A stretch of DNA of 64,000 nucleotides. It comes from Antedon mediterranea (Eukaryota; Echinodermata; Crinoidea; Comatulida; Antedonidae). Positions 1 through 64,000 of this stretch are shown here, piece after piece. The notes beneath the pieces were generated by a model that saw only the letters and a program-made list of their open reading frames with translations, had not been told where the DNA came from and made no database searches. Made by a program: the position numbers and the translations under genes. The stretch's first letter is position 1. The number at the start of each line of letters is the position of its first letter. The DNA lies in the NCBI RefSeq assembly GCF_964355755.1, contig NC_092671.1, forward strand, positions 1,592,501 through 1,656,500. The letters are read 5' to 3'.

Positions 1-1390
1 AGATGGTCAAGTAACTTGTCAAAAAGTCCATTTGAGGTCACATAAAATGAGATAACTTAATCGTTTCAATATTGTTTGTAAATTGTGTAACTCATTAGGC
101 TGCACATAAGGCACAGTGTCCTGAGGATGTAAACCCAGCGGGAATTCTTACGTTTCATCGCGTGTGCCATTATGAATTTGACACTACTTGGTCGCAATCT
201 GTAGGCCTGCCATTACCACATTGAACTTGCACATGTCATCATACAAGAACACATTACACTATAGGCCTACATACAAAAAACGCTACATTTATCTTGGCCT
301 GTACATTTATATCTGTATATAGGCCTATTTATAGCATATGACCATTTTAGTTTGTGCTTTTTTTTTAAATGTTTGTGTATTGCGTTTTGGGAAAATGGCA
401 AAAGGCTTCCTACTTTCTAGGATTTTTATCAGATAATCTATAATCTATATTGTTTTGACAACTCTCGTAACATCACTCCGATTTTACCATATCCGCCTAG
501 CTGTATAGGGCCTAAATGTATAGGGCCTAGCTGTGAGGGCCTAATGTATATATTTTCATACTATTTCTCCCACTCCATGTAATGGTATTTTTTCAAAAAG
601 AAATGTAGATAGAGGTGTGTGCTTTTCATGCCATTTTGTCGTTGGCTTTGTGCTTTGTTTTTTATATTCGTATGTTTACATGAAGTGATGAAGTCTAATA
701 GGCCAACATAAATAAATAAACATCAAAAAATAGAGTTTGAGTTCCTCTATTATTTGACATGGTGACTTATTCACTCTGGCTTCTATGTTTTGACAAAAGC
801 TAGTACAATCACCTTTTTATTGTTGATAATGATAATTAATGGCGGTAATGGTGTTTAAATTGTTCATACCGTTGAGTGATTCGATCGTTAATTTTAGGAA
901 AGTTGAAAAGTGATGATTGTTGTTTCTGTCGCGACCCCATGACCATGCGACATGTCTTGGTGACAAATTGAGAATAATTGAATGATGCCTCCTCCTTACA
1001 TCTCCTCAGTCATTAACATTTTGGTGACAGTTATGTTAAATTGAGACTTAATAAGGTGGTGTGTAATGTCAACGCGACACTCCAACACACGATTTAGACC
1101 AATTTATCTGTTTTTGATGGTCTTTGGAGATAATGTCAAGATATGATAGAGATGTGAGATATAGGACACCCAGTTATTTCTGGCAGTGACCGTATTCTAG
1201 ATTATAGACTGTGTTTCTTCTTAATAGAGTAAAAAGATAAATATTTTGGCACATGTGGTACTTCATGCGTATAATTGAGCTCAGAAACATATTTTCCAGA
1301 CAAAAATTGAAACACCGAATGGTGGACTACTAAAAAGACAAATTCAATACAGACTTGGGGAAAATCCGATGTACCGTACAGGCCTTATTA
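1..1390. other. Intergenic, no gene seen
   Basis: No open frame with recognisable protein similarity or a consistent pair of splice sites was found. The stretch is AT-rich, with several TAGGCCTA words (near 264 and 320) and short poly-T runs. It ends at the TIR element that begins at 1391. Confidence 0.6.
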
Positions 1391-2650
1391 GGCCAAATAA
1401 AAAAACATACTTGTTAAGCGTCACCGCCCGCTCCTGATTATCCAGCCGCCTCTCTTTTTATTTTTTTTTTTTTTTTACCCATATATAACGGAAAGTTCAG
1501 CGGCCCGGCCCAGCTCCAGAGCAGGGCTCAAAATTCACGCTAGCAACTAGCATTTTGCTAGTAGATTCTTCATAATTGCTAGTTGAAAATTTCAAAAAAC
1601 TAGCAAATGTTTGCTAGGCTGGTGTAATTTTTGAAAAATACGTACTTCTTAGCTTAGCCACGCTAGCTAGCCACCGATCGCTCTTTGTCGACAACGGCAA
1701 TTTGGTGAAAACAATTGTTTCATTTACACGCCGCCGATTTACGTCAAGGAAACGCGAATAGCACCGCGAATCATGTAATGTGGTAAACAGCAGGCTTTTT
1801 CCCCAACACATTAAATCACGTGCATTTAGTACGTCGCTGAGGATTACATCATCAGTCACGTGATTACAGAATACACGATTATCAATTTAGGGATTTAACG
1901 AAATAAATATTTTGCCTACACAGTGGTCGAGGCGCGTTTTTTATAGGTTCGTAAATAGGAAACACCCCATACATAATGGGCTCTACCAATTTTGTTTACG
2001 ATGATCTCGCGCTCGAGATCGGCACACCACGAGGTCCTGTTGGGCGATGGGCCCGGCGATGCGTTTTCTTATGCCTGGTTTACCTGTGTGGAATAATTAC
2101 ACACACTTTTCGCATCACAACTTTAAATACTGATTTACACAGCAATTGGCAAAGGATTCATCAAAGAAGAATGAATACGTTGAATAAAAATTCACTTAAG
2201 AAATGCCGTAAGCTGTTTTCAAAATCAGCCCACTATTTAGTATTATTGAGACCAACATCATGCTTCTCGCGATAGGGAATTTCCTGGATAGATGAGTCGA
2301 GCGAGAGACGGCGGACGAGTGAGTGAGGCGGGGGTGGCAGCTTGGACGGATTAGCCTAGGGCCTACAATTTCGCTCGGTGGCAATTAAATTTAATGTTTT
2401 AATTACGTCTGGATATAAACAATACAAAACTCAATTTTGTCATCGGCAATAATATTTCATACATAGTCAATTTTGTTCTGTTTCGCATTTTAAAAGTTTG
2501 ACGTTTCGTCCTAAAAAAAAGTGGGCCAAAACGTCCATCGCACAAAATTATACCTCCATAAAAAGTAAAAAAAAAAAAAAAAAACCGTCCCCCCGCCCCT
2601 GAAAATTTATGAGGGTGTGACGCTTAACAAGTATTTTTTTTTATTTGGCC
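1391..2650. mobile_element. 1.26-kb TIR DNA transposon, PIF/Harbinger-like
   Basis: The left end reads GGCCAAATAAAAAAACATAC and continues TTGTTAAGCGTCAC. The right end is its reverse complement with few differences, so the inverted repeats are about 35 bp. Each end is flanked directly by TTA, matching the 3-bp TWA target duplication typical of PIF/Harbinger elements. Poly-T (about 1457-1476) and poly-A (about 2568-2584) runs mirror each other just inside the ends. Internal frames of 81 and 99 codons resemble no transposase I know, so the copy is probably non-autonomous. Superfamily assignment rests on the TSD only. Confidence 0.65.
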
Positions 2651-5600
2651 TTACTGTGCGACTCACGTGCATTTTGAAATCATCGGTGTTAAGGAATAGT
2701 ATATTTAATATACTGTCTATCTTATATTGTGGGCTATACTCACATTTTTGTTTAGATTTCATGTAAGAAGAATATATATGTTGTGTCTGATACATTTTCA
2801 TTGTTAATATATTATATTACTTTTATAGTCCAAAGACATTAAATATAGACTATGCTTACATATTGTTTTGATTTTGCTTAGATATTTCTCAGTTGATCTA
2901 GCTTTCAATGATTTGATGATAAAGTGTTTCTTCACCATTATACAACAATTTACTTTTATCACTCAATTTCTTATCTTGGCGTTCGACCTTATCAATAGGC
3001 GTATCTATGATGCTAGGCTCCTCCCATTCAACTGTGGGCGTATCTTACTTACCACACTACATAACCGACGTGAATGACATACGTCTTGTTTTGATTGACA
3101 GCTGCCTGTCATAGATGAAGGTGTGAACAATACCTCATTTTGCTTTTGTTCTTTTGTGAAAGCATTACAAAATAATGATTTCCTTTTTAGTGAAATACTT
3201 GACGAAGTTTTCAAAAATTGGAAATTAACCTTTTTAATTTGCGATAAACCTTATTAACCAGACCTCTGTTATCGTCAAATTGATAAAACTTTTTGAAAAA
3301 AAAATGGATCCCACAGACAAAAAGAAGGAATCTTTTGTTTGTAAAATTATGAAAGTGTTAATTTTTGTTTCTGGAATGTTCTACACAAAATATACGTATT
3401 GATTTGCACAGTAGGCCTATATCGAATAAATATGTGATAATATAGTGCAGTTTAATTATATTTATTTACACGAGAAAAATACATATGAAGTTGCATAAAT
3501 CATGAATATATTACTTTAACACAGTTATTGACAAAAAACAATTAGTTCAATTTAAAATGTCTTACTGTAAGTGCATGTGTTGGACCATTTCATGTTCGTT
3601 AGACTCTTATATTTTTTTGGGCCACTGTGGACCTGGTGGATACGTTTATTCCTTAGACTCCATAGTGTTTCAATTAGGCATACTTACATCATGGACCTAC
3701 AGGTCCATGCTTACATTATAAAGCATTCTGCATGACTAGGGAGTCATGGAGCTCTAGTGTCTCTTTGAAAGTCCCAGACTTAAGAAATAAATAGATAAAA
3801 TGATCATATAAACATCTCTATGAACCAATATTTTCAGATTATACAGTATTACTGTATCCGTTACGATTTGGATAAATGATATGAAACGCTGATATAAACC
3901 TGTGTCCTATATCGCTAATTTTTTTAAAGGGTATATCCGATTTACCACACCACCACAAATTCACCACACTACCACACCTGAACATAAGGTATTACAAATA
4001 GTATGCACTATGCGACTACTGAAAGCTTTTAGATTTGACAGCAAGAATCCGTTTTTGATGAGATATTAGACATGTCTTGTCTTTGAATAAACAAACAAAT
4101 GCCATCATGTAAGCGGAGGTGTGTTAGAGGGCGGTGTGTCGATGACAGGTGATGATGGGCATGTGCTAGTGACGGTGAGGAAGAGTTTGGACATCTGACC
4201 GATTTAACCACTCCTTAGAGACAGAATCAATTTTAAAAGGAAGTGATAGGCCTGATGTTGTTTGATTCTGTACATTTTCGTGCTGCTGTATAATAGATTT
4301 ACTAATCCTATATTGGTAAACACATCTTTAATATTGGTGGGTGATAACACCACCTTTCAATGGTCAGCCCTTGACCGGATGTTCCATTGAAACGTACAGT
4401 TCACGTTGATGCAGTCCGCGAGATTGTGACACGCGTGTAATACATGGTACGCGTGTAATACGTAGCAGCCCAAAGAGTATTATCATCATAATACGCTTTT
4501 TATACCATATATAGAAACTGGCATCAATTTTAATAACTGCGTTCTTATTTTTCCTCAAACACTAACTAATAATTCTGTCGTATAATAACCAATTATAATG
4601 TGATAAGATTAATTATCATTATCATTAATACTGATTATGACACCGACATTAATATCACCGTGTCGATACCATTCAACAGGTGGGGGAGTTCAAGTTTGTA
4701 AGGTGATGAAGCTGTGCTTGTATTGACATGTAAATATGACCCACACACGTCTTTCTCCGGGGATTTAGACTCGTTGACATTTCGTGCAATTTAATCCGTA
4801 CACTCGCAGTCGACAAACACCTAAAATCCACATATCCTGATTGGATTTCATCTACTTTCAAAAAGAACCCCTTTAAAATTAAAGCGTAATAAACGTTTAT
4901 TAGTGATTTTGATGAGAGCGTATGCGCGTCTATGCGGCGCGTTATGTGGATGGGTGACGTGAAAGCAAGAATTGTCGTTGATGTAAGGGGATCATCTTGT
5001 GACCCCCTTATGCTACCACAATATATTAGTTGTAGGCCCTATTCGAGTCGTCGGAAATGTATCAGAGAGTTATGCCTCATGTGCCGTATAGTTTATCCAG
5101 GATATTCATAGGGCATTTTTTAACGTTAAACATAGACATTAGTAATCAAAGGCGCGTATATTATCGACAATCTCGCGCAGGAACTATAAACGCGTTGCAT
5201 GAATATACTTAAACATAAACTTTAACAGCCATCAGGCGAAATATTGTCCGGATGCCCATTCACCTCACTGACCATTCAAATCGCCTTAGGCTAGCGTAAT
5301 GGACGGTTTAAGCTGTTTATTATGTGCTAAACGTCCGTTGAATACCTGATCGCGTCAGTTTTTGTGCGATATTTACCCAATTGAACTTGTAATGCAAACA
5401 TATTGACATTTTCTACACATGTCTCTCATCATCATCTCGCTACCGGCATACTGAATTGAATGTGTTTAGAATATACAAAGAAACATTCAGATTGTCCATG
5501 TTTATTATAAACTGTTCGTTTTGATAAATTTACTCGGTTCGGCATTTGTGGACTTTTCATATTATATTGATGTTTATTCAAATTCAACATAATTACATAG

Positions 5601-5905
5601 CTGAAAAAATGCTGAATTGAGTTCTAATTTACATGAGGTAAAAACATCAAAGGTAAAAAAAGTACAACAAATATAAAAATACTAATTCATAACAATATAT
5701 ACATATAGGCCTATAATGCCAAAAACGCGACAGTAAACGATATCAAGAACGTATACATTTTTCCGGTTGAATAATACAATGATATGATTTTATTAGACAT
5801 TTTTCGTAAATATCATTGCTTTTTCTGAATCAATAAAATACGGTACTCATAGGTCCTACTTAGGTCAGGTTGAAAACATGTTTAATAATTTGATAATGTA
5901 CCGTA
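2651..5905. other. Intergenic, no gene seen
   Basis: No supportable gene. A near-palindrome TGACAGCTGCCTGTCA lies at 3096-3111 and contains an E-box (CAGCTG) between two inverted TGACAG motifs. Otherwise the stretch is AT-rich unique-looking sequence upstream of the Frizzled gene. Confidence 0.5.
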
Positions 5906-5989
5906 ATGTCTAAAAACGCCGCCCATAGGACGCTGAGAACCATTGGGAACGTCCAATTAGTCGTTAAGAAGGAAGTTCATGAAACAAAA

Positions 5990-6140
5990 ATTGCGGGGTA
6001 CTTAGTCGACACTGTGAGGGGGTCGGATTTAGTCAAATTCCGGGGGTTTTTTATTAAAAGGGAGAGATTTTGGTCAAAGGTGGCACATATTCCGGAGTAT
6101 TTAGTCGACACCATAAGGGGGTCTATTTTAGTGAAATGAA
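5990..6140. repeat. Degenerate direct repeat, 97-bp period, two copies
   Basis: The segment around 5997 (tacttagtcgacac, then gagggggtc) recurs at about 6094 (tatttagtcgacac, then aagggggtc) with a few changes. The 77-codon frame over this region simply reads both copies and gives two similar peptide halves, so I treat it as a repeat and not as a gene. Confidence 0.55.
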
Positions 6141-7914
6141 ACTAACGAAGCTTTTACTAGAGTGTGATAATTCCAGAAATGAGTTGTTTCGTGACTATTC
6201 AATACTTTCTCTATTGTTTGTACATTGTAAAAAAAGACTGTGACGACACACTGTGAGATTGACTGGTCCTTATTTACACATGAATGACTGATAGGCATGA
6301 TGTGTCCTAATCCATATAAGGGCATTCGTTCTGAATAACTGTTTTCTATATGCAGTTACTAAGTATACTGAATGTTATATTGTTACAGAATTCAGGAATA
6401 TACCATATAATAATATAGGCCTATGTGATTAATTTAGTCAAGCTTGTTCCGGACAGAGACAAGACGAATCGACCATTACAGTTCCAATAATAACGATGTA
6501 ATACTGAGCTAACACGCATGCTCATATTAATCGTTTAAATTATACCGTCGCCTTCATCTTCTGTTCTGTTACAAAAGTTTTCTATCATATTGATTCCGAT
6601 CGACATTTTTTCTTCGTGTTGTAGCGAAAATGTCTTGAGCTCTGGTCGAACCTTGATTTTAGCATGTCTGTATAGGTTAACTATTCCAGAATTAAACACA
6701 AAACCTGTACTGCATTTGATTGACTTTTTGATTCTCTGTTTATTAAAACCAAATTCAAGAGTGGATTAAAATCCCATTCCTCAGCACGTCAAGCAATTCC
6801 CATAATGTAAATACTCGCTGAGATAGCGGCAAAAAGTTGAATACTGCATACAGCGCAGGAACCCAGTGGACGAATTTCAGTCACTAACTTAATTATCGTT
6901 TCCAATCTTTTTACATAAACTATTAGTAATACTTAAATACGAATAAAATCAAACCAAGGAGTTGTTTATTTAGAATGGTTACATTTAACCAGAATCTGGA
7001 AGACAATGGGATCCCTTTTTTTTTTCCTCGATCCAATTTTTGGTCTAGTTTATAATAATACGTAGCATTCAAATTATCTTTCAGGGGACAATTATAAATA
7101 TAAACAAAATATATTACAGATACATTATTGATAGTCCAAAGTACTTGCAGCAGTTTTTCAGAATATTATACGCATAGATATATTTTTATCTGTGAAGACA
7201 TTTTCTACGGTTATGTAATGAAGAATCATTAGAATAAATGAAGGCTAACGTACTTACTTTCTAATTAAGACCTAATTGGGCACTTTAAGTGCAAAATGAT
7301 TTAACAACCCAAGCGTGCTACTTACAATAATGACTCAACGTAGTTATTTAGACCATGATTTATATTTCTATTCGAAGTAGAACCTTGTCTTTAGTTTATT
7401 TCACTTACAGGCCTAAATTGAGACTTTTAAATTGGAATAGATATTTATAAAAGTTTGTGAGACATCATAGACCCCTTTACAAGTTGCATCAGTTTTGGCA
7501 CAAAATAAAATATTACTTTTATTTTTACGACATTAATATAATATTGTTGTTTTTACATGACCCAACTTGACCTACGAATAATACAAGATGTGGAACATTC
7601 TGCAGAGATTAAACATTTACAACTTTAACAAAGTACGTACTCTTGGTCTTGCAAACTTAGCATAAACATATCAAACAAAATGAATGCTTAATTAGAGTCC
7701 GTTTGCTTCGTTAAAACTCAATAACGTAAATGGGTACTTAGTACCGTAAGTTTACAATACGTTTTGTGTATACTTAAAATAATTATTTTACCTTTCATTT
7801 GACAAGTTTAAGGAGGACACAAGATGGTTTAGTAAATTAAGATAATTCGAACCGATTCACTTTTTTTAAGTTTCCTAATGTTTATATTATCAATGTATAA
7901 CTGTATATTGTTAT
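6141..7914. other. Intergenic, no gene seen
   Basis: AT-rich sequence without a convincing coding frame, RNA gene or repeat array. Confidence 0.5.
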
Positions 7915-8385
7915 AGCCTTAAATGCGTCAACATTCAATTTAAAAACGTTATTTATAAACGCGTTTTTAATTTTAACGAAACATCCGCACTAATGCCTGT
8001 CATTTACAATTTTATATTTTAGAGTTTAAATCGTCTTGATTTTATGAGAATAAAAAATGAAAGTATCGTATATGTGTATATAGGCCTACCTCTCGTTTTA
8101 AAGCCAATACGAATGTTATAATGTAGCCTAGGCCTAGGCCTATATTGCTAGGCTTTAATGCGTCAGTAATCATTTTAAAAACGTTTTTTATAAACTGTTT
8201 TAAATTTTAATTAAACATTACAATTTTATATTTTGGAGTTGAAATTGTTTGATTGAATTTGTTGACAATAAAAAGAAATTAAACATCGTATGTGAATTTT
8301 ATAATGTATTTGTTTTGGCCTAGGTTTTAATGTCAACAATCAAGTTTTAAACGTTATAAACGCGTTTTTTAAATTCAGACCATAG
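7915..8385 (+). repeat. Three degenerate tandem copies of an AT-rich unit
   Basis: A block reading gcctTAAATGCGTCAA followed by AAAAACGTT and TATAAACGCG starts near 7916. It returns near 8151 (TTTAATGCGTCAGTAATC, then AAAAACGTTTTT) and again, shorter, near 8325 (TTTTAATGTCAACAATC, then AAACGTTATAAACGCG). Spacing is about 235 and then 174 bp. TAGGCCTA words sit at the copy junctions. Nature unknown; it may be an old satellite or the ends of a decayed element. Confidence 0.5.
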
Positions 8386-9959
8386 CCTGGCCGTTCTATA
8401 CAAAGAATAAGTAGAAGATTCAAATATATTGAACAGTTTTGTAAATTAGACGTTATAACATTTTATAACTGCAATCACCGACCAAGGTTAAGAAAGATTG
8501 TAGCTTTATAATTGAAATATCATTAACAGGTCATTTCCATTCAATCTGTTATCCTTGGATTGAAAATAGAAGCTTCTTGAAATGTTCAACATTCGACAAT
8601 TCCAGTTCACACTAAAAGGTGTGAAACGGGGAACAATGATGATGGCCTGGGTGTACAATACCCGAATTAATGACGTGTGAAAGGGTTCATGACACATTGT
8701 CTTATTTCATAGAGTATTGTAGTAAATAGATTCCATTAAGCCAACTGACAAGTCGATGGCAATTTTAATTTGGAATTAATTAAGTGTCTGTTTTGTCAAT
8801 CATAATAATGCCCAACATGTACGTTCATTAACAAGATTTCTTGGTACTAAAATAGTATTAAAATTTGATTTCATAATTTAAAATTACAAAACAGCGGAAG
8901 GGTACAACAGCTAAAAATACATTAGGCCTATATACTGGCCTAGTATTAGGTCAGTTTTATGATTGAAAATATACATAGGTGGAATATACCAGAATAAGAC
9001 TGTACTTATAGACACAAATATTACGGATCTTTTAAACTTATGCATTCACGCCGTATGCCCCTATTTTAAACTTTTTTTCTATTTAATAGGCCTAATATAA
9101 ATGTTTCAATATTTTATTTGATGACATGGTTGCCTTCATTATATTCATAGCATAATACGAAGTTTAAAGTAATTGTTTTTCCTCAACTTTCACGATCGGT
9201 TAAAAAAAACTTTGTGTAGGCAGGTCATGAGAAAAGAAAACAAAACTTACCCCACTACAGACTAGAAGTCTGTAAAAGAACTATCAACTTACAATTATTC
9301 ATTAAAACATGCTTAGTGAGGATTTCATAATTTAGATAAAAACCACTTGAGTAAAGATTTGATAGTCAGTTTGGTAGTTTAATTTAGTTTAGATATAATG
9401 GGTAGTTTAGGTGGTACCCACAGTAAACAAAGGGATACACAGAGTAAAGGCGTTTCAAGTAATACATACTGTTTGGAATGAAACCCAACCAACGACTTTC
9501 AACAATATCATTAACTTTTGTTGGTTATTAAAGATGGTTTGTCATTGACTTGGGAGAATTTACTAATGGACTGTTACCCTATGTGGTCTAGGTTCACTTT
9601 ACGTGGTATATATAGGTATGTTTGATTTACTTAGCCGATGTACATTTGCCCCGGTTTCTGTTGAAATCCAGAGAATGTAAATATACTTAAGTAATGCTTT
9701 TCGAAGACGGTAGCTGTTGTTGATAATGAAGAAAAGAGAAATCCAAACTATGTCAATATAGAATGTATAGTTTAGTAAAAGGAGTTTTTTTGCTAACACC
9801 CGTTTAACAATAGTTCATGATTAGAAAGTTGAAGCAACAACACAGCCAGTCAAACAAAAGAAATCCACAAAGACGCATTGTACGAACGCGCTTACAAATT
9901 GTCTTCACAAATCCTTTTCATAAAACTTTTTTTCAAAGAAAGGGAGTTGAATAAAAAAC
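8386..9959. other. Intergenic, no gene seen
   Basis: AT-rich, with TAGGCCTA words near 8926 and 9089. No coding frame or array is supportable here. Confidence 0.5.
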
Positions 9960-9965
9960 CAAATC

Positions 9966-10100
9966 ACACGATTGGCTGAGAGTAGATTTATGTGACGTCA
10001 CGTCCAACCGTTACGCTAATTGGGGGATCTATTACATGATTGACAGATTACGTCATTTGTCAATAGACATAATGAGCTGACACATAAATGACAGGCTGGC
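9966..10100 (+). promoter_or_regulatory. Probable upstream control region of the Frizzled gene
   Basis: About 470 to 600 bp before the Frizzled start lies a cluster of recognisable motifs. There is an inverted CCAAT box (ATTGG, 9971-9975), a perfect CRE/ATF palindrome TGACGTCA (9993-10000), and a run of TGACAG-type half sites: TGACAG at 10041 and 10089, TGACAC at 10078, and TTGTCA near 10058. TGACAG is the Meis/Prep/TGIF recognition core. The motifs are visible; function and transcription start are inferred. Confidence 0.4.
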
Positions 10101-10569
10101 TTTAGCACCTTGGTGTGATGTGAATTGCTATAGGCCGTCAAACCCACCACACTCGTGCATTATCGAGTTGTTAGCGAAGGAGGAAACACACACTATCTAG
10201 AACCTCCTCTTTGTACAGCCTCCAGCAATTATTAGACATCCGGAAGTTTATATAGTAATATTGGAATCTTGTAACCAGCAGAATACGTCTATTACTTGAT
10301 AACCCAAACCGGACAGGATATTATAATGGTTTTTGAAACCCTGTGCTAAGTTTGATAAAGTCTAAACTAAGTTGAAGATCCGTTCAGGCGAATTTGATTG
10401 GTAGCAGGTATAACGGTTCATCTTGCAAGAAGGTTAGCAAGCATACTGTGTTATTTGTTCTATATTGGTAGCTCAGTGTGTTTCTGTTTGGACTGTTTGC
10501 TGAAGTGCGCCTGATCATACAAACACTTGGTTCTTATACACTTTACCACGTTCATTTCATTGCTGAAAC

Positions 10570-12210
10570 ATGGCGTTCATCGTATATGCTGTTTCTATAA
10601 TTCTGGGAATTTTATTTACACCGTGCTTATCGGTTCGTGAACCTAGATGTGAAGAGATCACCATTCCTATGTGCAGAGGGATTGGGTACAACATGACTTA
10701 CATGCCGAACCAGTTTAACCATGATTCGCAAGAGGAAGCTGGTATGGAAGTTCACCAATTCTGGCCTCTCGTTGAGATCAAATGCTCTCCAGATTTGAAG
10801 TTCTTCCTTTGCAGCATGTACACACCAATTTGTGTAACAAACTATCGTAAACCGTTACCAGCTTGTCGAAGTGTGTGTGAACGAGCCAAATCTGGATGTG
10901 CGCCACTTATGAGACAGTATGGGTTTGCTTGGCCCGAAAGAATGCGATGTGAAGATTTACCTGTATATGGTGGCGACCAACTTTGCATGGATTTTAATAC
11001 CAGTGAAACCAGCACAACACAACCTACAGGTATTGTACAACCAACGAAACCAACCAAACCTTGGATTAAACCTGATATTTATCGTACAATTAAACCAAAA
11101 ACCGAATGTACTTGTTCATGTCGTGCACCAATGGTACAAATACCAGAAATTAGTTCATACTACAACCAAGTTACCACTGGTGGTGTACCGAACTGTGGTA
11201 CACCGTGTCGTGGTGCGTTTTTCTCAGAAGACGAAAAAACTTTTGCTTCATTTTGGATTGGTCTTTGGTCAATCTTATGCTGCATATCGACATTTATAAC
11301 AATTCTTACTTATTGTATTGACTCGGAACGATTCAAGTATCCAGAAAGACCTATTATATTTCTAAGCGGTTGTTATCTATTTGTATCAATTGGGTACATC
11401 ATCCGTTTGGTTGCAGGCCACGAAGCTATAGCCTGTGACGGAGCAACCGTTCGTTACGACACCACCGGACCGGCCATGTGTACCTTGGTATTCTTGCTCA
11501 TCTATTTCTTCGGAATGGCTAGTTCTCTTTGGTGGGTTATCCTGTCCTTTACATGGTTTTTAGCTGCAGGTTTAAAATGGGGAAGTGAAGCTATCGCAAG
11601 TTATTCTCAATTCTTTCATCTTGCTGTTTGGCTGATTCCAAGTGTAAAGACAATTGCAGTTCTGGCAACCAGTTCAATTGATGGAGATTCAATTACTGGA
11701 ATATGTTACGTCGGAAACCAAAACATGGACAATTTACGAGGATTTGTTCTCATTCCACTCATTGTATATCTACTCGTCGGATCTTTCTTTTTACTGGCTG
11801 GATTCGTATCATTATTCCGAATCAGACACGTTATCAAACAAGGTGGTACAAAAACTGATAAACTCGAAAAACTGATGATCCGAATTGGCGTCTTTACAGT
11901 TTTATACACGGTGCCAGCAACAATTGTTGTAGCCTGTTACTTCTACGAACAACATTCTCACGATAAATGGAACACTAGTTATAATTGTCAATCTTGTAAA
12001 TTAACGAACAATATTGCACCTGATTATTCAGTATTTATGTTAAAATATTTCATGTGCCTTGTGGTTGGTATCACATCAGGTTTTTGGATTTGGTCGAGTA
12101 AAACTTTAGATTCTTGGAGGAAGTTTTATGAAAGACTTTGTGGCTATGAGTCTAGACCTGTTGTTAGTGGACCCGTAAATACCAAAGCACTGTCCTTAGC
12201 TCATGTTTAA
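10570..12210 (+). CDS. fz5/8: Frizzled receptor, Fz5/8 subfamily, single exon
   Basis: Seven-pass plasma-membrane receptor that binds Wnt ligands through its cysteine-rich domain and signals through Dishevelled. The 546-residue frame has a signal peptide (about 1-22) and a Frizzled CRD (about 25-142) with all ten cysteines (27, 35, 72, 81, 88, 99, 103, 110, 127, 139) and an N-glycosylation site at N41. A Pro/Thr-rich linker follows, then a second Cys cluster (180-213) and seven hydrophobic helices (about 226-505). The Dishevelled-binding KTxxxW motif is KTLDSW at 511-516. CRD wording such as MPNQFNHD, VHQFWPLVEI and MRQYGFAWPERM matches Fz5/8 and differs clearly from Fz1/2/7. The tail ends LAHV, close to the LSHV end of human FZD5, but with Ala in place of Ser at position -2. 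Length is slightly under human FZD5 (585), mostly in the tail. The start AAACATGG is a strong Kozak context, and the intronless structure is usual for FZD5 and FZD8. Confidence 0.97.
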   Translation: MAFIVYAVSIILGILFTPCLSVREPRCEEITIPMCRGIGYNMTYMPNQFNHDSQEEAGMEVHQFWPLVEIKCSPDLKFFLCSMYTPICVTNYRKPLPACRSVCERAKSGCAPLMRQYGFAWPERMRCEDLPVYGGDQLCMDFNTSETSTTQPTGIVQPTKPTKPWIKPDIYRTIKPKTECTCSCRAPMVQIPEISSYYNQVTTGGVPNCGTPCRGAFFSEDEKTFASFWIGLWSILCCISTFITILTYCIDSERFKYPERPIIFLSGCYLFVSIGYIIRLVAGHEAIACDGATVRYDTTGPAMCTLVFLLIYFFGMASSLWWVILSFTWFLAAGLKWGSEAIASYSQFFHLAVWLIPSVKTIAVLATSSIDGDSITGICYVGNQNMDNLRGFVLIPLIVYLLVGSFFLLAGFVSLFRIRHVIKQGGTKTDKLEKLMIRIGVFTVLYTVPATIVVACYFYEQHSHDKWNTSYNCQSCKLTNNIAPDYSVFMLKYFMCLVVGITSGFWIWSSKTLDSWRKFYERLCGYESRPVVSGPVNTKALSLAHV

Positions 12211-12491
12211 CAATATTATTTTAATATATATATTTTTTAATTGCAAATTTAGATTTTTAACTTTGTATTAAGTTAGAGTTGATGTTTCAATACTCAAATA
12301 TTCTTATTAAATTCAGCAAAATGTATTTTATGTCGGTATACGACTTTAAAGAAAAAGAAAAGTTAATTAGGCCCTATATTAAGTTAAACATTATGACTAT
12401 GTTTATGATCATTTTAAGATTTTCATATTTTTCAACACCCTAAAATATATAATTCCATATAATTGAAATATATATCGTGTTCTATCTAAAT

Positions 12492-12636
12492 AATAAAGAT
12501 AATGTGTACATTTAATACATTAAAACATTCGTTGAAATTTGTAATAGAGACCTTTGACACAGAAAATCTGATGGATTATTTGTTTAGGTAGACAAACCAC
12601 GGTAGCATACTGGAAGCTTTTAACACTTTAAATAAA
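12492..12636 (+). terminator. Candidate poly(A) signals of the Frizzled transcript
   Basis: AATAAA hexamers occur at 12492-12497 and 12631-12636, about 280 and 420 nt after the Frizzled stop codon, in AT-rich 3' sequence. Which one is used cannot be told from sequence. Confidence 0.4.
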
Positions 12637-12639
12637 GAC

Positions 12640-13913
12640 AGTAGGTCGAGGCATCTTTCCACAATGCATTGCTGCTATAATCTCTTAACACATGTCCTTA
12701 CTAAAAATCTGTCTTACACGGAATAATTTAGGCCTATTTTAAACCTCTAAACTGTTATATTTACAAATGCAAAAAGTGCGCAAATATTTACTTGCGTTGA
12801 ATACGATTATTGGTTCAAAACCAATCAAAATATTCGTTTTAAATATATAAAATGTATAATATAATGTTAATAATATTGTTATATAATTTTAAATGTATTT
12901 CGATTTTTATTTGATTAAGTTTGTCCATTTATTGTGATATTTATACATATTGAAGATAAGAGAGAGAAAATAATAATACTTGATGATATGAATACAAGTG
13001 TGCATTGTCATTTTCTATGTCCCTGTTCTATTTATAAAGTGGTTGTAGAAGTTAAAATGTTCTACCGCTGTGAACGTAATTTGTCAATGTTTTGGTTTGC
13101 TGGGGAAACTGGCGGGATATTACTTTCTAGCATACGTTTAGTTGATAGAGAGTTTACATCATTACATCGTGACGTAATCGATTAAAACCATGAATTACCT
13201 GTGTCTATGTTATAACATAAATTATAGGTCTATTCAATTAAGATTAATTTTCATTTTAATATATTACATGATATTAGAATGTAAAGCGCCTGTATAGTGG
13301 TTATTAATAGCCATGACGTTTAGATGTGATATCGTCCAGTAACACAGTCAATATAACGCGCGCGCGCTGAGATTCAGATAATTATTTCGATCGACCTTTG
13401 TACGCGTTTGTTTATAAATAATACATGTGCCCTTTCGTGACAGGCATGCCCGTAAAACTGTTTTTTGGTATTCTTATATTTTTGCGTGATACTAGACTTC
13501 TTTCTATACTACGTAGCAGATAGTGAATTAAATTAATTTAGTAGGAAAACACATTTTATTTGGAATGTCCAAGTTATAGACAAGTTGTTGAAATTCCAAT
13601 TCGTCTAATTTGTCGTAAGCTATACGGCAACACAATAGAGGTATTAACACTCACGACCTCTGAATGCCCAATTAGTGAATAATCATTAGGCCAAATGAAT
13701 ACCCTCTACACATTGCTAAATACTCTGCTATTCACGGCGCTAAATACTACCTCTTACTGGATACAATACAATGGTGGAGTGAGACAGAGGCTTTACCTAA
13801 GTCCGGTATGGTGTGCCTCCTCATTGCCAGCTGGAACAATGGCGCTCCAAGTCCATTATTTTAACAACTTTAAGGCCTCATTAGTGCAAAAAACTCCCAA
13901 AACCACTCACTCA
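12640..13913. other. Intergenic, no gene seen
   Basis: AT-rich sequence. An alternating CG run (CGCGCGCG) is present near 13358. The stretch ends at the TCAA-type microsatellite that forms the LINE 3' end. Confidence 0.5.
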
Positions 13914-15420
13914 CTCAATCAATCAATCAATCAAAGTAACATTTATTTCTCTTCTTCTCTTTCATAGAATATAAAAATTAACAGTATATAAATATGATTG
14001 AAATAAGAGGGGCAACATTCCAAAAAAGCGAAGCTTGTATAAGGCAGCCCATAAAAACTGAAAAAAAACCCAGGACAACACGGGAACCGGAAACAGGACA
14101 AAAACAGTAATGAAGACTTTTAGTTTCAGGGTACCGAAAAGACTAAATATCAAAACTACAATGAGTGAAAGGATAATTACACATAACTAGATAAGAGGTG
14201 CCGTTTCAATTTAAAGGCCAGGTGCGGGCAAAAAAATTCTATTGATCATACATTCCAATAATTATCGATCTATAGTTTCCCCTATGTTTCATAATTTTTG
14301 GGATTTTATTTGTGTTACAGGAGCTTTTTGAAAATTAGCACTTTCATATCAGTGGGGGGGATAGTTCAAATTACACAGTAAAATCTCTATTCTTTTGTAC
14401 ACAAATTTTGAAAATAGAGAGGCATTTTAAAAAGCTATGAAAAATAAATAGTGTGGTAAAAAATGTTATCAGATGACTAAATATAGGTAATATAACTTGA
14501 ATTTTACATTTCTGGTATTTTTATTCAACTTCAGAATTTTATTTTCATGCTATAGCAAAAATTATCCACCGTATATCCACCATCTTTTTTCACCTTCTAG
14601 GGAGTCACCAGACATGTTATTACATTATGTTAACTACTGAAAAAAAGTCTTCCTGGATTTTTTGGCTGAATTTTGCCAAATTTTGTATGTGACCATATTA
14701 GGGGAAATTCATGGTTTTTCATCTTGATTTCTGTTACAAATATTTTATTTATGTACAATTAACCATATATTAATTTTAAAATTCATGCCTGTACCTGAGC
14801 TTTAAAAGAAAAACTTTTCTTAGACAAAGCACTTTTTATATTAACTGGTACGTTATCCCAGAGTTTAGGACCAGTGAACTTAATGCTATGTTTAAAAAGT
14901 AGTTTAAAAAAAAGGAATACGTATTTCATTTGCGCTCCGAGTTTTGTAGTTATGAAAATTAAGATTGAAACTAAATAAATCATCAAAGTGTGATGGCAGG
15001 ATCGAGTTTAGCCATGAATAAAGGAAAACACTTTGTTGAAGATGGTTAATATCCTGAATTTTAAGAAGACCAAATGAAGAAAATAAAGGATTGGAATGGG
15101 ATAAGGGAGGAGCATTTGCTATGTATCTTACGGTTTTCTTTTGTATCAATAACAGTTTGTCTAAGTAGGACGGGTATGTATTACCCCAAATAATATTACA
15201 GTAAGTGAGGTAAGGGAGGATTAGTGAACAGTAAAAAATCCGGAATGTTTTGATGGATGAAAGATGATAATCTATATATGATACCAGAACTTTTGGATAT
15301 TTTGTTTTCGACTTGAGTAATCTGATGTTTCCAATTTAGTTTACTGTCCAGATAAACACCAAGACATTTAGTTTTCTCAACAAAGGTATTAATTGATCTT
15401 TAATTTTTAGTTTGAAAGTA
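13914..15420 (-). mobile_element. CR1/jockey-like LINE, 3' part, decayed
   Basis: Reading the minus strand, 15400-15150 encodes reverse-transcriptase C-terminal wording (KCLGVYLDSKLNWK, then KISKSSGIIYRL). It continues through 15149-14904 (VRYIANAPPLSHSNPLF, then FHNYKTRSANEIR) and, after a frameshift, 14986-14783 (GPKLWDNVPVN, then a stop). This is the typical thumb-to-tail region of CR1/jockey-class LINEs. Downstream, 14160-13914 looks like the 3' UTR and ends in AATAAATG followed by a (TGAT)n microsatellite, as such LINEs often do. The copy is 5'-truncated and frameshifted, so it cannot be active. The 14160-14780 segment may be UTR or a nested insertion. Confidence 0.8.
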
Positions 15421-17419
15421 CTCAATTATGTGTTATTTTGTTTCCATAAAAAAAGCCATCACTGCGGAGAGTACCGTACTTCTTTTTGTCCCGACTCCTC
15501 TCCCGTACCCCATGTTTGTCTCTAGCTTTTCGCAAATCCATTTATTTGGTCAAAATCACAAATTTCAATACAAATAAGAGATTTAAAATGATATTAAAGA
15601 CAATCATAGATATAGACAATAGAATAGACATTCATCCCTATAAATCTAAAACTGTCCCAATATTTTGGTAACTTAGAACTCATTTTCATACCAAACATGG
15701 TAGTGAATACGGTACATTAAGGGTGGTAATTGTATCTGTATTACGCACGCGTGAATGCGCTCTGGTCGCTAAATTGTTTATCTAATTCGCTTGCATCGCT
15801 GTCCTCTTCTAGGCCTTGTAGCTATAACATCCTAATTATTTAGGCGGAATTTAATAACGTTTCTTAATGAGTTTTCTGGGTAGATTAATAGGCCCATTTC
15901 AAAGAAAATCTTATGCCTACTATAGGCCCAGTATTATTTTTTCCACATTTCAAAAAGGACGATTTTTACGCGTCTGTATGCGTTGCGTGCGGCACTGCGC
16001 AAAAACGCAGCCGAGACTTCCTGATGATAAAATTGTTTTATCAACATTACAATCACGAAATACACTAATGTGGTTGTCATATACCAGTTCGTTATATTTA
16101 ACACTCCAGGGTTAAATTGTCTTCAAAAACGTTACATAACAATTTCTAAAGGTGATCTATTTAGAGATCTTGTGGGAACATTAGAACCCAATTAACAACA
16201 ATACGGCTTACAACTCAATTCAACAATAAGTCAGTAGTCCTTGTGGTACACGGATAATGTGTCTAATTGTACTGCGCTTGTGTCGATCCGGTCAGCTCAG
16301 AGTCCGATCGTTTTTACCTATTCAAAGTAATCACTTGGTGTTGGGCTTCTGAGTGTTTTCTGATGTTGTTCACGTATTTAGTGTAAATAAGCTATGACCT
16401 CTGAGGTACATAACATAATGACCCCTGGTATGAATTTGACAACATGGTACCGTATTCCATGCATTGAAGTTAAAACAAATATCATGTTGATGTAGTTTAA
16501 GCAGACAGAATATGATTTAGCCTATGGTAATAACATATTTATGATTTTTTTTATTGATTTTTATAACTATTTTTACACAGACATTAGTCCTAAACAATAT
16601 ACTAATATTTGTGCATCTTTCCACAAAAAATATTGATATTAATATATTATAACATTAATGAATAATATAATATTATTATTATTATAATTTCATACGATAT
16701 TTATTTAAAAATAAACTATTTATGATCTTTTGAATATACTATTTGTTCCGTTTATCCTTCAACATTATAGACCTATCTGACATTGTTTTGTAGCCGTAGG
16801 CCTATGTTATTACATGCCTATTGTTTGTGTACAAATATCGGCATCAACAGCAGGCCGTAATGTCATGATAATCAATACATTAACATTACTAAGTTTAGAA
16901 ATAAACAAAACATTAATTTCATTGTTTCATTACTTTTTTTAAATTTATTTATAGTTCCATTATTGCTACCCAAAATTTTATTTAATTTTAGAATATAGAC
17001 TAGATTTGTATTAATGGTTACTTAAAAAAATATAGGCCTATCTTGTTTTGAAGACGATTGGGCATCAATATCCAAATTATAATTTACTCCGCCATATTAA
17101 TTTGGAATTTATAATCACAATTAACCGATAAATAAAATAGACCACTCAACCAGCTGATGCTAACATGTAGAAAACACTAGAAAGTGGTTATGAATGAACC
17201 GTCCTTCAAAATAGACTATTATGCGAAGGTCATACCATCATTAGACATCATGTGTGGATTTTAATATCGCGATATTGTGATTGGTTATTAGTAATAAGTG
17301 TATTTTTATAAAATTCTCTATTTCTTGCCGTTCGCATTTTTAATTATTATTAATCAGGCGAACCAACTTGACTTTATGAATCATTTAGAACCATACTTAG
17401 GCATGTATCCGTTCAGAGA
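15421..17419. other. Intergenic, no gene seen
   Basis: AT-rich sequence, with TAGGCCTA words near 16799 and 17034 and a TATT/ATTATT-rich patch near 16640-16700. No coding region is supportable. Confidence 0.5.
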
Positions 17420-17760
17420 AAGCCCAGTTTGTGAGTTGAGAAGAAGCGTTAAGAAAGAGAACGTTACGTTAGAGTAGTGAAAGTAGAGTTGGGAGGGAAT
17501 TTAAAATTGAGTGAGAGAAGAATTAAGGGAACGAAGTGGTCGAAGACTTGAGTTGAGTGAAAGGAGAGTTCTCTTTCTTAAAAGAAAGAGAATGAATTTA
17601 ACATTAAGTGGTAGAAGAGTTAAGAGAACGAAGTGGTCGAAGTTACTTGAGTTGAGTGAAAGGAGAGTTAAAAGAGAACGAATTTAACATTGAGGAAGAG
17701 AAGAGTTAAAAGAATAAAGAATAAGTATTTTGTTTAGTAAGAAGAAGAATTAAACGATAT
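17420..17760 (+). repeat. Purine-rich tract with 97-bp direct duplication
   Basis: The plus strand is almost all A and G for about 340 bases. A block beginning AACGAAGTGGTCGAAG at 17530 recurs at 17627, each followed by CTTGAGTTGAGTGAAAGGAG. A smaller motif (AGAGTTAAGAGAA and variants) recurs throughout. No coding sense is apparent. A tract of this kind could form non-B DNA, but that is only an inference. Confidence 0.65.
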
Positions 17761-18842
17761 TATGGCTGTCATGACAATTAGTTAGAAGGTTTACAGTAGC
17801 AATATCATACGTTATTGAAAAACTCGCAATGATTCAACATGAAGTGCCTATCACTTATAAGACCATTATTACAAATAATAAGATTGTTGTAGACAGCATT
17901 CGATGATTGATAATGTTTATTATTACTTAAATTACCAACTTTCTTCCCAACCTGACAGTCCAAGTATCCCTTTATTAAACATGTAGTATCATCACCGTAT
18001 TATCAGTAACAGTACCGTTTCAAACTTAATTTCAAAGATATAATTAAATGAATGTTTGTCTGTGAGTCGATATGCCTGAACATTTAATCGAGTTCATATT
18101 GATAGATCGTGACTTAACTCGTATTTTATGTTGTCAATCATATTCAATGGCAATTGTATTGTAATATATAGTAGTAGGCCTACTACGCATAGACTGATTT
18201 TATATGCAGGAATTAAACAAATGACGCCGTCTTAATAATGATAAACCGTGTTGTAATACCTTAAATTGGAATAATCTAATGTTTCGTTGGCTGTATATAA
18301 TCATAAAATAGGCCTCACAAGCGTAATATTGTATATGCTGCGAACCACGCTATTTTTCGTTAATTAACGGTTTTTCACTACAAAATATAATTCTTTAAAA
18401 AGGTACAAAATGATGCCAAGTAGGCCTACACTTTAATATAGAACTACAGGTTTAAATATCTGTTGGCCCACGTAAATATCACATTCGAAAGACATGCAAT
18501 TCTCTGAAGTAGGCATATAATATTTTCCTATTTGTTTTTGCCAAGTAGTTTTCTACCGATAAAGAAGTAATAATTGCTCATAAACTACTGTGCAGTATAA
18601 ATAAGCATAACTTATCACCTAATTGTTTGCTCAATAAACTTGTAGGTGTCGATAAGTGATTGGGGTGATAAGCAAGCACTTCTTAATATAACGTCAATGT
18701 CAGTTTGAAATTGTTAGGCAATTAGACAGGTTACGAGAGACATTTTAGTTGGGGGAAAGGGGGAGGTGGTGTGGGGTACGGCGGAATCCGATTATTTGGT
18801 CGTGTCGGGAAGGCACATTCCCCACTGTAAGATACCATTTGT
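17761..18842. other. Intergenic, no gene seen
   Basis: AT-rich, with TAGGCCTA words near 18177 and 18421. An imperfect hairpin around 18608-18680 pairs cttatcacct with ggggtgataag. Confidence 0.45.
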
Positions 18843-18904
18843 TAAGCTCTGTCTATACACTTTGCGACAAAAAAAACTTGTTTGATAGTGTAGACAGAGC
18901 TTTA
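18843..18904. mobile_element. MITE family A, short internally deleted copy
   Basis: Only the ends of family A remain here: TAAGCTCTGTCTATACAC on the left and its inverted partner GTGTAGACAGAGCTTTA on the right, with about 27 bp between them. The terminal repeats match the longer copies at 25039, 26804, 47500 and 51926. Confidence 0.75.
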
Positions 18905-19178
18905 GTCTATCTGAAATTATTGAGTGGAATAACGTTATACCTGCATTGTAATAATTAAACCCACCAAGACAATGACGTTAAGTGAAAAGAATAAGTAATT
19001 TCAACGTTTTTTGATTAAATGTTATTAGTTGTGTTTTATCTTTTTGTCAATGGTAGTGAAATTTACATAAACATGGATGGTCGAATCACTACAGTGGTCT
19101 CATTTTTAATTACTAAATAAAACTTTATTAGTTCACCTCGAAGTATCCACGATATTTAATCATATAATAACATTTTAT

Positions 19179-19208
19179 GGCAAACGATTGCAAACGATTG
19201 CAAACGGG
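19179..19208 (+). repeat. 11-bp tandem repeat, about three copies
   Basis: GCAAACGATT is repeated around 19180-19208 with perfect identity between copies. It is a short local duplication. Confidence 0.6.
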
Positions 19209-19362
19209 AACAATGTTTTTTATGATCTAGAACAACAAATGCAACAATTTTATCTAATTAATGTTTTATAAAGTAAGGATCACAATTATTACGTAACATT
19301 TACCGGTTAGGTCAGTGTCCTACTATTGCGCCCTTGATATAAACAAGGCCATATAGATGGCT

Positions 19363-20046
19363 GCAGTCGCGTGCTCATTAGTGTTTACCGACCGACGGAC
19401 CAACCTACCAACTGACTGAAATTACTGAACATGTTTAAAAATTGACATTTATATTTTTTTAATTTACACGTGCGTAGCCTGTCACTTTTGACGTGCTCGT
19501 ATAACGTAATTTCGAGTCTCAAGGAAACAGAAATCGGGCAAAAAGAGTGCGCAATAACATTTAGTGCGCGCGCAAAAATCTGCGCACTCATGGCAATTTT
19601 GTAAACGCTTAAAATTGCCTGAAACGTACTCTTATTTCATCGAAAATAAGTTTTGAAAATTTTAAGCGCGCGTACGCGCGCATGCGTTACGCACGTAATT
19701 GTATTGCCATATGATGATTTATGCCCTGAAATTTATGAGTACCAAATTTTATTTAATTGTGATTCATGGTTGTGAAGATTACAAACATGATTTCGTTAAA
19801 TCGTGCGTAGACCGCGTAATTTTTTATTGCACACCGTGAAAACATAACCACATCGATTCCTGGCCATAAGGAATATAGGCATACTGTGAAAAATTGACTT
19901 AGCTAGATTAAACTGATATCAAGATAAGGTCAGAAAGCGATAAAACGCATAGTGATACCGGACCGACAGACAGACCGACAGACCGACAGACCGACCGACC
20001 GACCGACCGATATAGTGAATATAGAGTCGCGTCCACGCGACTAAAA
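19363..20046. mobile_element. CpG-rich TIR element candidate with GACC/GACA repeat end
   Basis: The right end carries (GACCGACA)n and (GACC)n repeats at about 19970-20010, followed by GAGTCGCGTCCACGCGACTA. The left end has CAGTCGCGTGCTC followed by TTTACCGACCGACGGACC, roughly the inverse order. Between them the interior is rich in CpG (for example GCGCGCGTACGCGCGCATGCG near 19665-19685), unlike its surroundings. No long frame encodes a transposase. Ends are approximate and the superfamily is unknown. Confidence 0.5.
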
Positions 20047-20156
20047 ATGAATAAGAAAATACGGAAATACACGTACAGTATCACAACAGGGCTACAGTGT
20101 AGGCAAAGGTGTCTATTCCAAACTTGTTTTTTGGCTGAAAATTATTTGCTTTAAGA

Positions 20157-20228
20157 TTGGTTCCCATTAAGTACGCAGCGCAAGGGCGTAAGCGCAACGC
20201 ACGTATTGACCAATCATGACGCGATGGA
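20157..20228. mobile_element. MITE family B, partial copy
   Basis: TTGGTTCCCATTAAGTACGC is followed by the family B core (GCAAGGGCGTAAGCG, then TTGACCAATCATGACGCGATGG). The inverted right end found in complete copies is not recognisable here. Confidence 0.6.
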
Positions 20229-20848
20229 ATCGCTTAAATCCTTGACCAAGCTCCTAGCAACTGTGCTAAGCGTAAAATCGGCCATGGTGAATATATATCT
20301 ATCTATAAATGAATGATAATGTTGATTACAGTTTAACTAATACGCAAGGTTCTGGCTTGAAAATTATAGGTGACCTATATCGACAAGGTAGTCTATAGAG
20401 AGAGAACATAAAATATATACTTGAACATGATGTTAACAGCTTTGTTTATTGTCATAGCTCACGAGGGGTTCTACTGCCAATCATAATGATTGACATTATA
20501 AACTTTTTCACATTATTGACTTTGAATGTACTCAGAAAATAGCCTGATGTTAGTTACACAGGTTAAAACACAACAATACCCTAACCAACTTTGTCCATTG
20601 TTTACGATGTTGTGGCTAGTTTCGTTCACGCCAAAAGCTTCCATAATCGACGCCTCGTTACCGATATTAAATAAAACCATTTTCTTAATTCATTGTAATT
20701 ATTTGTCAAGTTATTCGCCTGGTTAACGACAAACAGGATATCTAACTGTTATATTTACCCACTTGGCTGCAGACACTGTGTGTTTTATTATCAATATATT
20801 GGCACCATAAGTTGACAGATGTATCCATACGAATTTGTAAATTAAGCG

Positions 20849-20954
20849 TGGTTTCTACTAGAGACGCAACGCAAGTGCAACGCAAGCGAGTTGTTGACCA
20901 ATGACAAGCCACTATTTGAATAATCCATCGCTTGTGATTGATCAAATCAATTAC
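20849..20954. mobile_element. MITE family B, partial copy
   Basis: GTGGTTTCTACTAGAGACGC is followed by ACGCAAGTGCAACGCAAGCG, TTGACCAATGACAAGCC and ATCGCTTGTGATTG, in the order of family B. The outer right terminal repeat has been lost or has diverged. Confidence 0.55.
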
Positions 20955-20999
20955 TTTTGGTACGAAGCTTCTGCTGCATCGCAAATCCACCGGCTTTTT

Positions 21000-22068
21000 T
21001 CTCCGCTGACTTGATTTTATTCATTCAAAAGTTTCACTTTACTACCAAAACCTGAAATAACTGTCCTGTCCGTATCCTCTTTCATCCCATTTCGGTCCAT
21101 GTAATGAAATAATTGAAGGCCCTACATCTATTCAGTACCAACAAAAAATAGTGATATCTAATAATCTTTCGAAAAGGGATTTCATGAAAAGGATGAGCAA
21201 TACATCTTTAGAACTTTTATAGGAAAAAACATTCATGAAAATTGAATTAATCTACCAATCTAACAACTGCCCTATAACCTCAGGATAGACGTCGAAGTAT
21301 TCTGTTGTAATACCCTCGTCGTCATTGGCGATTGGTTATGGAAAGGTTAGATATAAATAAAGATAAATTTGTAATATTTAATAAAATGTTTTATGAATAA
21401 GTTTATTATTTGATTGTATACCCCATTCACTTTGCTTACGAGTCCATTACATGTAGACATACACAGTCCTAGTATTTCCACGTTATAATACAAGTAGACG
21501 TAAAGTATGGTACACAGTAGTATTTTCAACGATTTAGCTCTCTCTATTATTTACAGTACGTATAGTGTACCAACGTAAACCACCAGTCAGCATTTACCCT
21601 ATTATCACGACAACGTTCTTTTGTCAAAACGTTATCGTAAATAGAATTGAAATTGTTTCACCTTGCTCGTTTGTTATTGATTTAAAATTTAATTGAGTGG
21701 AAAAAAGCACGAGATTGCTGAACGTGTCAAAGGTCATACACTACATGTGGATGTTAACATTTTCCAATCTGGTTAGTATTCAGTCAACCAAGTTTTGGAT
21801 TTCAACTGTCATGATGTCTATAGAATGGGAACTTTTGTCCGCTTTTTAAACATGCATTTTGGATGGTCAAAACTAGAAATATGGAATAATAATATGGTAT
21901 TATAAATTGGTTAATGACATATAACTTTTTTTAATGAAAATGTTCAATGTGCTACATGGCTTGTGCAACTCCATACTTTTTGGTAGAGAGGTCTTGAAAA
22001 GATTGTAAAAACAATGGTAGCCCAGATGCCTCTTAATGTTATGAAATGGGCGCTACGATACAATAGTA
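21000..22068. other. Intergenic, no gene seen
   Basis: AT-rich sequence with short open frames only. No splice-site-bounded coding segment was found. Confidence 0.5.
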
Positions 22069-22229
22069 TGGGGTGCCATAAGCAGCAAATGTGTATGTGT
22101 GTTAAACACAAGGTGTGTGGTTGTAAAAAATGTACGTGTTGGCCTACATTTAAAATGTGTGTTTGTGCACAATTGCAAAATGTATTTGTACATTTCAAAA
22201 TGTACAGTTTTGTTGCTTATGACGCCCCA
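22069..22229. mobile_element. 161-bp MITE flanked by TA (family D)
   Basis: The left end TGGGGTGCCATAAGCAGCAA is matched in inverse at the right end (TTGTTGCTTATGACGCCCCA). Both ends are flanked directly by TA, the target duplication of Tc1/mariner-type elements. The TGTG-rich interior gives open frames on both strands by composition. I saw no second copy in the window. Confidence 0.7.
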
Positions 22230-22827
22230 TACAAATGGGACCTGTGTGAGTTGATTAAGTTGCGTGTCTGAATAGTGTTATTTTTTGAATATTTATGAAT
22301 TTGTGTTATAAAAATTCTGTTGAATAAAGGTATGGTTCTTTTTAAAGATACGTAAGTATAGAGGAAGCGATATAGATATAACGTAACAGACGTATAGTTA
22401 AGAAATACAAAATCTATAATAATAGGTGACCTATATTAATTGAGGCTAATCTACAATCCCATCTGCTCTAATCTATCTTTTCTTAATTCCTCGGCTTCGA
22501 TGCTTCCGATGCTGAACCCATGTCCAGATTGTCTTGTCCTCACTCTCACGACAATATTGACAGAAGGGCGTACCACTTGAATATTATCATTTGTGGGTCT
22601 TTTATTATCATCACCCACCCATCCTGTAGGCCTATTGTCATCAAATATCGAATCGTTCTTTCACATCCTGCGGTAGCGGTTCACGAGTCATGTGGCCTAA
22701 CTATTACTATTTAGCTACAGTAGCTCTTTATACAAAATTGGACGGTTTTTAATCAGAAGGTGTCGTACTTTTAATCACGACCCTCGGCATGAGTGTATGT
22801 GGGCCTATTTAGCGCAGATTTTTCAAA

Positions 22828-22990
22828 CTTGATTCCCACCTAGGACGCAAAGCAAGGGCGTCGTACGCGCAAAGCAATATTGACCAATCAACCTATTGAC
22901 AGTAGCAGAATCGGGTGGACCGATTCGAACGATAGTTGGGTACGGTGTTCGTGCAGCGTTTGCATTTTAATTGCGTTAGTGGGAACCAAG
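22828..22990. mobile_element. MITE family B, near-complete copy
   Basis: The left end CTTGATTCCCACCTAGGACG and the right end GCGTTAGTGGGAACCAAG are inverted partners. The core CAAAGCAAGGGCG and TTGACCAATCAACC follows the family order. About 163 bp. Confidence 0.7.
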
Positions 22991-23659
22991 AAGTTTGTTA
23001 ATAAGAATACTATATAATATTACGTAAGTTTAACGCGCATAATATAAATGATATCCGTTATATTATTTGATGTGCTTATCCGTAATAGCCTTAGAATATT
23101 AAGCCGAATAATAAACATGTCTCAAGAAGATAGATAGTCTAATGATGTTAAGACCTTCTTCAAATACTTTGGATTAACTCTTTGTATTGCGTTCTAAGCC
23201 CAAACTCAAGTGGCCTAACGAATAATGAGGATTCTGCGTCGAGAGGTTGCTAGCGTCGATAAGAAGGCTAGAATATCGAGGGTTAAGAGTGTTTTCGTGG
23301 TGGGTCAGGGCAGCTGTGTATGCTAACACAATCGAGGGCCTTCAATTCTAGATCATTCGTCCTTGCAATAATGTATCGATAAATATATTAGGCCGATCTA
23401 ATATCTCCGTTAAAAATAATATTTTGGTAAAACACGAATCCGTACAAGACACTTCCAATTACTTTTAATACCCCTTCCCTTTAGTGGATGATGGTGTAGG
23501 CACTGTTTAGCAATGATGGTCATTTGGTACCCGGCCTACTTTGAGTTTGTGAACCCAGCATACATTCCATCAAGTGACCGTTGTCCACCTTTAAGACTCG
23601 ATAACATTTGGTCGATGATTAAAATAACAACTGAGCTATCAGCACATTTCCTTTGAGGA

Positions 23660-23790
23660 TTTTATGATCCATCGCGTCGTCGTGATTGGTCAAATTACTT
23701 GCGTTGCGCGCTTTATGCGTCCTTGTGTTGCGCGCTTTATGCGTCCTTGTGTTGGGCGCTGTATGTGTCCTAGTGTCAACCAATCTTTAG
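23660..23790. mobile_element. MITE family B, half copy with 24-bp triplication
   Basis: The right half of family B is present (GATCCATCGCG, GTGATTGGTCAAATTACTTGCG). Its terminal part is repeated three times with a 24-bp period, TTGCGCGCTTTATGCGTCCT at 23704 and 23728, then a diverged unit at 23752. Internal amplification of a MITE end is unusual. Confidence 0.6.
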
Positions 23791-24391
23791 TATGAACTAA
23801 GCTAGCTATAGACCTACACTTATTGGTTTCCTGAACAAATCCTCAAAATGTTCTATATATATTCCTTCCATGATCTGGTGCTTTTCGTGACGACAAATTA
23901 TTATTACTAACTATTACATAAAACTATCTTACATTTAGGAGGCCTACCTTGTCTTCCAAAGACACAATATATTATAGGCCTTGTTGTCGAAATAATTAAA
24001 TAATTGGAAATTATAGTAGGCCTATTGTTGTGAAATAAATTGGCGGTAATGTTTTCGTAATTGTTGTAATTATTTATGATTTTTTAAGCAAAAGTAAAAA
24101 ATACAAAAAAAAAATGGTGTAGGAGACAATGGTGTGTAGATGTACCATACAGATTGTTTTAAGATGGCCTAATGACATGTCAACCAGTATGGTTTCCCAC
24201 ACGTTCCTTCATTAAGAAGAATCCATTGAAAAATATTCCTTTGTTTGCTGCAACTATCCAGTTTGATTTACAATAGAGATTATCCGTGTTTTCATTATGG
24301 CTATTGATTGGCAGACAAGATACTATTTGAATGATGACATAATTAATGACCAAGCAATCTTGTCTGCCTTCCCAATACAGAAAATAATTCA

Positions 24392-24548
24392 TTAGTTCCC
24401 GCTCTAGGACGCAACGCAAGGACGTAAGCGCCGCAATTAATTTTGACCAATCACGACGCGCGCGATGGATCATCCGAACTGTCGCTTGTGATTGGTCGAA
24501 TTCTACCTCACTTGCGTAATGCCTACGTCTTTGTGTTGCGCTTTATTG
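24392..24548. mobile_element. MITE family B copy
   Basis: TTAGTTCCCGCTCTAGGACG starts the element. The core runs GCAACGCAAGGACGTAAGCG, TTGACCAATCACGACGCG, then GTCGCTTGTGATTGGTCG and TTGTGTTGCGC. The far right terminal repeat has decayed, so the end is approximate. Confidence 0.6.
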
Positions 24549-24922
24549 GTGCAGTACGGACTCAAATAAAGAGGGCGCTATGTTAACTCGATTTTTGTTG
24601 CAATAACCGTATGCCAACTTCTTTTCATACATGAAAATTAAGTTAGGTTTCATGTTTTCAACACTCTCAATATCTCTCTATTCACTATAAAAAAAAACAA
24701 ATTACAAACAATAGTGGAGGATTCGAACTAAATATTGTTTGTGCTAACCATAGGCGTGCACGTTTAAAATAAATATTAATCCTGATAGTTATTATGCCTC
24801 AAGGTGTTTAATCATAAGTAATTGACCAAGTTGGTTTTCGATTTTACCGCCAATATACGGTACGGTATGCCTACCTGTCTTTGGGTTATTACCCAATTAT
24901 CCGATAAATTGTCTCCTTAAAC

Positions 24923-24958
24923 CATAGAGATATTATAGTGAACTATAATATCTCTATG
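24923..24958. repeat. Perfect 17-bp-arm palindrome (hairpin E1)
   Basis: CATAGAGATATTATAGT is followed by a 2-nt loop and its exact reverse complement. A related hairpin lies at 29056-29089. This could be a minimal MITE or a recombination-prone palindrome. Confidence 0.8.
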
Positions 24959-25038
24959 CTTAAACAAAAGCTGAGTTAAATCCCGACATCGAAGTCTGAA
25001 TTATTTATGACAATTAGTATTAGTGAATTCATGCGTAC

Positions 25039-25178
25039 TTAAGCTCTGTCTACACTATCAAATTAGCCATATATGGCAGAGATGTGCCCAAATACGGTAG
25101 TGATATGACATCATCATGTCCATATAGGCACATCACAGCTTTTGTCACATGAAGTTTGATAGTGTGGACAAGGCTTTA
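25039..25178. mobile_element. MITE family A copy
   Basis: TTAAGCTCTGTCTACACTAT and TAGTGTGGACAAGGCTTTA are inverted ends. The interior carries the family signature CAAATACGGTAGTGATATGA and ATCATGTCCATATAGGCACA. About 140 bp. Confidence 0.75.
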
Positions 25179-25179
25179 G

Positions 25180-26610
25180 GCGCGTCTACATCCATGATTG
25201 TATGTTATTGGGTTGTCATTGCACCAAGACTTCTAGACGTCTGGAAAAATACTGCATTGTATAGAACTATACCGTTGGACCCAACAACACAATATGAATT
25301 TAGAACGCCAGACAGCAAGTTCCTGATGTTAATTGACACATTATCGAACGTTTAATTATTAAATTCCGTAATTAATCCAAAAGGATTGATTACATAAATT
25401 AGACTAAAATCGTTACATTATTATGTAACCATTACTAACCATCTTCATTTTCTGTATTATCACAATAATTAACAATATTGAATTATTATTACGTAACTTG
25501 TCTGGAGTCGATGACTCACTGACAGAAACTAACCCTGGACAGTGTTTTAGGTTTATATTTATAGACATTTAGGATTTTTTTTGTCTTTTGATCTGTCCGT
25601 CTGACTGTTGTGCAATATGTATGTTGTTGTTATAGTACTCCACTTTTAAAACCGTCTGAATACGAGCGTAAACGGAAGTTTGAACTGCGCTCGACGAAAA
25701 AGCGTCTGAAGTTTACATCATTGTTTTTGTTAAAAGAGTATACCTTTAAATTTAAAAACAAATTGTTACTGTTATAAGTTGATATATTTACACAATATAC
25801 TCATCAGTATGTTTAGAGTAGAATATATAATAAACACACGTTCAATTATATTAGGAATATTCAATCTTGACTCTCTGGTATTTTTTATTCAGGTTATTTG
25901 AAAGAACTACTATAAATAATAAAGGCAGCATATCGGATATAATAAAAGCATTTACAATTGTCCGTTTAACAAGTAACTTTTTAAAATGAAGCATGGAATA
26001 AAATTAAACATAGAAAATCATAGAGAAATAATTAGTAAGTATTAATTGTAGCCCCACACCTAATACAATAATAAACACAGAATCATGTAAAAATATTGTA
26101 AAAATTACAAATCAAACTATAGTGATCTTTTATAATTTGGCACTTATAGAAAAACCTGTCAAAGTTGCAACTAAGTCAATTTCTTAGTCAGTAATGTTAT
26201 AAACTCAAATTCTGAGTCACTAATGTAATTGACTTAGTCACTAATGTAATTGTCTTAGTCACCAATGTCTACTAAAAACTAAATTTGTTCACTAAGTAAT
26301 TGATTAGTCACTAATGCTTTTATATGTTATGTAAAAACATTAGTACAGTAATGTTATGGTTGTCCCACAGTATCATTTGGTGCTGCTGCCCTCTGAGTAT
26401 CAATTGGAAGTTCATCTAGAGGGCGACAAACTATCTATCTAAAAAAATGGAATGTACAAAACAAATACTACATATTATTATTACACATCAATCCATGCTT
26501 GAAGAACGTACTTAAATTAAATTACCAATTTTGTTTCATTTAAAACTACACTCATTAAAGTGATCATATATTTGGAGTGCTTCAACATAGTGGCAATATT
26601 CACACCTAAG
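25180..26610. other. Intergenic, no gene seen
   Basis: AT-rich. A loose repeat of about 21 bp (CTTAGTCACTAATGTAATTG and variants) covers roughly 26180-26320. A 60-codon frame ending at 25355 has no recognisable relatives and no splice context. Confidence 0.45.
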
Positions 26611-26775
26611 TTTAGTTCTCAATAGGACGCAACGCAATGATGTAAATGTAATGCATAATGCATTGATCAATCAAACGCAATGGATTATTTATTGATCAAA
26701 CGCAATGGATTATTTATTGATCACTTAATTTCAGAATTTAATGTTTGAAAACTGTCGCTTTTCATAAGTCCACTC
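26611..26775. mobile_element. MITE family B, diverged copy
   Basis: TTAGTTCTCAATAGGACGCA starts the copy, followed by ACGCAATGATGTAAATG. The segment TTGATCAAACGCAATGGATT is locally duplicated at about 26688 and 26705 (variant in the first copy). The right terminal repeat is not recognisable. Confidence 0.5.
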
Positions 26776-26803
26776 ATATTATTGACTTAAATATTTATTG
26801 ACC

Positions 26804-26951
26804 TAAAGCTCTGTCTACACTACCAAACTAGTAGTTTGACCAAAAAGTGTGAGTGCCGAAATATGGTAGTCAAATGCCCAAATATGATAGTGGGTCATCA
26901 TGTCCATATATGGGCACATCACATTTTTTTGAAAGCGTAGACAGAGCTTTA
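26804..26951. mobile_element. MITE family A, complete copy flanked by TA
   Basis: TAAAGCTCTGTCTACACTAC and GCGTAGACAGAGCTTTA are inverted ends flanked by TA. The interior has AAATATGGTAGTCAAATGCC and TCATGTCCATATATGGGCAC. About 148 bp, the clearest full-length member together with 47500-47658. Confidence 0.8.
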
Positions 26952-27104
26952 GTGAAATATATCCTATTACAGCAAATGGGTTTATACAATTGAGTGAAGA
27001 AAAATCTGCAAATTAATTTTTAAAATATATAAGTTGTATAACATGTATAATAATAAGCATTTTGTTTAAATATTGCACAGAATAATTTGACAAACTAGAA
27101 ATAG

Positions 27105-27212
27105 TTAATGCTGAAATGTATGACGCCCCCACTTCATTTTCATCCAGTTTGAGGGCGGTGTACAATGAATTGTGAATTCTCGTGAATATGGACCTGTTGA
27201 TCCTCTCAGAGC
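27105..27212 (-). CDS. Repeat-protein gene, last coding exon
   Basis: The acceptor is AATTTTGTAG|GC. Thirty-five codons starting ALRGSTGPYSREF and ending MKWGRHTFQH run to a TAA stop at 27107-27105. The phase matches exon 4. I did not find a clear AATAAA nearby on this strand. Confidence 0.72.
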   Translation of the reverse strand, partial: ALRGSTGPYSREFTIHCTPPSNWMKMKWGRHTFQH

Positions 27213-29598
27213 CTACAAAATTAAAAAAGGTTTTTGTTAGAATGAGCCAATATTAAATTTATAATGATTATAAATGTAATTATGTCATCTATAAAAATAG
27301 GATTCAGGTATACCTGCCAGAGTTTTCAGTGGCCAATACATGAGACATTAAATTAAAATTGTACTTAGTGCCCTCTATGTTATAATAACTCAAAGAAATG
27401 ACCGCAAAATAATAATCGCCACGTATGCGTGAGGCATAATAACCAGCTTTTATGCGTGGAACTCGCGCATTATGTGTGAGAGTTGGCAGGTATAGATTCA
27501 GGGAACCTTTGAAATCTCTGAAATATAGTTTTAATCAAATGGTGTTATTTACCTGCATGTCAAAACTACTATGGTCATATGGCGAGAGTTTCCACGCAAC
27601 TTTCTGTTCCTCTTTCTTTATCCTTGCGTCTATTTCACGTTCCAGTGAAGTTAACGTGAAACTTGATTGTTTAACAAATCTAAAATTATTTAATAATTGA
27701 AATTTCAATACAAAATATAGGTTTTACCTTATATAGACATAAAGTATAATAGAGTTACTATATATTTTAAACATTGTCTTTTTTACCAACAGTATACAAA
27801 TTGAAATGTGTGACAAAACAACTCCACTCCCAAAGACTAGCTTGTTTATGTAGACCATGTTGTGAATGAATTGTCACCTAATCATTGTGACAGTGAGAAA
27901 AATGTCACTGACAATAAAGTTGCCTAAAGAACATTCTTTCTTTATTTATTTCTATTTGGTCTAATCAGTAACAAATAAAAAATGTTATCAGAAAATCTTT
28001 AATAAAAATATAATACATATAAGACAGTTAAAGAAGTAATGTTACTAATAAGATTATTAATACTATATACCGTATTTTGTCAGGTAACTGTTGCCTTACA
28101 GGTTTTACAGAGGGCATACGGCTGTTTGTTTTAGCAGATAACGTAGATGACACTGTTGGTCCCAGATAAGCCTTTTTGAATGTTGGTACATACATTAAAT
28201 TCACTCGGTTTAACTGGTTCATAGCGATAACTGAACTTGGTACTTGGTTTACCTCCGCAAATCTTGGTCTAAAAAAAACAAAGAACACCGTAAAAACATT
28301 TAAGACTGGTTTGTATAGAGTTGTTAGATTACATGTGCGATAGTCCCAGAAGGAGGTAGGATAGTCGGTAGAATTTAAATGGAAAGTGCTTTTAAATTTT
28401 CCTTGCACTCATCGTGAAGTGTGCAGCACTACATGTACAACATCATGAATACTACGATGACATAGTTTCAACTTAACTTGGTGTGTGATTGGTCTGTGGT
28501 TACAATTTGGCTTCACCAGAGATTTTAGCTGCATTTCTGAATTTCCTTCTCAGTTTCCAGTTAAGCTTGAGGACCAGAATAAATACCTTTACATGTCTTA
28601 TACTTACTGCTGCAACCTATTTTTATGTGATGGTCTTTTAGACACAGCATCCATTGGAACCGTCTCTGGTCTTTGCTTCAGAATTTTAGGCAAACGATGA
28701 GGAATGCTATCTGTCTCGTCATCATCACTGATTTTACTGCTTCTTGCTTCTGATGTGGTATAGGCTGACCTGGGCACTGATGTGGTATAGGCTGACCTGG
28801 ACACTGATGTGGTATAGGCTGACCTGGGCACTGATGTGGTATAGGCTGACCTGGGCACTGATGTGGTATAGGCTGACCTGGACACTGATGTGGTATAGGC
28901 TGACCTGGGCACTGATGTGGTATAGGCTGAGCTGTGAACTGATGCAGTATAGGCTGACCTGGGAATTCGGGCTGTTAGCAGTTCTGGTAAAGAATCATGT
29001 TGGTCCGACCTAAATGTGGGACAAATAATAATAGATGAAATATTGATAGTAATAACATAGAGATATTATAGTGATATAATATCTCTATGGTAATAATAAT
29101 AGTGAAAATAACATAATAGGCGCTCGCCTCGTCTGGAATTTTCAATTTTTACTACTAACCTCTCGCTACGGCCTTGATACCTATTCCAGTGTGAGAGGTA
29201 AACATGGGATAAAATTGTACTAGGAATATACGAATATACTTTTTCAGTAAGCAGCATAAAATCAAGGAGTTACTGTACTTACTCTACAGTAATCTTTAGA
29301 ATTAAATAATTTCATGTAATTCAAAATAATATTTTGTTGACATGTTTCGTTTTTACTATTTATTATTATGTATCGTAAAACATAACATGAAATCAAATTT
29401 AGTAAGCAATTACCTAGGCCTACGCCCAAGAACAAAGCAGGTGACTATATACACTGAGTGAGTGTGACACCTCTCTGCTGGCTAAGCACGACACGCAAGG
29501 AACTTAGCCTAGACGCTTTGCTTACAAAATACTACTTACGACGAGGGGGCTAAAAATCGGCGAAATCTAGGACTATCCATCAGATTGCCTTGAGGCAT
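27105..29598 (-). CDS. Five-exon gene for an unrecognised repeat protein, 297 aa
   Basis: Coding parts, in transcript order, are 29598-29540, 29009-28608, 28268-28071, 27679-27553 and 27212-27105. Every junction has GT/AG sites and matching phase, giving one uninterrupted 297-residue frame. The protein begins MPQGNLMDSPRFRRFLAPSS. Residues about 34-105 are eight tandem 9-residue units of the PRSAYTTSV type. An acidic patch follows (ISDDDETDS), then basic, low-complexity sequence, a charged helix-like stretch (LEREIDARIKKEEQ, about 232-245) and a tail ending WGRHTFQH. There is no signal peptide or membrane segment, so it is probably intracellular. I do not recognise the family. A promoter X-box-like site hints at cilia, but only weakly. 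It is divergent from the CDK gene. Confidence 0.75.
27553..27679 (-). CDS. Repeat-protein gene, exon 4
   Basis: The acceptor is ATAATTTTAG|A and the donor CAG|GTAAAT at 27552. The exon has one base plus 42 codons, including SLEREIDARIKKEEQ and KLSPYDHSSFDMQ. Other frames are closed. The charged segment is probably helical. Confidence 0.75.
27814..27875. mobile_element. SINE tail fragment
   Basis: ACAACTCCACTCCCAAAGAC, then TTGTTTATGTAGACCATGTTG, matches the tail of the complete SINE at 46947-47194. It lies in intron 3 of the repeat-protein gene. The tRNA-like head is missing. Confidence 0.6.
28071..28268 (-). CDS. Repeat-protein gene, exon 3
   Basis: The acceptor is a strong poly-pyrimidine tract followed by TTTAG|ACC. 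The frame reads PRFAEVNQVPSSVIAMN and runs to LPDKI, with donor G|GTATAT at 28070. A better-looking donor in the same exon (CCT|GTAAGG, 28095-28090 area) would put exon 4 out of frame, so I chose the one that keeps phase. This is the least certain junction of the gene. Confidence 0.65.
28608..29009 (-). CDS. Repeat-protein gene, exon 2 with minisatellite
   Basis: The acceptor is CACATTTAG|G and the donor A|GTAAGTA at 28607. The exon carries 133 full codons, including the eight 27-bp repeats at 28751-28966. After the repeats comes EARSSKISDDDETDS and a Pro/Lys/Arg-rich stretch ending HKNRLQ. Phase is 2 on both sides. Confidence 0.78.
28751..28966 (-). repeat. Coding minisatellite, 27-bp unit, eight copies
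   Basis: On the plus strand the unit is TGATGTGGTATAGGCTGACC plus TGGGCAC. Unit length is a multiple of three, so gain or loss of copies keeps the frame. Differences between copies are mostly GTGCCC versus GTGTCC (Pro/Ser) and the diverged outermost copies at the 5' end of the gene, as expected for an array homogenised from the middle. Confidence 0.85.
29056..29089. repeat. Perfect 15-bp-arm palindrome (hairpin E2)
   Basis: CATAGAGATATTATA, a 4-nt GTGA loop and the exact reverse complement. It is the same family as hairpin 24923-24958, and lies in intron 1 of the repeat-protein gene. The arms are identical to the outer 15 bp of the other copy. Confidence 0.8.
29540..29598 (-). CDS. Repeat-protein gene, coding exon 1
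   Basis: ATG at 29598-29596 opens 19 codons plus 2 nt. The donor is C|GTAAGTAG at 29539, a strong match to consensus. The split codon TC|G gives Ser with the first base of exon 2. No upstream in-frame ATG was needed; the 5' UTR start is unknown. Confidence 0.7.
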
Positions 29599-29675
29599 GA
29601 CGATACTCTCTCAAAAGTCTACATAATACCTAATTTTATATTACAAAGTATTCAGAATTTGACGTTTTAACACAA

Positions 29676-29707
29676 CGCCACCATCTTGTTCCTGTTACCA
29701 TGGACCA
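29676..29707 (-). promoter_or_regulatory. Probable core promoter of the repeat-protein gene
   Basis: On the minus strand AAGATGGTGGCG (29687-29676) resembles the YY1 initiator-proximal element. Next to it, GTTACCATGG at 29694-29703 (plus strand) resembles half an RFX X-box. Both lie about 80 to 105 bp before the start codon. The motif matches are visible; function is inferred. Confidence 0.35.
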
Positions 29708-29709
29708 AC

Positions 29710-31017
29710 AAAGCTTTAGGTTTAGACTGCCCTCATGAATATTGATGAAAGTTGGCCACACGCGTTCTTTTTACGATCTAAATTTGTATTAAAGTTAATA
29801 TTACCGTATTATCATTGTCTGAACCCCATGTCAACATAAATTTACCCGTAAAAAGTTTAATTGTTCAATTGTAAAATCGTTGTATTAGATCAAACGAAGG
29901 CCAGGCGATACAGTAGTTGTTATGTTAATCAATTAAACACTTTAAAAAAATTAAATTCATCATGTCCAGAATTTAATATTAAAATCGACAACATTGAAAT
30001 ATTTACTGTATGCCTATAATGGCCATACAAATCGTATATTTATGGTCCTAATTATTGACCATAATTCCATCAAACAATTATTAGTTGGTTCTACACTTTC
30101 CCTAAATGGTCTAAAGTTTCAGTTAAGCATGGACAAGAAATAATCATGGTTTAAGTGCGGTACATGTAACCAAATCATAACTATTTTATAATTTGTAAAT
30201 TTAATCAATGAATAACAACAAAGATGAAAATATATTGTTAGTTAAGTATATATAGCGTCTTCGAAAAAAAACCCACTTAAATTGAATTTACAAATGAAAT
30301 AAGTAAAATCATTGTATATACTCGTTTGATAAATTATCGAATCAATCGAATCAGTCCGAAAATGACCGTCTCGACTCTCAGAAGATCAGAAGTTTTCTTC
30401 AAAGGCGGAAGAAAAACCATTGTAGCGCCACCTATTCTACAACTTACTGTAACTTACCTCTAAATGGCTCATCTAAAAAAAAAACAATTTTCTTGTACAT
30501 TTTTAGGTTATCTAGCATTCAAAGATGATAGAGAACATTTTATAACAGGAGTTATAAAAATGAAAATATACAATATCTTACTTATCTTTTTAATTTGATA
30601 ATTCGACAGTAAGAGAGATAGGGCCTAATATTAAATTTTAAATTTGTAACTACTTTAAACAGTTCAATCATGGATTTTATCGCTTCATTGGTTCAATTGA
30701 ATGGTATATTTGTATCATTAAAACTGTTTTGTTTTATAAATAATCACATTCTGAATAAAAACACGGAAGTTAATAAAAAAAAGTTTAAAAACCGCAGAGA
30801 AGGCGTGCCGTATCAGGCTCATGAATATTCATTAATAAAACCACCGCAATGTGTATGCGAAGAATACCTATGGAGATTACACTGTTAGTAAAGCATGTCC
30901 GACTGGTGGTAAATGGAGGAATGATACAAATCCTTTCTCTTGCCAACTTAGTTATGGTATATTCGTGCTAATGTTATAATTGTCATACTTAAGATCCAGT
31001 GTGTGATATATCAAAAC
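29710..31017. other. Divergent intergenic region between the two start codons
   Basis: About 1.4 kb separates the start codons of the minus-strand repeat-protein gene and the plus-strand CDK gene. AT-rich; no coding frame is supported. A GAATATT-containing palindrome-like stretch (TCATGAATATTCATTAA, near 30820) lies about 200 bp before the CDK start. A shared bidirectional promoter is possible but unproven. Confidence 0.4.
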
Positions 31018-31054
31018 ATGGGTTCACTAAGTTTAGATATCGAGAACATGAACG
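31018..31054 (+). CDS. CDK gene, probable first coding exon
   Basis: AAAACATGG gives a strong start context. Twelve codons ([12 protein letters not shown]) plus one base end at the donor G|GTAAGT. The next exon needs exactly one base to complete its first codon (G|TT, Val), so phase agrees. The exon is too short to judge by similarity; alternative first exons are likely in this family. Confidence 0.5.
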
Positions 31055-34000
31055 GTAAGTTACTTCTCTTGTTAACCGGTTTGTTTAATTTCTTTTGTGA
31101 GTAAGTAATGTTATGGTGTTCAGAATGTTCAGCCAACCGTACGCACGTCGTCGGGGGAAGCCCACTTGGTCTTTGCCGGAGTTCAGCAACTTTAGTAGCC
31201 TGGATAGAAGAGACACGAAGATGATTTCAGATTGTATATAATATGTGATTTTCGTAACAAATTGTGGAAATTGTTTCATGATAGTTTAAATGAATTTAAG
31301 AATAATTAGGCCTACAACCATATTCTCTATAAAAAAAATCATAACATTAATATGTTCAATTGGCTGCCAGCCAATGGATTTTTGGTTGAATTGAACCATT
31401 TATTTTGTCATTTTATAAATGAAAAAAATTTTATTTTTCGTTTTTTTTGTATGGAAGTGAATAACTTCATTCAAACTACAAAATAACATATTCAAGTCTG
31501 ATTTAATTAATCTTAATTGTTCATGTTTTTTGGGGAAAATACATCTTTAATCTTAATCATATGCTTAATCTTGGTATGAGCATATGCTTAATCTTAGTAT
31601 GATTAGCATACAGTATGCTTAATCTTAGTATGATTAGCATACAGTATGCTTAATCTTTTCCTTAATGAAATGAAAGAGGATGGAAAAGTAGTGGTTTCAG
31701 CTTCCTTCCTGAATCAATCCATTGAAACCATTGCACCACATGAGCATCCTCACTTACAAATTAAAGAAACCTTCCCTACAATTTGTGACGTTTTAAAAAA
31801 ATAATACATATTACTTTAAAAACATTAAACCAGGTCATTCCTTGTCTTAAATGTCTATTTTATGGTCAATTATGATAAAAAGTGAGAAACGCAGCGAATG
31901 ACCTCTCGTGGACGGTCTTTAGGCCTTGCCTAGCTAGGCTTAGTTTTGTAGGTAGTTTTGTAGTTGGTAAACATCGGTAACGTACGAACATCGTACGCTA
32001 GCTATATATCTAGCCTGACGTTGTATAGTTAGTGAGTGAGTGGCCGAGCGGTTAAGACAGTGGAACCGTAATTACGTAGCCATAACATCGGCAAGGGTTC
32101 GAGGCTCACTCGCTCCATGGTTCTGGTGGTAGAACGAGTCTTCTCGGATAAGGACTATAAACCGTAGGTCCAGTGTACACATCTAGCACGTGTGCACTTT
32201 AAAGAACCTAGTACATCTTTCGAGACGAGTAGGGGGTTACCCCGGTGTATTAGTACATCACAGCCACTGATCACCAACTGGGCCCTCTGGGAGACCAGTC
32301 TTTGACTGAAGAGGTTACCCAGTATAAATATAAATTTCAATTCAATTCAATTTCAATACTGCATTAATTGTCTTTCTATTTTTGCCAGACTCCGTTGATA
32401 CAAATTGGGGAAAACCCAGTATTTTAGCTGAAAAGTTAGGAGTCTTCCATTTGTTTTGGCCTCGCGATCGATCGAAAAGTGATTAAATTACAGAAGAAAA
32501 TCCGTGCGCAATGCATTTCGGGATTTATATCGGGCCGCTATAATTATTAGAATCGACTTATTTTTAACATTTTTAACCATTTAAAGACGGAAAAAGTTAT
32601 CGCAATAGGACCATATAGTATTATTTTTACATTAAATATAGTTTGTGATCTTAAATTAGCGTCAGGGAAGGTGTCTTTATAGTATGTATTATAAGTACAA
32701 ACACCTAATTGGTATAAGGAAATAAGGAAATACATTACCAGGTTCTTAATGATGAAATGTTTTCTGGAAATAGACCCTAATACTCCCTGCTACCCAATTA
32801 TTTGCCTATTTGGAATTCCCATAAAATGTATAGAAGATAGTTCATAAATTTTCTATTTTAACTGTAAAGGGTTTTTTTCCCATCTAATAAGGTGTGTTTT
32901 GGAAATTCTTCCTCAATTTGTTTTGAATTTGTTTATTCTGTAAATGAAAGCTTAATGAAAGATTGTGGATTGAAACAAATATACCTATACTACATGAATG
33001 CATGTATTTATAAAGCACACCTAGGAGACTGGGATTTTCCAACCTTAAATCTACATTCTTGTAAAAGAATAAAGAATTTTGTATACAGTATCAAGCAATG
33101 TTATAAAAAAGATGTGCTGACCTTCTGACAGAAGCTGACAATGACTAATTAGTAAAAAAAAAGTAATATGAAGAATATTCTTAATGGAACCCTTAACATT
33201 ATTGATTGATAAGGGTGACAAATTGGAAATGCCATTTAATGTAGCAAACTTGATATGCTTCAAGTGTTAGAGTGTAATTGGTTGTGAAATTTATCATTGT
33301 AATTATTAATCGTTAAAATGATACATTTTTACACAGAGGATTAGTATAAATTTGACACACAAAGTTAAAATTTAAATTACTAAGGACCAAATAAAGTGTC
33401 CCTGATTTCCCCTGAATAGGTGTTGGCCGTAATAGTGTTAAAACATACATGTATTACCCCTTGTTAATTTTATAGAAAAGTTTCTTCTTAATAGGGTTGA
33501 ATAGGAGGGGTAATAACTGAACAATGTTATTAATTCTGTACTGTAAACTTTTCCTGTAAAGGTTTCTTTTGATGACAGGCACAATTTGGAGTTTTATGAA
33601 CTTATTTTATCAGAATCGGAATTGGTTAAATTATTTTTTCAGTTACAAATGAACATAAGGATAAATTGGAGAAATCTGAAGAGACAACTAGCAGATTCAA
33701 ACAATTTAAACGCAGAATTTCAATTAAAGGAATCAAACGATGTAAGTATGGTTTCAAACTTAAGGCATTTAAATTACAAAGTCCTCTGTTCAAATCCTAT
33801 TTGATTCTTTTATCTCAAACAATCAAAAATAATTTTATTTGATAAGATTCCATTATTATGCTATATCTACACTCTCAAACTATTTTGACCAAAAAAAAGT
33901 GTGATGTGCCTAAATATGGTAGTGATATGACATCATCATGTCCATATATGGGAACATCACATTTTTTGTCGTATAAAGTTTGTAGACAGAACTTTATGTT

Positions 34001-37000
34001 TTATTGAACTGTTTGATATTCTATTCTGTTTGTTTTTTTGTGTTTTTTTTAACCCCATTCCATGCTATCTGTTGTATTTCTATTTATCTTTTTTTTATGC
34101 AATACTACCAATATTTTACCCATCTAGTGACCATGAATTTTTAGCATTTTTTCGGTTTATGCCATTTTTTTTCAATTGTTTGTTCAAGTAATATGACCAA
34201 ATAAATAAAAGTGTGCAAAGAGAAAGATTTTAGGCTTCTAGACATGAGATACCATTAATTAAAAAACTAAGATTATATTAAAAAAATAAATGAATGCGCA
34301 TCGCATATTATAATAAATCAGTATAGAATATGCAATGGTCAATTAATCATGGCATTATACAATAGACATATTAATTATTATTATTTCTAAGAAGTTTTAA
34401 TCTATATTGTTTATCTTTAAATGTTTTTGGATCAGTTGTTGTCAGCAACTGTCTCATTTACATGTCAACTCCTGAAACCTAACTTACTGTATATAAAATA
34501 GAGGGTGCTCACATAGTCTAAGACTGCATTTACAGTGTAGACAGAGCTTTACAGAGAAGCATAGCCAAACCTAATGGCAATGAAATCAACTGTTTCCCAG
34601 ATCTGTAAGTGTCTTTGTTGTCATATTACATTTTCATTCTCTCTGCCCACGTTTCTCGTTTTCTTTGTTGTTGTATGATTCAGAAATTTGAAATTATGAA
34701 TAAATTATTCTCTGGACAATTTTCTTTGTTGGTATTCTTCATAGGGATTTGCACGACTGATGATAGACGTTGCCAAAAAAATAAATTGTTGATTATATTT
34801 GTGGGTTTAACCAGGTAAATTCATTAAGATATTCCATTAAATGGCTCAGACAAGATAAAAAAAAACCAAATTGAATACCAAAGGGTATAAAGTAACTTTA
34901 GATAGTAAGCATATTTAGATTAAACTAGGTGTGGCCTTAAACTAGGTGTGGCCCTAAACTAGGTGTGGCCTTAAACTAGGTGTGGCCCTAAACTAGGTGT
35001 GGCCCTAAACTAGGTGTGGCCTTAAACTAGGTGTGGCCTTAAACTAGGTGTGGCCTTAAACTAGGTGTGGCCTTAAACTAGGTGTGGGCTTAAACTAGGT
35101 GTGGCCTTAAACTTGCGAACTTTTAGGGTAGGCAACCTCGCCCACCTCCACCCCAACTCTTTACATCCATGTTAACTGAAATGATTTTCATAGCAGTGAT
35201 TGAAATGGTCTTTGATGGATACTTACCGTAAAGTCCTGCAGATAAAACAGCTGTAATTCAGATGCATTGTTAGGATTACCATTAGTATAAATTGAATCAA
35301 ATATGGATTATGAAATGATAACATTGAATACAAGAATAAGTTACAAAAATAATTAATGTGGTCAGTCAATTACAATATTGCATGTAAATACTGTATTTTG
35401 ACTATTTTAGCATTTTTATATATAAAAATTTTACTTTGTTTTCAACCATGTTTTATATTTAAAAAGAGGCTTAAAACGTCTAACTTTTGTTCAGTTACAC
35501 AGTTTTATAATTTATATCTGAATTGCACTGATTTCTTGGAACTTGATTTCTAATCGCCCATTTTGACATTTTTATTATTCGTTTGATTTCATTGTTTATA
35601 GTTAGGATTTTCTCATAAAAACAATATTTATTGTTATGTGTGCAAAAATATAAATTTTTTAAATAGGGAATACTTTCTTGTAATGTCTGCATCAGTTGCA
35701 CTCAATGTGTGTACTCCCAAACTGGACACAAGTACCATACAAACTTGAATGTTAATATCCCTTTCTGCAGTGGCGTATATACAGAGGCCGAAATGGTTTA
35801 TTGCTCCTAAGTGGCCATTTATGTTTAAAGACATTTTAGTCTTTTTTGTACATAATTAATTAATGCATGCTTATTACTTCTGGGTCATGCCTGCTCAAGG
35901 GGCCCCTTAAGATCTTGGTGCTCCTGGTAGCCAGAGAGCGCTCATACAGTAGCTGTTACATCACTGCACACAATGCAGTGTGCTAGGTAATTGCATTGGG
36001 CTGCTCATGCTCCAGGCCCCTTAAGCCCCTTGGTTTAGCCAATGAGCAATCATAGCTGATACTGCTACCTTTCTGTAACAATTTAATAATGCAACTGAAA
36101 GTTGAACAACCGACTTATTTTACTATCTATTCCATTATTACGTGAAGTAGTGTATATGCGTGAACACTGGCTGTAAAGAACGTGATTGTAAGAACCTTGA
36201 ACCGTTTAACACGCTTCAACGTTAACTTGTCAATTGACTTTTAAAATAATACCTACTTAAATATTATTATGACACAAACATGTGAAATGAAAACCAAATA
36301 GATTCTGAAAATTAATAAATTAAATATGTTACAGAGTTAAAGTATTAATTGAACTTTAAAAGTTCAAAGGTTGAGTGTCACTTTTCGTTTGACATTTCGG
36401 GGCCCATTTTTGCACTTAACATAGGTAAATAATTTAAACAAGACCAACCACTTAATTAAAGAACAACCTTATTCACGGAACAGTTTTATCTTGTAAATTT
36501 ATAGATATGTTTTAATATAATAATTGTTGGCACTTTTTAAAATATTTGTCTAATTTTTACACAATATTACCCAATTGTTTTACTGTTAGTACTGTATGTA
36601 GTGATATTCCACTTGTTCAGTTATTACTGCAGTAGTGAATTAGTTATTTTATTCTGCCAAATCATGTTGTACCATCAATTATATTACCAACAGTGGAATT
36701 ATGGGATTGATGAACTTTTTATGGGCAGACAACGAGAGCGATTCAAGCAATCTGTTACACCATCTACAGCACCACTTGAGCTTCTCAAAGTTAATGACGG
36801 CCTGGTGTGATAGTTGACAGCACTTATGCTTGTTTCTATAGTTACCGTCGATACACCTACATCATGTTGTGTCTTCGTCAGCTGATAAATATTCAGATAA
36901 CGTTTGTGATTTGTTAAAATAGTTTTACTTCTAAAGTAATTATTATAATACTTTTAAAAGTTATCAAGTAATTTCACTGTTTTTATATTTTGTTAATCTT

Positions 37001-40000
37001 TCAATTGAAAATTTGTTTCAGTAATTACTTTGGGAGTTTTTTTTAGGGATGTAAAAAAATTTTTGTTCAAAGTATATACAACTTAGATAACATACAGTAC
37101 CTAGATTTAAAGTCTTCTATATCCAGACCCAATTGGTCCAGTCCTGGTGTTTTGTATTGTTTTACAGTAACTTGTGATCCTATATCATATCATATATCAT
37201 ATCATTTATTTCGCCAATATACAGAACAGTACAAAAAAACAATACAAAAGTAAGTCAATGAGGCCGGATAACCTAAAAGTTACAAATAAAAATAACCGTC
37301 GAGAGGCTCTCCACTGTATGTATGTATACTGGCTTGATACTGTATGATGTCACCGATACATACAATAGTATACAATACTGTATTATGTGATCATATACTG
37401 GCTTGATACTGTATGATGTCACCGATACATACAATAGTATACAATACTGTATTATGTGATCATATACTGGCTTGATACTGTATGATGTCACCGATACATA
37501 CAATAGTATACAATACTGTATTATGTGATCATATACTGGCTTGATACTGTATGATGTCACCGATACATACAATAGTATACAATACTGTATTATGTGATCA
37601 TATACTGGCTTGATACTGTATGATGTCACCGATACATACAATAGTATACAATACTGTATTATGTGATCATATACTGGCTTGATACTGTATGATGTCACCG
37701 ATACATACAATAGTATACAATACTGTATTATGTGATCATATACTGGCTTGATACTGTATGATGTCACCGATACATACAATAGTATACAATACTGAATTTG
37801 CGTCAACTTTCAGTTGAACCTAGTGGCCATTACGGCAGGGGTACCACAACTTGTAGCCAAAAAATCGGCATAGGTTCAAGGCTTTTCTCGGCCCTAGTAA
37901 TAGTGGTAGAATAAGTCTTCTCCGATAAAGAGACTTAAGTTTCTTTCTTAAGTTCATCCAAAGAGTAGCTATCTTTGTACAGTAGTGTAAGCTGCACAAT
38001 GGGTTACTCTTCTATACCTACAGTACATACTGTAAAGTACATTTCTATTTTATCAATTTTGTAACAAATACTCAATTAATATGCAATATTTTATGCTAAT
38101 GACATTGTCCTATGCAAACAGGATCCTTGATATATAATGTACATACTATTAAATAATACTTGTTTAATCTATCCATTTTTATTTTTTGGATAATTTGTAA
38201 TGGTAATTTTAGTGCTAATCCTAAATTTGTTGTCAAAATCCCATGATAATATTTGAACCTGTCCTACTTATTAAAAATAGTGAATTGCTATGATAAAGTA
38301 AACTTTTCTCCTGTACACCATGTTTTAGGAAAAAACTGGTTTATGAGTTTAATTGAAATGGGGATACTGTATGGGGTCAGGGGGGGGGGGGGTGGGGGTT
38401 GAGAAAGGAGAATGTTTAATGTGCAAAGTATAACATTTGTATATTTAAATAGATTTTCTTGAGTTTTTGTTTGTGTATTGTGCGAATACAATATATGGGT
38501 TGGTGGAAGCGTTAATTCATGCATTGGTAGCCCCAAAACCATCAAATTTATTATTTGTTATCAATTTTATTTAGAATCTTTCAATTTATAGGCAAAAAAT
38601 AACTGAGCTTTTATTGTTCCAGTCTGCATTGATTATTTTAAATTATGTAATGACACTAAGTGGATTGTAAATTACAATAAATTAATTATTTAATTTATCC
38701 ATTAAAAGAATTAGTTGACATTTTATGGATTGCGTAGAGTTTAATAATTGAAGCAGATTTGTATTTTAATCTGTTCAGTTGTACAAATACGATAAGAAAT
38801 CTAATTCAAGTTTGTTAATTGGAATTTTAATTTACTGATACTTTTAAATGTTATACAAAGCGTGTTGACAGATTTTCTAGTTATAAATAAACATAATTAT
38901 TTATATATTTAGTTTATATATTAGTTTAATAATAACATTAATAATTAATTTTGTTTGTTTTTTCTTTGCTTTTTCACGATTGATCAACAAATGAAAAGAA
39001 ATCTATATTATTTTCAATTTCCAGTTTTTTTCCCAAGCAGGCACTACCAGGTGCTGATTTTTAGTTAAATGTATTGTTATTATTAATTATTTTTAACTAC
39101 TAATAACTACTTTTTTCTTTGAATCTATAAACCAATATTGAGATTATGAAATTAACTCAACATGTATCTTCTTATTGCGTCGCCATGGCACTGAATTGTA
39201 ATTACTGTTGTACTATCGGTTATTCAAACCAATTTAATTGTAATAACACAAATTGGCTCTTCTACTTCAAGATACTTGTATGACATTAATTACTAAGCCA
39301 GATTGTATACGCAAATTTTTCTCATTTTCATCTTTATTCTTACAGCGCTAAGTCGAGAATCGTCAAGTCCAACTTCACCTCCGCCGTCTCTCGAAGAAAA
39401 TGGGAATGTTGACGTAAGTAGAGTTGGTTTCTTTAAATGGTGTAAGTCTTAAATCATTTTGGAACGTAAACATGGGATTATTTAACGTAGATTGTACTTT
39501 ACATTTTCAGGTAATGTTTAATGTGGGTAGATACATGATATATGAATATTCTTAAACCCTAGGTAGTGCTTAATACGACATAACAGTTTTCTATCAGTTC
39601 AAATGAGAAGATGTATCACATTAATGTACATGTATAATGTTTAAGTAATTAAATATGTATTTAATATCAGAAATTGTAGATAGACTAGGATTATGTCCTG
39701 TTAATTTGGTTATGTTGGTTCAAGTTCACGGAAGGTTAGATACCGATGATTGGCTTTTTCTTTGGCTTTTATTAATTATTTAAAACTTATTTAAATATGT
39801 TCATTGGTCACGTTACAGTATACTTTATGTTTAAGTAATTAAATCTATTGACAGTATTTAATATCAGAAATTGTACTGTAGATTGTACAGGATGAATCCT
39901 GTTCATCTTGTTGTGTTGGTTCCGGGTTCATGTCAAGTAGAAAATAACAGTTGATGGTTTTTACTTTATTTGTTTGTTTCTTGTTAGTTCATATTTAGAA

Positions 40001-43000
40001 TGAACAAACTATTTAGTAACAAAGTTATTTACCTGAAAAAATGTTACACAAAATTGCACTAAGACTTTATTATAATAAGAATGATAAATAAGGCAGAAAA
40101 TTGGAAACAATTTACTGGTTTGTATTTAAAAAAAAGACATCTTGGTTCAACCATGGACAAATAATTCTCCATGGTTCAACAGAACTCAAAAAATAAATTC
40201 ACCAATCCAAAAAAAAATCCCAACAAAACAATGTTTTAAAAGGAAAAACAAAATCATTGCATGAAGCTAAAGATTCTTTTTTCTGTAAATTTGTCGGATA
40301 CAAATTGTGTAATTGTTATGGCAATCAAGGTGATTTGGATAAATCTCCTATGTTGAAAGGCAGGCTGTGTTTTGCATTGTTTTACACTGTTTTTCACAAC
40401 ACTGTGGATTTCTATACACCTGTATTGATGGCTTTGTATGGGATTATCTCGTCATCAACCACAAATCAATCAATTTAACCTTGATTGATCACTGATAGTA
40501 AACTTTAATATGCATTCTCATTTCCAGCGTTAAAAAATTATTTTTTCAATCAACACACCTTTTCCTTATTTAACTGAATTCCTGGATAAACAAAAACAAA
40601 CCATATTTTTTTTACCCGCAGTCACAGCAATCTTTGCTTTATGATTTTTTCCATTACATTAGTTTTTCAACTGAAATATAACATTGTGGTTCCCATAAAC
40701 TTCCCAGCCTATTCCATACAGTAGTATGTTCTACATAAATTAATTTAAGGTTACAGTTGAACATGAAAATGTTTTTATGGTACAGTAACCCAGAGCGGAT
40801 GACATACCAAGTTGCTAAATGATTATTAGCAAATATTAGAAAGAATCATTAAATTATAAATAAGTAATATTCAACAACCTTGATGGTTGATGATAAATGC
40901 TTTGTGATGTTGTTGTTATTGCCAATCATTGTTGGTCAAGTGTTTTCTATAGATCACATGAAATCAATGTAGAAAAAGTACCACAAAACAGCATTCTATT
41001 AGTTTCACTTGTTCTTTAGTTTATCATAATCACACAGACCTTGAATCAAGTTAGTGCACATGATGTATGCTTTAATATATTCTGAAAGACATACCCAACA
41101 ATAATTAATACTGTACATGTTGCAATATCAGTTGAATAATACATTACACTACTTACAACATAGTTCCCTTATTTGTGTCATGAGTATGCCCCATTATTAA
41201 ATAGAAATGTCACCTGAATAGAGATATTACAAAGGAAGAGTTCTACGCTATTTTAATTTTTTGAATTTTTATCTTTTAATTTTAGTTTAATTTAGTTTAG
41301 TACTTCAATTAATGTAAAAAATAATTTGCTAAGTGTTATGTTGAGAAATCACATTAATGTATTAGATCATAGCAACGGTCCGTGACTAATGAAATAATAT
41401 TGTTATGAATATTTGATTATCACATGATGATGAGAGAGTCTACAAAATGACGACATATTACTAAAATATAATCAAAACCGAAAAGCCAGTCTGTTAATAA
41501 CTGTCATAAATTAAAACACATTCTGTGTTTTAGTTCACTAGCTAAATTGTCAAATTGTTTACTTACAAATAGCTACCTCTCTAGAAATACACATCAAATT
41601 AAAAAACCCTCATAAAAATGTGCTCTAATTTAGAACCACTATATGAATGAACAGTGCAGATTTTACCTGGTCCATAATTTAAGTTTTGACACCAAACCAA
41701 AAGATGGTCTTGGAAAGAGGTGGGATTTTGATATTTCTTGCCTAGTTACCAATCTTGAACTTTAAACCTCCTATAACCATGTTCCCACTTCCCCAGGATT
41801 TACACCAGTGCCTAGCTTACCTGGATAAGCTGTCAACAGCTTATTTTCATCAAAGATTGAGATAAAAATAAATAATCAGAAAATTTTAAAATATTTTGAT
41901 TTGATCTTCTAATCAAATCAAATTCAATGTCAATGATCTGTATGATTGCTGTTACTAATAACATTTTAAGTTCAATTCAAAATTTAGTAACTTCCGATCA
42001 ATTCTCTGATGTGAGAATTTCTTTGTAGAAAGTCGATGATCTAATAATCAATTTTGATAAACATATCTTTACCATCTGTACATGATTGTTGATAAATTTT
42101 TTCAAATGATGTAATATCAGACAAAGACATGAAAAGACTTGTTTTTATATCATAATGATGATACAAATTGTTACTGGTTATATCTTGGGACAATGTCAAT
42201 ATAATATTTATAAGGTCAAATCCTTTGTTTTAAAAGCAGGCAGTAAAAATGCAGATTCATGTTTAAAAAGTGGTATAAAATAGCAGAAATACATGTACTT
42301 GTGTGGAGAAGTCAAGATTCATAATGGAAATTGCTATATGGGTTTACAACATATGTTTTAGGGTTTAGTTCAACCAATGAACATGAACCATAACTTGTTG
42401 GATTCAATGACATTACTGTCTTTTTCAGAATGTGTGCAATATGATACATTATCCTAGAAACATAATGCTTAGTATTAGTATCTCGCGGATTTTATTAAGT
42501 ACGTACTCTGTTCTACAAAATGACAAAAAAAAACATATTTGTGCTGCGAGTATTCAACCTACAAAAGAGGCAACAATGTCATGAACAAGGATTATGTATT
42601 ATTACTTGTCTCTAGTTTGAAAAGGGCACTACAGGAAAAAGGGGGTTTGTTCAAACCCTTGAGCCCCCTGGCTATGAGCTTGCTAATAGGCCTATTCATG
42701 TACATGTAATTGTAATGTTGTTTCATGCCAACATAGTTATTATATTATAATGACTGTACTATTAACTCCTTCTCTGAAATTCTATGTGCCTCATTAAAGA
42801 GGAAGATTATCATGATTAATGTGCCCTAGAAACATTGATACTCATTCACTGGTTCACATTTTAAAACAACATTAATACTCTATGAATATGAAACATTATA
42901 AAAACACAATATTACTCATCTACCACCAGTGGATCCATTTTAAAACAACATTCATCATCTTTGAATATGCAACATAATAGACATATTTATAATATTACTC

Positions 43001-46000
43001 ATTTACCACTAGTGGAACCATTTTAAAATAACATTAATCATCTTTGAATATGCAACATTATAGACACATTTACTCATGTACCGCCAGTGGATCCATTTTA
43101 AAATAACAGTAATCCTTTGATTATACAACATTATAGACACATTATTACTCATGTACCATCAGTGGATCTATTTTAATGCATACTGTACATCCTTGTAATA
43201 CATAGTTAATAGAGAGCAATTAATATTTTAATTGAATTACTAAGAAGCATCTACTTTAGGAAGTAACCAGTAAAGTGATATTCAGTCAAGCAAATTTCAC
43301 ATCAGATGGATAATTTGGTCAAGGAAATCAAATAATCAGATTTTTAAGTACTTAAAAGCCTTAAGTAAGTCATCTTATTTACTTCGCAAACTCATGCAAT
43401 ATTCCATTTTTTATATTTGGTTGGACAGTAGTACAGTAATAGAACATGATAGAATGTACTGTATCTTTGTATCTAAATTTTGTTAACTTTACAACAGCAA
43501 GATGATTCAGAAATTACATTTTGGACTAAACCAAAGTACCAAAACAATTATGATAAACTTTCTCTTGGATCTACTTATCTATATTCCATTCCTTCACTGA
43601 GAAAAATCTTAGAATAAAACAAGAATAGACTTGAACCCAGTTTTAGAATGTGCCACTAAAATATATAATTTAGTTGCAGTCGTTTTGAACTAAAGCTTGG
43701 TTCCTACTTGGACGCAATGCAATGACGTAACAAAAATACTTTGATCACACAGGTAATGGATCATCCGAACGGTTGCTTGTGATTGGTCACTTGCGTTACT
43801 CCTGTGTCATTATATCTAAGTGGGAAATTGATAGTTACACAAGCTTTTGCACAAACTTATAATTTGTATCAGTGTGCACTGACTCTTAGAACCTGTTGCT
43901 GAAAACATATTGCTATACCAACAGTAAGATCCTTAATCCTTTAAACTCAAGTTTTCTTTTTGTTGTCCTTGGATCAAACACTTCAATATATCCCTTCCTG
44001 TCATCTATGCTATATTATACCATGGAGTAACAAAATTAGTCCGTGCTTATACCCAATACTATACAACAAACAGGGATTTTTCCCTCGTATTACCTACAGT
44101 ATACAGATTGTTTCACTCTACTTGTTTATGTAATGCAATGTTAAACTGTGATCATTATGTTAAACACATTAAACCATAAGCAAGTATATGAAAATGTATG
44201 ATAATGCAGCATTGATGATGGACTGTCTACTTTAGCTCCACCTCATTGAATAGAACAGTGAAAATATTCTCTCCATTCCACTGTATAAACATTATTTATA
44301 CAGTAAACTTTCCTAATACCAGACACCCTTAGGCTTGTCAAATATGTCCAGTTTTTAGTGGTAAAACTGTATTTTGGACCTTTTGGACCTCAAGAAAAGT
44401 TTGGGAGAGTTTCCGGTTTACAGTGTGTCCTGTTAGGAGATTTCCTAAAGATCATAAAGCATGGATGATTAGACATGTTTTTAACAATTTCTAATAATTA
44501 TATTTTATTATTCAGAGCAAGTGTATTTTCAATAATCCATTAAATGCATGTTGCACTTGTGTAAATTTACGTTCCAAACATATGGATAATGCAAGCCTCA
44601 CAAATCCATTCATGTGGCATTATTGCTATTACTCCAATCTGTGATTTGTGTCGCTAAAACACAAAACACTTTGATTCGCACATTCAATATCTCTGAGTTA
44701 ATTCAACCTGTTGTTGCAGCTAAATTTGTGCTGTGATTACATTATGATACTTGGTCTATGTGCATTAAACTGAATCGACATTTGTAACGACTGTTATTGA
44801 TATCAACGGATGATTAATATTATTATCAGTTATAAAATATTTACTTTATCAAAACAGGAATATCTATTTAAACACAAGGATGTGCAGTATGATTCATTGT
44901 TCAGTCTGTTATGTAAATTTTGCTTAATTACAATAGTCTAATTAAATGAATTCAGCATTATTAAGCAATGTATAATGAATTACTTTTGTAAAGATGACAA
45001 ATGAGTATTTCCAAGTAAATATTAACCTTTATTTATACATTACAGTACAATGTCCAGGGGTTTTTTCCAACATACGAGTTATGTATGGAAGACATGCATA
45101 TAGATTTGCATGATACATTTTAAACATTTGCGTAAAAATTTCCTTAATTACCATTTCGGTGATTAAAGTTCACTATATAAAATGCTTTTCATTATTTGGT
45201 TGATTCTCAAGTAGCGTGATATCTTGAAGGAATAACTGATGATGTTAAAAGCACTTAGGAATGTAGAAAGTTCACTAATAAATACGTTTTAGCGTGCACA
45301 CATCGGCAACTTGACTAATAACATTTAATTACGTTGCAATGTAATCGCATTCAATGTGCTTTAATCCAAGTTCTACTTAAATTCTGCGTTACTTTTTGGA
45401 ATACTCTTGCAAACTGTGCCTAATAGCCGCATGCATTTTAACTGGTCAATGCTATTAATTTGTTACACTTCTGTCGCTGTACCAATCTTGATCTTCCTAA
45501 TTTATGTGTGTACATTCCTGCATATTGATAGTGTAAAATGCTTGGAGTTGTCAAGTATTTCTTGTCAGTCTTTGACTTGATTGCGTTCATGTCTTACATG
45601 AGGATTGTGTAACAGTGGTAAGATATATTTTATTCTTTATTCAGAACTGAACCCTAGAAGTACATTAGTTATCTAAAGACGTTTTTAAAATATCTGAGAT
45701 ATAACTTGACAAAAATTTTATCTTGAAATAAAAAGATTCCAGTTTGGACTTCAATTTATGAATGTAATTCTGTTACATAATATGTCACTAGCTAACTACT
45801 GTACTTAATGCTTATGTTATGTTATTGTTATGTACATTGAGGTGTGTCTACTTTAGGGTTTCGGTTGTCTGATCAGTCCATTATTGTAGAGAGGTATTAC
45901 TGGAATTGTATTGTATTGTAGCTCTCCCTTTGAAGATCATGATCTATTGTTGGTTTATCCAGGAAATTAGCACTCAAAGACTACTGAACACCACCTTTGG

Positions 46001-49000
46001 TTTGTGTAATGTTTTTGAATTTCAGAATTATTAACAAGAAAGGTTGAATTGTATCACCACTGGGGAGTTATTTTTTATAATTATCAACTCTCTGGTTTCA
46101 ATCTAAAATCTGAATATTCATCAAAGGCTGATATATTGTTTTCCTAGAAATCTAACATTCCGACCATAAAGCAAGCAGTATTCATGATTTGTTTATATTA
46201 ATTATGGCTAGGCTTTCATACCGATATTTATTACCACAATTGAGCACAGTAATACAAAGAAATAGATTCTGTTACAGTTTCGGTTGTAGAAGGCATGGGT
46301 GGGCCCAACCCCACTGGGAGTTTTGAGGTGTGGTGCGGTGTTTTGTAATTTGTGAATCATGGTTCTTGACGGTAGGATGGTGTGTTTGGATTAGATATTT
46401 AAGAGAGTTTTGCAACTGAAAACAAGTTGTTTGGTTTATGTTTACCTGAAAGTGAAAATGTTGTTGTCAAACTTTGACTGAATTTACTTTCTGTTGCTAT
46501 TATTATAATAGTTTTGATGCTGTTTTGTCTTTTTATTTTTAATTGATTGAAAATGCTATTTGAAAATGTAAAATTAAATTCATTAAAAAATTATCAAATA
46601 AATAAATCTTATATTGATTACTCGTATTCTGTAGTAAATCAGAAATAGAATCGGACATACTGTATGTATCGGACATACTGTATGTATCGGACATACTGTA
46701 TGTATCGGACATACTGTATGTATCGGACATACTGTATGTATCGGACATACTGTATGTATCGGACATACTGTATGTATCGGACATACTGTATGTATCGGAC
46801 ATACTGTATGTATCGGACATACTGTATGTATCGGACATACTGTATGTATCGGACATACTGTATGTATCGGACATACTGTATGTATCGGACATACTGTATG
46901 TATCGGACATCGGACATACTGTATGTATCGGACATACTGTATGGAGTGGAGTTGTGGCTTGGTGGTTATGATGCTTGGCTACCAATCTAAGGGTCCTGGG
47001 TTCAAGTCCTGTCATATGTCAGGGTTTTTTTCTCATGACAATTTACAACTCCACTCCCAAAGACTTAATAATAAGTCTTTGTTTATGTAGAGCATCTTGT
47101 GTATATGTTTGTCTTGTGAAATTTTAAATAGTTTATCCATCCTGTAATTGGCGGGTTACTCGCTGTTGGATGAGTATGAAATAATAAATAATAAGTATCG
47201 GACATACTGTATGTATCGGACATACTGTATGTATCGGACATACTGTATGTATCGGACATACTGTATGTATCGGACATACTGTATGTATCGGACATACTGT
47301 ATGTATCGGACATACTGTATGTATCGGACATACTGTATGTATCGGACATACTGTATGTATCGGACATACTGTATGTATCGGACATACTGTATGTATCGGA
47401 CATACTGTATGTATTGAAAGTTTATATTGAATTAAAATAATGGAAGGTAAAAGAGAAATTGTCCAAGTGGGAAAAAAATGTATTATGTTACTAACTTTTT
47501 AAAGCTCTGTCTACAAACTTTATGTGTCAAAAAATGTGATATGCCCATATATGGACATGATGATGTCATATCACTATCATATTTGGGCATATCACTACCA
47601 TATGTGGGCACATCCCACTTTTTAGTCAAACTAGTTTGATCGTGTAGACAGAGCTTTATACTTTAAAAATATATATTTATGTCTATATATAACATTTTGA
47701 TGCACTGTGATTTATATGTATACTATATACTACCTAGTTGTAAAAGTGACAATAACGTAAAAGTGACTATAAAGTAAAAGTGACAATAACGTACATGTTT
47801 ATAATAAGTAGGCCTATAAGGTTTAGTACCAATATGTAGAGCACAAAATAAGTTTGTGCTTTAGTGTACAAATGGCAAAAGCTGATGATGAAACCTACGA
47901 TATCAGTTATTGATGATGCCATGCTTGCATTTAATATGTTCTGTAATGGTTAATAAGAAGGTTCAGTCTTTAATTAGAATACCTTAAGGGTCTTGAAAGC
48001 CTTCCAATTTATCATATAAATCAGATTTACCTTTTTGCCTGAAGAGTCTAGTCTAGTTGATAGAAAACTAATCATTTTAATTGAACAAAACTGAACTAAA
48101 TTGAAATATAAATCATACAAGTTAGAATGACATGTAGATTAATGCTCTAATGTATTGACAAGGTAAGGTTTAATTAGAATTAGTAACTATACAATTTATT
48201 ATTCCTAACACATATTGTCTATTTTGTGCTTACTAGCTTACCTGGATAAATCTAAGCCATTGCTTTCCCAAGAGAGAGCAATTGATACTAAACCTTTCTT
48301 TAGCATCCCTCTACACAAAACAACAATGTAATGTAATAACATTAGTAGTATTATGAAACGTGTGGAACACAAAATTTAAGGAAAATAGGAAGCCCAGCTG
48401 CATTATGTGACCAACCAATGTGTGACTATACTTAAATGAGGTTATGCATAGTATAGGAAGATAATGATGAACACCACAGTTATATACTGTAATATATGGA
48501 TATCTATATGGATGTGCAAGATAAAAATAATAAATATAAAAGAAAGAAGATAACATTTTAAATGACTGTTTAGTGGTCGTGTCAAAATTCTTCTACTGCA
48601 GTTACTACATTTTTAACTCCCAATACGTATGGTTTTAGTTTTAGAGTAATTGTATTAATAATGAGAGATACATGAATGTGGTATATTAACATCAGATAAT
48701 ATTGTTTGAAGGTGTAAATCATTTATGATTGTATTCTACAAAATGTTCAGTAATCATAAGCTTGGTTGATTCTGGAATTTAAATTGCAATTCAAATGCTG
48801 TGAATATTAATTAAAATCTTTTAAAAACCTCAATGTCATTAGAATTAGAATACCGTTTTCATTAAATGCACACGTTTTTGTTCTTCATGCCAATTTTACA
48901 GACTTAGGTTGGATATATCTGTCATCGTCATATTATCTGCTTGATTCGTTTTTAATAATTGCTTATTTTATCTTTTAATCAGGTAACCTTGTTGCAGATC

Positions 49001-52000
49001 ATTTGCCATATGATTTCATTTGTCTGCTTTTGACACCTTAACTACTTCATTCAATACAAGATTATTTATATATCATATGTACATTTGTATCATTGTCATT
49101 ATCTTCATCATTCTTTACAACATTTATGAGGCCAATAAAGCTTGGTTCCCACTTGGACTCAAGATTTATTGGTCACTTGTAATTGGTCAACTCACTTGGA
49201 TTGCCCTATGTCTTTGTGTTGCGCCTAAGTGGGAACCAAGTTTAAGGCCTTGTTCACATTGATAAAATTATTACGATGCCCACAAAATTGTGTTTGTACA
49301 GTTTTTATATGGTTCTGAAACATTATTAGTGGAAAACTGTCGAGTATATCATTTTAGTTTAAGAAGCTGATGTAATTCATTGTTCTATCCAATTCAGAAC
49401 GTTCCTATTTTCCATTTCCATTGTAACTAAGCAATGCCCTATGTCTGAACACCTTCATTTTTTTCTTTGCAGGTTATACTTATACTATACAGCGTAGTGC
49501 TTATACTGTATGTGAACATAGCCTTAGTTTATTTGCTAATTAACCCTCAAAAGTTTGGTTATAATTTTACAATCAGTTATTGTAGATATTTATTATACAA
49601 TAATAAAATATAGTAAATTCAGTGCTGGTAATATTTGCATATTATATACTGTTGTATATAATGCGTTTATGGATATTAATAGCTTTAAATGTGTGGAACA
49701 AAGGGAGTTATGTATACTCTGTAAACTCTACTAATGACTCTAAAATTAATCTGAGGAGCCTCGAGACCAAATTGGATATTTTTTACGATCCAATTATAAT
49801 ATTCTGATGTTGGTGAAATGTTCGTACAGTCATACCAGTGTAATATATCCTTGATGTAAAAACACCATTTGGATTGATAACAAACTCTTAAAAACCTTAA
49901 AACTTGTTCAAATCTGACTATTATTCCACAGGTCCAAAATGTTACAAATTGATTGAACCATTTCTGGCCCCTCTATCATCATAATGCACCAGTGCTACAT
50001 ATTTTTTTAAAGTTTGTCAGTTTTTCTAGGAAAACGAACTTCTCCCACCCATCTACCCCCATTAACAACTCAGCGTACAGGCATAGATACAATAAAATTA
50101 CTGATATCAATTAATAATTATTGATGGATTTATCAAGAAAAATGTTGATGGAGAAATTTGACCTGGTCACCAGATGTGATTAATCTTAGACATCATTTGT
50201 TATTATCAACAATCCAAGCAGAAACTATACAATTAAGAGACATCCACAAGATGAGCTTTTACTTTGATCAATTACTTATGGCTCGCAAAACTTCTTAGCA
50301 AAGACACTTTTTTTTACTACAAGTAGATACTGTATTATAAACAGAGGTCCAAACTTGGAAAAATGTAATATTGGGAGAATTATGAAAGCAAAACAAGAGA
50401 GTGTGCTATACAAATGTACATTAATCTATAGAGGACTCGTTTACAAAAAAATTAGGAATGGCTTCTATAATTTCTTAAAAACCCTTGATGATTACTATTC
50501 TTTAGCAGGGCCGTAGCCACCAATACAGTTGGTAAGATTTCAACCTGACCACATTTTCACAGAGCTCAGCGCCATGAGCAATGAATGTTGGAATGGCGCT
50601 ATATAAATCGAACGATTGAACCCAGTGGCTTGAACAGAGATTGTTCCATTTTCTGCAAAAACCGGACCCCTTCACAGTTTAATTTTTCACTCGGTTTATC
50701 ACAGGATAGAGAGACCGATGCTTGTAGAAGCCTCCCTTTTTCTTTCTCATTGGTTGCTTGTAGAATCGTATTATTTTATTGGACAGTAAAAGATAGACTT
50801 TACAAGTGTTTGTTATGGCAGATAACAGTTGGTTTAGGAAGTACAACAAAGGATTATAGACTGAAATAAAATTATGTTTTTTTGTATCACTATATGCGCA
50901 TTCGCATTCTAAAAGTAGGCAGGGCTTAGTGTGAATTGCTGTCATTGAGGCTTCCCATTGTGGTGTGTAAATTCACTAATATTTCAAAATGTGGATACTC
51001 TGCATCACGAGAGATGCTAAACATCTTTTGACCAGAGTTGCTATAAACAGACTTGTATCAAAATTAAAGAGTCTCTTTATTTTGGAGTCACACTAAATTT
51101 GGGAGGTACTCAAAATATCAAAGATAAGGGCGATGAAAAGTTGATAAGATCTCATGCAATCCTCTCACCCAACACTTTCCTCAGGCACAAGGGCATTCCC
51201 ATACAGATGTTCAACCAGTATTGTGGATTCAATTGTAATAGTACTGTAAGTCATCATCAGTTGTACAGTAGAGAGAAATTTGAAAATCATAACATCAAGC
51301 CTTAGCTAGTTATTATGCTTTGTTAAAAGAATACAAATGTAATCAAATGAATTTGAGTCAGCCAAATTCTGTATAAAGTTTATCATAATTGTGTTTCATT
51401 TTGGAATAATAATTATCTCAGCTTACTGTTCAAAAGATATTTTATTTTTATTCATTTTTATTAGTTTACAGAGAAATAAAAAGAATGTAAATTTTACAAA
51501 TCGATGGTAAAATGTACGCTGACAATTCATTGTTTTTTACACAAAGAGCTTCTACTTCTGACTGATCTCTAGAGGGCCAACTTTTTTTCTTCACAAAGGT
51601 CAAATACATCAAACTCATCAGATTTTTGACAGTAATAAAAAGTTGAATAAAAATTGGTATCCTGGAAAAACACAGTGAAACTTAAATTATGAAGTTTCCA
51701 ATTAGGCCTCAACAAACACAGTAATGTAATGTCAAAGGTTATAATGTCAAACGCAACAAATGGTACATTTAGTTTAGAGACGTTTGAATCTAATTTAAAA
51801 GAAAGTATAACAAGATGTGACAATCTAAATGGTAATTGAGAATTCATGAATAATGTGTAAAAGAAACGGTGCTTGTATATACTTCCTACATATGGAACAA
51901 AAAAGAAATAGCAAGAAGTTAAGATTAAAGCCTTGTCTACACTATCAAACTTTATGTGACAAAAAATCACTGCCATATTTGGGCATATCACTACCATATT

Positions 52001-53270
52001 TAGGCACATCACACTTTTTTTGTCAAACTAGTTTGATAGTGTAGACAGCTTAAGAAGATAGAGTCTTGATAAAGGTGATCTAAATAGATTTAAAGGTTGA
52101 ATTTAAGAATAAGGCTGACAGTAATTAATTTTTCTTTTTGATACTATACTGTAAATTAAGATGTCCAAATCTATTTATAATAAACAATCAAACAACCTTA
52201 TTTTTTTCTAGGCCCATATTTAAGTGCTAAGAGGCTCATAAGAGGCAATTTATTCAGCTTACAGCTCTGAATACAACTCGGCTTATTATCCCTCCTTAAA
52301 TTTGTCCATTAATTTTGATGATTCCGGATATTTCCTTGGGTAGTACTAGATTGGCTTTCTGTATAATTCGGACATCAATATTTAATTCCAGCCTAAATGA
52401 CTAGTTAGTTTGAAAGACGTCTTGTTGTATCTTCACCTTTTCATTTCATGCTAATTATTTCAGATAATACTAATAGAACTGTACTTAAAATGGTATAAAA
52501 TATTAGGGAAAGGAATCTGAATTAAAGTTGTAGTTTGTGCCTAACCTACCTACCTGACAATTGAATGTTAAATAAAGTTGAGACAACTATAAAATAAAAA
52601 ATGTGTATGCTCTGCAATTACGAAAATATTTAAACTGGAGTAAAATCAGAATTAAGCCCAGCGCATTATAATCACTTCAAAATGAATTAGTGTTGTTTAA
52701 AGATAAAAATAGTTACATCATGAAATATTGATAATGGTTAACATTATAGTAAAGCATATCCACCATATGTTGACCTCTGATCTGTATTGATTAGTTATAT
52801 TAATTTATTTTTCTAATTGGATATTCGACAATGACAAATCTAAATGTGAGTTATAGTTGTGAAATATAGAGATTATATTTTTGAAATGTGTTAAAATCAA
52901 TATTATCTGAAGGCTAGTTGAATGGCAAGGTAAGATAAGTTACAGTACAATTATATAGGTATTAATAGTTTTACACCCTGTACTTTAGTTTAAAAAGCAC
53001 TGTTCATCCCAAGCTCAGCTCCAGTAATTTGTTGAAATGGGATAAGGGATAAATGTACTTTTATACAGTACAACCGTTTTAAAGCATAAACACTTCCATC
53101 TCCCTTAAGGATCCCTTGCCACCTAACGGCACTCATTAATCTGTCCACAGCAGCAGAAACCAGTACACCTTTTCGTTGAAGAACATACTAGCCAGATAAA
53201 GAGAGTCTGTGCTCATTTTATAGCTATAAAAGAGACATTGTTCTTGCATACCTAAAGTCAACTTGTGGTA

Positions 53271-53302
<32 letters not shown>

Positions 53303-56300
53303 GCATCAGTCCTCCTCCATCCCTCTTCGTTGTGTGAGATTCTTGCTTTGTTTTTATCATCTTTTAACTTTAAACTCTGCTGCCTATTATATTGTAGGCC
53401 TATTGTCTGTTCAACCTCATAAACTTCAGTATTTATTACACACCATTCATTTTGTCTAATCATTTCCACTTTCTGATTCCATAAATGATGTAGAGAAAAG
53501 CATTTTATAAAACTGTGTTAACAGAAAAATGTATATTTGTAATGTACTGTATTGTCAAATCAATCAAAAACTGAAGTTAAAATTGATGATTTCTTAATAA
53601 GATTCCATTATTAGCTTTTTATTTGATAGATGATAAATTTATTTTTGTAAAAGGTAAAAAATTAAACAATAATTTCTCAGTCGGAATTTTATAATAGTAG
53701 TATTAGCATTTTTACTTTTTGATGATGGATATAGATTGTACAAATGTACATAGATGTTAACAAGTGCATTGATCGCAGTAAAACTTTATTTTCAATCGTC
53801 AATGCTTACATGAATTAATGAGATGAAAATGAAGAAGATCACATTGGTGAATGATTGCAACTGAATGAGAACATTACCGCCTACGTGGCTTCATCATCAG
53901 CGAGAATTGACGACAGACCAACACTTTGGATGCGTAGTGCTTCACAGCTCTCCTAATGAAGCTTACGTCAGTCTCCGTATTAACAAACTCATACAACTTT
54001 CGATTTGTTATTAAACGTACACCAGGTTATGTATAAATATGTTTCTATCTTCTTAGGGTGCTTTTACTAATTCCAGTGCAATATTTAGGAGCGTAACAGA
54101 GGAGAATGGAAATCAGGTAATGGGAAGCTCTACCAGCGTCACGCTTCCAGCAAAGCCGAAAGGAGGTCGACCGGCGCTCTATCGATACCGGTCAGCAAAC
54201 GATGCGTTGCCTCAGCTGTACAACAATTATATAAAGGAGTTGGAAAAAAATAAAAGCAAGGATGATTATGTTAGAAAACCGAGGCCTAGAAGTATGTTGG
54301 CAAGTGTAAGTTCGCCTTTACGTAATTAGTCGTCGTTTGGTAGAAATAGCATGTTTTGTCAACCTTCGTTTACTGTATACTTTGGCGTACTGTTTAGCAC
54401 TAATTCTTAATACTCACGTTTTGATTCAAGCATGATCCTTAATTTTAACAAATTAAATAGAAAATAGCATTTTCTCTCTAGATATAGTGTAACTTGAGTT
54501 TTTTCATTACTTGTTTGTAAATGTATGTTTGAACACTTATTTTACAGTACGTAGTCTAGTATGCATAGATATATGTATTAATGTACAAAATTAATTACTG
54601 CATTTGTGTTTTTATTAATGTTTTATCATAAATATTTTGTTCATTGGTGTTGTTTAGTTGATGTAGTTTAGTTATTTTTGTATCTACAATCAGCTATCCT
54701 AAATACAGACTCTCTTAAAATAACCTTTTGAGAAGAATTTTCTGGTCCGAAAGTTCCAAAATTATACAAGTATTCTACAATTAGCCTTTCTGGACAACCA
54801 TAATTGTTAGGTCAATTTTTCAAAGATTTCTGATTTTTGGAAAGTTGATTGTATTTGTTTAAAATAATATTAGTAGTGCATAGTACTGTGTGTTACATAG
54901 ATTTTAAAAATTATAATTGTGTGATAATTTTAGTCTATTTGTGTCTTTTGTTTTTAAAACTTTATAGCTAAGTATATAGTATACATAGAATAACAGTAAA
55001 CGCCTTCTTAACTATAACTGCATATTGACGGTTTGTATTAACAGCATAATAATAATCATAATAAATTAAATGGCTAATCAAATAAAAATGTGATTTGTAA
55101 CTAGTAGTAGTAGTAGAATAATAAAAACATTTTGCATCAAATTTAAATGAAAGCGTCGTCACTGAGACTCTACCTACTTGATGTCATCATTCAAAAGATG
55201 TATTAATGGCACATCAACAATTTCTGTCAAAATGTTATATTCCCCATTAAATCCTACTCTCTCTACTCATGGCAACAGTGAGAGATATTTTACGATGCCT
55301 TTTACATGCGAGTACGCCAAACCAAATTGTATCTGTATTCAATAAAACAACATACTACTTGCATTAGAATTACTAATTATTATCAAATTAATCATTTTGA
55401 TTTATTTTTATTGAAATTTTTTTAAAGGGTGAGATGGTTTGTCAAGGTTTTAATCTCCTTTATTTCTTTCCATTCTTTTTACGAGGGTGGTGCTTCCTCA
55501 AACATTAGGTTGGGGAGTTGCTTCAACCATTTTCCTCTATTTTCCTCTTCGTTCTCTGACTGCAGTATCAATGATATTCTGTTTCTTCTAGGAACGATGC
55601 TTAGAGTACTACTATGTATCCATTTCCATTTAATGCATGATACATTACCCTTTTATGGATCCATTATACCTGCTTAATGGCTTATTAAGACCAACTTCCT
55701 CTTGTCATCGTCGTTTTGTTTTTCTTTAGATAAACATTAGGTTTTAAGACGTGTTTTGTCTGGAGAATAAGATCTTTTATAATCTTGTGTCTATATTTCT
55801 TGGCCTATTTCTCCACGAGAAAAGCGCTACAGCTTGAATACCTACAAATTAATTAAACACCCCTCTCAGAAAATTGTACATTATTACATGAACCCTGCCC
55901 CCAAGGGGAATGCGAATATACCACCATCATTTCTAGGTAAGCGGAACTTGGCACTCGTAGACTACCAGCACCACTTTGTTTGTGTGATATATATGACTAT
56001 ATCCAGGTGGTGGTGATATCTTCATTGCTTCCAAATTTTGATCATGAATATTCATTATTCAAATATTCTTGATTTAGTCGTGTTTGAGTAAATAAAGTAT
56101 GTGTACTAAAGTACTGTGTTCTATCAATGTAGTAGCTTGTAGAAATTCTAAAAAGCATGATCAATTTGATAATTAACCTTTGTTTTTTTACTTTTTGTGA
56201 CATGCTTTCTTTGTGGTGTTGGCAATGTTTTCATCAATAATGTTGAAATTCATCAAATAATGTTCACATGTTCAACACACAGTTTAAGCATCTTTTTATG

Positions 56301-59300
56301 TGCAATTTTATTATACTGAAATTTTTCAATATTGATTTTTACATACGTTTTTGCACTTTTATTTCTTTCAATAATAAATATATGGTAATTTCATTTAACC
56401 AGTAGTTTTTCTTCTTTCGTGTATATATTGTAATATTATAGATTTAATTTAACTAGTAGTTAAACAAAACAGAGGAAAACCAATTTTTTTATAATACCAA
56501 TATTTTATTATTTTTACTGCTAATATCGTTATAGTCCAAATTTTTAAACATGCGTGTGTGTGTAAATTTACTCTACTGTTCAAAATTTCAATTTTAAATG
56601 ATAATTTCTTGATTTATTTTTTGCATTTGTTTTTACAGATTTGTGCCACGCAGGGTCGCCTGGAGTCGTATAAGAAGATATGTCGACTTGGTGAGGGATC
56701 ATACGCCACAGTGTACAAGGCACATTCAATGTAAGTATGTTAGAAAACTTCTGAAGGGATGGGGGAAACATGTCTCCCCTACTGGTAGAAAGGTATAGTT
56801 GATATTAGATATTCATGGTAAAAAGTTTGATAAAATGGGTAGGCTAGACAATGAGAAACAGATTGTCTTCCTGTGAGACAAAAAGCCAGTAAAAATGGCT
56901 CAACTCTAACCCCCATTATTACACTAATACAGTAGTACAAATGATGTCCATTCTAAAGTATACCTGAAACATCTTATTAAACACTTTATTTTAAATACTT
57001 TCAATTCAAAGCTGCAGTTTCAGAGAAGAGCCTAACACCATCATTATGAATTGAAGACAAGTGAAAAAATGAAATTAATACTTCATCTTCTAGCCTCTAA
57101 TTTAAGCCAAATCAATATTAATTAAATTGAATAGCTCTTCTATTTGCCAAATTTACCGTGGTAATTTTGTGAAATTGGCATGTAAAGGTTGTTAGGGTTA
57201 CATCATTGTGATATTTGCCAAGATACAAACATTAGCTGGTTGATTTCAAACTAAATAATAAGCCTACAAGATTGATTAAATTACATACTACTATTTATTC
57301 CTCTCAATGTTTTCATGTTTTCTTTCTATGTGTTCTACAAGATTTGTTTCAAATACAAGAAAATGAACAAATTATTAAAACAAAATGTAGATATAGAATC
57401 TTGAAACCATTTTCTTAATCACAAAAAGAAGAATAATAATTTATGCATAAATAATTTGTTTTTAACTCTAGAACCAACACCAACCAAATTGTAGCATTAA
57501 AAGAGATTCATTTACAAGAGGAAGAGGGCGCACCATTTACAGCAATACGAGAAGCGTCGTTACTAAAGAAGTTAAAGCACGCCAACATTGTTCGTCTACA
57601 CGATATTATTCACACAAAGAAATCGTTAACATTTGTATTTGAGTATGTGGTAAGTACATTATGTCCGAAACTTTTGGAAATAAATAAATAAACCAACAAA
57701 TAAAAGATCCCTAAAATACATTCTGTTAACACATTAATTATACCTAAATAAATAAATTAAATATTTTAAGTCAAATGAAATTGCTGAAGACAAAATTCCA
57801 TGTAGTGGTTTTATTGTGAATCACCACAAGAAAGAGGAATTTCCGTTTTTCCAACAATACCAGATAATCTTTCACTTCCGTTTGTAGATCTTGAGATTGT
57901 GTCAAGTAAACATTTGTAAGACTATTATGCATTGTACATTATTATCAAGTGGTCTATAATCAACACTTGTCTTTGAATTTTAGAAAATAGCATAAATTGT
58001 TGCCAAGTTCCAGTAAGTTCACTCAACAATGTGTACTTTATTTAAAAGAATGTTAAGACTTTCTTTCATTACACATCAATATTCTCTTATTTCCCTTCTT
58101 GTTCCTATTTATTGTATTATTTATACAAATGTACTGATTTTTAAAGTGGTTTAGTAACTACAACATATATAATAAATAACAACATTTATACAAAAACAAA
58201 ATACAAAAGAAACACATAATTGCATAAGAGTGTTTTTATCTCTGAAAGAAAGTAGATGGTTAAAATGTTGTTTATCAGGATTCATGTCTCTTAAGTAGTT
58301 GGTAGGATTATGTTAGGGAATGTTGGAATGTTGTAATGTTGTAATGTTGATTTAATAGTGTGTGAGATAATGTTATATTAATCAGAACACTGCAGTAAGT
58401 ACAGTAGGCTAACAAACAAGCCTAAGTAACCACTTACACAAGATAATGTACGATTTTGAAAACGTGAAAAACATGTAAATATTGAAAATTCGTAGTCTGA
58501 ATGGGCTTAGCCAGAAGGTAAGATTTATTTAGATTAATCGTGTACGGGTTTATTCTTTGACATTTTCATACGATGTACACCATTAGGTAAATATTGTGAT
58601 TGTGAATCTATCTACAGTATGAATCTATAAACATCATTATAATAATGATGTTTTAGTAGCCGATTCTCAGTATTACATTCGTCCAATACCATATAATATT
58701 AGACAAACATTACCATATATGGAGATACAATTCTTTTATTTCATATTTAGTACAATAATATTACATTTAAAAGTTGTGATTCCTTCAATAAATGTAATCC
58801 ATGTGTTTGTATGGCGAAAAATCTAGCTAGAGACATTACATTTGTATGTTGACAATCTTGCTATCGGTTAATGCCACTTTTATTGGCCATTTATCAGCAG
58901 GATACAGAGACAGTCAAATAATAGTTGGACTTTAATAAGAAATTGATCACTAAGATTCTAGAATAATTTAAGAAGCTTTCTTTTGCATTTGTAATAAATC
59001 GTGAAATTGTTGATAAAGTTTAAATAATTACTATTGTATCACGATTATCATTATCATTATTACAATCTTATTACCGTAATTATAATCAACACTATCTTTA
59101 TAATCATCATCAATACAAACATCTTTATCATTTAATAAGGACATGGATATCTTTATAGTCATCATATCATCTTTGTCGCCATCATCATCATCGTCGTCAT
59201 ATTCCCATCATCAATAATAATTTGCTAGCATTCTTCATCATTGTTATCAACATCGTTATCATCATCGTTATCATCATCGTTATCAACATAACATTTTTCT

Positions 59301-62300
59301 CTTTCTCAACATATTATCTGCACTATTGTCATTGTTTCCGCATGGAGTAAAGAATAGTTACTCCATTGTTTCCGTCTTTACTAGGTCTTAGATATTTTTT
59401 TAAAGTAATAATGATATTATTTCTACCTATACCTTTCTAAACTATACAAACTTATAATTGTGATTATTTTTAGAAATAACAACATGTTATGTTAACAAAC
59501 AACATAAAATTGATTCAGTGTTCTGGATTTTCCTGCCGGGAAATGTTAAGTACTAATAGGTTCCTTTGACCTTATCCATATTTCCGGTATAGGATCTTAT
59601 CTCAAGGAAGCGTCCTGAAAGATCCATGGAAATGTTGTTGCTGGGAATTCAGTTGGAAGTATTAAGTGGTTCAATATTACTGGATGTGATTGTTGTTTTA
59701 ATTTTTGACAAGTGTCGTTTGAACGCTGTATTGCTAGGTTAATGACTATTGTAGGATTAAATGAGCCAACTACTATTTTATTTGTTTAATAACGCAAACA
59801 GATTAATAAGATGTGTATCAAAAATGTATTATTTTGAACTTTACCATAACTAATTTTTCCATACTATATAAGAAATAAACAAAACCTAAAAAATGAAAAG
59901 AAAGGGGGAAAAAAGGCAATTGAAAATGGAGTAAAATTTGTTTTCTTTTGAATTATTTTATTATCATATCCTATTTATTGTTATTATTTTGCAGAATACA
60001 GACTTAAATACACACTTAGAGAACCAAGGAGGCAGTCTACACCCAAGCAATGTTTGTCTGTTCCTCTTCCAGTTATTACGTGGCTTAGACTTTTGTCACA
60101 GGCAGCTTATTCTTCATCGGGACTTAAAACCACAGAATATTCTTATTAGTGAAAATGGCGAGTTGAAACTTGCTGATTTTGGTAAGGATTTCTTCAAATA
60201 GTTTTTGTGTTTTTCACAAAAATATCATAAAAATTAGCTGTATACTTGTACCCAGTAATCTATTTTGTGCTTAACTTACCTGGATAAACCAACAATAGCC
60301 CATGTTCTACTGAAATGATGATGCTGGTACCTTTATGTGGTTGGTCCATTATTCTAATGGGATGTTCAATGAACTTCTATAGACAATTAGATGCTTAGCC
60401 ATTTTTGTAAAGGATTGTACAAGAAACTTTTCATATTGTAGCTTCCTCCCAGAAGAGCATGGTCTATTTTCGGTTAGTCCAGGTATAGCGGCACTCAGAT
60501 TAATAATAACAATATTTGTTCTTAGATAGTGCTTATTGCCCAATTCTTGTGCTTCACATTATTACCCCAGTCATTTTTTGGATCAAACGCATATGGAGAC
60601 GTACTCCCATAATGCAGTTAGTAATCCGCGCAAAGTTGTGTCTACCCCATGGTTACACCTGGATTACCAACACTATACTATTGGTTTGTGTATTAATATA
60701 TTAAGCCAATCAATTAAAGAATTTCTCATACAAAGCGATTACAACATTCTTCACTCGTCATTGTATTTCTTTTTAGATAATTTTTAATAGAACTATTATC
60801 TTAATTTTACATCAAATGAGAGACTTCATATAGGTATTGTGATTTCTGCTACATCAAAATAATTGCCAATAAGTAGCTAGTGGCAGGGTAATAAACAAAG
60901 GGATTACAGTGGCGACTGATGCACATCATGCCATACATTAAAAGTAAAAACGACAACATTATTTACATTTTATATTACAAATGTGATATGTAGATAGATA
61001 TTATTTTATAATATCAGGTTTCTTTATTTATGTAAAAAACAGGCTAAACAAGAAATATTTCTTACAAAAAACGCTGCTCGCTTATTGACGTAACAGTTTT
61101 AAAGATATATTGTCCCTCTGAAAAATATTTTTTATTTCAAATTTGTTTTTGAATGTGTCATTTTATTGTCACATAATAGTTATTTTACCTGAAAAAATGT
61201 AATTAAAAGCAAAAAATACTTCAATTGTCTGTCAGACAATGTGGTTTTTGAGTTATAATAATTAAACGTTTCTTTTCTCTTTTTATAATGTGAATTTTGT
61301 TACAGAAGTGAATAACTTTGATATGAAACAGACTCAATTTAGTTTATTTTATTGCTAAGGTCAAGTCTGGGGGTCACTTCATCACGCCTTAGATACTTCA
61401 AGTGTGAAGTATCATATTACAAACAAAAACTTTCATGGGTCGTGTTCGTACGGTGGTTAAAATAAGCGCTTAATTTCACCCATGCCTCGGGTTATAAATT
61501 GAGCGTCGTTCGTACTTGAAATATTTAACCGTTTAAATGGTTAATCGACGAATCACAAACCGGAAATTACGTTTTAAGGTCAGTTGTCTTTACAACCTAC
61601 GACCCCATTTTCGCGCGCTAGTTTTGTGTTGTATATTTTTTACTCGCGATCTATCTTTACAATAACAATTACTTGCTACTTTTTACACTGCTTATCCTTG
61701 CGACAAACCTTATGCCTCTTAACACCGATAATCCTGCCGAAATATGCCTTCTCCTGACGACCATTATTTTACTCCTTCTTGACGAAGAATTTGAGCCCAA
61801 TGTTACACGAAACACCACCGACCAGCTAGGCCTACTAAGCGGTTTTCACCAACAAGGACAGCACCAGCTGACGATCGCTCTCGAAGCGTGTATGGAAGAG
61901 CTTCGTAGGAGAAATGACGGGCCTAGGCAGCGAACGTTTGTCGAAATTTGACACAACGCCTCTATCGGAGATTTATTATCCTCGAAGGCCGAGTATAATT
62001 GGATTATCACTGAAATAACCTGCAAATTTGGTGAACATTTTGCCTCAAATTTTTTGTAGCCTGAGGCAAAAGTTAATTGGGTCACGCGAACGGAAATCGG
62101 GAATAAGCTGGTATTTTCAACCCCTACGAACAGGCCCATGGACTGTTTTGATAATAATTCAATGATTATCTGACAGTGAAATACAGTATTGTCATGGGAC
62201 TAATAAATACCAGAAATGCAGCTGGTACCTATAAATTATAGTCGAGTTTCCATTTTAGCAAAAATGTCAAAGTGTAGTACTATAACTGCTGCTTGATTTC

Positions 62301-63778
62301 ATCTAATAAATGAGTCATCTCGTGTGACGTAGCGGGCTAGAGCAGCAGCGTGAAAAATGTACACTAACATTATCAAAGAACCTGAAATTGATTTGTATCA
62401 ACAAAAATAAAATTTAAAAAAATATATACAAAATCAAAAATTGATCCACATAAAATATATATATCTCAGTTATTTAGTAATTCATGCTTTTAGATTTAAA
62501 TAAAGTTTATATTGATTGTAGTATCAACCGTACATATCAATCAGTCATCGACATTTTATTCCATAATCAATATAAAAACATATACAAATACAATACAAAT
62601 AATATGATAATAATATACAAACACATATTTTATCTAACTGTCAAATGTAATTAGGTCTATGTGTAATGTTATTCTGCCTTCAATTAGTTTTGTACTTTCA
62701 TTTGCGTCTAACACTTTATTTTAATGTCACACTGATTTCAAGAAGGCATTTCGTTAATGAATTGATTGAAAGTACCTGAAAATAGAAAATAACATCTGTG
62801 TAACCTAATAAGTGTATATTGTCACTGTAACCTCGGTGACAGCTTGGTGCTTACCTTACCTTAAGTGAATGCTTAAATGTTGAAATTATACAGTACATAA
62901 AAACAGAATCGTAATAGGGGAGTCATGATGCGAGTGGTGGTGGTGCGGGGATGGGATTTGGGCGGGGAAAGCCAACCCCCAACCATCAACCCTAAATTCT
63001 GAAAAATTGCCATACAAAAGATAGGACATGTTAATTTCAGAAGTTTATTTTACAATTTAAGGCTGTCATCCTTCTCTATTTCAAAATCTTTATACAATAT
63101 CACTGATTAACAAATATAAAAAATAAAATTTTATGAAAATGAAAATCTTTTTTTTTCTAGGCCTAGCTAGAGCCAAGTCGATACCGAGTAAGACCTATTC
63201 ACATGAGGTTGTAACACTATGGTACCGGCCTCCTGATGTCCTCCTAGGCTCAAAAGACTATTCAATACAGTTAGATATGTGGTAAGAAACTTATTAAGGA
63301 ATTTAAATAATTATAGAACAGTCTATATGCTAATCATAATGGTATAATACTCTTTACTTTTGAAATATTTTCGTAATTTGAATGGACATACATAAGTCCT
63401 TGTGAAACATTTTGTAGGACTATTAGACAATTGCAGTGCTGATCATCACTGTGATGGATGTGGTTTCTTAGAAGACCAAATCAAAATCAAAAGGCAATTT
63501 AAATTTTATTGAAAGTTACTTTTGCTGAATTTTGTAATTCCACACTATATATACTATACTACTTGCTTTATCTATTATTTGGTAATAATTCGCAAGGTCA
63601 TCCACTTTGCTGCCCGACTGTACAGTACACTTTCTGTGCATGAAGAAATAAATATATTTATTGCCATTTTCTTATTATTTTCAGGGGTGTAGGATGTATT
63701 TTTGTTGAAATGATCACAGGACAAGCATTATTTCCTGGAATGAAAGACTTCAAAGACCAGCTAGAGAGAATATTCAAG
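31018..63778 (+). CDS. cdk14/15-like: PFTAIRE-type cyclin-dependent kinase, 5' part (nine exons)
   Basis: Cyclin-dependent Ser/Thr kinase of the CDK14/CDK15 (PFTAIRE) class; family members pair with cyclin Y at the membrane and phosphorylate LRP6 in Wnt signalling. Exons: 31018-31054, 33643-33741, 39346-39413, 54057-54305, 56639-56730, 57472-57649, 59995-60181, 63161-63281, 63685-63778. All phases agree, giving about 375 residues so far. The first about 151 form a Ser/Pro- and Arg/Lys-rich N-terminus. The kinase domain shows the glycine loop GEGSYATVY, the VALK lysine, the PFTAIRE helix, [11 protein letters not shown] (split by an intron), [12 protein letters not shown] and [13 protein letters not shown]. 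The last wording fits CDK14 better than PCTAIRE kinases. The C-lobe end lies beyond the window. Confidence 0.93.
31561..31658 (+). repeat. 31-bp tandem repeat, about three copies
   Basis: ATGCTTAATCTTAGTATGAT followed by TAGCATACAGT is repeated with starts at 31584, 31615 and 31646. A shorter, diverged unit starts at 31561. Each unit contains GCATAC/GTATGC-type inverted words. Confidence 0.75.
32032..32350 (+). mobile_element. tRNA(Ser/Leu)-derived SINE
   Basis: The head contains an RNA polymerase III A box (TGGCCGAGCGG, about 32041-32053) and B box (GGTTCGAGGC, 32096-32105), spaced as in a tRNA. The A box wording is that of class II Ser/Leu tRNAs, but no tRNA fold is complete, so this is not a tRNA gene. 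The body includes GGTAGAACGAGTCTTCTCGG, and it ends in ATTCA-type tail repeats (about 32336-32355). A diverged second copy lies at 37801-37950. Confidence 0.8.
33643..33741 (+). CDS. CDK gene, exon 2
   Basis: The acceptor is TTATTTTTTCAG and the donor GAT|GTAAGT. The frame that joins both neighbours reads [18 protein letters not shown], then [11 protein letters not shown], a basic N-terminal region. The alternative open frame in this exon would meet a stop in the next exon, so I rejected it. Confidence 0.7.
33859..33996. mobile_element. MITE family A, diverged copy
   Basis: CTATATCTACACTCTCAAAC and TTGTAGACAGAACTTTAT are decayed inverted ends. The interior AAATATGGTAGTGATATGAC and TCATGTCCATATATGGGAAC is clearly family A. 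Confidence 0.65.
34921..35112 (+). repeat. 17-bp minisatellite, about eleven copies
   Basis: The unit is TAAACTAGGTGTGGCCT with few variants (CCT/CCC/GCT at the end). It lies in CDK intron 2. High identity suggests recent amplification or homogenisation. Confidence 0.9.
37170..37310 (-). mobile_element. LINE 3' tail fragment
   Basis: On the minus strand the sequence reads TATATTGGCGAAATAAATGA followed by TATGATATATGATATGAT. An AATAAATG plus short-tandem 3' end of this kind is usual for CR1/L2-type LINEs in marine invertebrates. There is no coding part, and identity is inferred from the tail pattern. Confidence 0.4.
37325..37793 (+). repeat. 69-bp minisatellite, about 6.8 copies
   Basis: The unit begins TATACTGGCTTGATACTGTA and continues TGATGTCACCGATACATACA to TTATGTGATCA. 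Starts are at 37325, 37394, 37463 and so on. Copies are nearly identical. Because 69 is divisible by three, the minus strand has a 177-codon open frame, which I regard as an artefact of the repeat and not as a gene. Confidence 0.92.
37801..37950 (+). mobile_element. tRNA-derived SINE, diverged copy
   Basis: The A-box-like AGTGGCCATTACGGCAGG, B-box-like AGGTTCAAGGC, and body GGTAGAATAAGTCTTCTCCG match the SINE at 32032-32350 in order and spacing. Confidence 0.65.
38380..38398 (+). repeat. G-run, G13-T-G5
   Basis: An uninterrupted run of about 13 G, one T and five G on the transcribed strand of CDK intron 2. A sequence like this can form a G-quadruplex and is prone to length change. Confidence 0.8.
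39346..39413 (+). CDS. CDK gene, exon 3
   Basis: The acceptor is CTTATTCTTACAG and the donor GAC|GTAAGT. Two bases complete a Ser codon, then [20 protein letters not shown] and VD follow. The Ser/Pro-rich composition resembles the SSPSSPTSP region just before the kinase domain of human CDK14. Confidence 0.8.
42840..43190 (+). repeat. Degenerate tandem satellite, about 75-bp unit, five copies
   Basis: The phrase ACTCATNTACCNNCAGTGGA followed by CATTTTAAAANAACATTAAT and CTTTGAATATGCAACATTAT recurs, with unit starts at 42840, 42914, 42997, 43072 and 43147. Divergence between copies is clear, so the array is old. Confidence 0.75.
43693..43828. mobile_element. MITE family B copy
   Basis: AAGCTTGGTTCCTACTTGGA and CTAAGTGGGAAA are inverted ends. 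The core GACGCAATGCAATGACG, ATGGATCATCCGAAC and GCTTGTGATTGGTCAC is in family order. About 136 bp. Confidence 0.7.
45925..45985. mobile_element. Solo end of MITE family C
   Basis: GATCTATTGTTGGTTTATCC followed by AGGAAATTAGCACTCA is the reverse complement of the left end of the complete family C copy at 60256-60503. The partner end could not be found with confidence. Confidence 0.45.
46649..46943 (+). repeat. 18-bp minisatellite, array 1, about sixteen copies
   Basis: The unit is ATCGGACATACTGTATGT. Each unit contains the palindrome ACATACTGTATGT. One slipped unit (GGACATCGGACAT) lies near 46905. Open frames on both strands over the array (108 to 158 codons) come from the period being divisible by three. 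Confidence 0.93.
46947..47194 (+). mobile_element. tRNA-derived SINE inside the 18-bp minisatellite
   Basis: The head has an A box (GTGGCTTGGTGGTTA, about 46957-46971) and B box (GGTTCAAGTCC, 47000-47010). GTGGAGTTGT near the start pairs with ACAACTCCAC at 47046-47055. The tail reads AATAATAAATAATAAG. The 3' part has a second, truncated relative at 27814-27875. Flanking arrays have the same unit in the same orientation, so insertion into an existing array is the simplest reading. Confidence 0.75.
47195..47414 (+). repeat. 18-bp minisatellite, array 2, about twelve copies
   Basis: Same unit and orientation as array 1 at 46649-46943, from which it is separated only by the SINE. Copies are almost identical, so both arrays are young or have been homogenised. 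Confidence 0.93.
47500..47658. mobile_element. MITE family A, complete copy
   Basis: TAAAGCTCTGTCTACAAACT and CGTGTAGACAGAGCTTTA are inverted ends. The interior AATGTGATATGCCCATATAT and CATCCCACTTTTTAGTCAAA is itself largely symmetric about the centre. About 159 bp. Confidence 0.8.
49138..49243. mobile_element. MITE family B, compact copy with intact TIRs
   Basis: AAGCTTGGTTCCCACTTGGA at the left is the inverse of CCTAAGTGGGAACCAAGTTT at the right. The shortened core TTGGTCACTTGTAATTGGTC lies between. About 106 bp. Confidence 0.78.
51926..52052. mobile_element. MITE family A copy
   Basis: TAAAGCCTTGTCTACACTAT and TAGTGTAGACAGCTTA are inverted ends. The interior TTTGGGCATATCACTACCAT is the family core. 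About 127 bp. Confidence 0.72.
53275..53303 (+). repeat. GATA microsatellite
   Basis: Seven or so uninterrupted GATA units lie in CDK intron 3. Confidence 0.9.
54057..54305 (+). CDS. CDK gene, exon 4 with two in-frame donors
   Basis: The acceptor is ATCTTCTTAG. The frame starts [20 protein letters not shown], where CAG|GTAATG (54117) is a possible donor. It continues [20 protein letters not shown], then [18 protein letters not shown] and ends RPRSMLAS at AGT|GTAAGT (54306). Both donors leave phase 0, so exon 5 can be joined either way; the long form adds 63 residues. I recognise no domain in the extra segment. Confidence 0.7.
54306..56638 (+). other. CDK gene intron 4
   Basis: About 2.3 kb, AT-rich. 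An exon-like segment at 55859-55925 has AG and GT borders, but its length would break the frame; see the rejected list. A GTA repeat is present near 55105. Confidence 0.5.
56639..56730 (+). CDS. CDK gene, exon 5: glycine loop
   Basis: The acceptor is TTTTTACAG and the donor AAT|GTAAGT. It encodes [18 protein letters not shown] followed by [12 protein letters not shown], which includes the ATP-binding glycine loop GEGSYATVY. The length is usual for this exon in CDK14/15. Confidence 0.93.
56731..57471 (+). other. CDK gene intron 5
   Basis: About 740 bp of AT-rich sequence without a recognisable element. Confidence 0.7.
57472..57649 (+). CDS. CDK gene, exon 6: PFTAIRE helix
   Basis: The acceptor is TAACTCTAG and the donor GTG|GTAAGT. 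It encodes [18 protein letters not shown], then [19 protein letters not shown] and [11 protein letters not shown]. The VALK lysine binds ATP and the PFTAIRE helix contacts the cyclin. The Phe after the Pro, where PCTAIRE kinases have Cys, sets the subfamily. Confidence 0.96.
57650..59994 (+). other. CDK gene intron 6
   Basis: About 2.3 kb. A long imperfect ATC/ATT simple-sequence region lies at 59040-59290; otherwise AT-rich. Confidence 0.7.
59040..59290 (+). repeat. Imperfect ATC-type simple repeat
   Basis: ATCATC, TTATCATC and ATCGTT words dominate about 250 bases of intron 6. Confidence 0.8.
59995..60181 (+). CDS. CDK gene, exon 7: catalytic loop
   Basis: The acceptor is ATTTTGCAG and the donor TTTG|GTAAGG. 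It encodes [43 protein letters not shown] and the start of DFG. HRD Asp and the Asn of KPQN are both present, so the enzyme should be active. If the donor is not used, the frame stops shortly after. Confidence 0.96.
60256..60503. mobile_element. MITE family C, complete copy
   Basis: The left end TAATCTATTTTGTGCTTAAC continues TTACCTGGATAAACCAACAA and TAGCCCATGTTCTACTG. The right end is its approximate reverse complement (AGAGCATGGTCTATTTTCGG, then TTAGTCCAGG and GCACTCAGATTA). About 248 bp. Solo ends of the same family occur near 41810, 45940 and 48230. Confidence 0.65.
61437..62137. mobile_element. 0.7-kb TIR DNA element with CpG-rich interior
   Basis: The left end GGGTCGTGTTCGTACGGTGG continues TTAAAATAAGCGCTTAA. 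The right end, read in reverse complement, is GGGCCTGTTCGTAGGGGTTG followed by AAAATACCAGCTTATTCC. The ends therefore share about 30 imperfect bp. A 92-codon frame at 61673-61951 with charged C-terminus ([15 protein letters not shown]) may be a remnant of an element protein. The TIR start GGG..TGTTCGTA is reminiscent of PIF/Harbinger elements; the target duplication is not clear. Confidence 0.6.
63161..63281 (+). CDS. CDK gene, exon 8: activation loop
   Basis: The acceptor is a long T tract followed by CTAG and the donor TG|GTAAGA. It encodes [18 protein letters not shown] then [20 protein letters not shown] and MW. The loop has the Ser/Thr-rich KTYSHEV in place of the T-loop threonine of mitotic CDKs, as usual for this class. 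Confidence 0.96.
63282..63684 (+). other. CDK gene intron 8
   Basis: About 400 bp, AT-rich, nothing else seen. Confidence 0.8.
63685..63778 (+). CDS. CDK gene, exon 9
   Basis: The acceptor is TTATTTTCAG and the donor AAG|GTAGGC. It encodes [18 protein letters not shown] followed by [24 protein letters not shown] is the best single match to CDK14 among CDKs. Confidence 0.95.
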
Positions 63779-64000
63779 GTAGGCCTAGAATTCTCTCACC
63801 CATCTCTGGTTTCTGTGTTAAGTTAAATAAAACAAATACATGTTGCATACCATGTTCTACAGACACCTGAAATAAGGTGCCTGCTGTGTCATACTATTGC
63901 TAGGATCATGGTAGAGCATTATCTTGTCTTGCTAGCATTTAGAAAATATACTCTCTGGCTCTTGGGAATTCTTAATACAGTATTAAGAATCAATGTATCT
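63779..64000 (+). other. CDK gene intron 9, cut by the window edge
   Basis: The donor is followed by AT-rich sequence to the end. The remaining C-lobe exons must lie to the right. Confidence 0.8.

Follow-up and report, generated by a model that had tools for sequence, protein, structure and literature searches.

In the crinoid Antedon mediterranea, a Frizzled gene of class Fz5/8, a PFTAIRE kinase gene of class CDK14/15 and a Frizzled gene of class Fz1/2/7 follow one another on a single contig, all on the + strand and within 94 kb overall. This arrangement, seen in one invertebrate and compared with vertebrates, probably represents an old linked block of genes for Wnt reception. With an ancestral order Fz5/8 - CDK14/15 - Fz1/2/7, the human pairs CDK14-FZD1 and CDK15-FZD7, together with FZD5 on 2q33, could be read as its remnants. 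Moreover, four genes with a Frizzled CRD and no match to the seven-helix domain are found between the kinase and Fz1/2/7. Separate Frizzled CRD genes beside their likely parent receptor would be an easy way for new Wnt modulators to arise. The window, which is the whole stretch of DNA that was analysed, comprises 64,000 nucleotides (C2:1592501-1656500, where C2 is contig NC_092671.1), and the assembly searched has 354 Mb in 18 contigs. Positions past the end of the window are given as continued window coordinates.

The Fz5/8 receptor, the PFTAIRE kinase and the DNA between them

The Frizzled gene in the window is intact and consists of a single exon on the + strand, 10570-12210, an open reading frame of 546 residues that makes a complete Frizzled. 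When compared with solved structures, the protein scored highest with FZD5 (751 bits), followed by FZD7 (600 bits), FZD1 (587 bits) and FZD4 (468 bits). In a tree of CRDs, its CRD paired with that of human FZD5 with a support of 100/99. The C-terminal end reads KALSLAHV, and FZD5/8 proteins presumably end in a similar way. By its CRD and its seven-helix domain, which are nearest to those of FZD5/FZD8, the receptor is classed as Fz5/8. The initial annotation, made from the letters of the window, had called a receptor of this type, and the reading frame, the best match and the CRD pairing agree with it.

The kinase gene is located downstream on the same strand and carries PFTAIRE and HRDLKP motifs. 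Its exons were located by matches to the human CDK14 sequence and then joined via their splice sites. Seven exons between 54057 and 65149 have GT/AG borders and join in frame. The first of them, 54057-54305 (+), is a probable 5' coding exon, predicted from splice sites and phase alone (phase 0 into the next exon). The kinase-domain exons start at 56639 and extend beyond the end of the window. Within the window they are 56639-56730, which contains GEGSYATVY, 57472-57649, 59995-60181, which contains HRDLKPQN and LADFG, 63161-63281 and 63685-63778. All five are on the + strand and have both a CDK14 match and a splice join, and the exons at 57472-57649 and 59995-60181 were also found with Pfam. 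The exon beyond the window, 65086-65149 (+), was placed by its splice join, and the CDK14 query gave an additional match to the C-lobe of the kinase at 66661-66813. Position 63778, first taken for the end of the gene, is the end of an internal exon, and the kinase continues past the window. The human N-terminal kinase sequence gave no 5' exons besides the exon at 56654, and more 5' exons may exist.

In the PDB, the closest entry to the window kinase is CDK16. A search of the genome with the PFTAIRE exon gave six matches at five loci, and since the four other loci read PCTAIRE (C9), PSSALRE (C1), PSTAIRE (C6) and PITAIRE (C1), the window gene is taken to be the PFTAIRE (CDK14/15) gene, the sole one found in the genome. 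The earlier call of a CDK14/15-class kinase stands, with seven exons in frame and the other four loci not PFTAIRE.

The distance from the stop of Fz5/8 is 41.8 kb to the first placeable kinase exon and 44.4 kb to the first kinase-domain exon, instead of the 19 kb that the initial annotation had given between the Frizzled stop and the start of the kinase. The unrelated gene that it had placed between the two was not recovered: a six-frame Pfam search of 12211-54302 (18 translations) revealed no gene that carries a Pfam domain, although this is a search that a domainless gene or a gene with very short exons would escape. As a positive control, the same method was applied to the three forward frames of 54301-64000, and the kinase became visible in two of them. 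The only Pfam matches in 12211-54302 were two weak ones, PF23165 with 18.2 bits (cut-off 24) and PF24646 with 17.4 bits (cut-off 28.1). Both were rejected as an intervening gene, being below their cut-offs and placed by hand on the tandem repeats 34920-35113 and 47195-47414. Ten hand-picked open reading frames gave one sub-threshold match in Pfam, to DndB, and exon finding by codon usage gave no result for further genes. The region 66900-80900, which runs from the kinase to the first of the CRD-only genes, was searched by eye and by codon use.

Some other features can be noticed in this DNA. An open reading frame at 14907-15335 (-) resembles, by eye, the end of a non-LTR retrotransposon and is without a Pfam match. 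In an intron of the kinase, a codon-like open reading frame at 61622-61948 (+) has related-looking fragments in adjacent frames (by eye) and is perhaps a decayed retrocopy. Two neighbouring arrays, 46650-46943 and 47195-47414, are made of one 18-base unit (ATCGGACATACTGTATGT) and are open in several frames on both strands. At 37325-37798, a 69-base unit is present in 6.9 copies with 99% matches.

A second Frizzled beyond the kinase and the vertebrate pairs

A further Frizzled close to the end of the window was one of the points that the initial annotation had proposed to check. Such a gene was looked for, and Fz1/2/7 was found on the far side of the kinase, 36 kb past the kinase and 92 kb from the window Fz5/8. 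Its open reading frame, C2:1695009-1696835 (+), corresponds to 102509-104335 in continued coordinates, and the first ATG is at 102614. In comparison with solved structures, it scored 708 bits with FZD7 and 704 bits with FZD1, far above the 487 bits with FZD5. With its CRD and seven-helix domain, this gene is classed as Fz1/2/7, and it is the only one of this class found in the genome.

A Frizzled profile gave nine matches in the whole genome. These consist of four single-exon Frizzleds, two on C2 and two on C7, four exons of one C1 gene, which by eye looks Smoothened-like, and a weak match on C7. This last locus, C7:22232803, was rejected as a Frizzled, having by eye the look of an adhesion-type receptor. 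The gene at C7:7060887 is Fz4, with 677 bits to FZD4 versus 495 bits to FZD1. The gene at C7:24474252 is probably Fz9/10 by its CRD, which scored 144 with FZD10 versus 142 with FZD5, a thin margin; its whole protein matched FZD4 best, and FZD9 and FZD10 were absent among the 14 matches listed. The PFTAIRE locus, the only one found, is flanked by two of the four single-exon Frizzleds of the genome. On C7, the probable Fz9/10 and an sFRP-like gene with a CRD and an NTR match (C7:25214346) are 0.74 Mb apart, and a second sFRP-like gene and Fz4 are found on the same contig.

Human CDK15 adjoins FZD7 on 2q33, and human FZD5 is located at 2q33.3. The strands of the human CDK14-FZD1 and CDK15-FZD7 pairs are presumably like those of the Antedon block. 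In both human pairs, CDK14-FZD1 (7q21) and CDK15-FZD7 (2q33), a PFTAIRE kinase is followed by a Frizzled of class Fz1/2/7, as it is here. However, the Antedon block differs from them in having Fz5/8 on the other side of the kinase and four CRD-only genes in the gap. For chromosome 7, a human gene list has CLDN12, CDK14, FZD1 and MTERF1 as consecutive genes (PMC6834745), in line with the initial annotation, which had placed FZD1 next to CDK14. PFTK1 (CDK14) is reported at 7q21-q22 in human and on chromosome 5 in mouse, and mammals have CDK15 (Als2cr7) as their second PFTK gene (PMC10617079). In sheep, FZD7, FZD5 and CREB1 are on one chromosome (PMC9140571). Among the matches listed in a literature search, from which subscription journals were mostly outside, no title or start of an abstract reports a linkage of Frizzled and PFTAIRE kinase genes.

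The spacing of the block has a small probability by chance. Any two among four random loci would be 92.2 kb or less apart with a computed p of 0.0029, and one given kinase locus would fall inside one given 92.2 kb with a computed p of 0.00026. Both values argue against a coincidence particular to this lineage, in which the genes met on one chromosome and were later rearranged close to each other, independently of the vertebrate pairs. Furthermore, the vertebrate pairs had given the class of the partner beforehand, and the search then turned up the Fz1/2/7 that was predicted; the order of the kinase and Fz1/2/7 also matches that of the human list (PMC6834745). In favor of a coincidence, the basis is one invertebrate genome, and two of the five neighbour tests described below did not place the family of the human neighbour on C2. 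We consider this explanation improbable.

The two Frizzleds of the block could also be old tandem duplicates with the kinase as a bystander between them, and the linkage would then be the scar of a duplication. Fz5/8 scores nearer to FZD7 and FZD1 (600 and 587 bits) than to FZD4 (468 bits), and the remaining two Frizzleds are together on another contig, C7, as this explanation would have it. However, so old a scar needs some force to last, and the CRD tree, with an open fork at this point, does not have Fz5/8 as the sister of Fz1/2/7. We give a duplication scar a low probability.

The preferred reading is an old block, which we infer goes back at least to the ancestor that ambulacrarians share with vertebrates. 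When the genome was later duplicated in vertebrates, Fz1/2/7 and the kinase would have been kept together twice, as CDK14-FZD1 and as CDK15-FZD7. The vertebrate Fz5/8 would have drifted away but remained on human 2q33; of the three block genes, 2q33 would thereby retain all and 7q21 two. An ancestral linkage of Frizzled and PFTAIRE kinase genes had been suggested from the window, and the presence of Fz1/2/7 on the other side supports it more strongly than the sequence of the window alone allowed. Two accounts of the Fz5/8 class of the window receptor had been offered with it. An early cluster of several Frizzleds with the kinase fits the position of Fz1/2/7 on its other side, and an exchange of partners is not needed.

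Wider linkage on C2 and the forces that may hold the block

Five more genes or families from around the human pairs, picked along the way, were tested: cyclin Y, TMEM237, Hox, CREB and the RH-domain. Cyclin Y is found at C2:34469368-34472658, 32.8 Mb from the block, with three exon matches that are 58-94% identical to a human query. TMEM237 has two matches on C2, from C2:14164185. A Hox cluster is located on C2 at 7.83-8.21 Mb, with 12 homeoboxes called Hox by eye. CREB was not found on C2, the single match in the genome being a partial pKID match on C1, and the RH-domain, the family taken for PLEKHM3, has nine matches, on C3, C5 and C8 and not on C2. These two of the five neighbour families speak against an old block. 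C2 makes up 11.5% of the assembly, and the chance of finding at least three of five families on it is p = 0.013, for families picked along the way. A general cyclin profile gave no match near the block.

The Hox cluster on C2 is ordered and has about 12 genes, with one posterior gene on the opposite strand. The posterior genes resemble the ambulacrarian set, 9/10 and 11/13a-c, as would be expected of an echinoderm or hemichordate. Homeobox matches, of which 104 were listed, are located on C1-C11, and this would fit the 11 chromosomes of crinoids.

In human, mouse, zebrafish and carp, the gene order KLF7-CCNYL1-FZD5-PLEKHM3 has been described (PMC4686014). As in these vertebrates, Fz5/8 and a cyclin Y gene share a chromosome in Antedon. 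However, CCNYL1 and FZD5 are adjacent in vertebrates, whereas the Antedon cyclin Y is 32.8 Mb away from Fz5/8. A link in Wnt function between the kinase and the receptor had also been put forward by the initial annotation. The part that concerns the PFTAIRE kinase, cyclin Y and LRP6 is in print: cyclin Y activates PFTK1, and the fly kinase with cyclin Y is cited as phosphorylating LRP6 (PMC10617079). No evidence was found for co-function as the reason why the genes stayed together, and the departure of cyclin Y from the neighbourhood argues against joint function as the glue. Tentatively, and as a possible rather than a probable reading, it may be shared regulatory DNA and not joint action of the proteins that kept the genes of the block together. 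Regulatory DNA of the Frizzleds, lying in the long gaps and in the introns of the kinase, would make breaks harmful, and the kinase would possibly be a bystander of Frizzled regulation.

The CRD-only genes between the kinase and Fz1/2/7

Four genes with a Frizzled CRD and without a seven-helix match are located between the kinase and Fz1/2/7. In continued coordinates, they are gene A (80984-81733), gene B (85619-86281), gene C (95990-96544) and gene D (97353-98138). Each has a signal peptide (by eye) and an intact ten-cysteine CRD and lacks a seven-helix domain, as is expected of CRD-only genes, and the ten cysteine columns are common to A, B, C, D, Fz1/2/7 and Fz5/8. In the 15 pairs of these CRDs, the synonymous differences (pS) are 0.69-0.88, which is near saturation, and the nonsynonymous ones (pN) are 0.22-0.44. 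The ratio dN/dS was computable for two of the 15 pairs (0.26 and 0.32), the other pairs being saturated. The CRDs of A-D are under apparent purifying selection, and these genes do not look like decaying copies.

A CRD profile gave 34 matches in the genome, and the CRD tree was made of 26 CRDs, 21 of these and five human ones. The 21 comprise those of the four Frizzleds, the four CRD-only genes of C2, two sFRP-like genes, one other CRD on C8 and 10 of the 11 copies of an array on C8. Excluded from the tree were 12 matches that scored at most 65 bits and the one array copy (92 bits) that has an in-frame stop. In this tree, B, C and D form a clade with their own Fz1/2/7 (95/93). The wider clade of B, C, D, the own Fz1/2/7 and human FZD1 and FZD7 has a support of 93/90 and is not starred. 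The CRD of A is unplaced, and its grouping with Fz1/2/7 is not rejected (AU p 0.189). In the PDB, D is nearest to FZD2/7/1 (FZD2 173 bits versus FZD8 131 bits), and its DNA has 74.5% identity to that of Fz1/2/7 over 220 bases, while A is equivocal (FZD2 110 bits versus FZD4 108 bits). The four genes would have been gained between the kinase and Fz1/2/7 in this lineage, and at least three of them may have arisen as copies of the CRD of the adjacent Fz1/2/7.

Like A-D, sFRPs have a Frizzled-type CRD outside a receptor. However, the CRD-only genes of C2 do not pass as sFRPs, because no NTR domain was found near them. The NTR domain has five matches in the genome (C1, C6, two on C7 and C10) and none on C2, in a search that weak domains may escape; the two C7 matches sit near CRDs. 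CRD-only genes are known from Platynereis (fzCRD-1 to -3) and from Aplysia (one gene), and these also have a CRD without seven helices or NTR and are read as lineage-specific copies (PMC4669655). Of the Platynereis genes, fzCRD-1 falls into a group with sfrp3/4, and the two others are unplaced (PMC4669655), whereas three of the Antedon genes group with, and adjoin, their own Fz1/2/7. The words "tandem" and "synteny" are absent from the main text of that paper, which thus does not use these terms for an array beside a parent receptor.

The products of A-D are probably secreted or tethered Wnt binders, which would act on extracellular Wnt as decoys or carriers. Gene A ends in its own hydrophobic tail (by eye), which could be a GPI-anchor site, and the frame of C ends directly behind the CRD. 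At the ends of B and D are strong phase-1 donors, with GTAAG at 86256 and 98095 in continued coordinates, so that another exon is probable for both genes. A common 3' exon for B and D was searched for and gave no match. These donors, together with the lack of GTAAG in any of the four Frizzled ORFs and a phase-1 acceptor-like site at 103314, before the first helix of Fz1/2/7, would also fit alternative first exons that are spliced onto the seven-helix part of Fz1/2/7, giving one receptor with several Wnt-binding heads. However, each of the four Frizzled ORFs has several acceptor-like sites (4, 4, 8 and 8), and GTAAG is found at three further places inside A and D. The ends of C and A do not fit such heads, and the splice would lose the linker cysteines. 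Alternative heads are thus extremely improbable, and we retain separate CRD-only genes as the preferred reading. That the whole Wnt-reception block has been held by shared long-range regulation since before the deuterostome split, with CRD-only binders that could be switched together with Fz1/2/7, is a broader proposal and a rather doubtful one.

Another group of CRDs is found on C8. Eleven Frizzled-type CRD matches are arranged in tandem within 6.2 kb at C8:15065807-15071986 (-), and one of them has an in-frame stop. There is mostly one CRD per open frame, and two are in one frame of 291 residues. The CRDs are followed by two segments that end in DYCR, one of which reads DQNGDGRDDYCR. The stretch resembles a single multi-CRD gene or a densely packed array.
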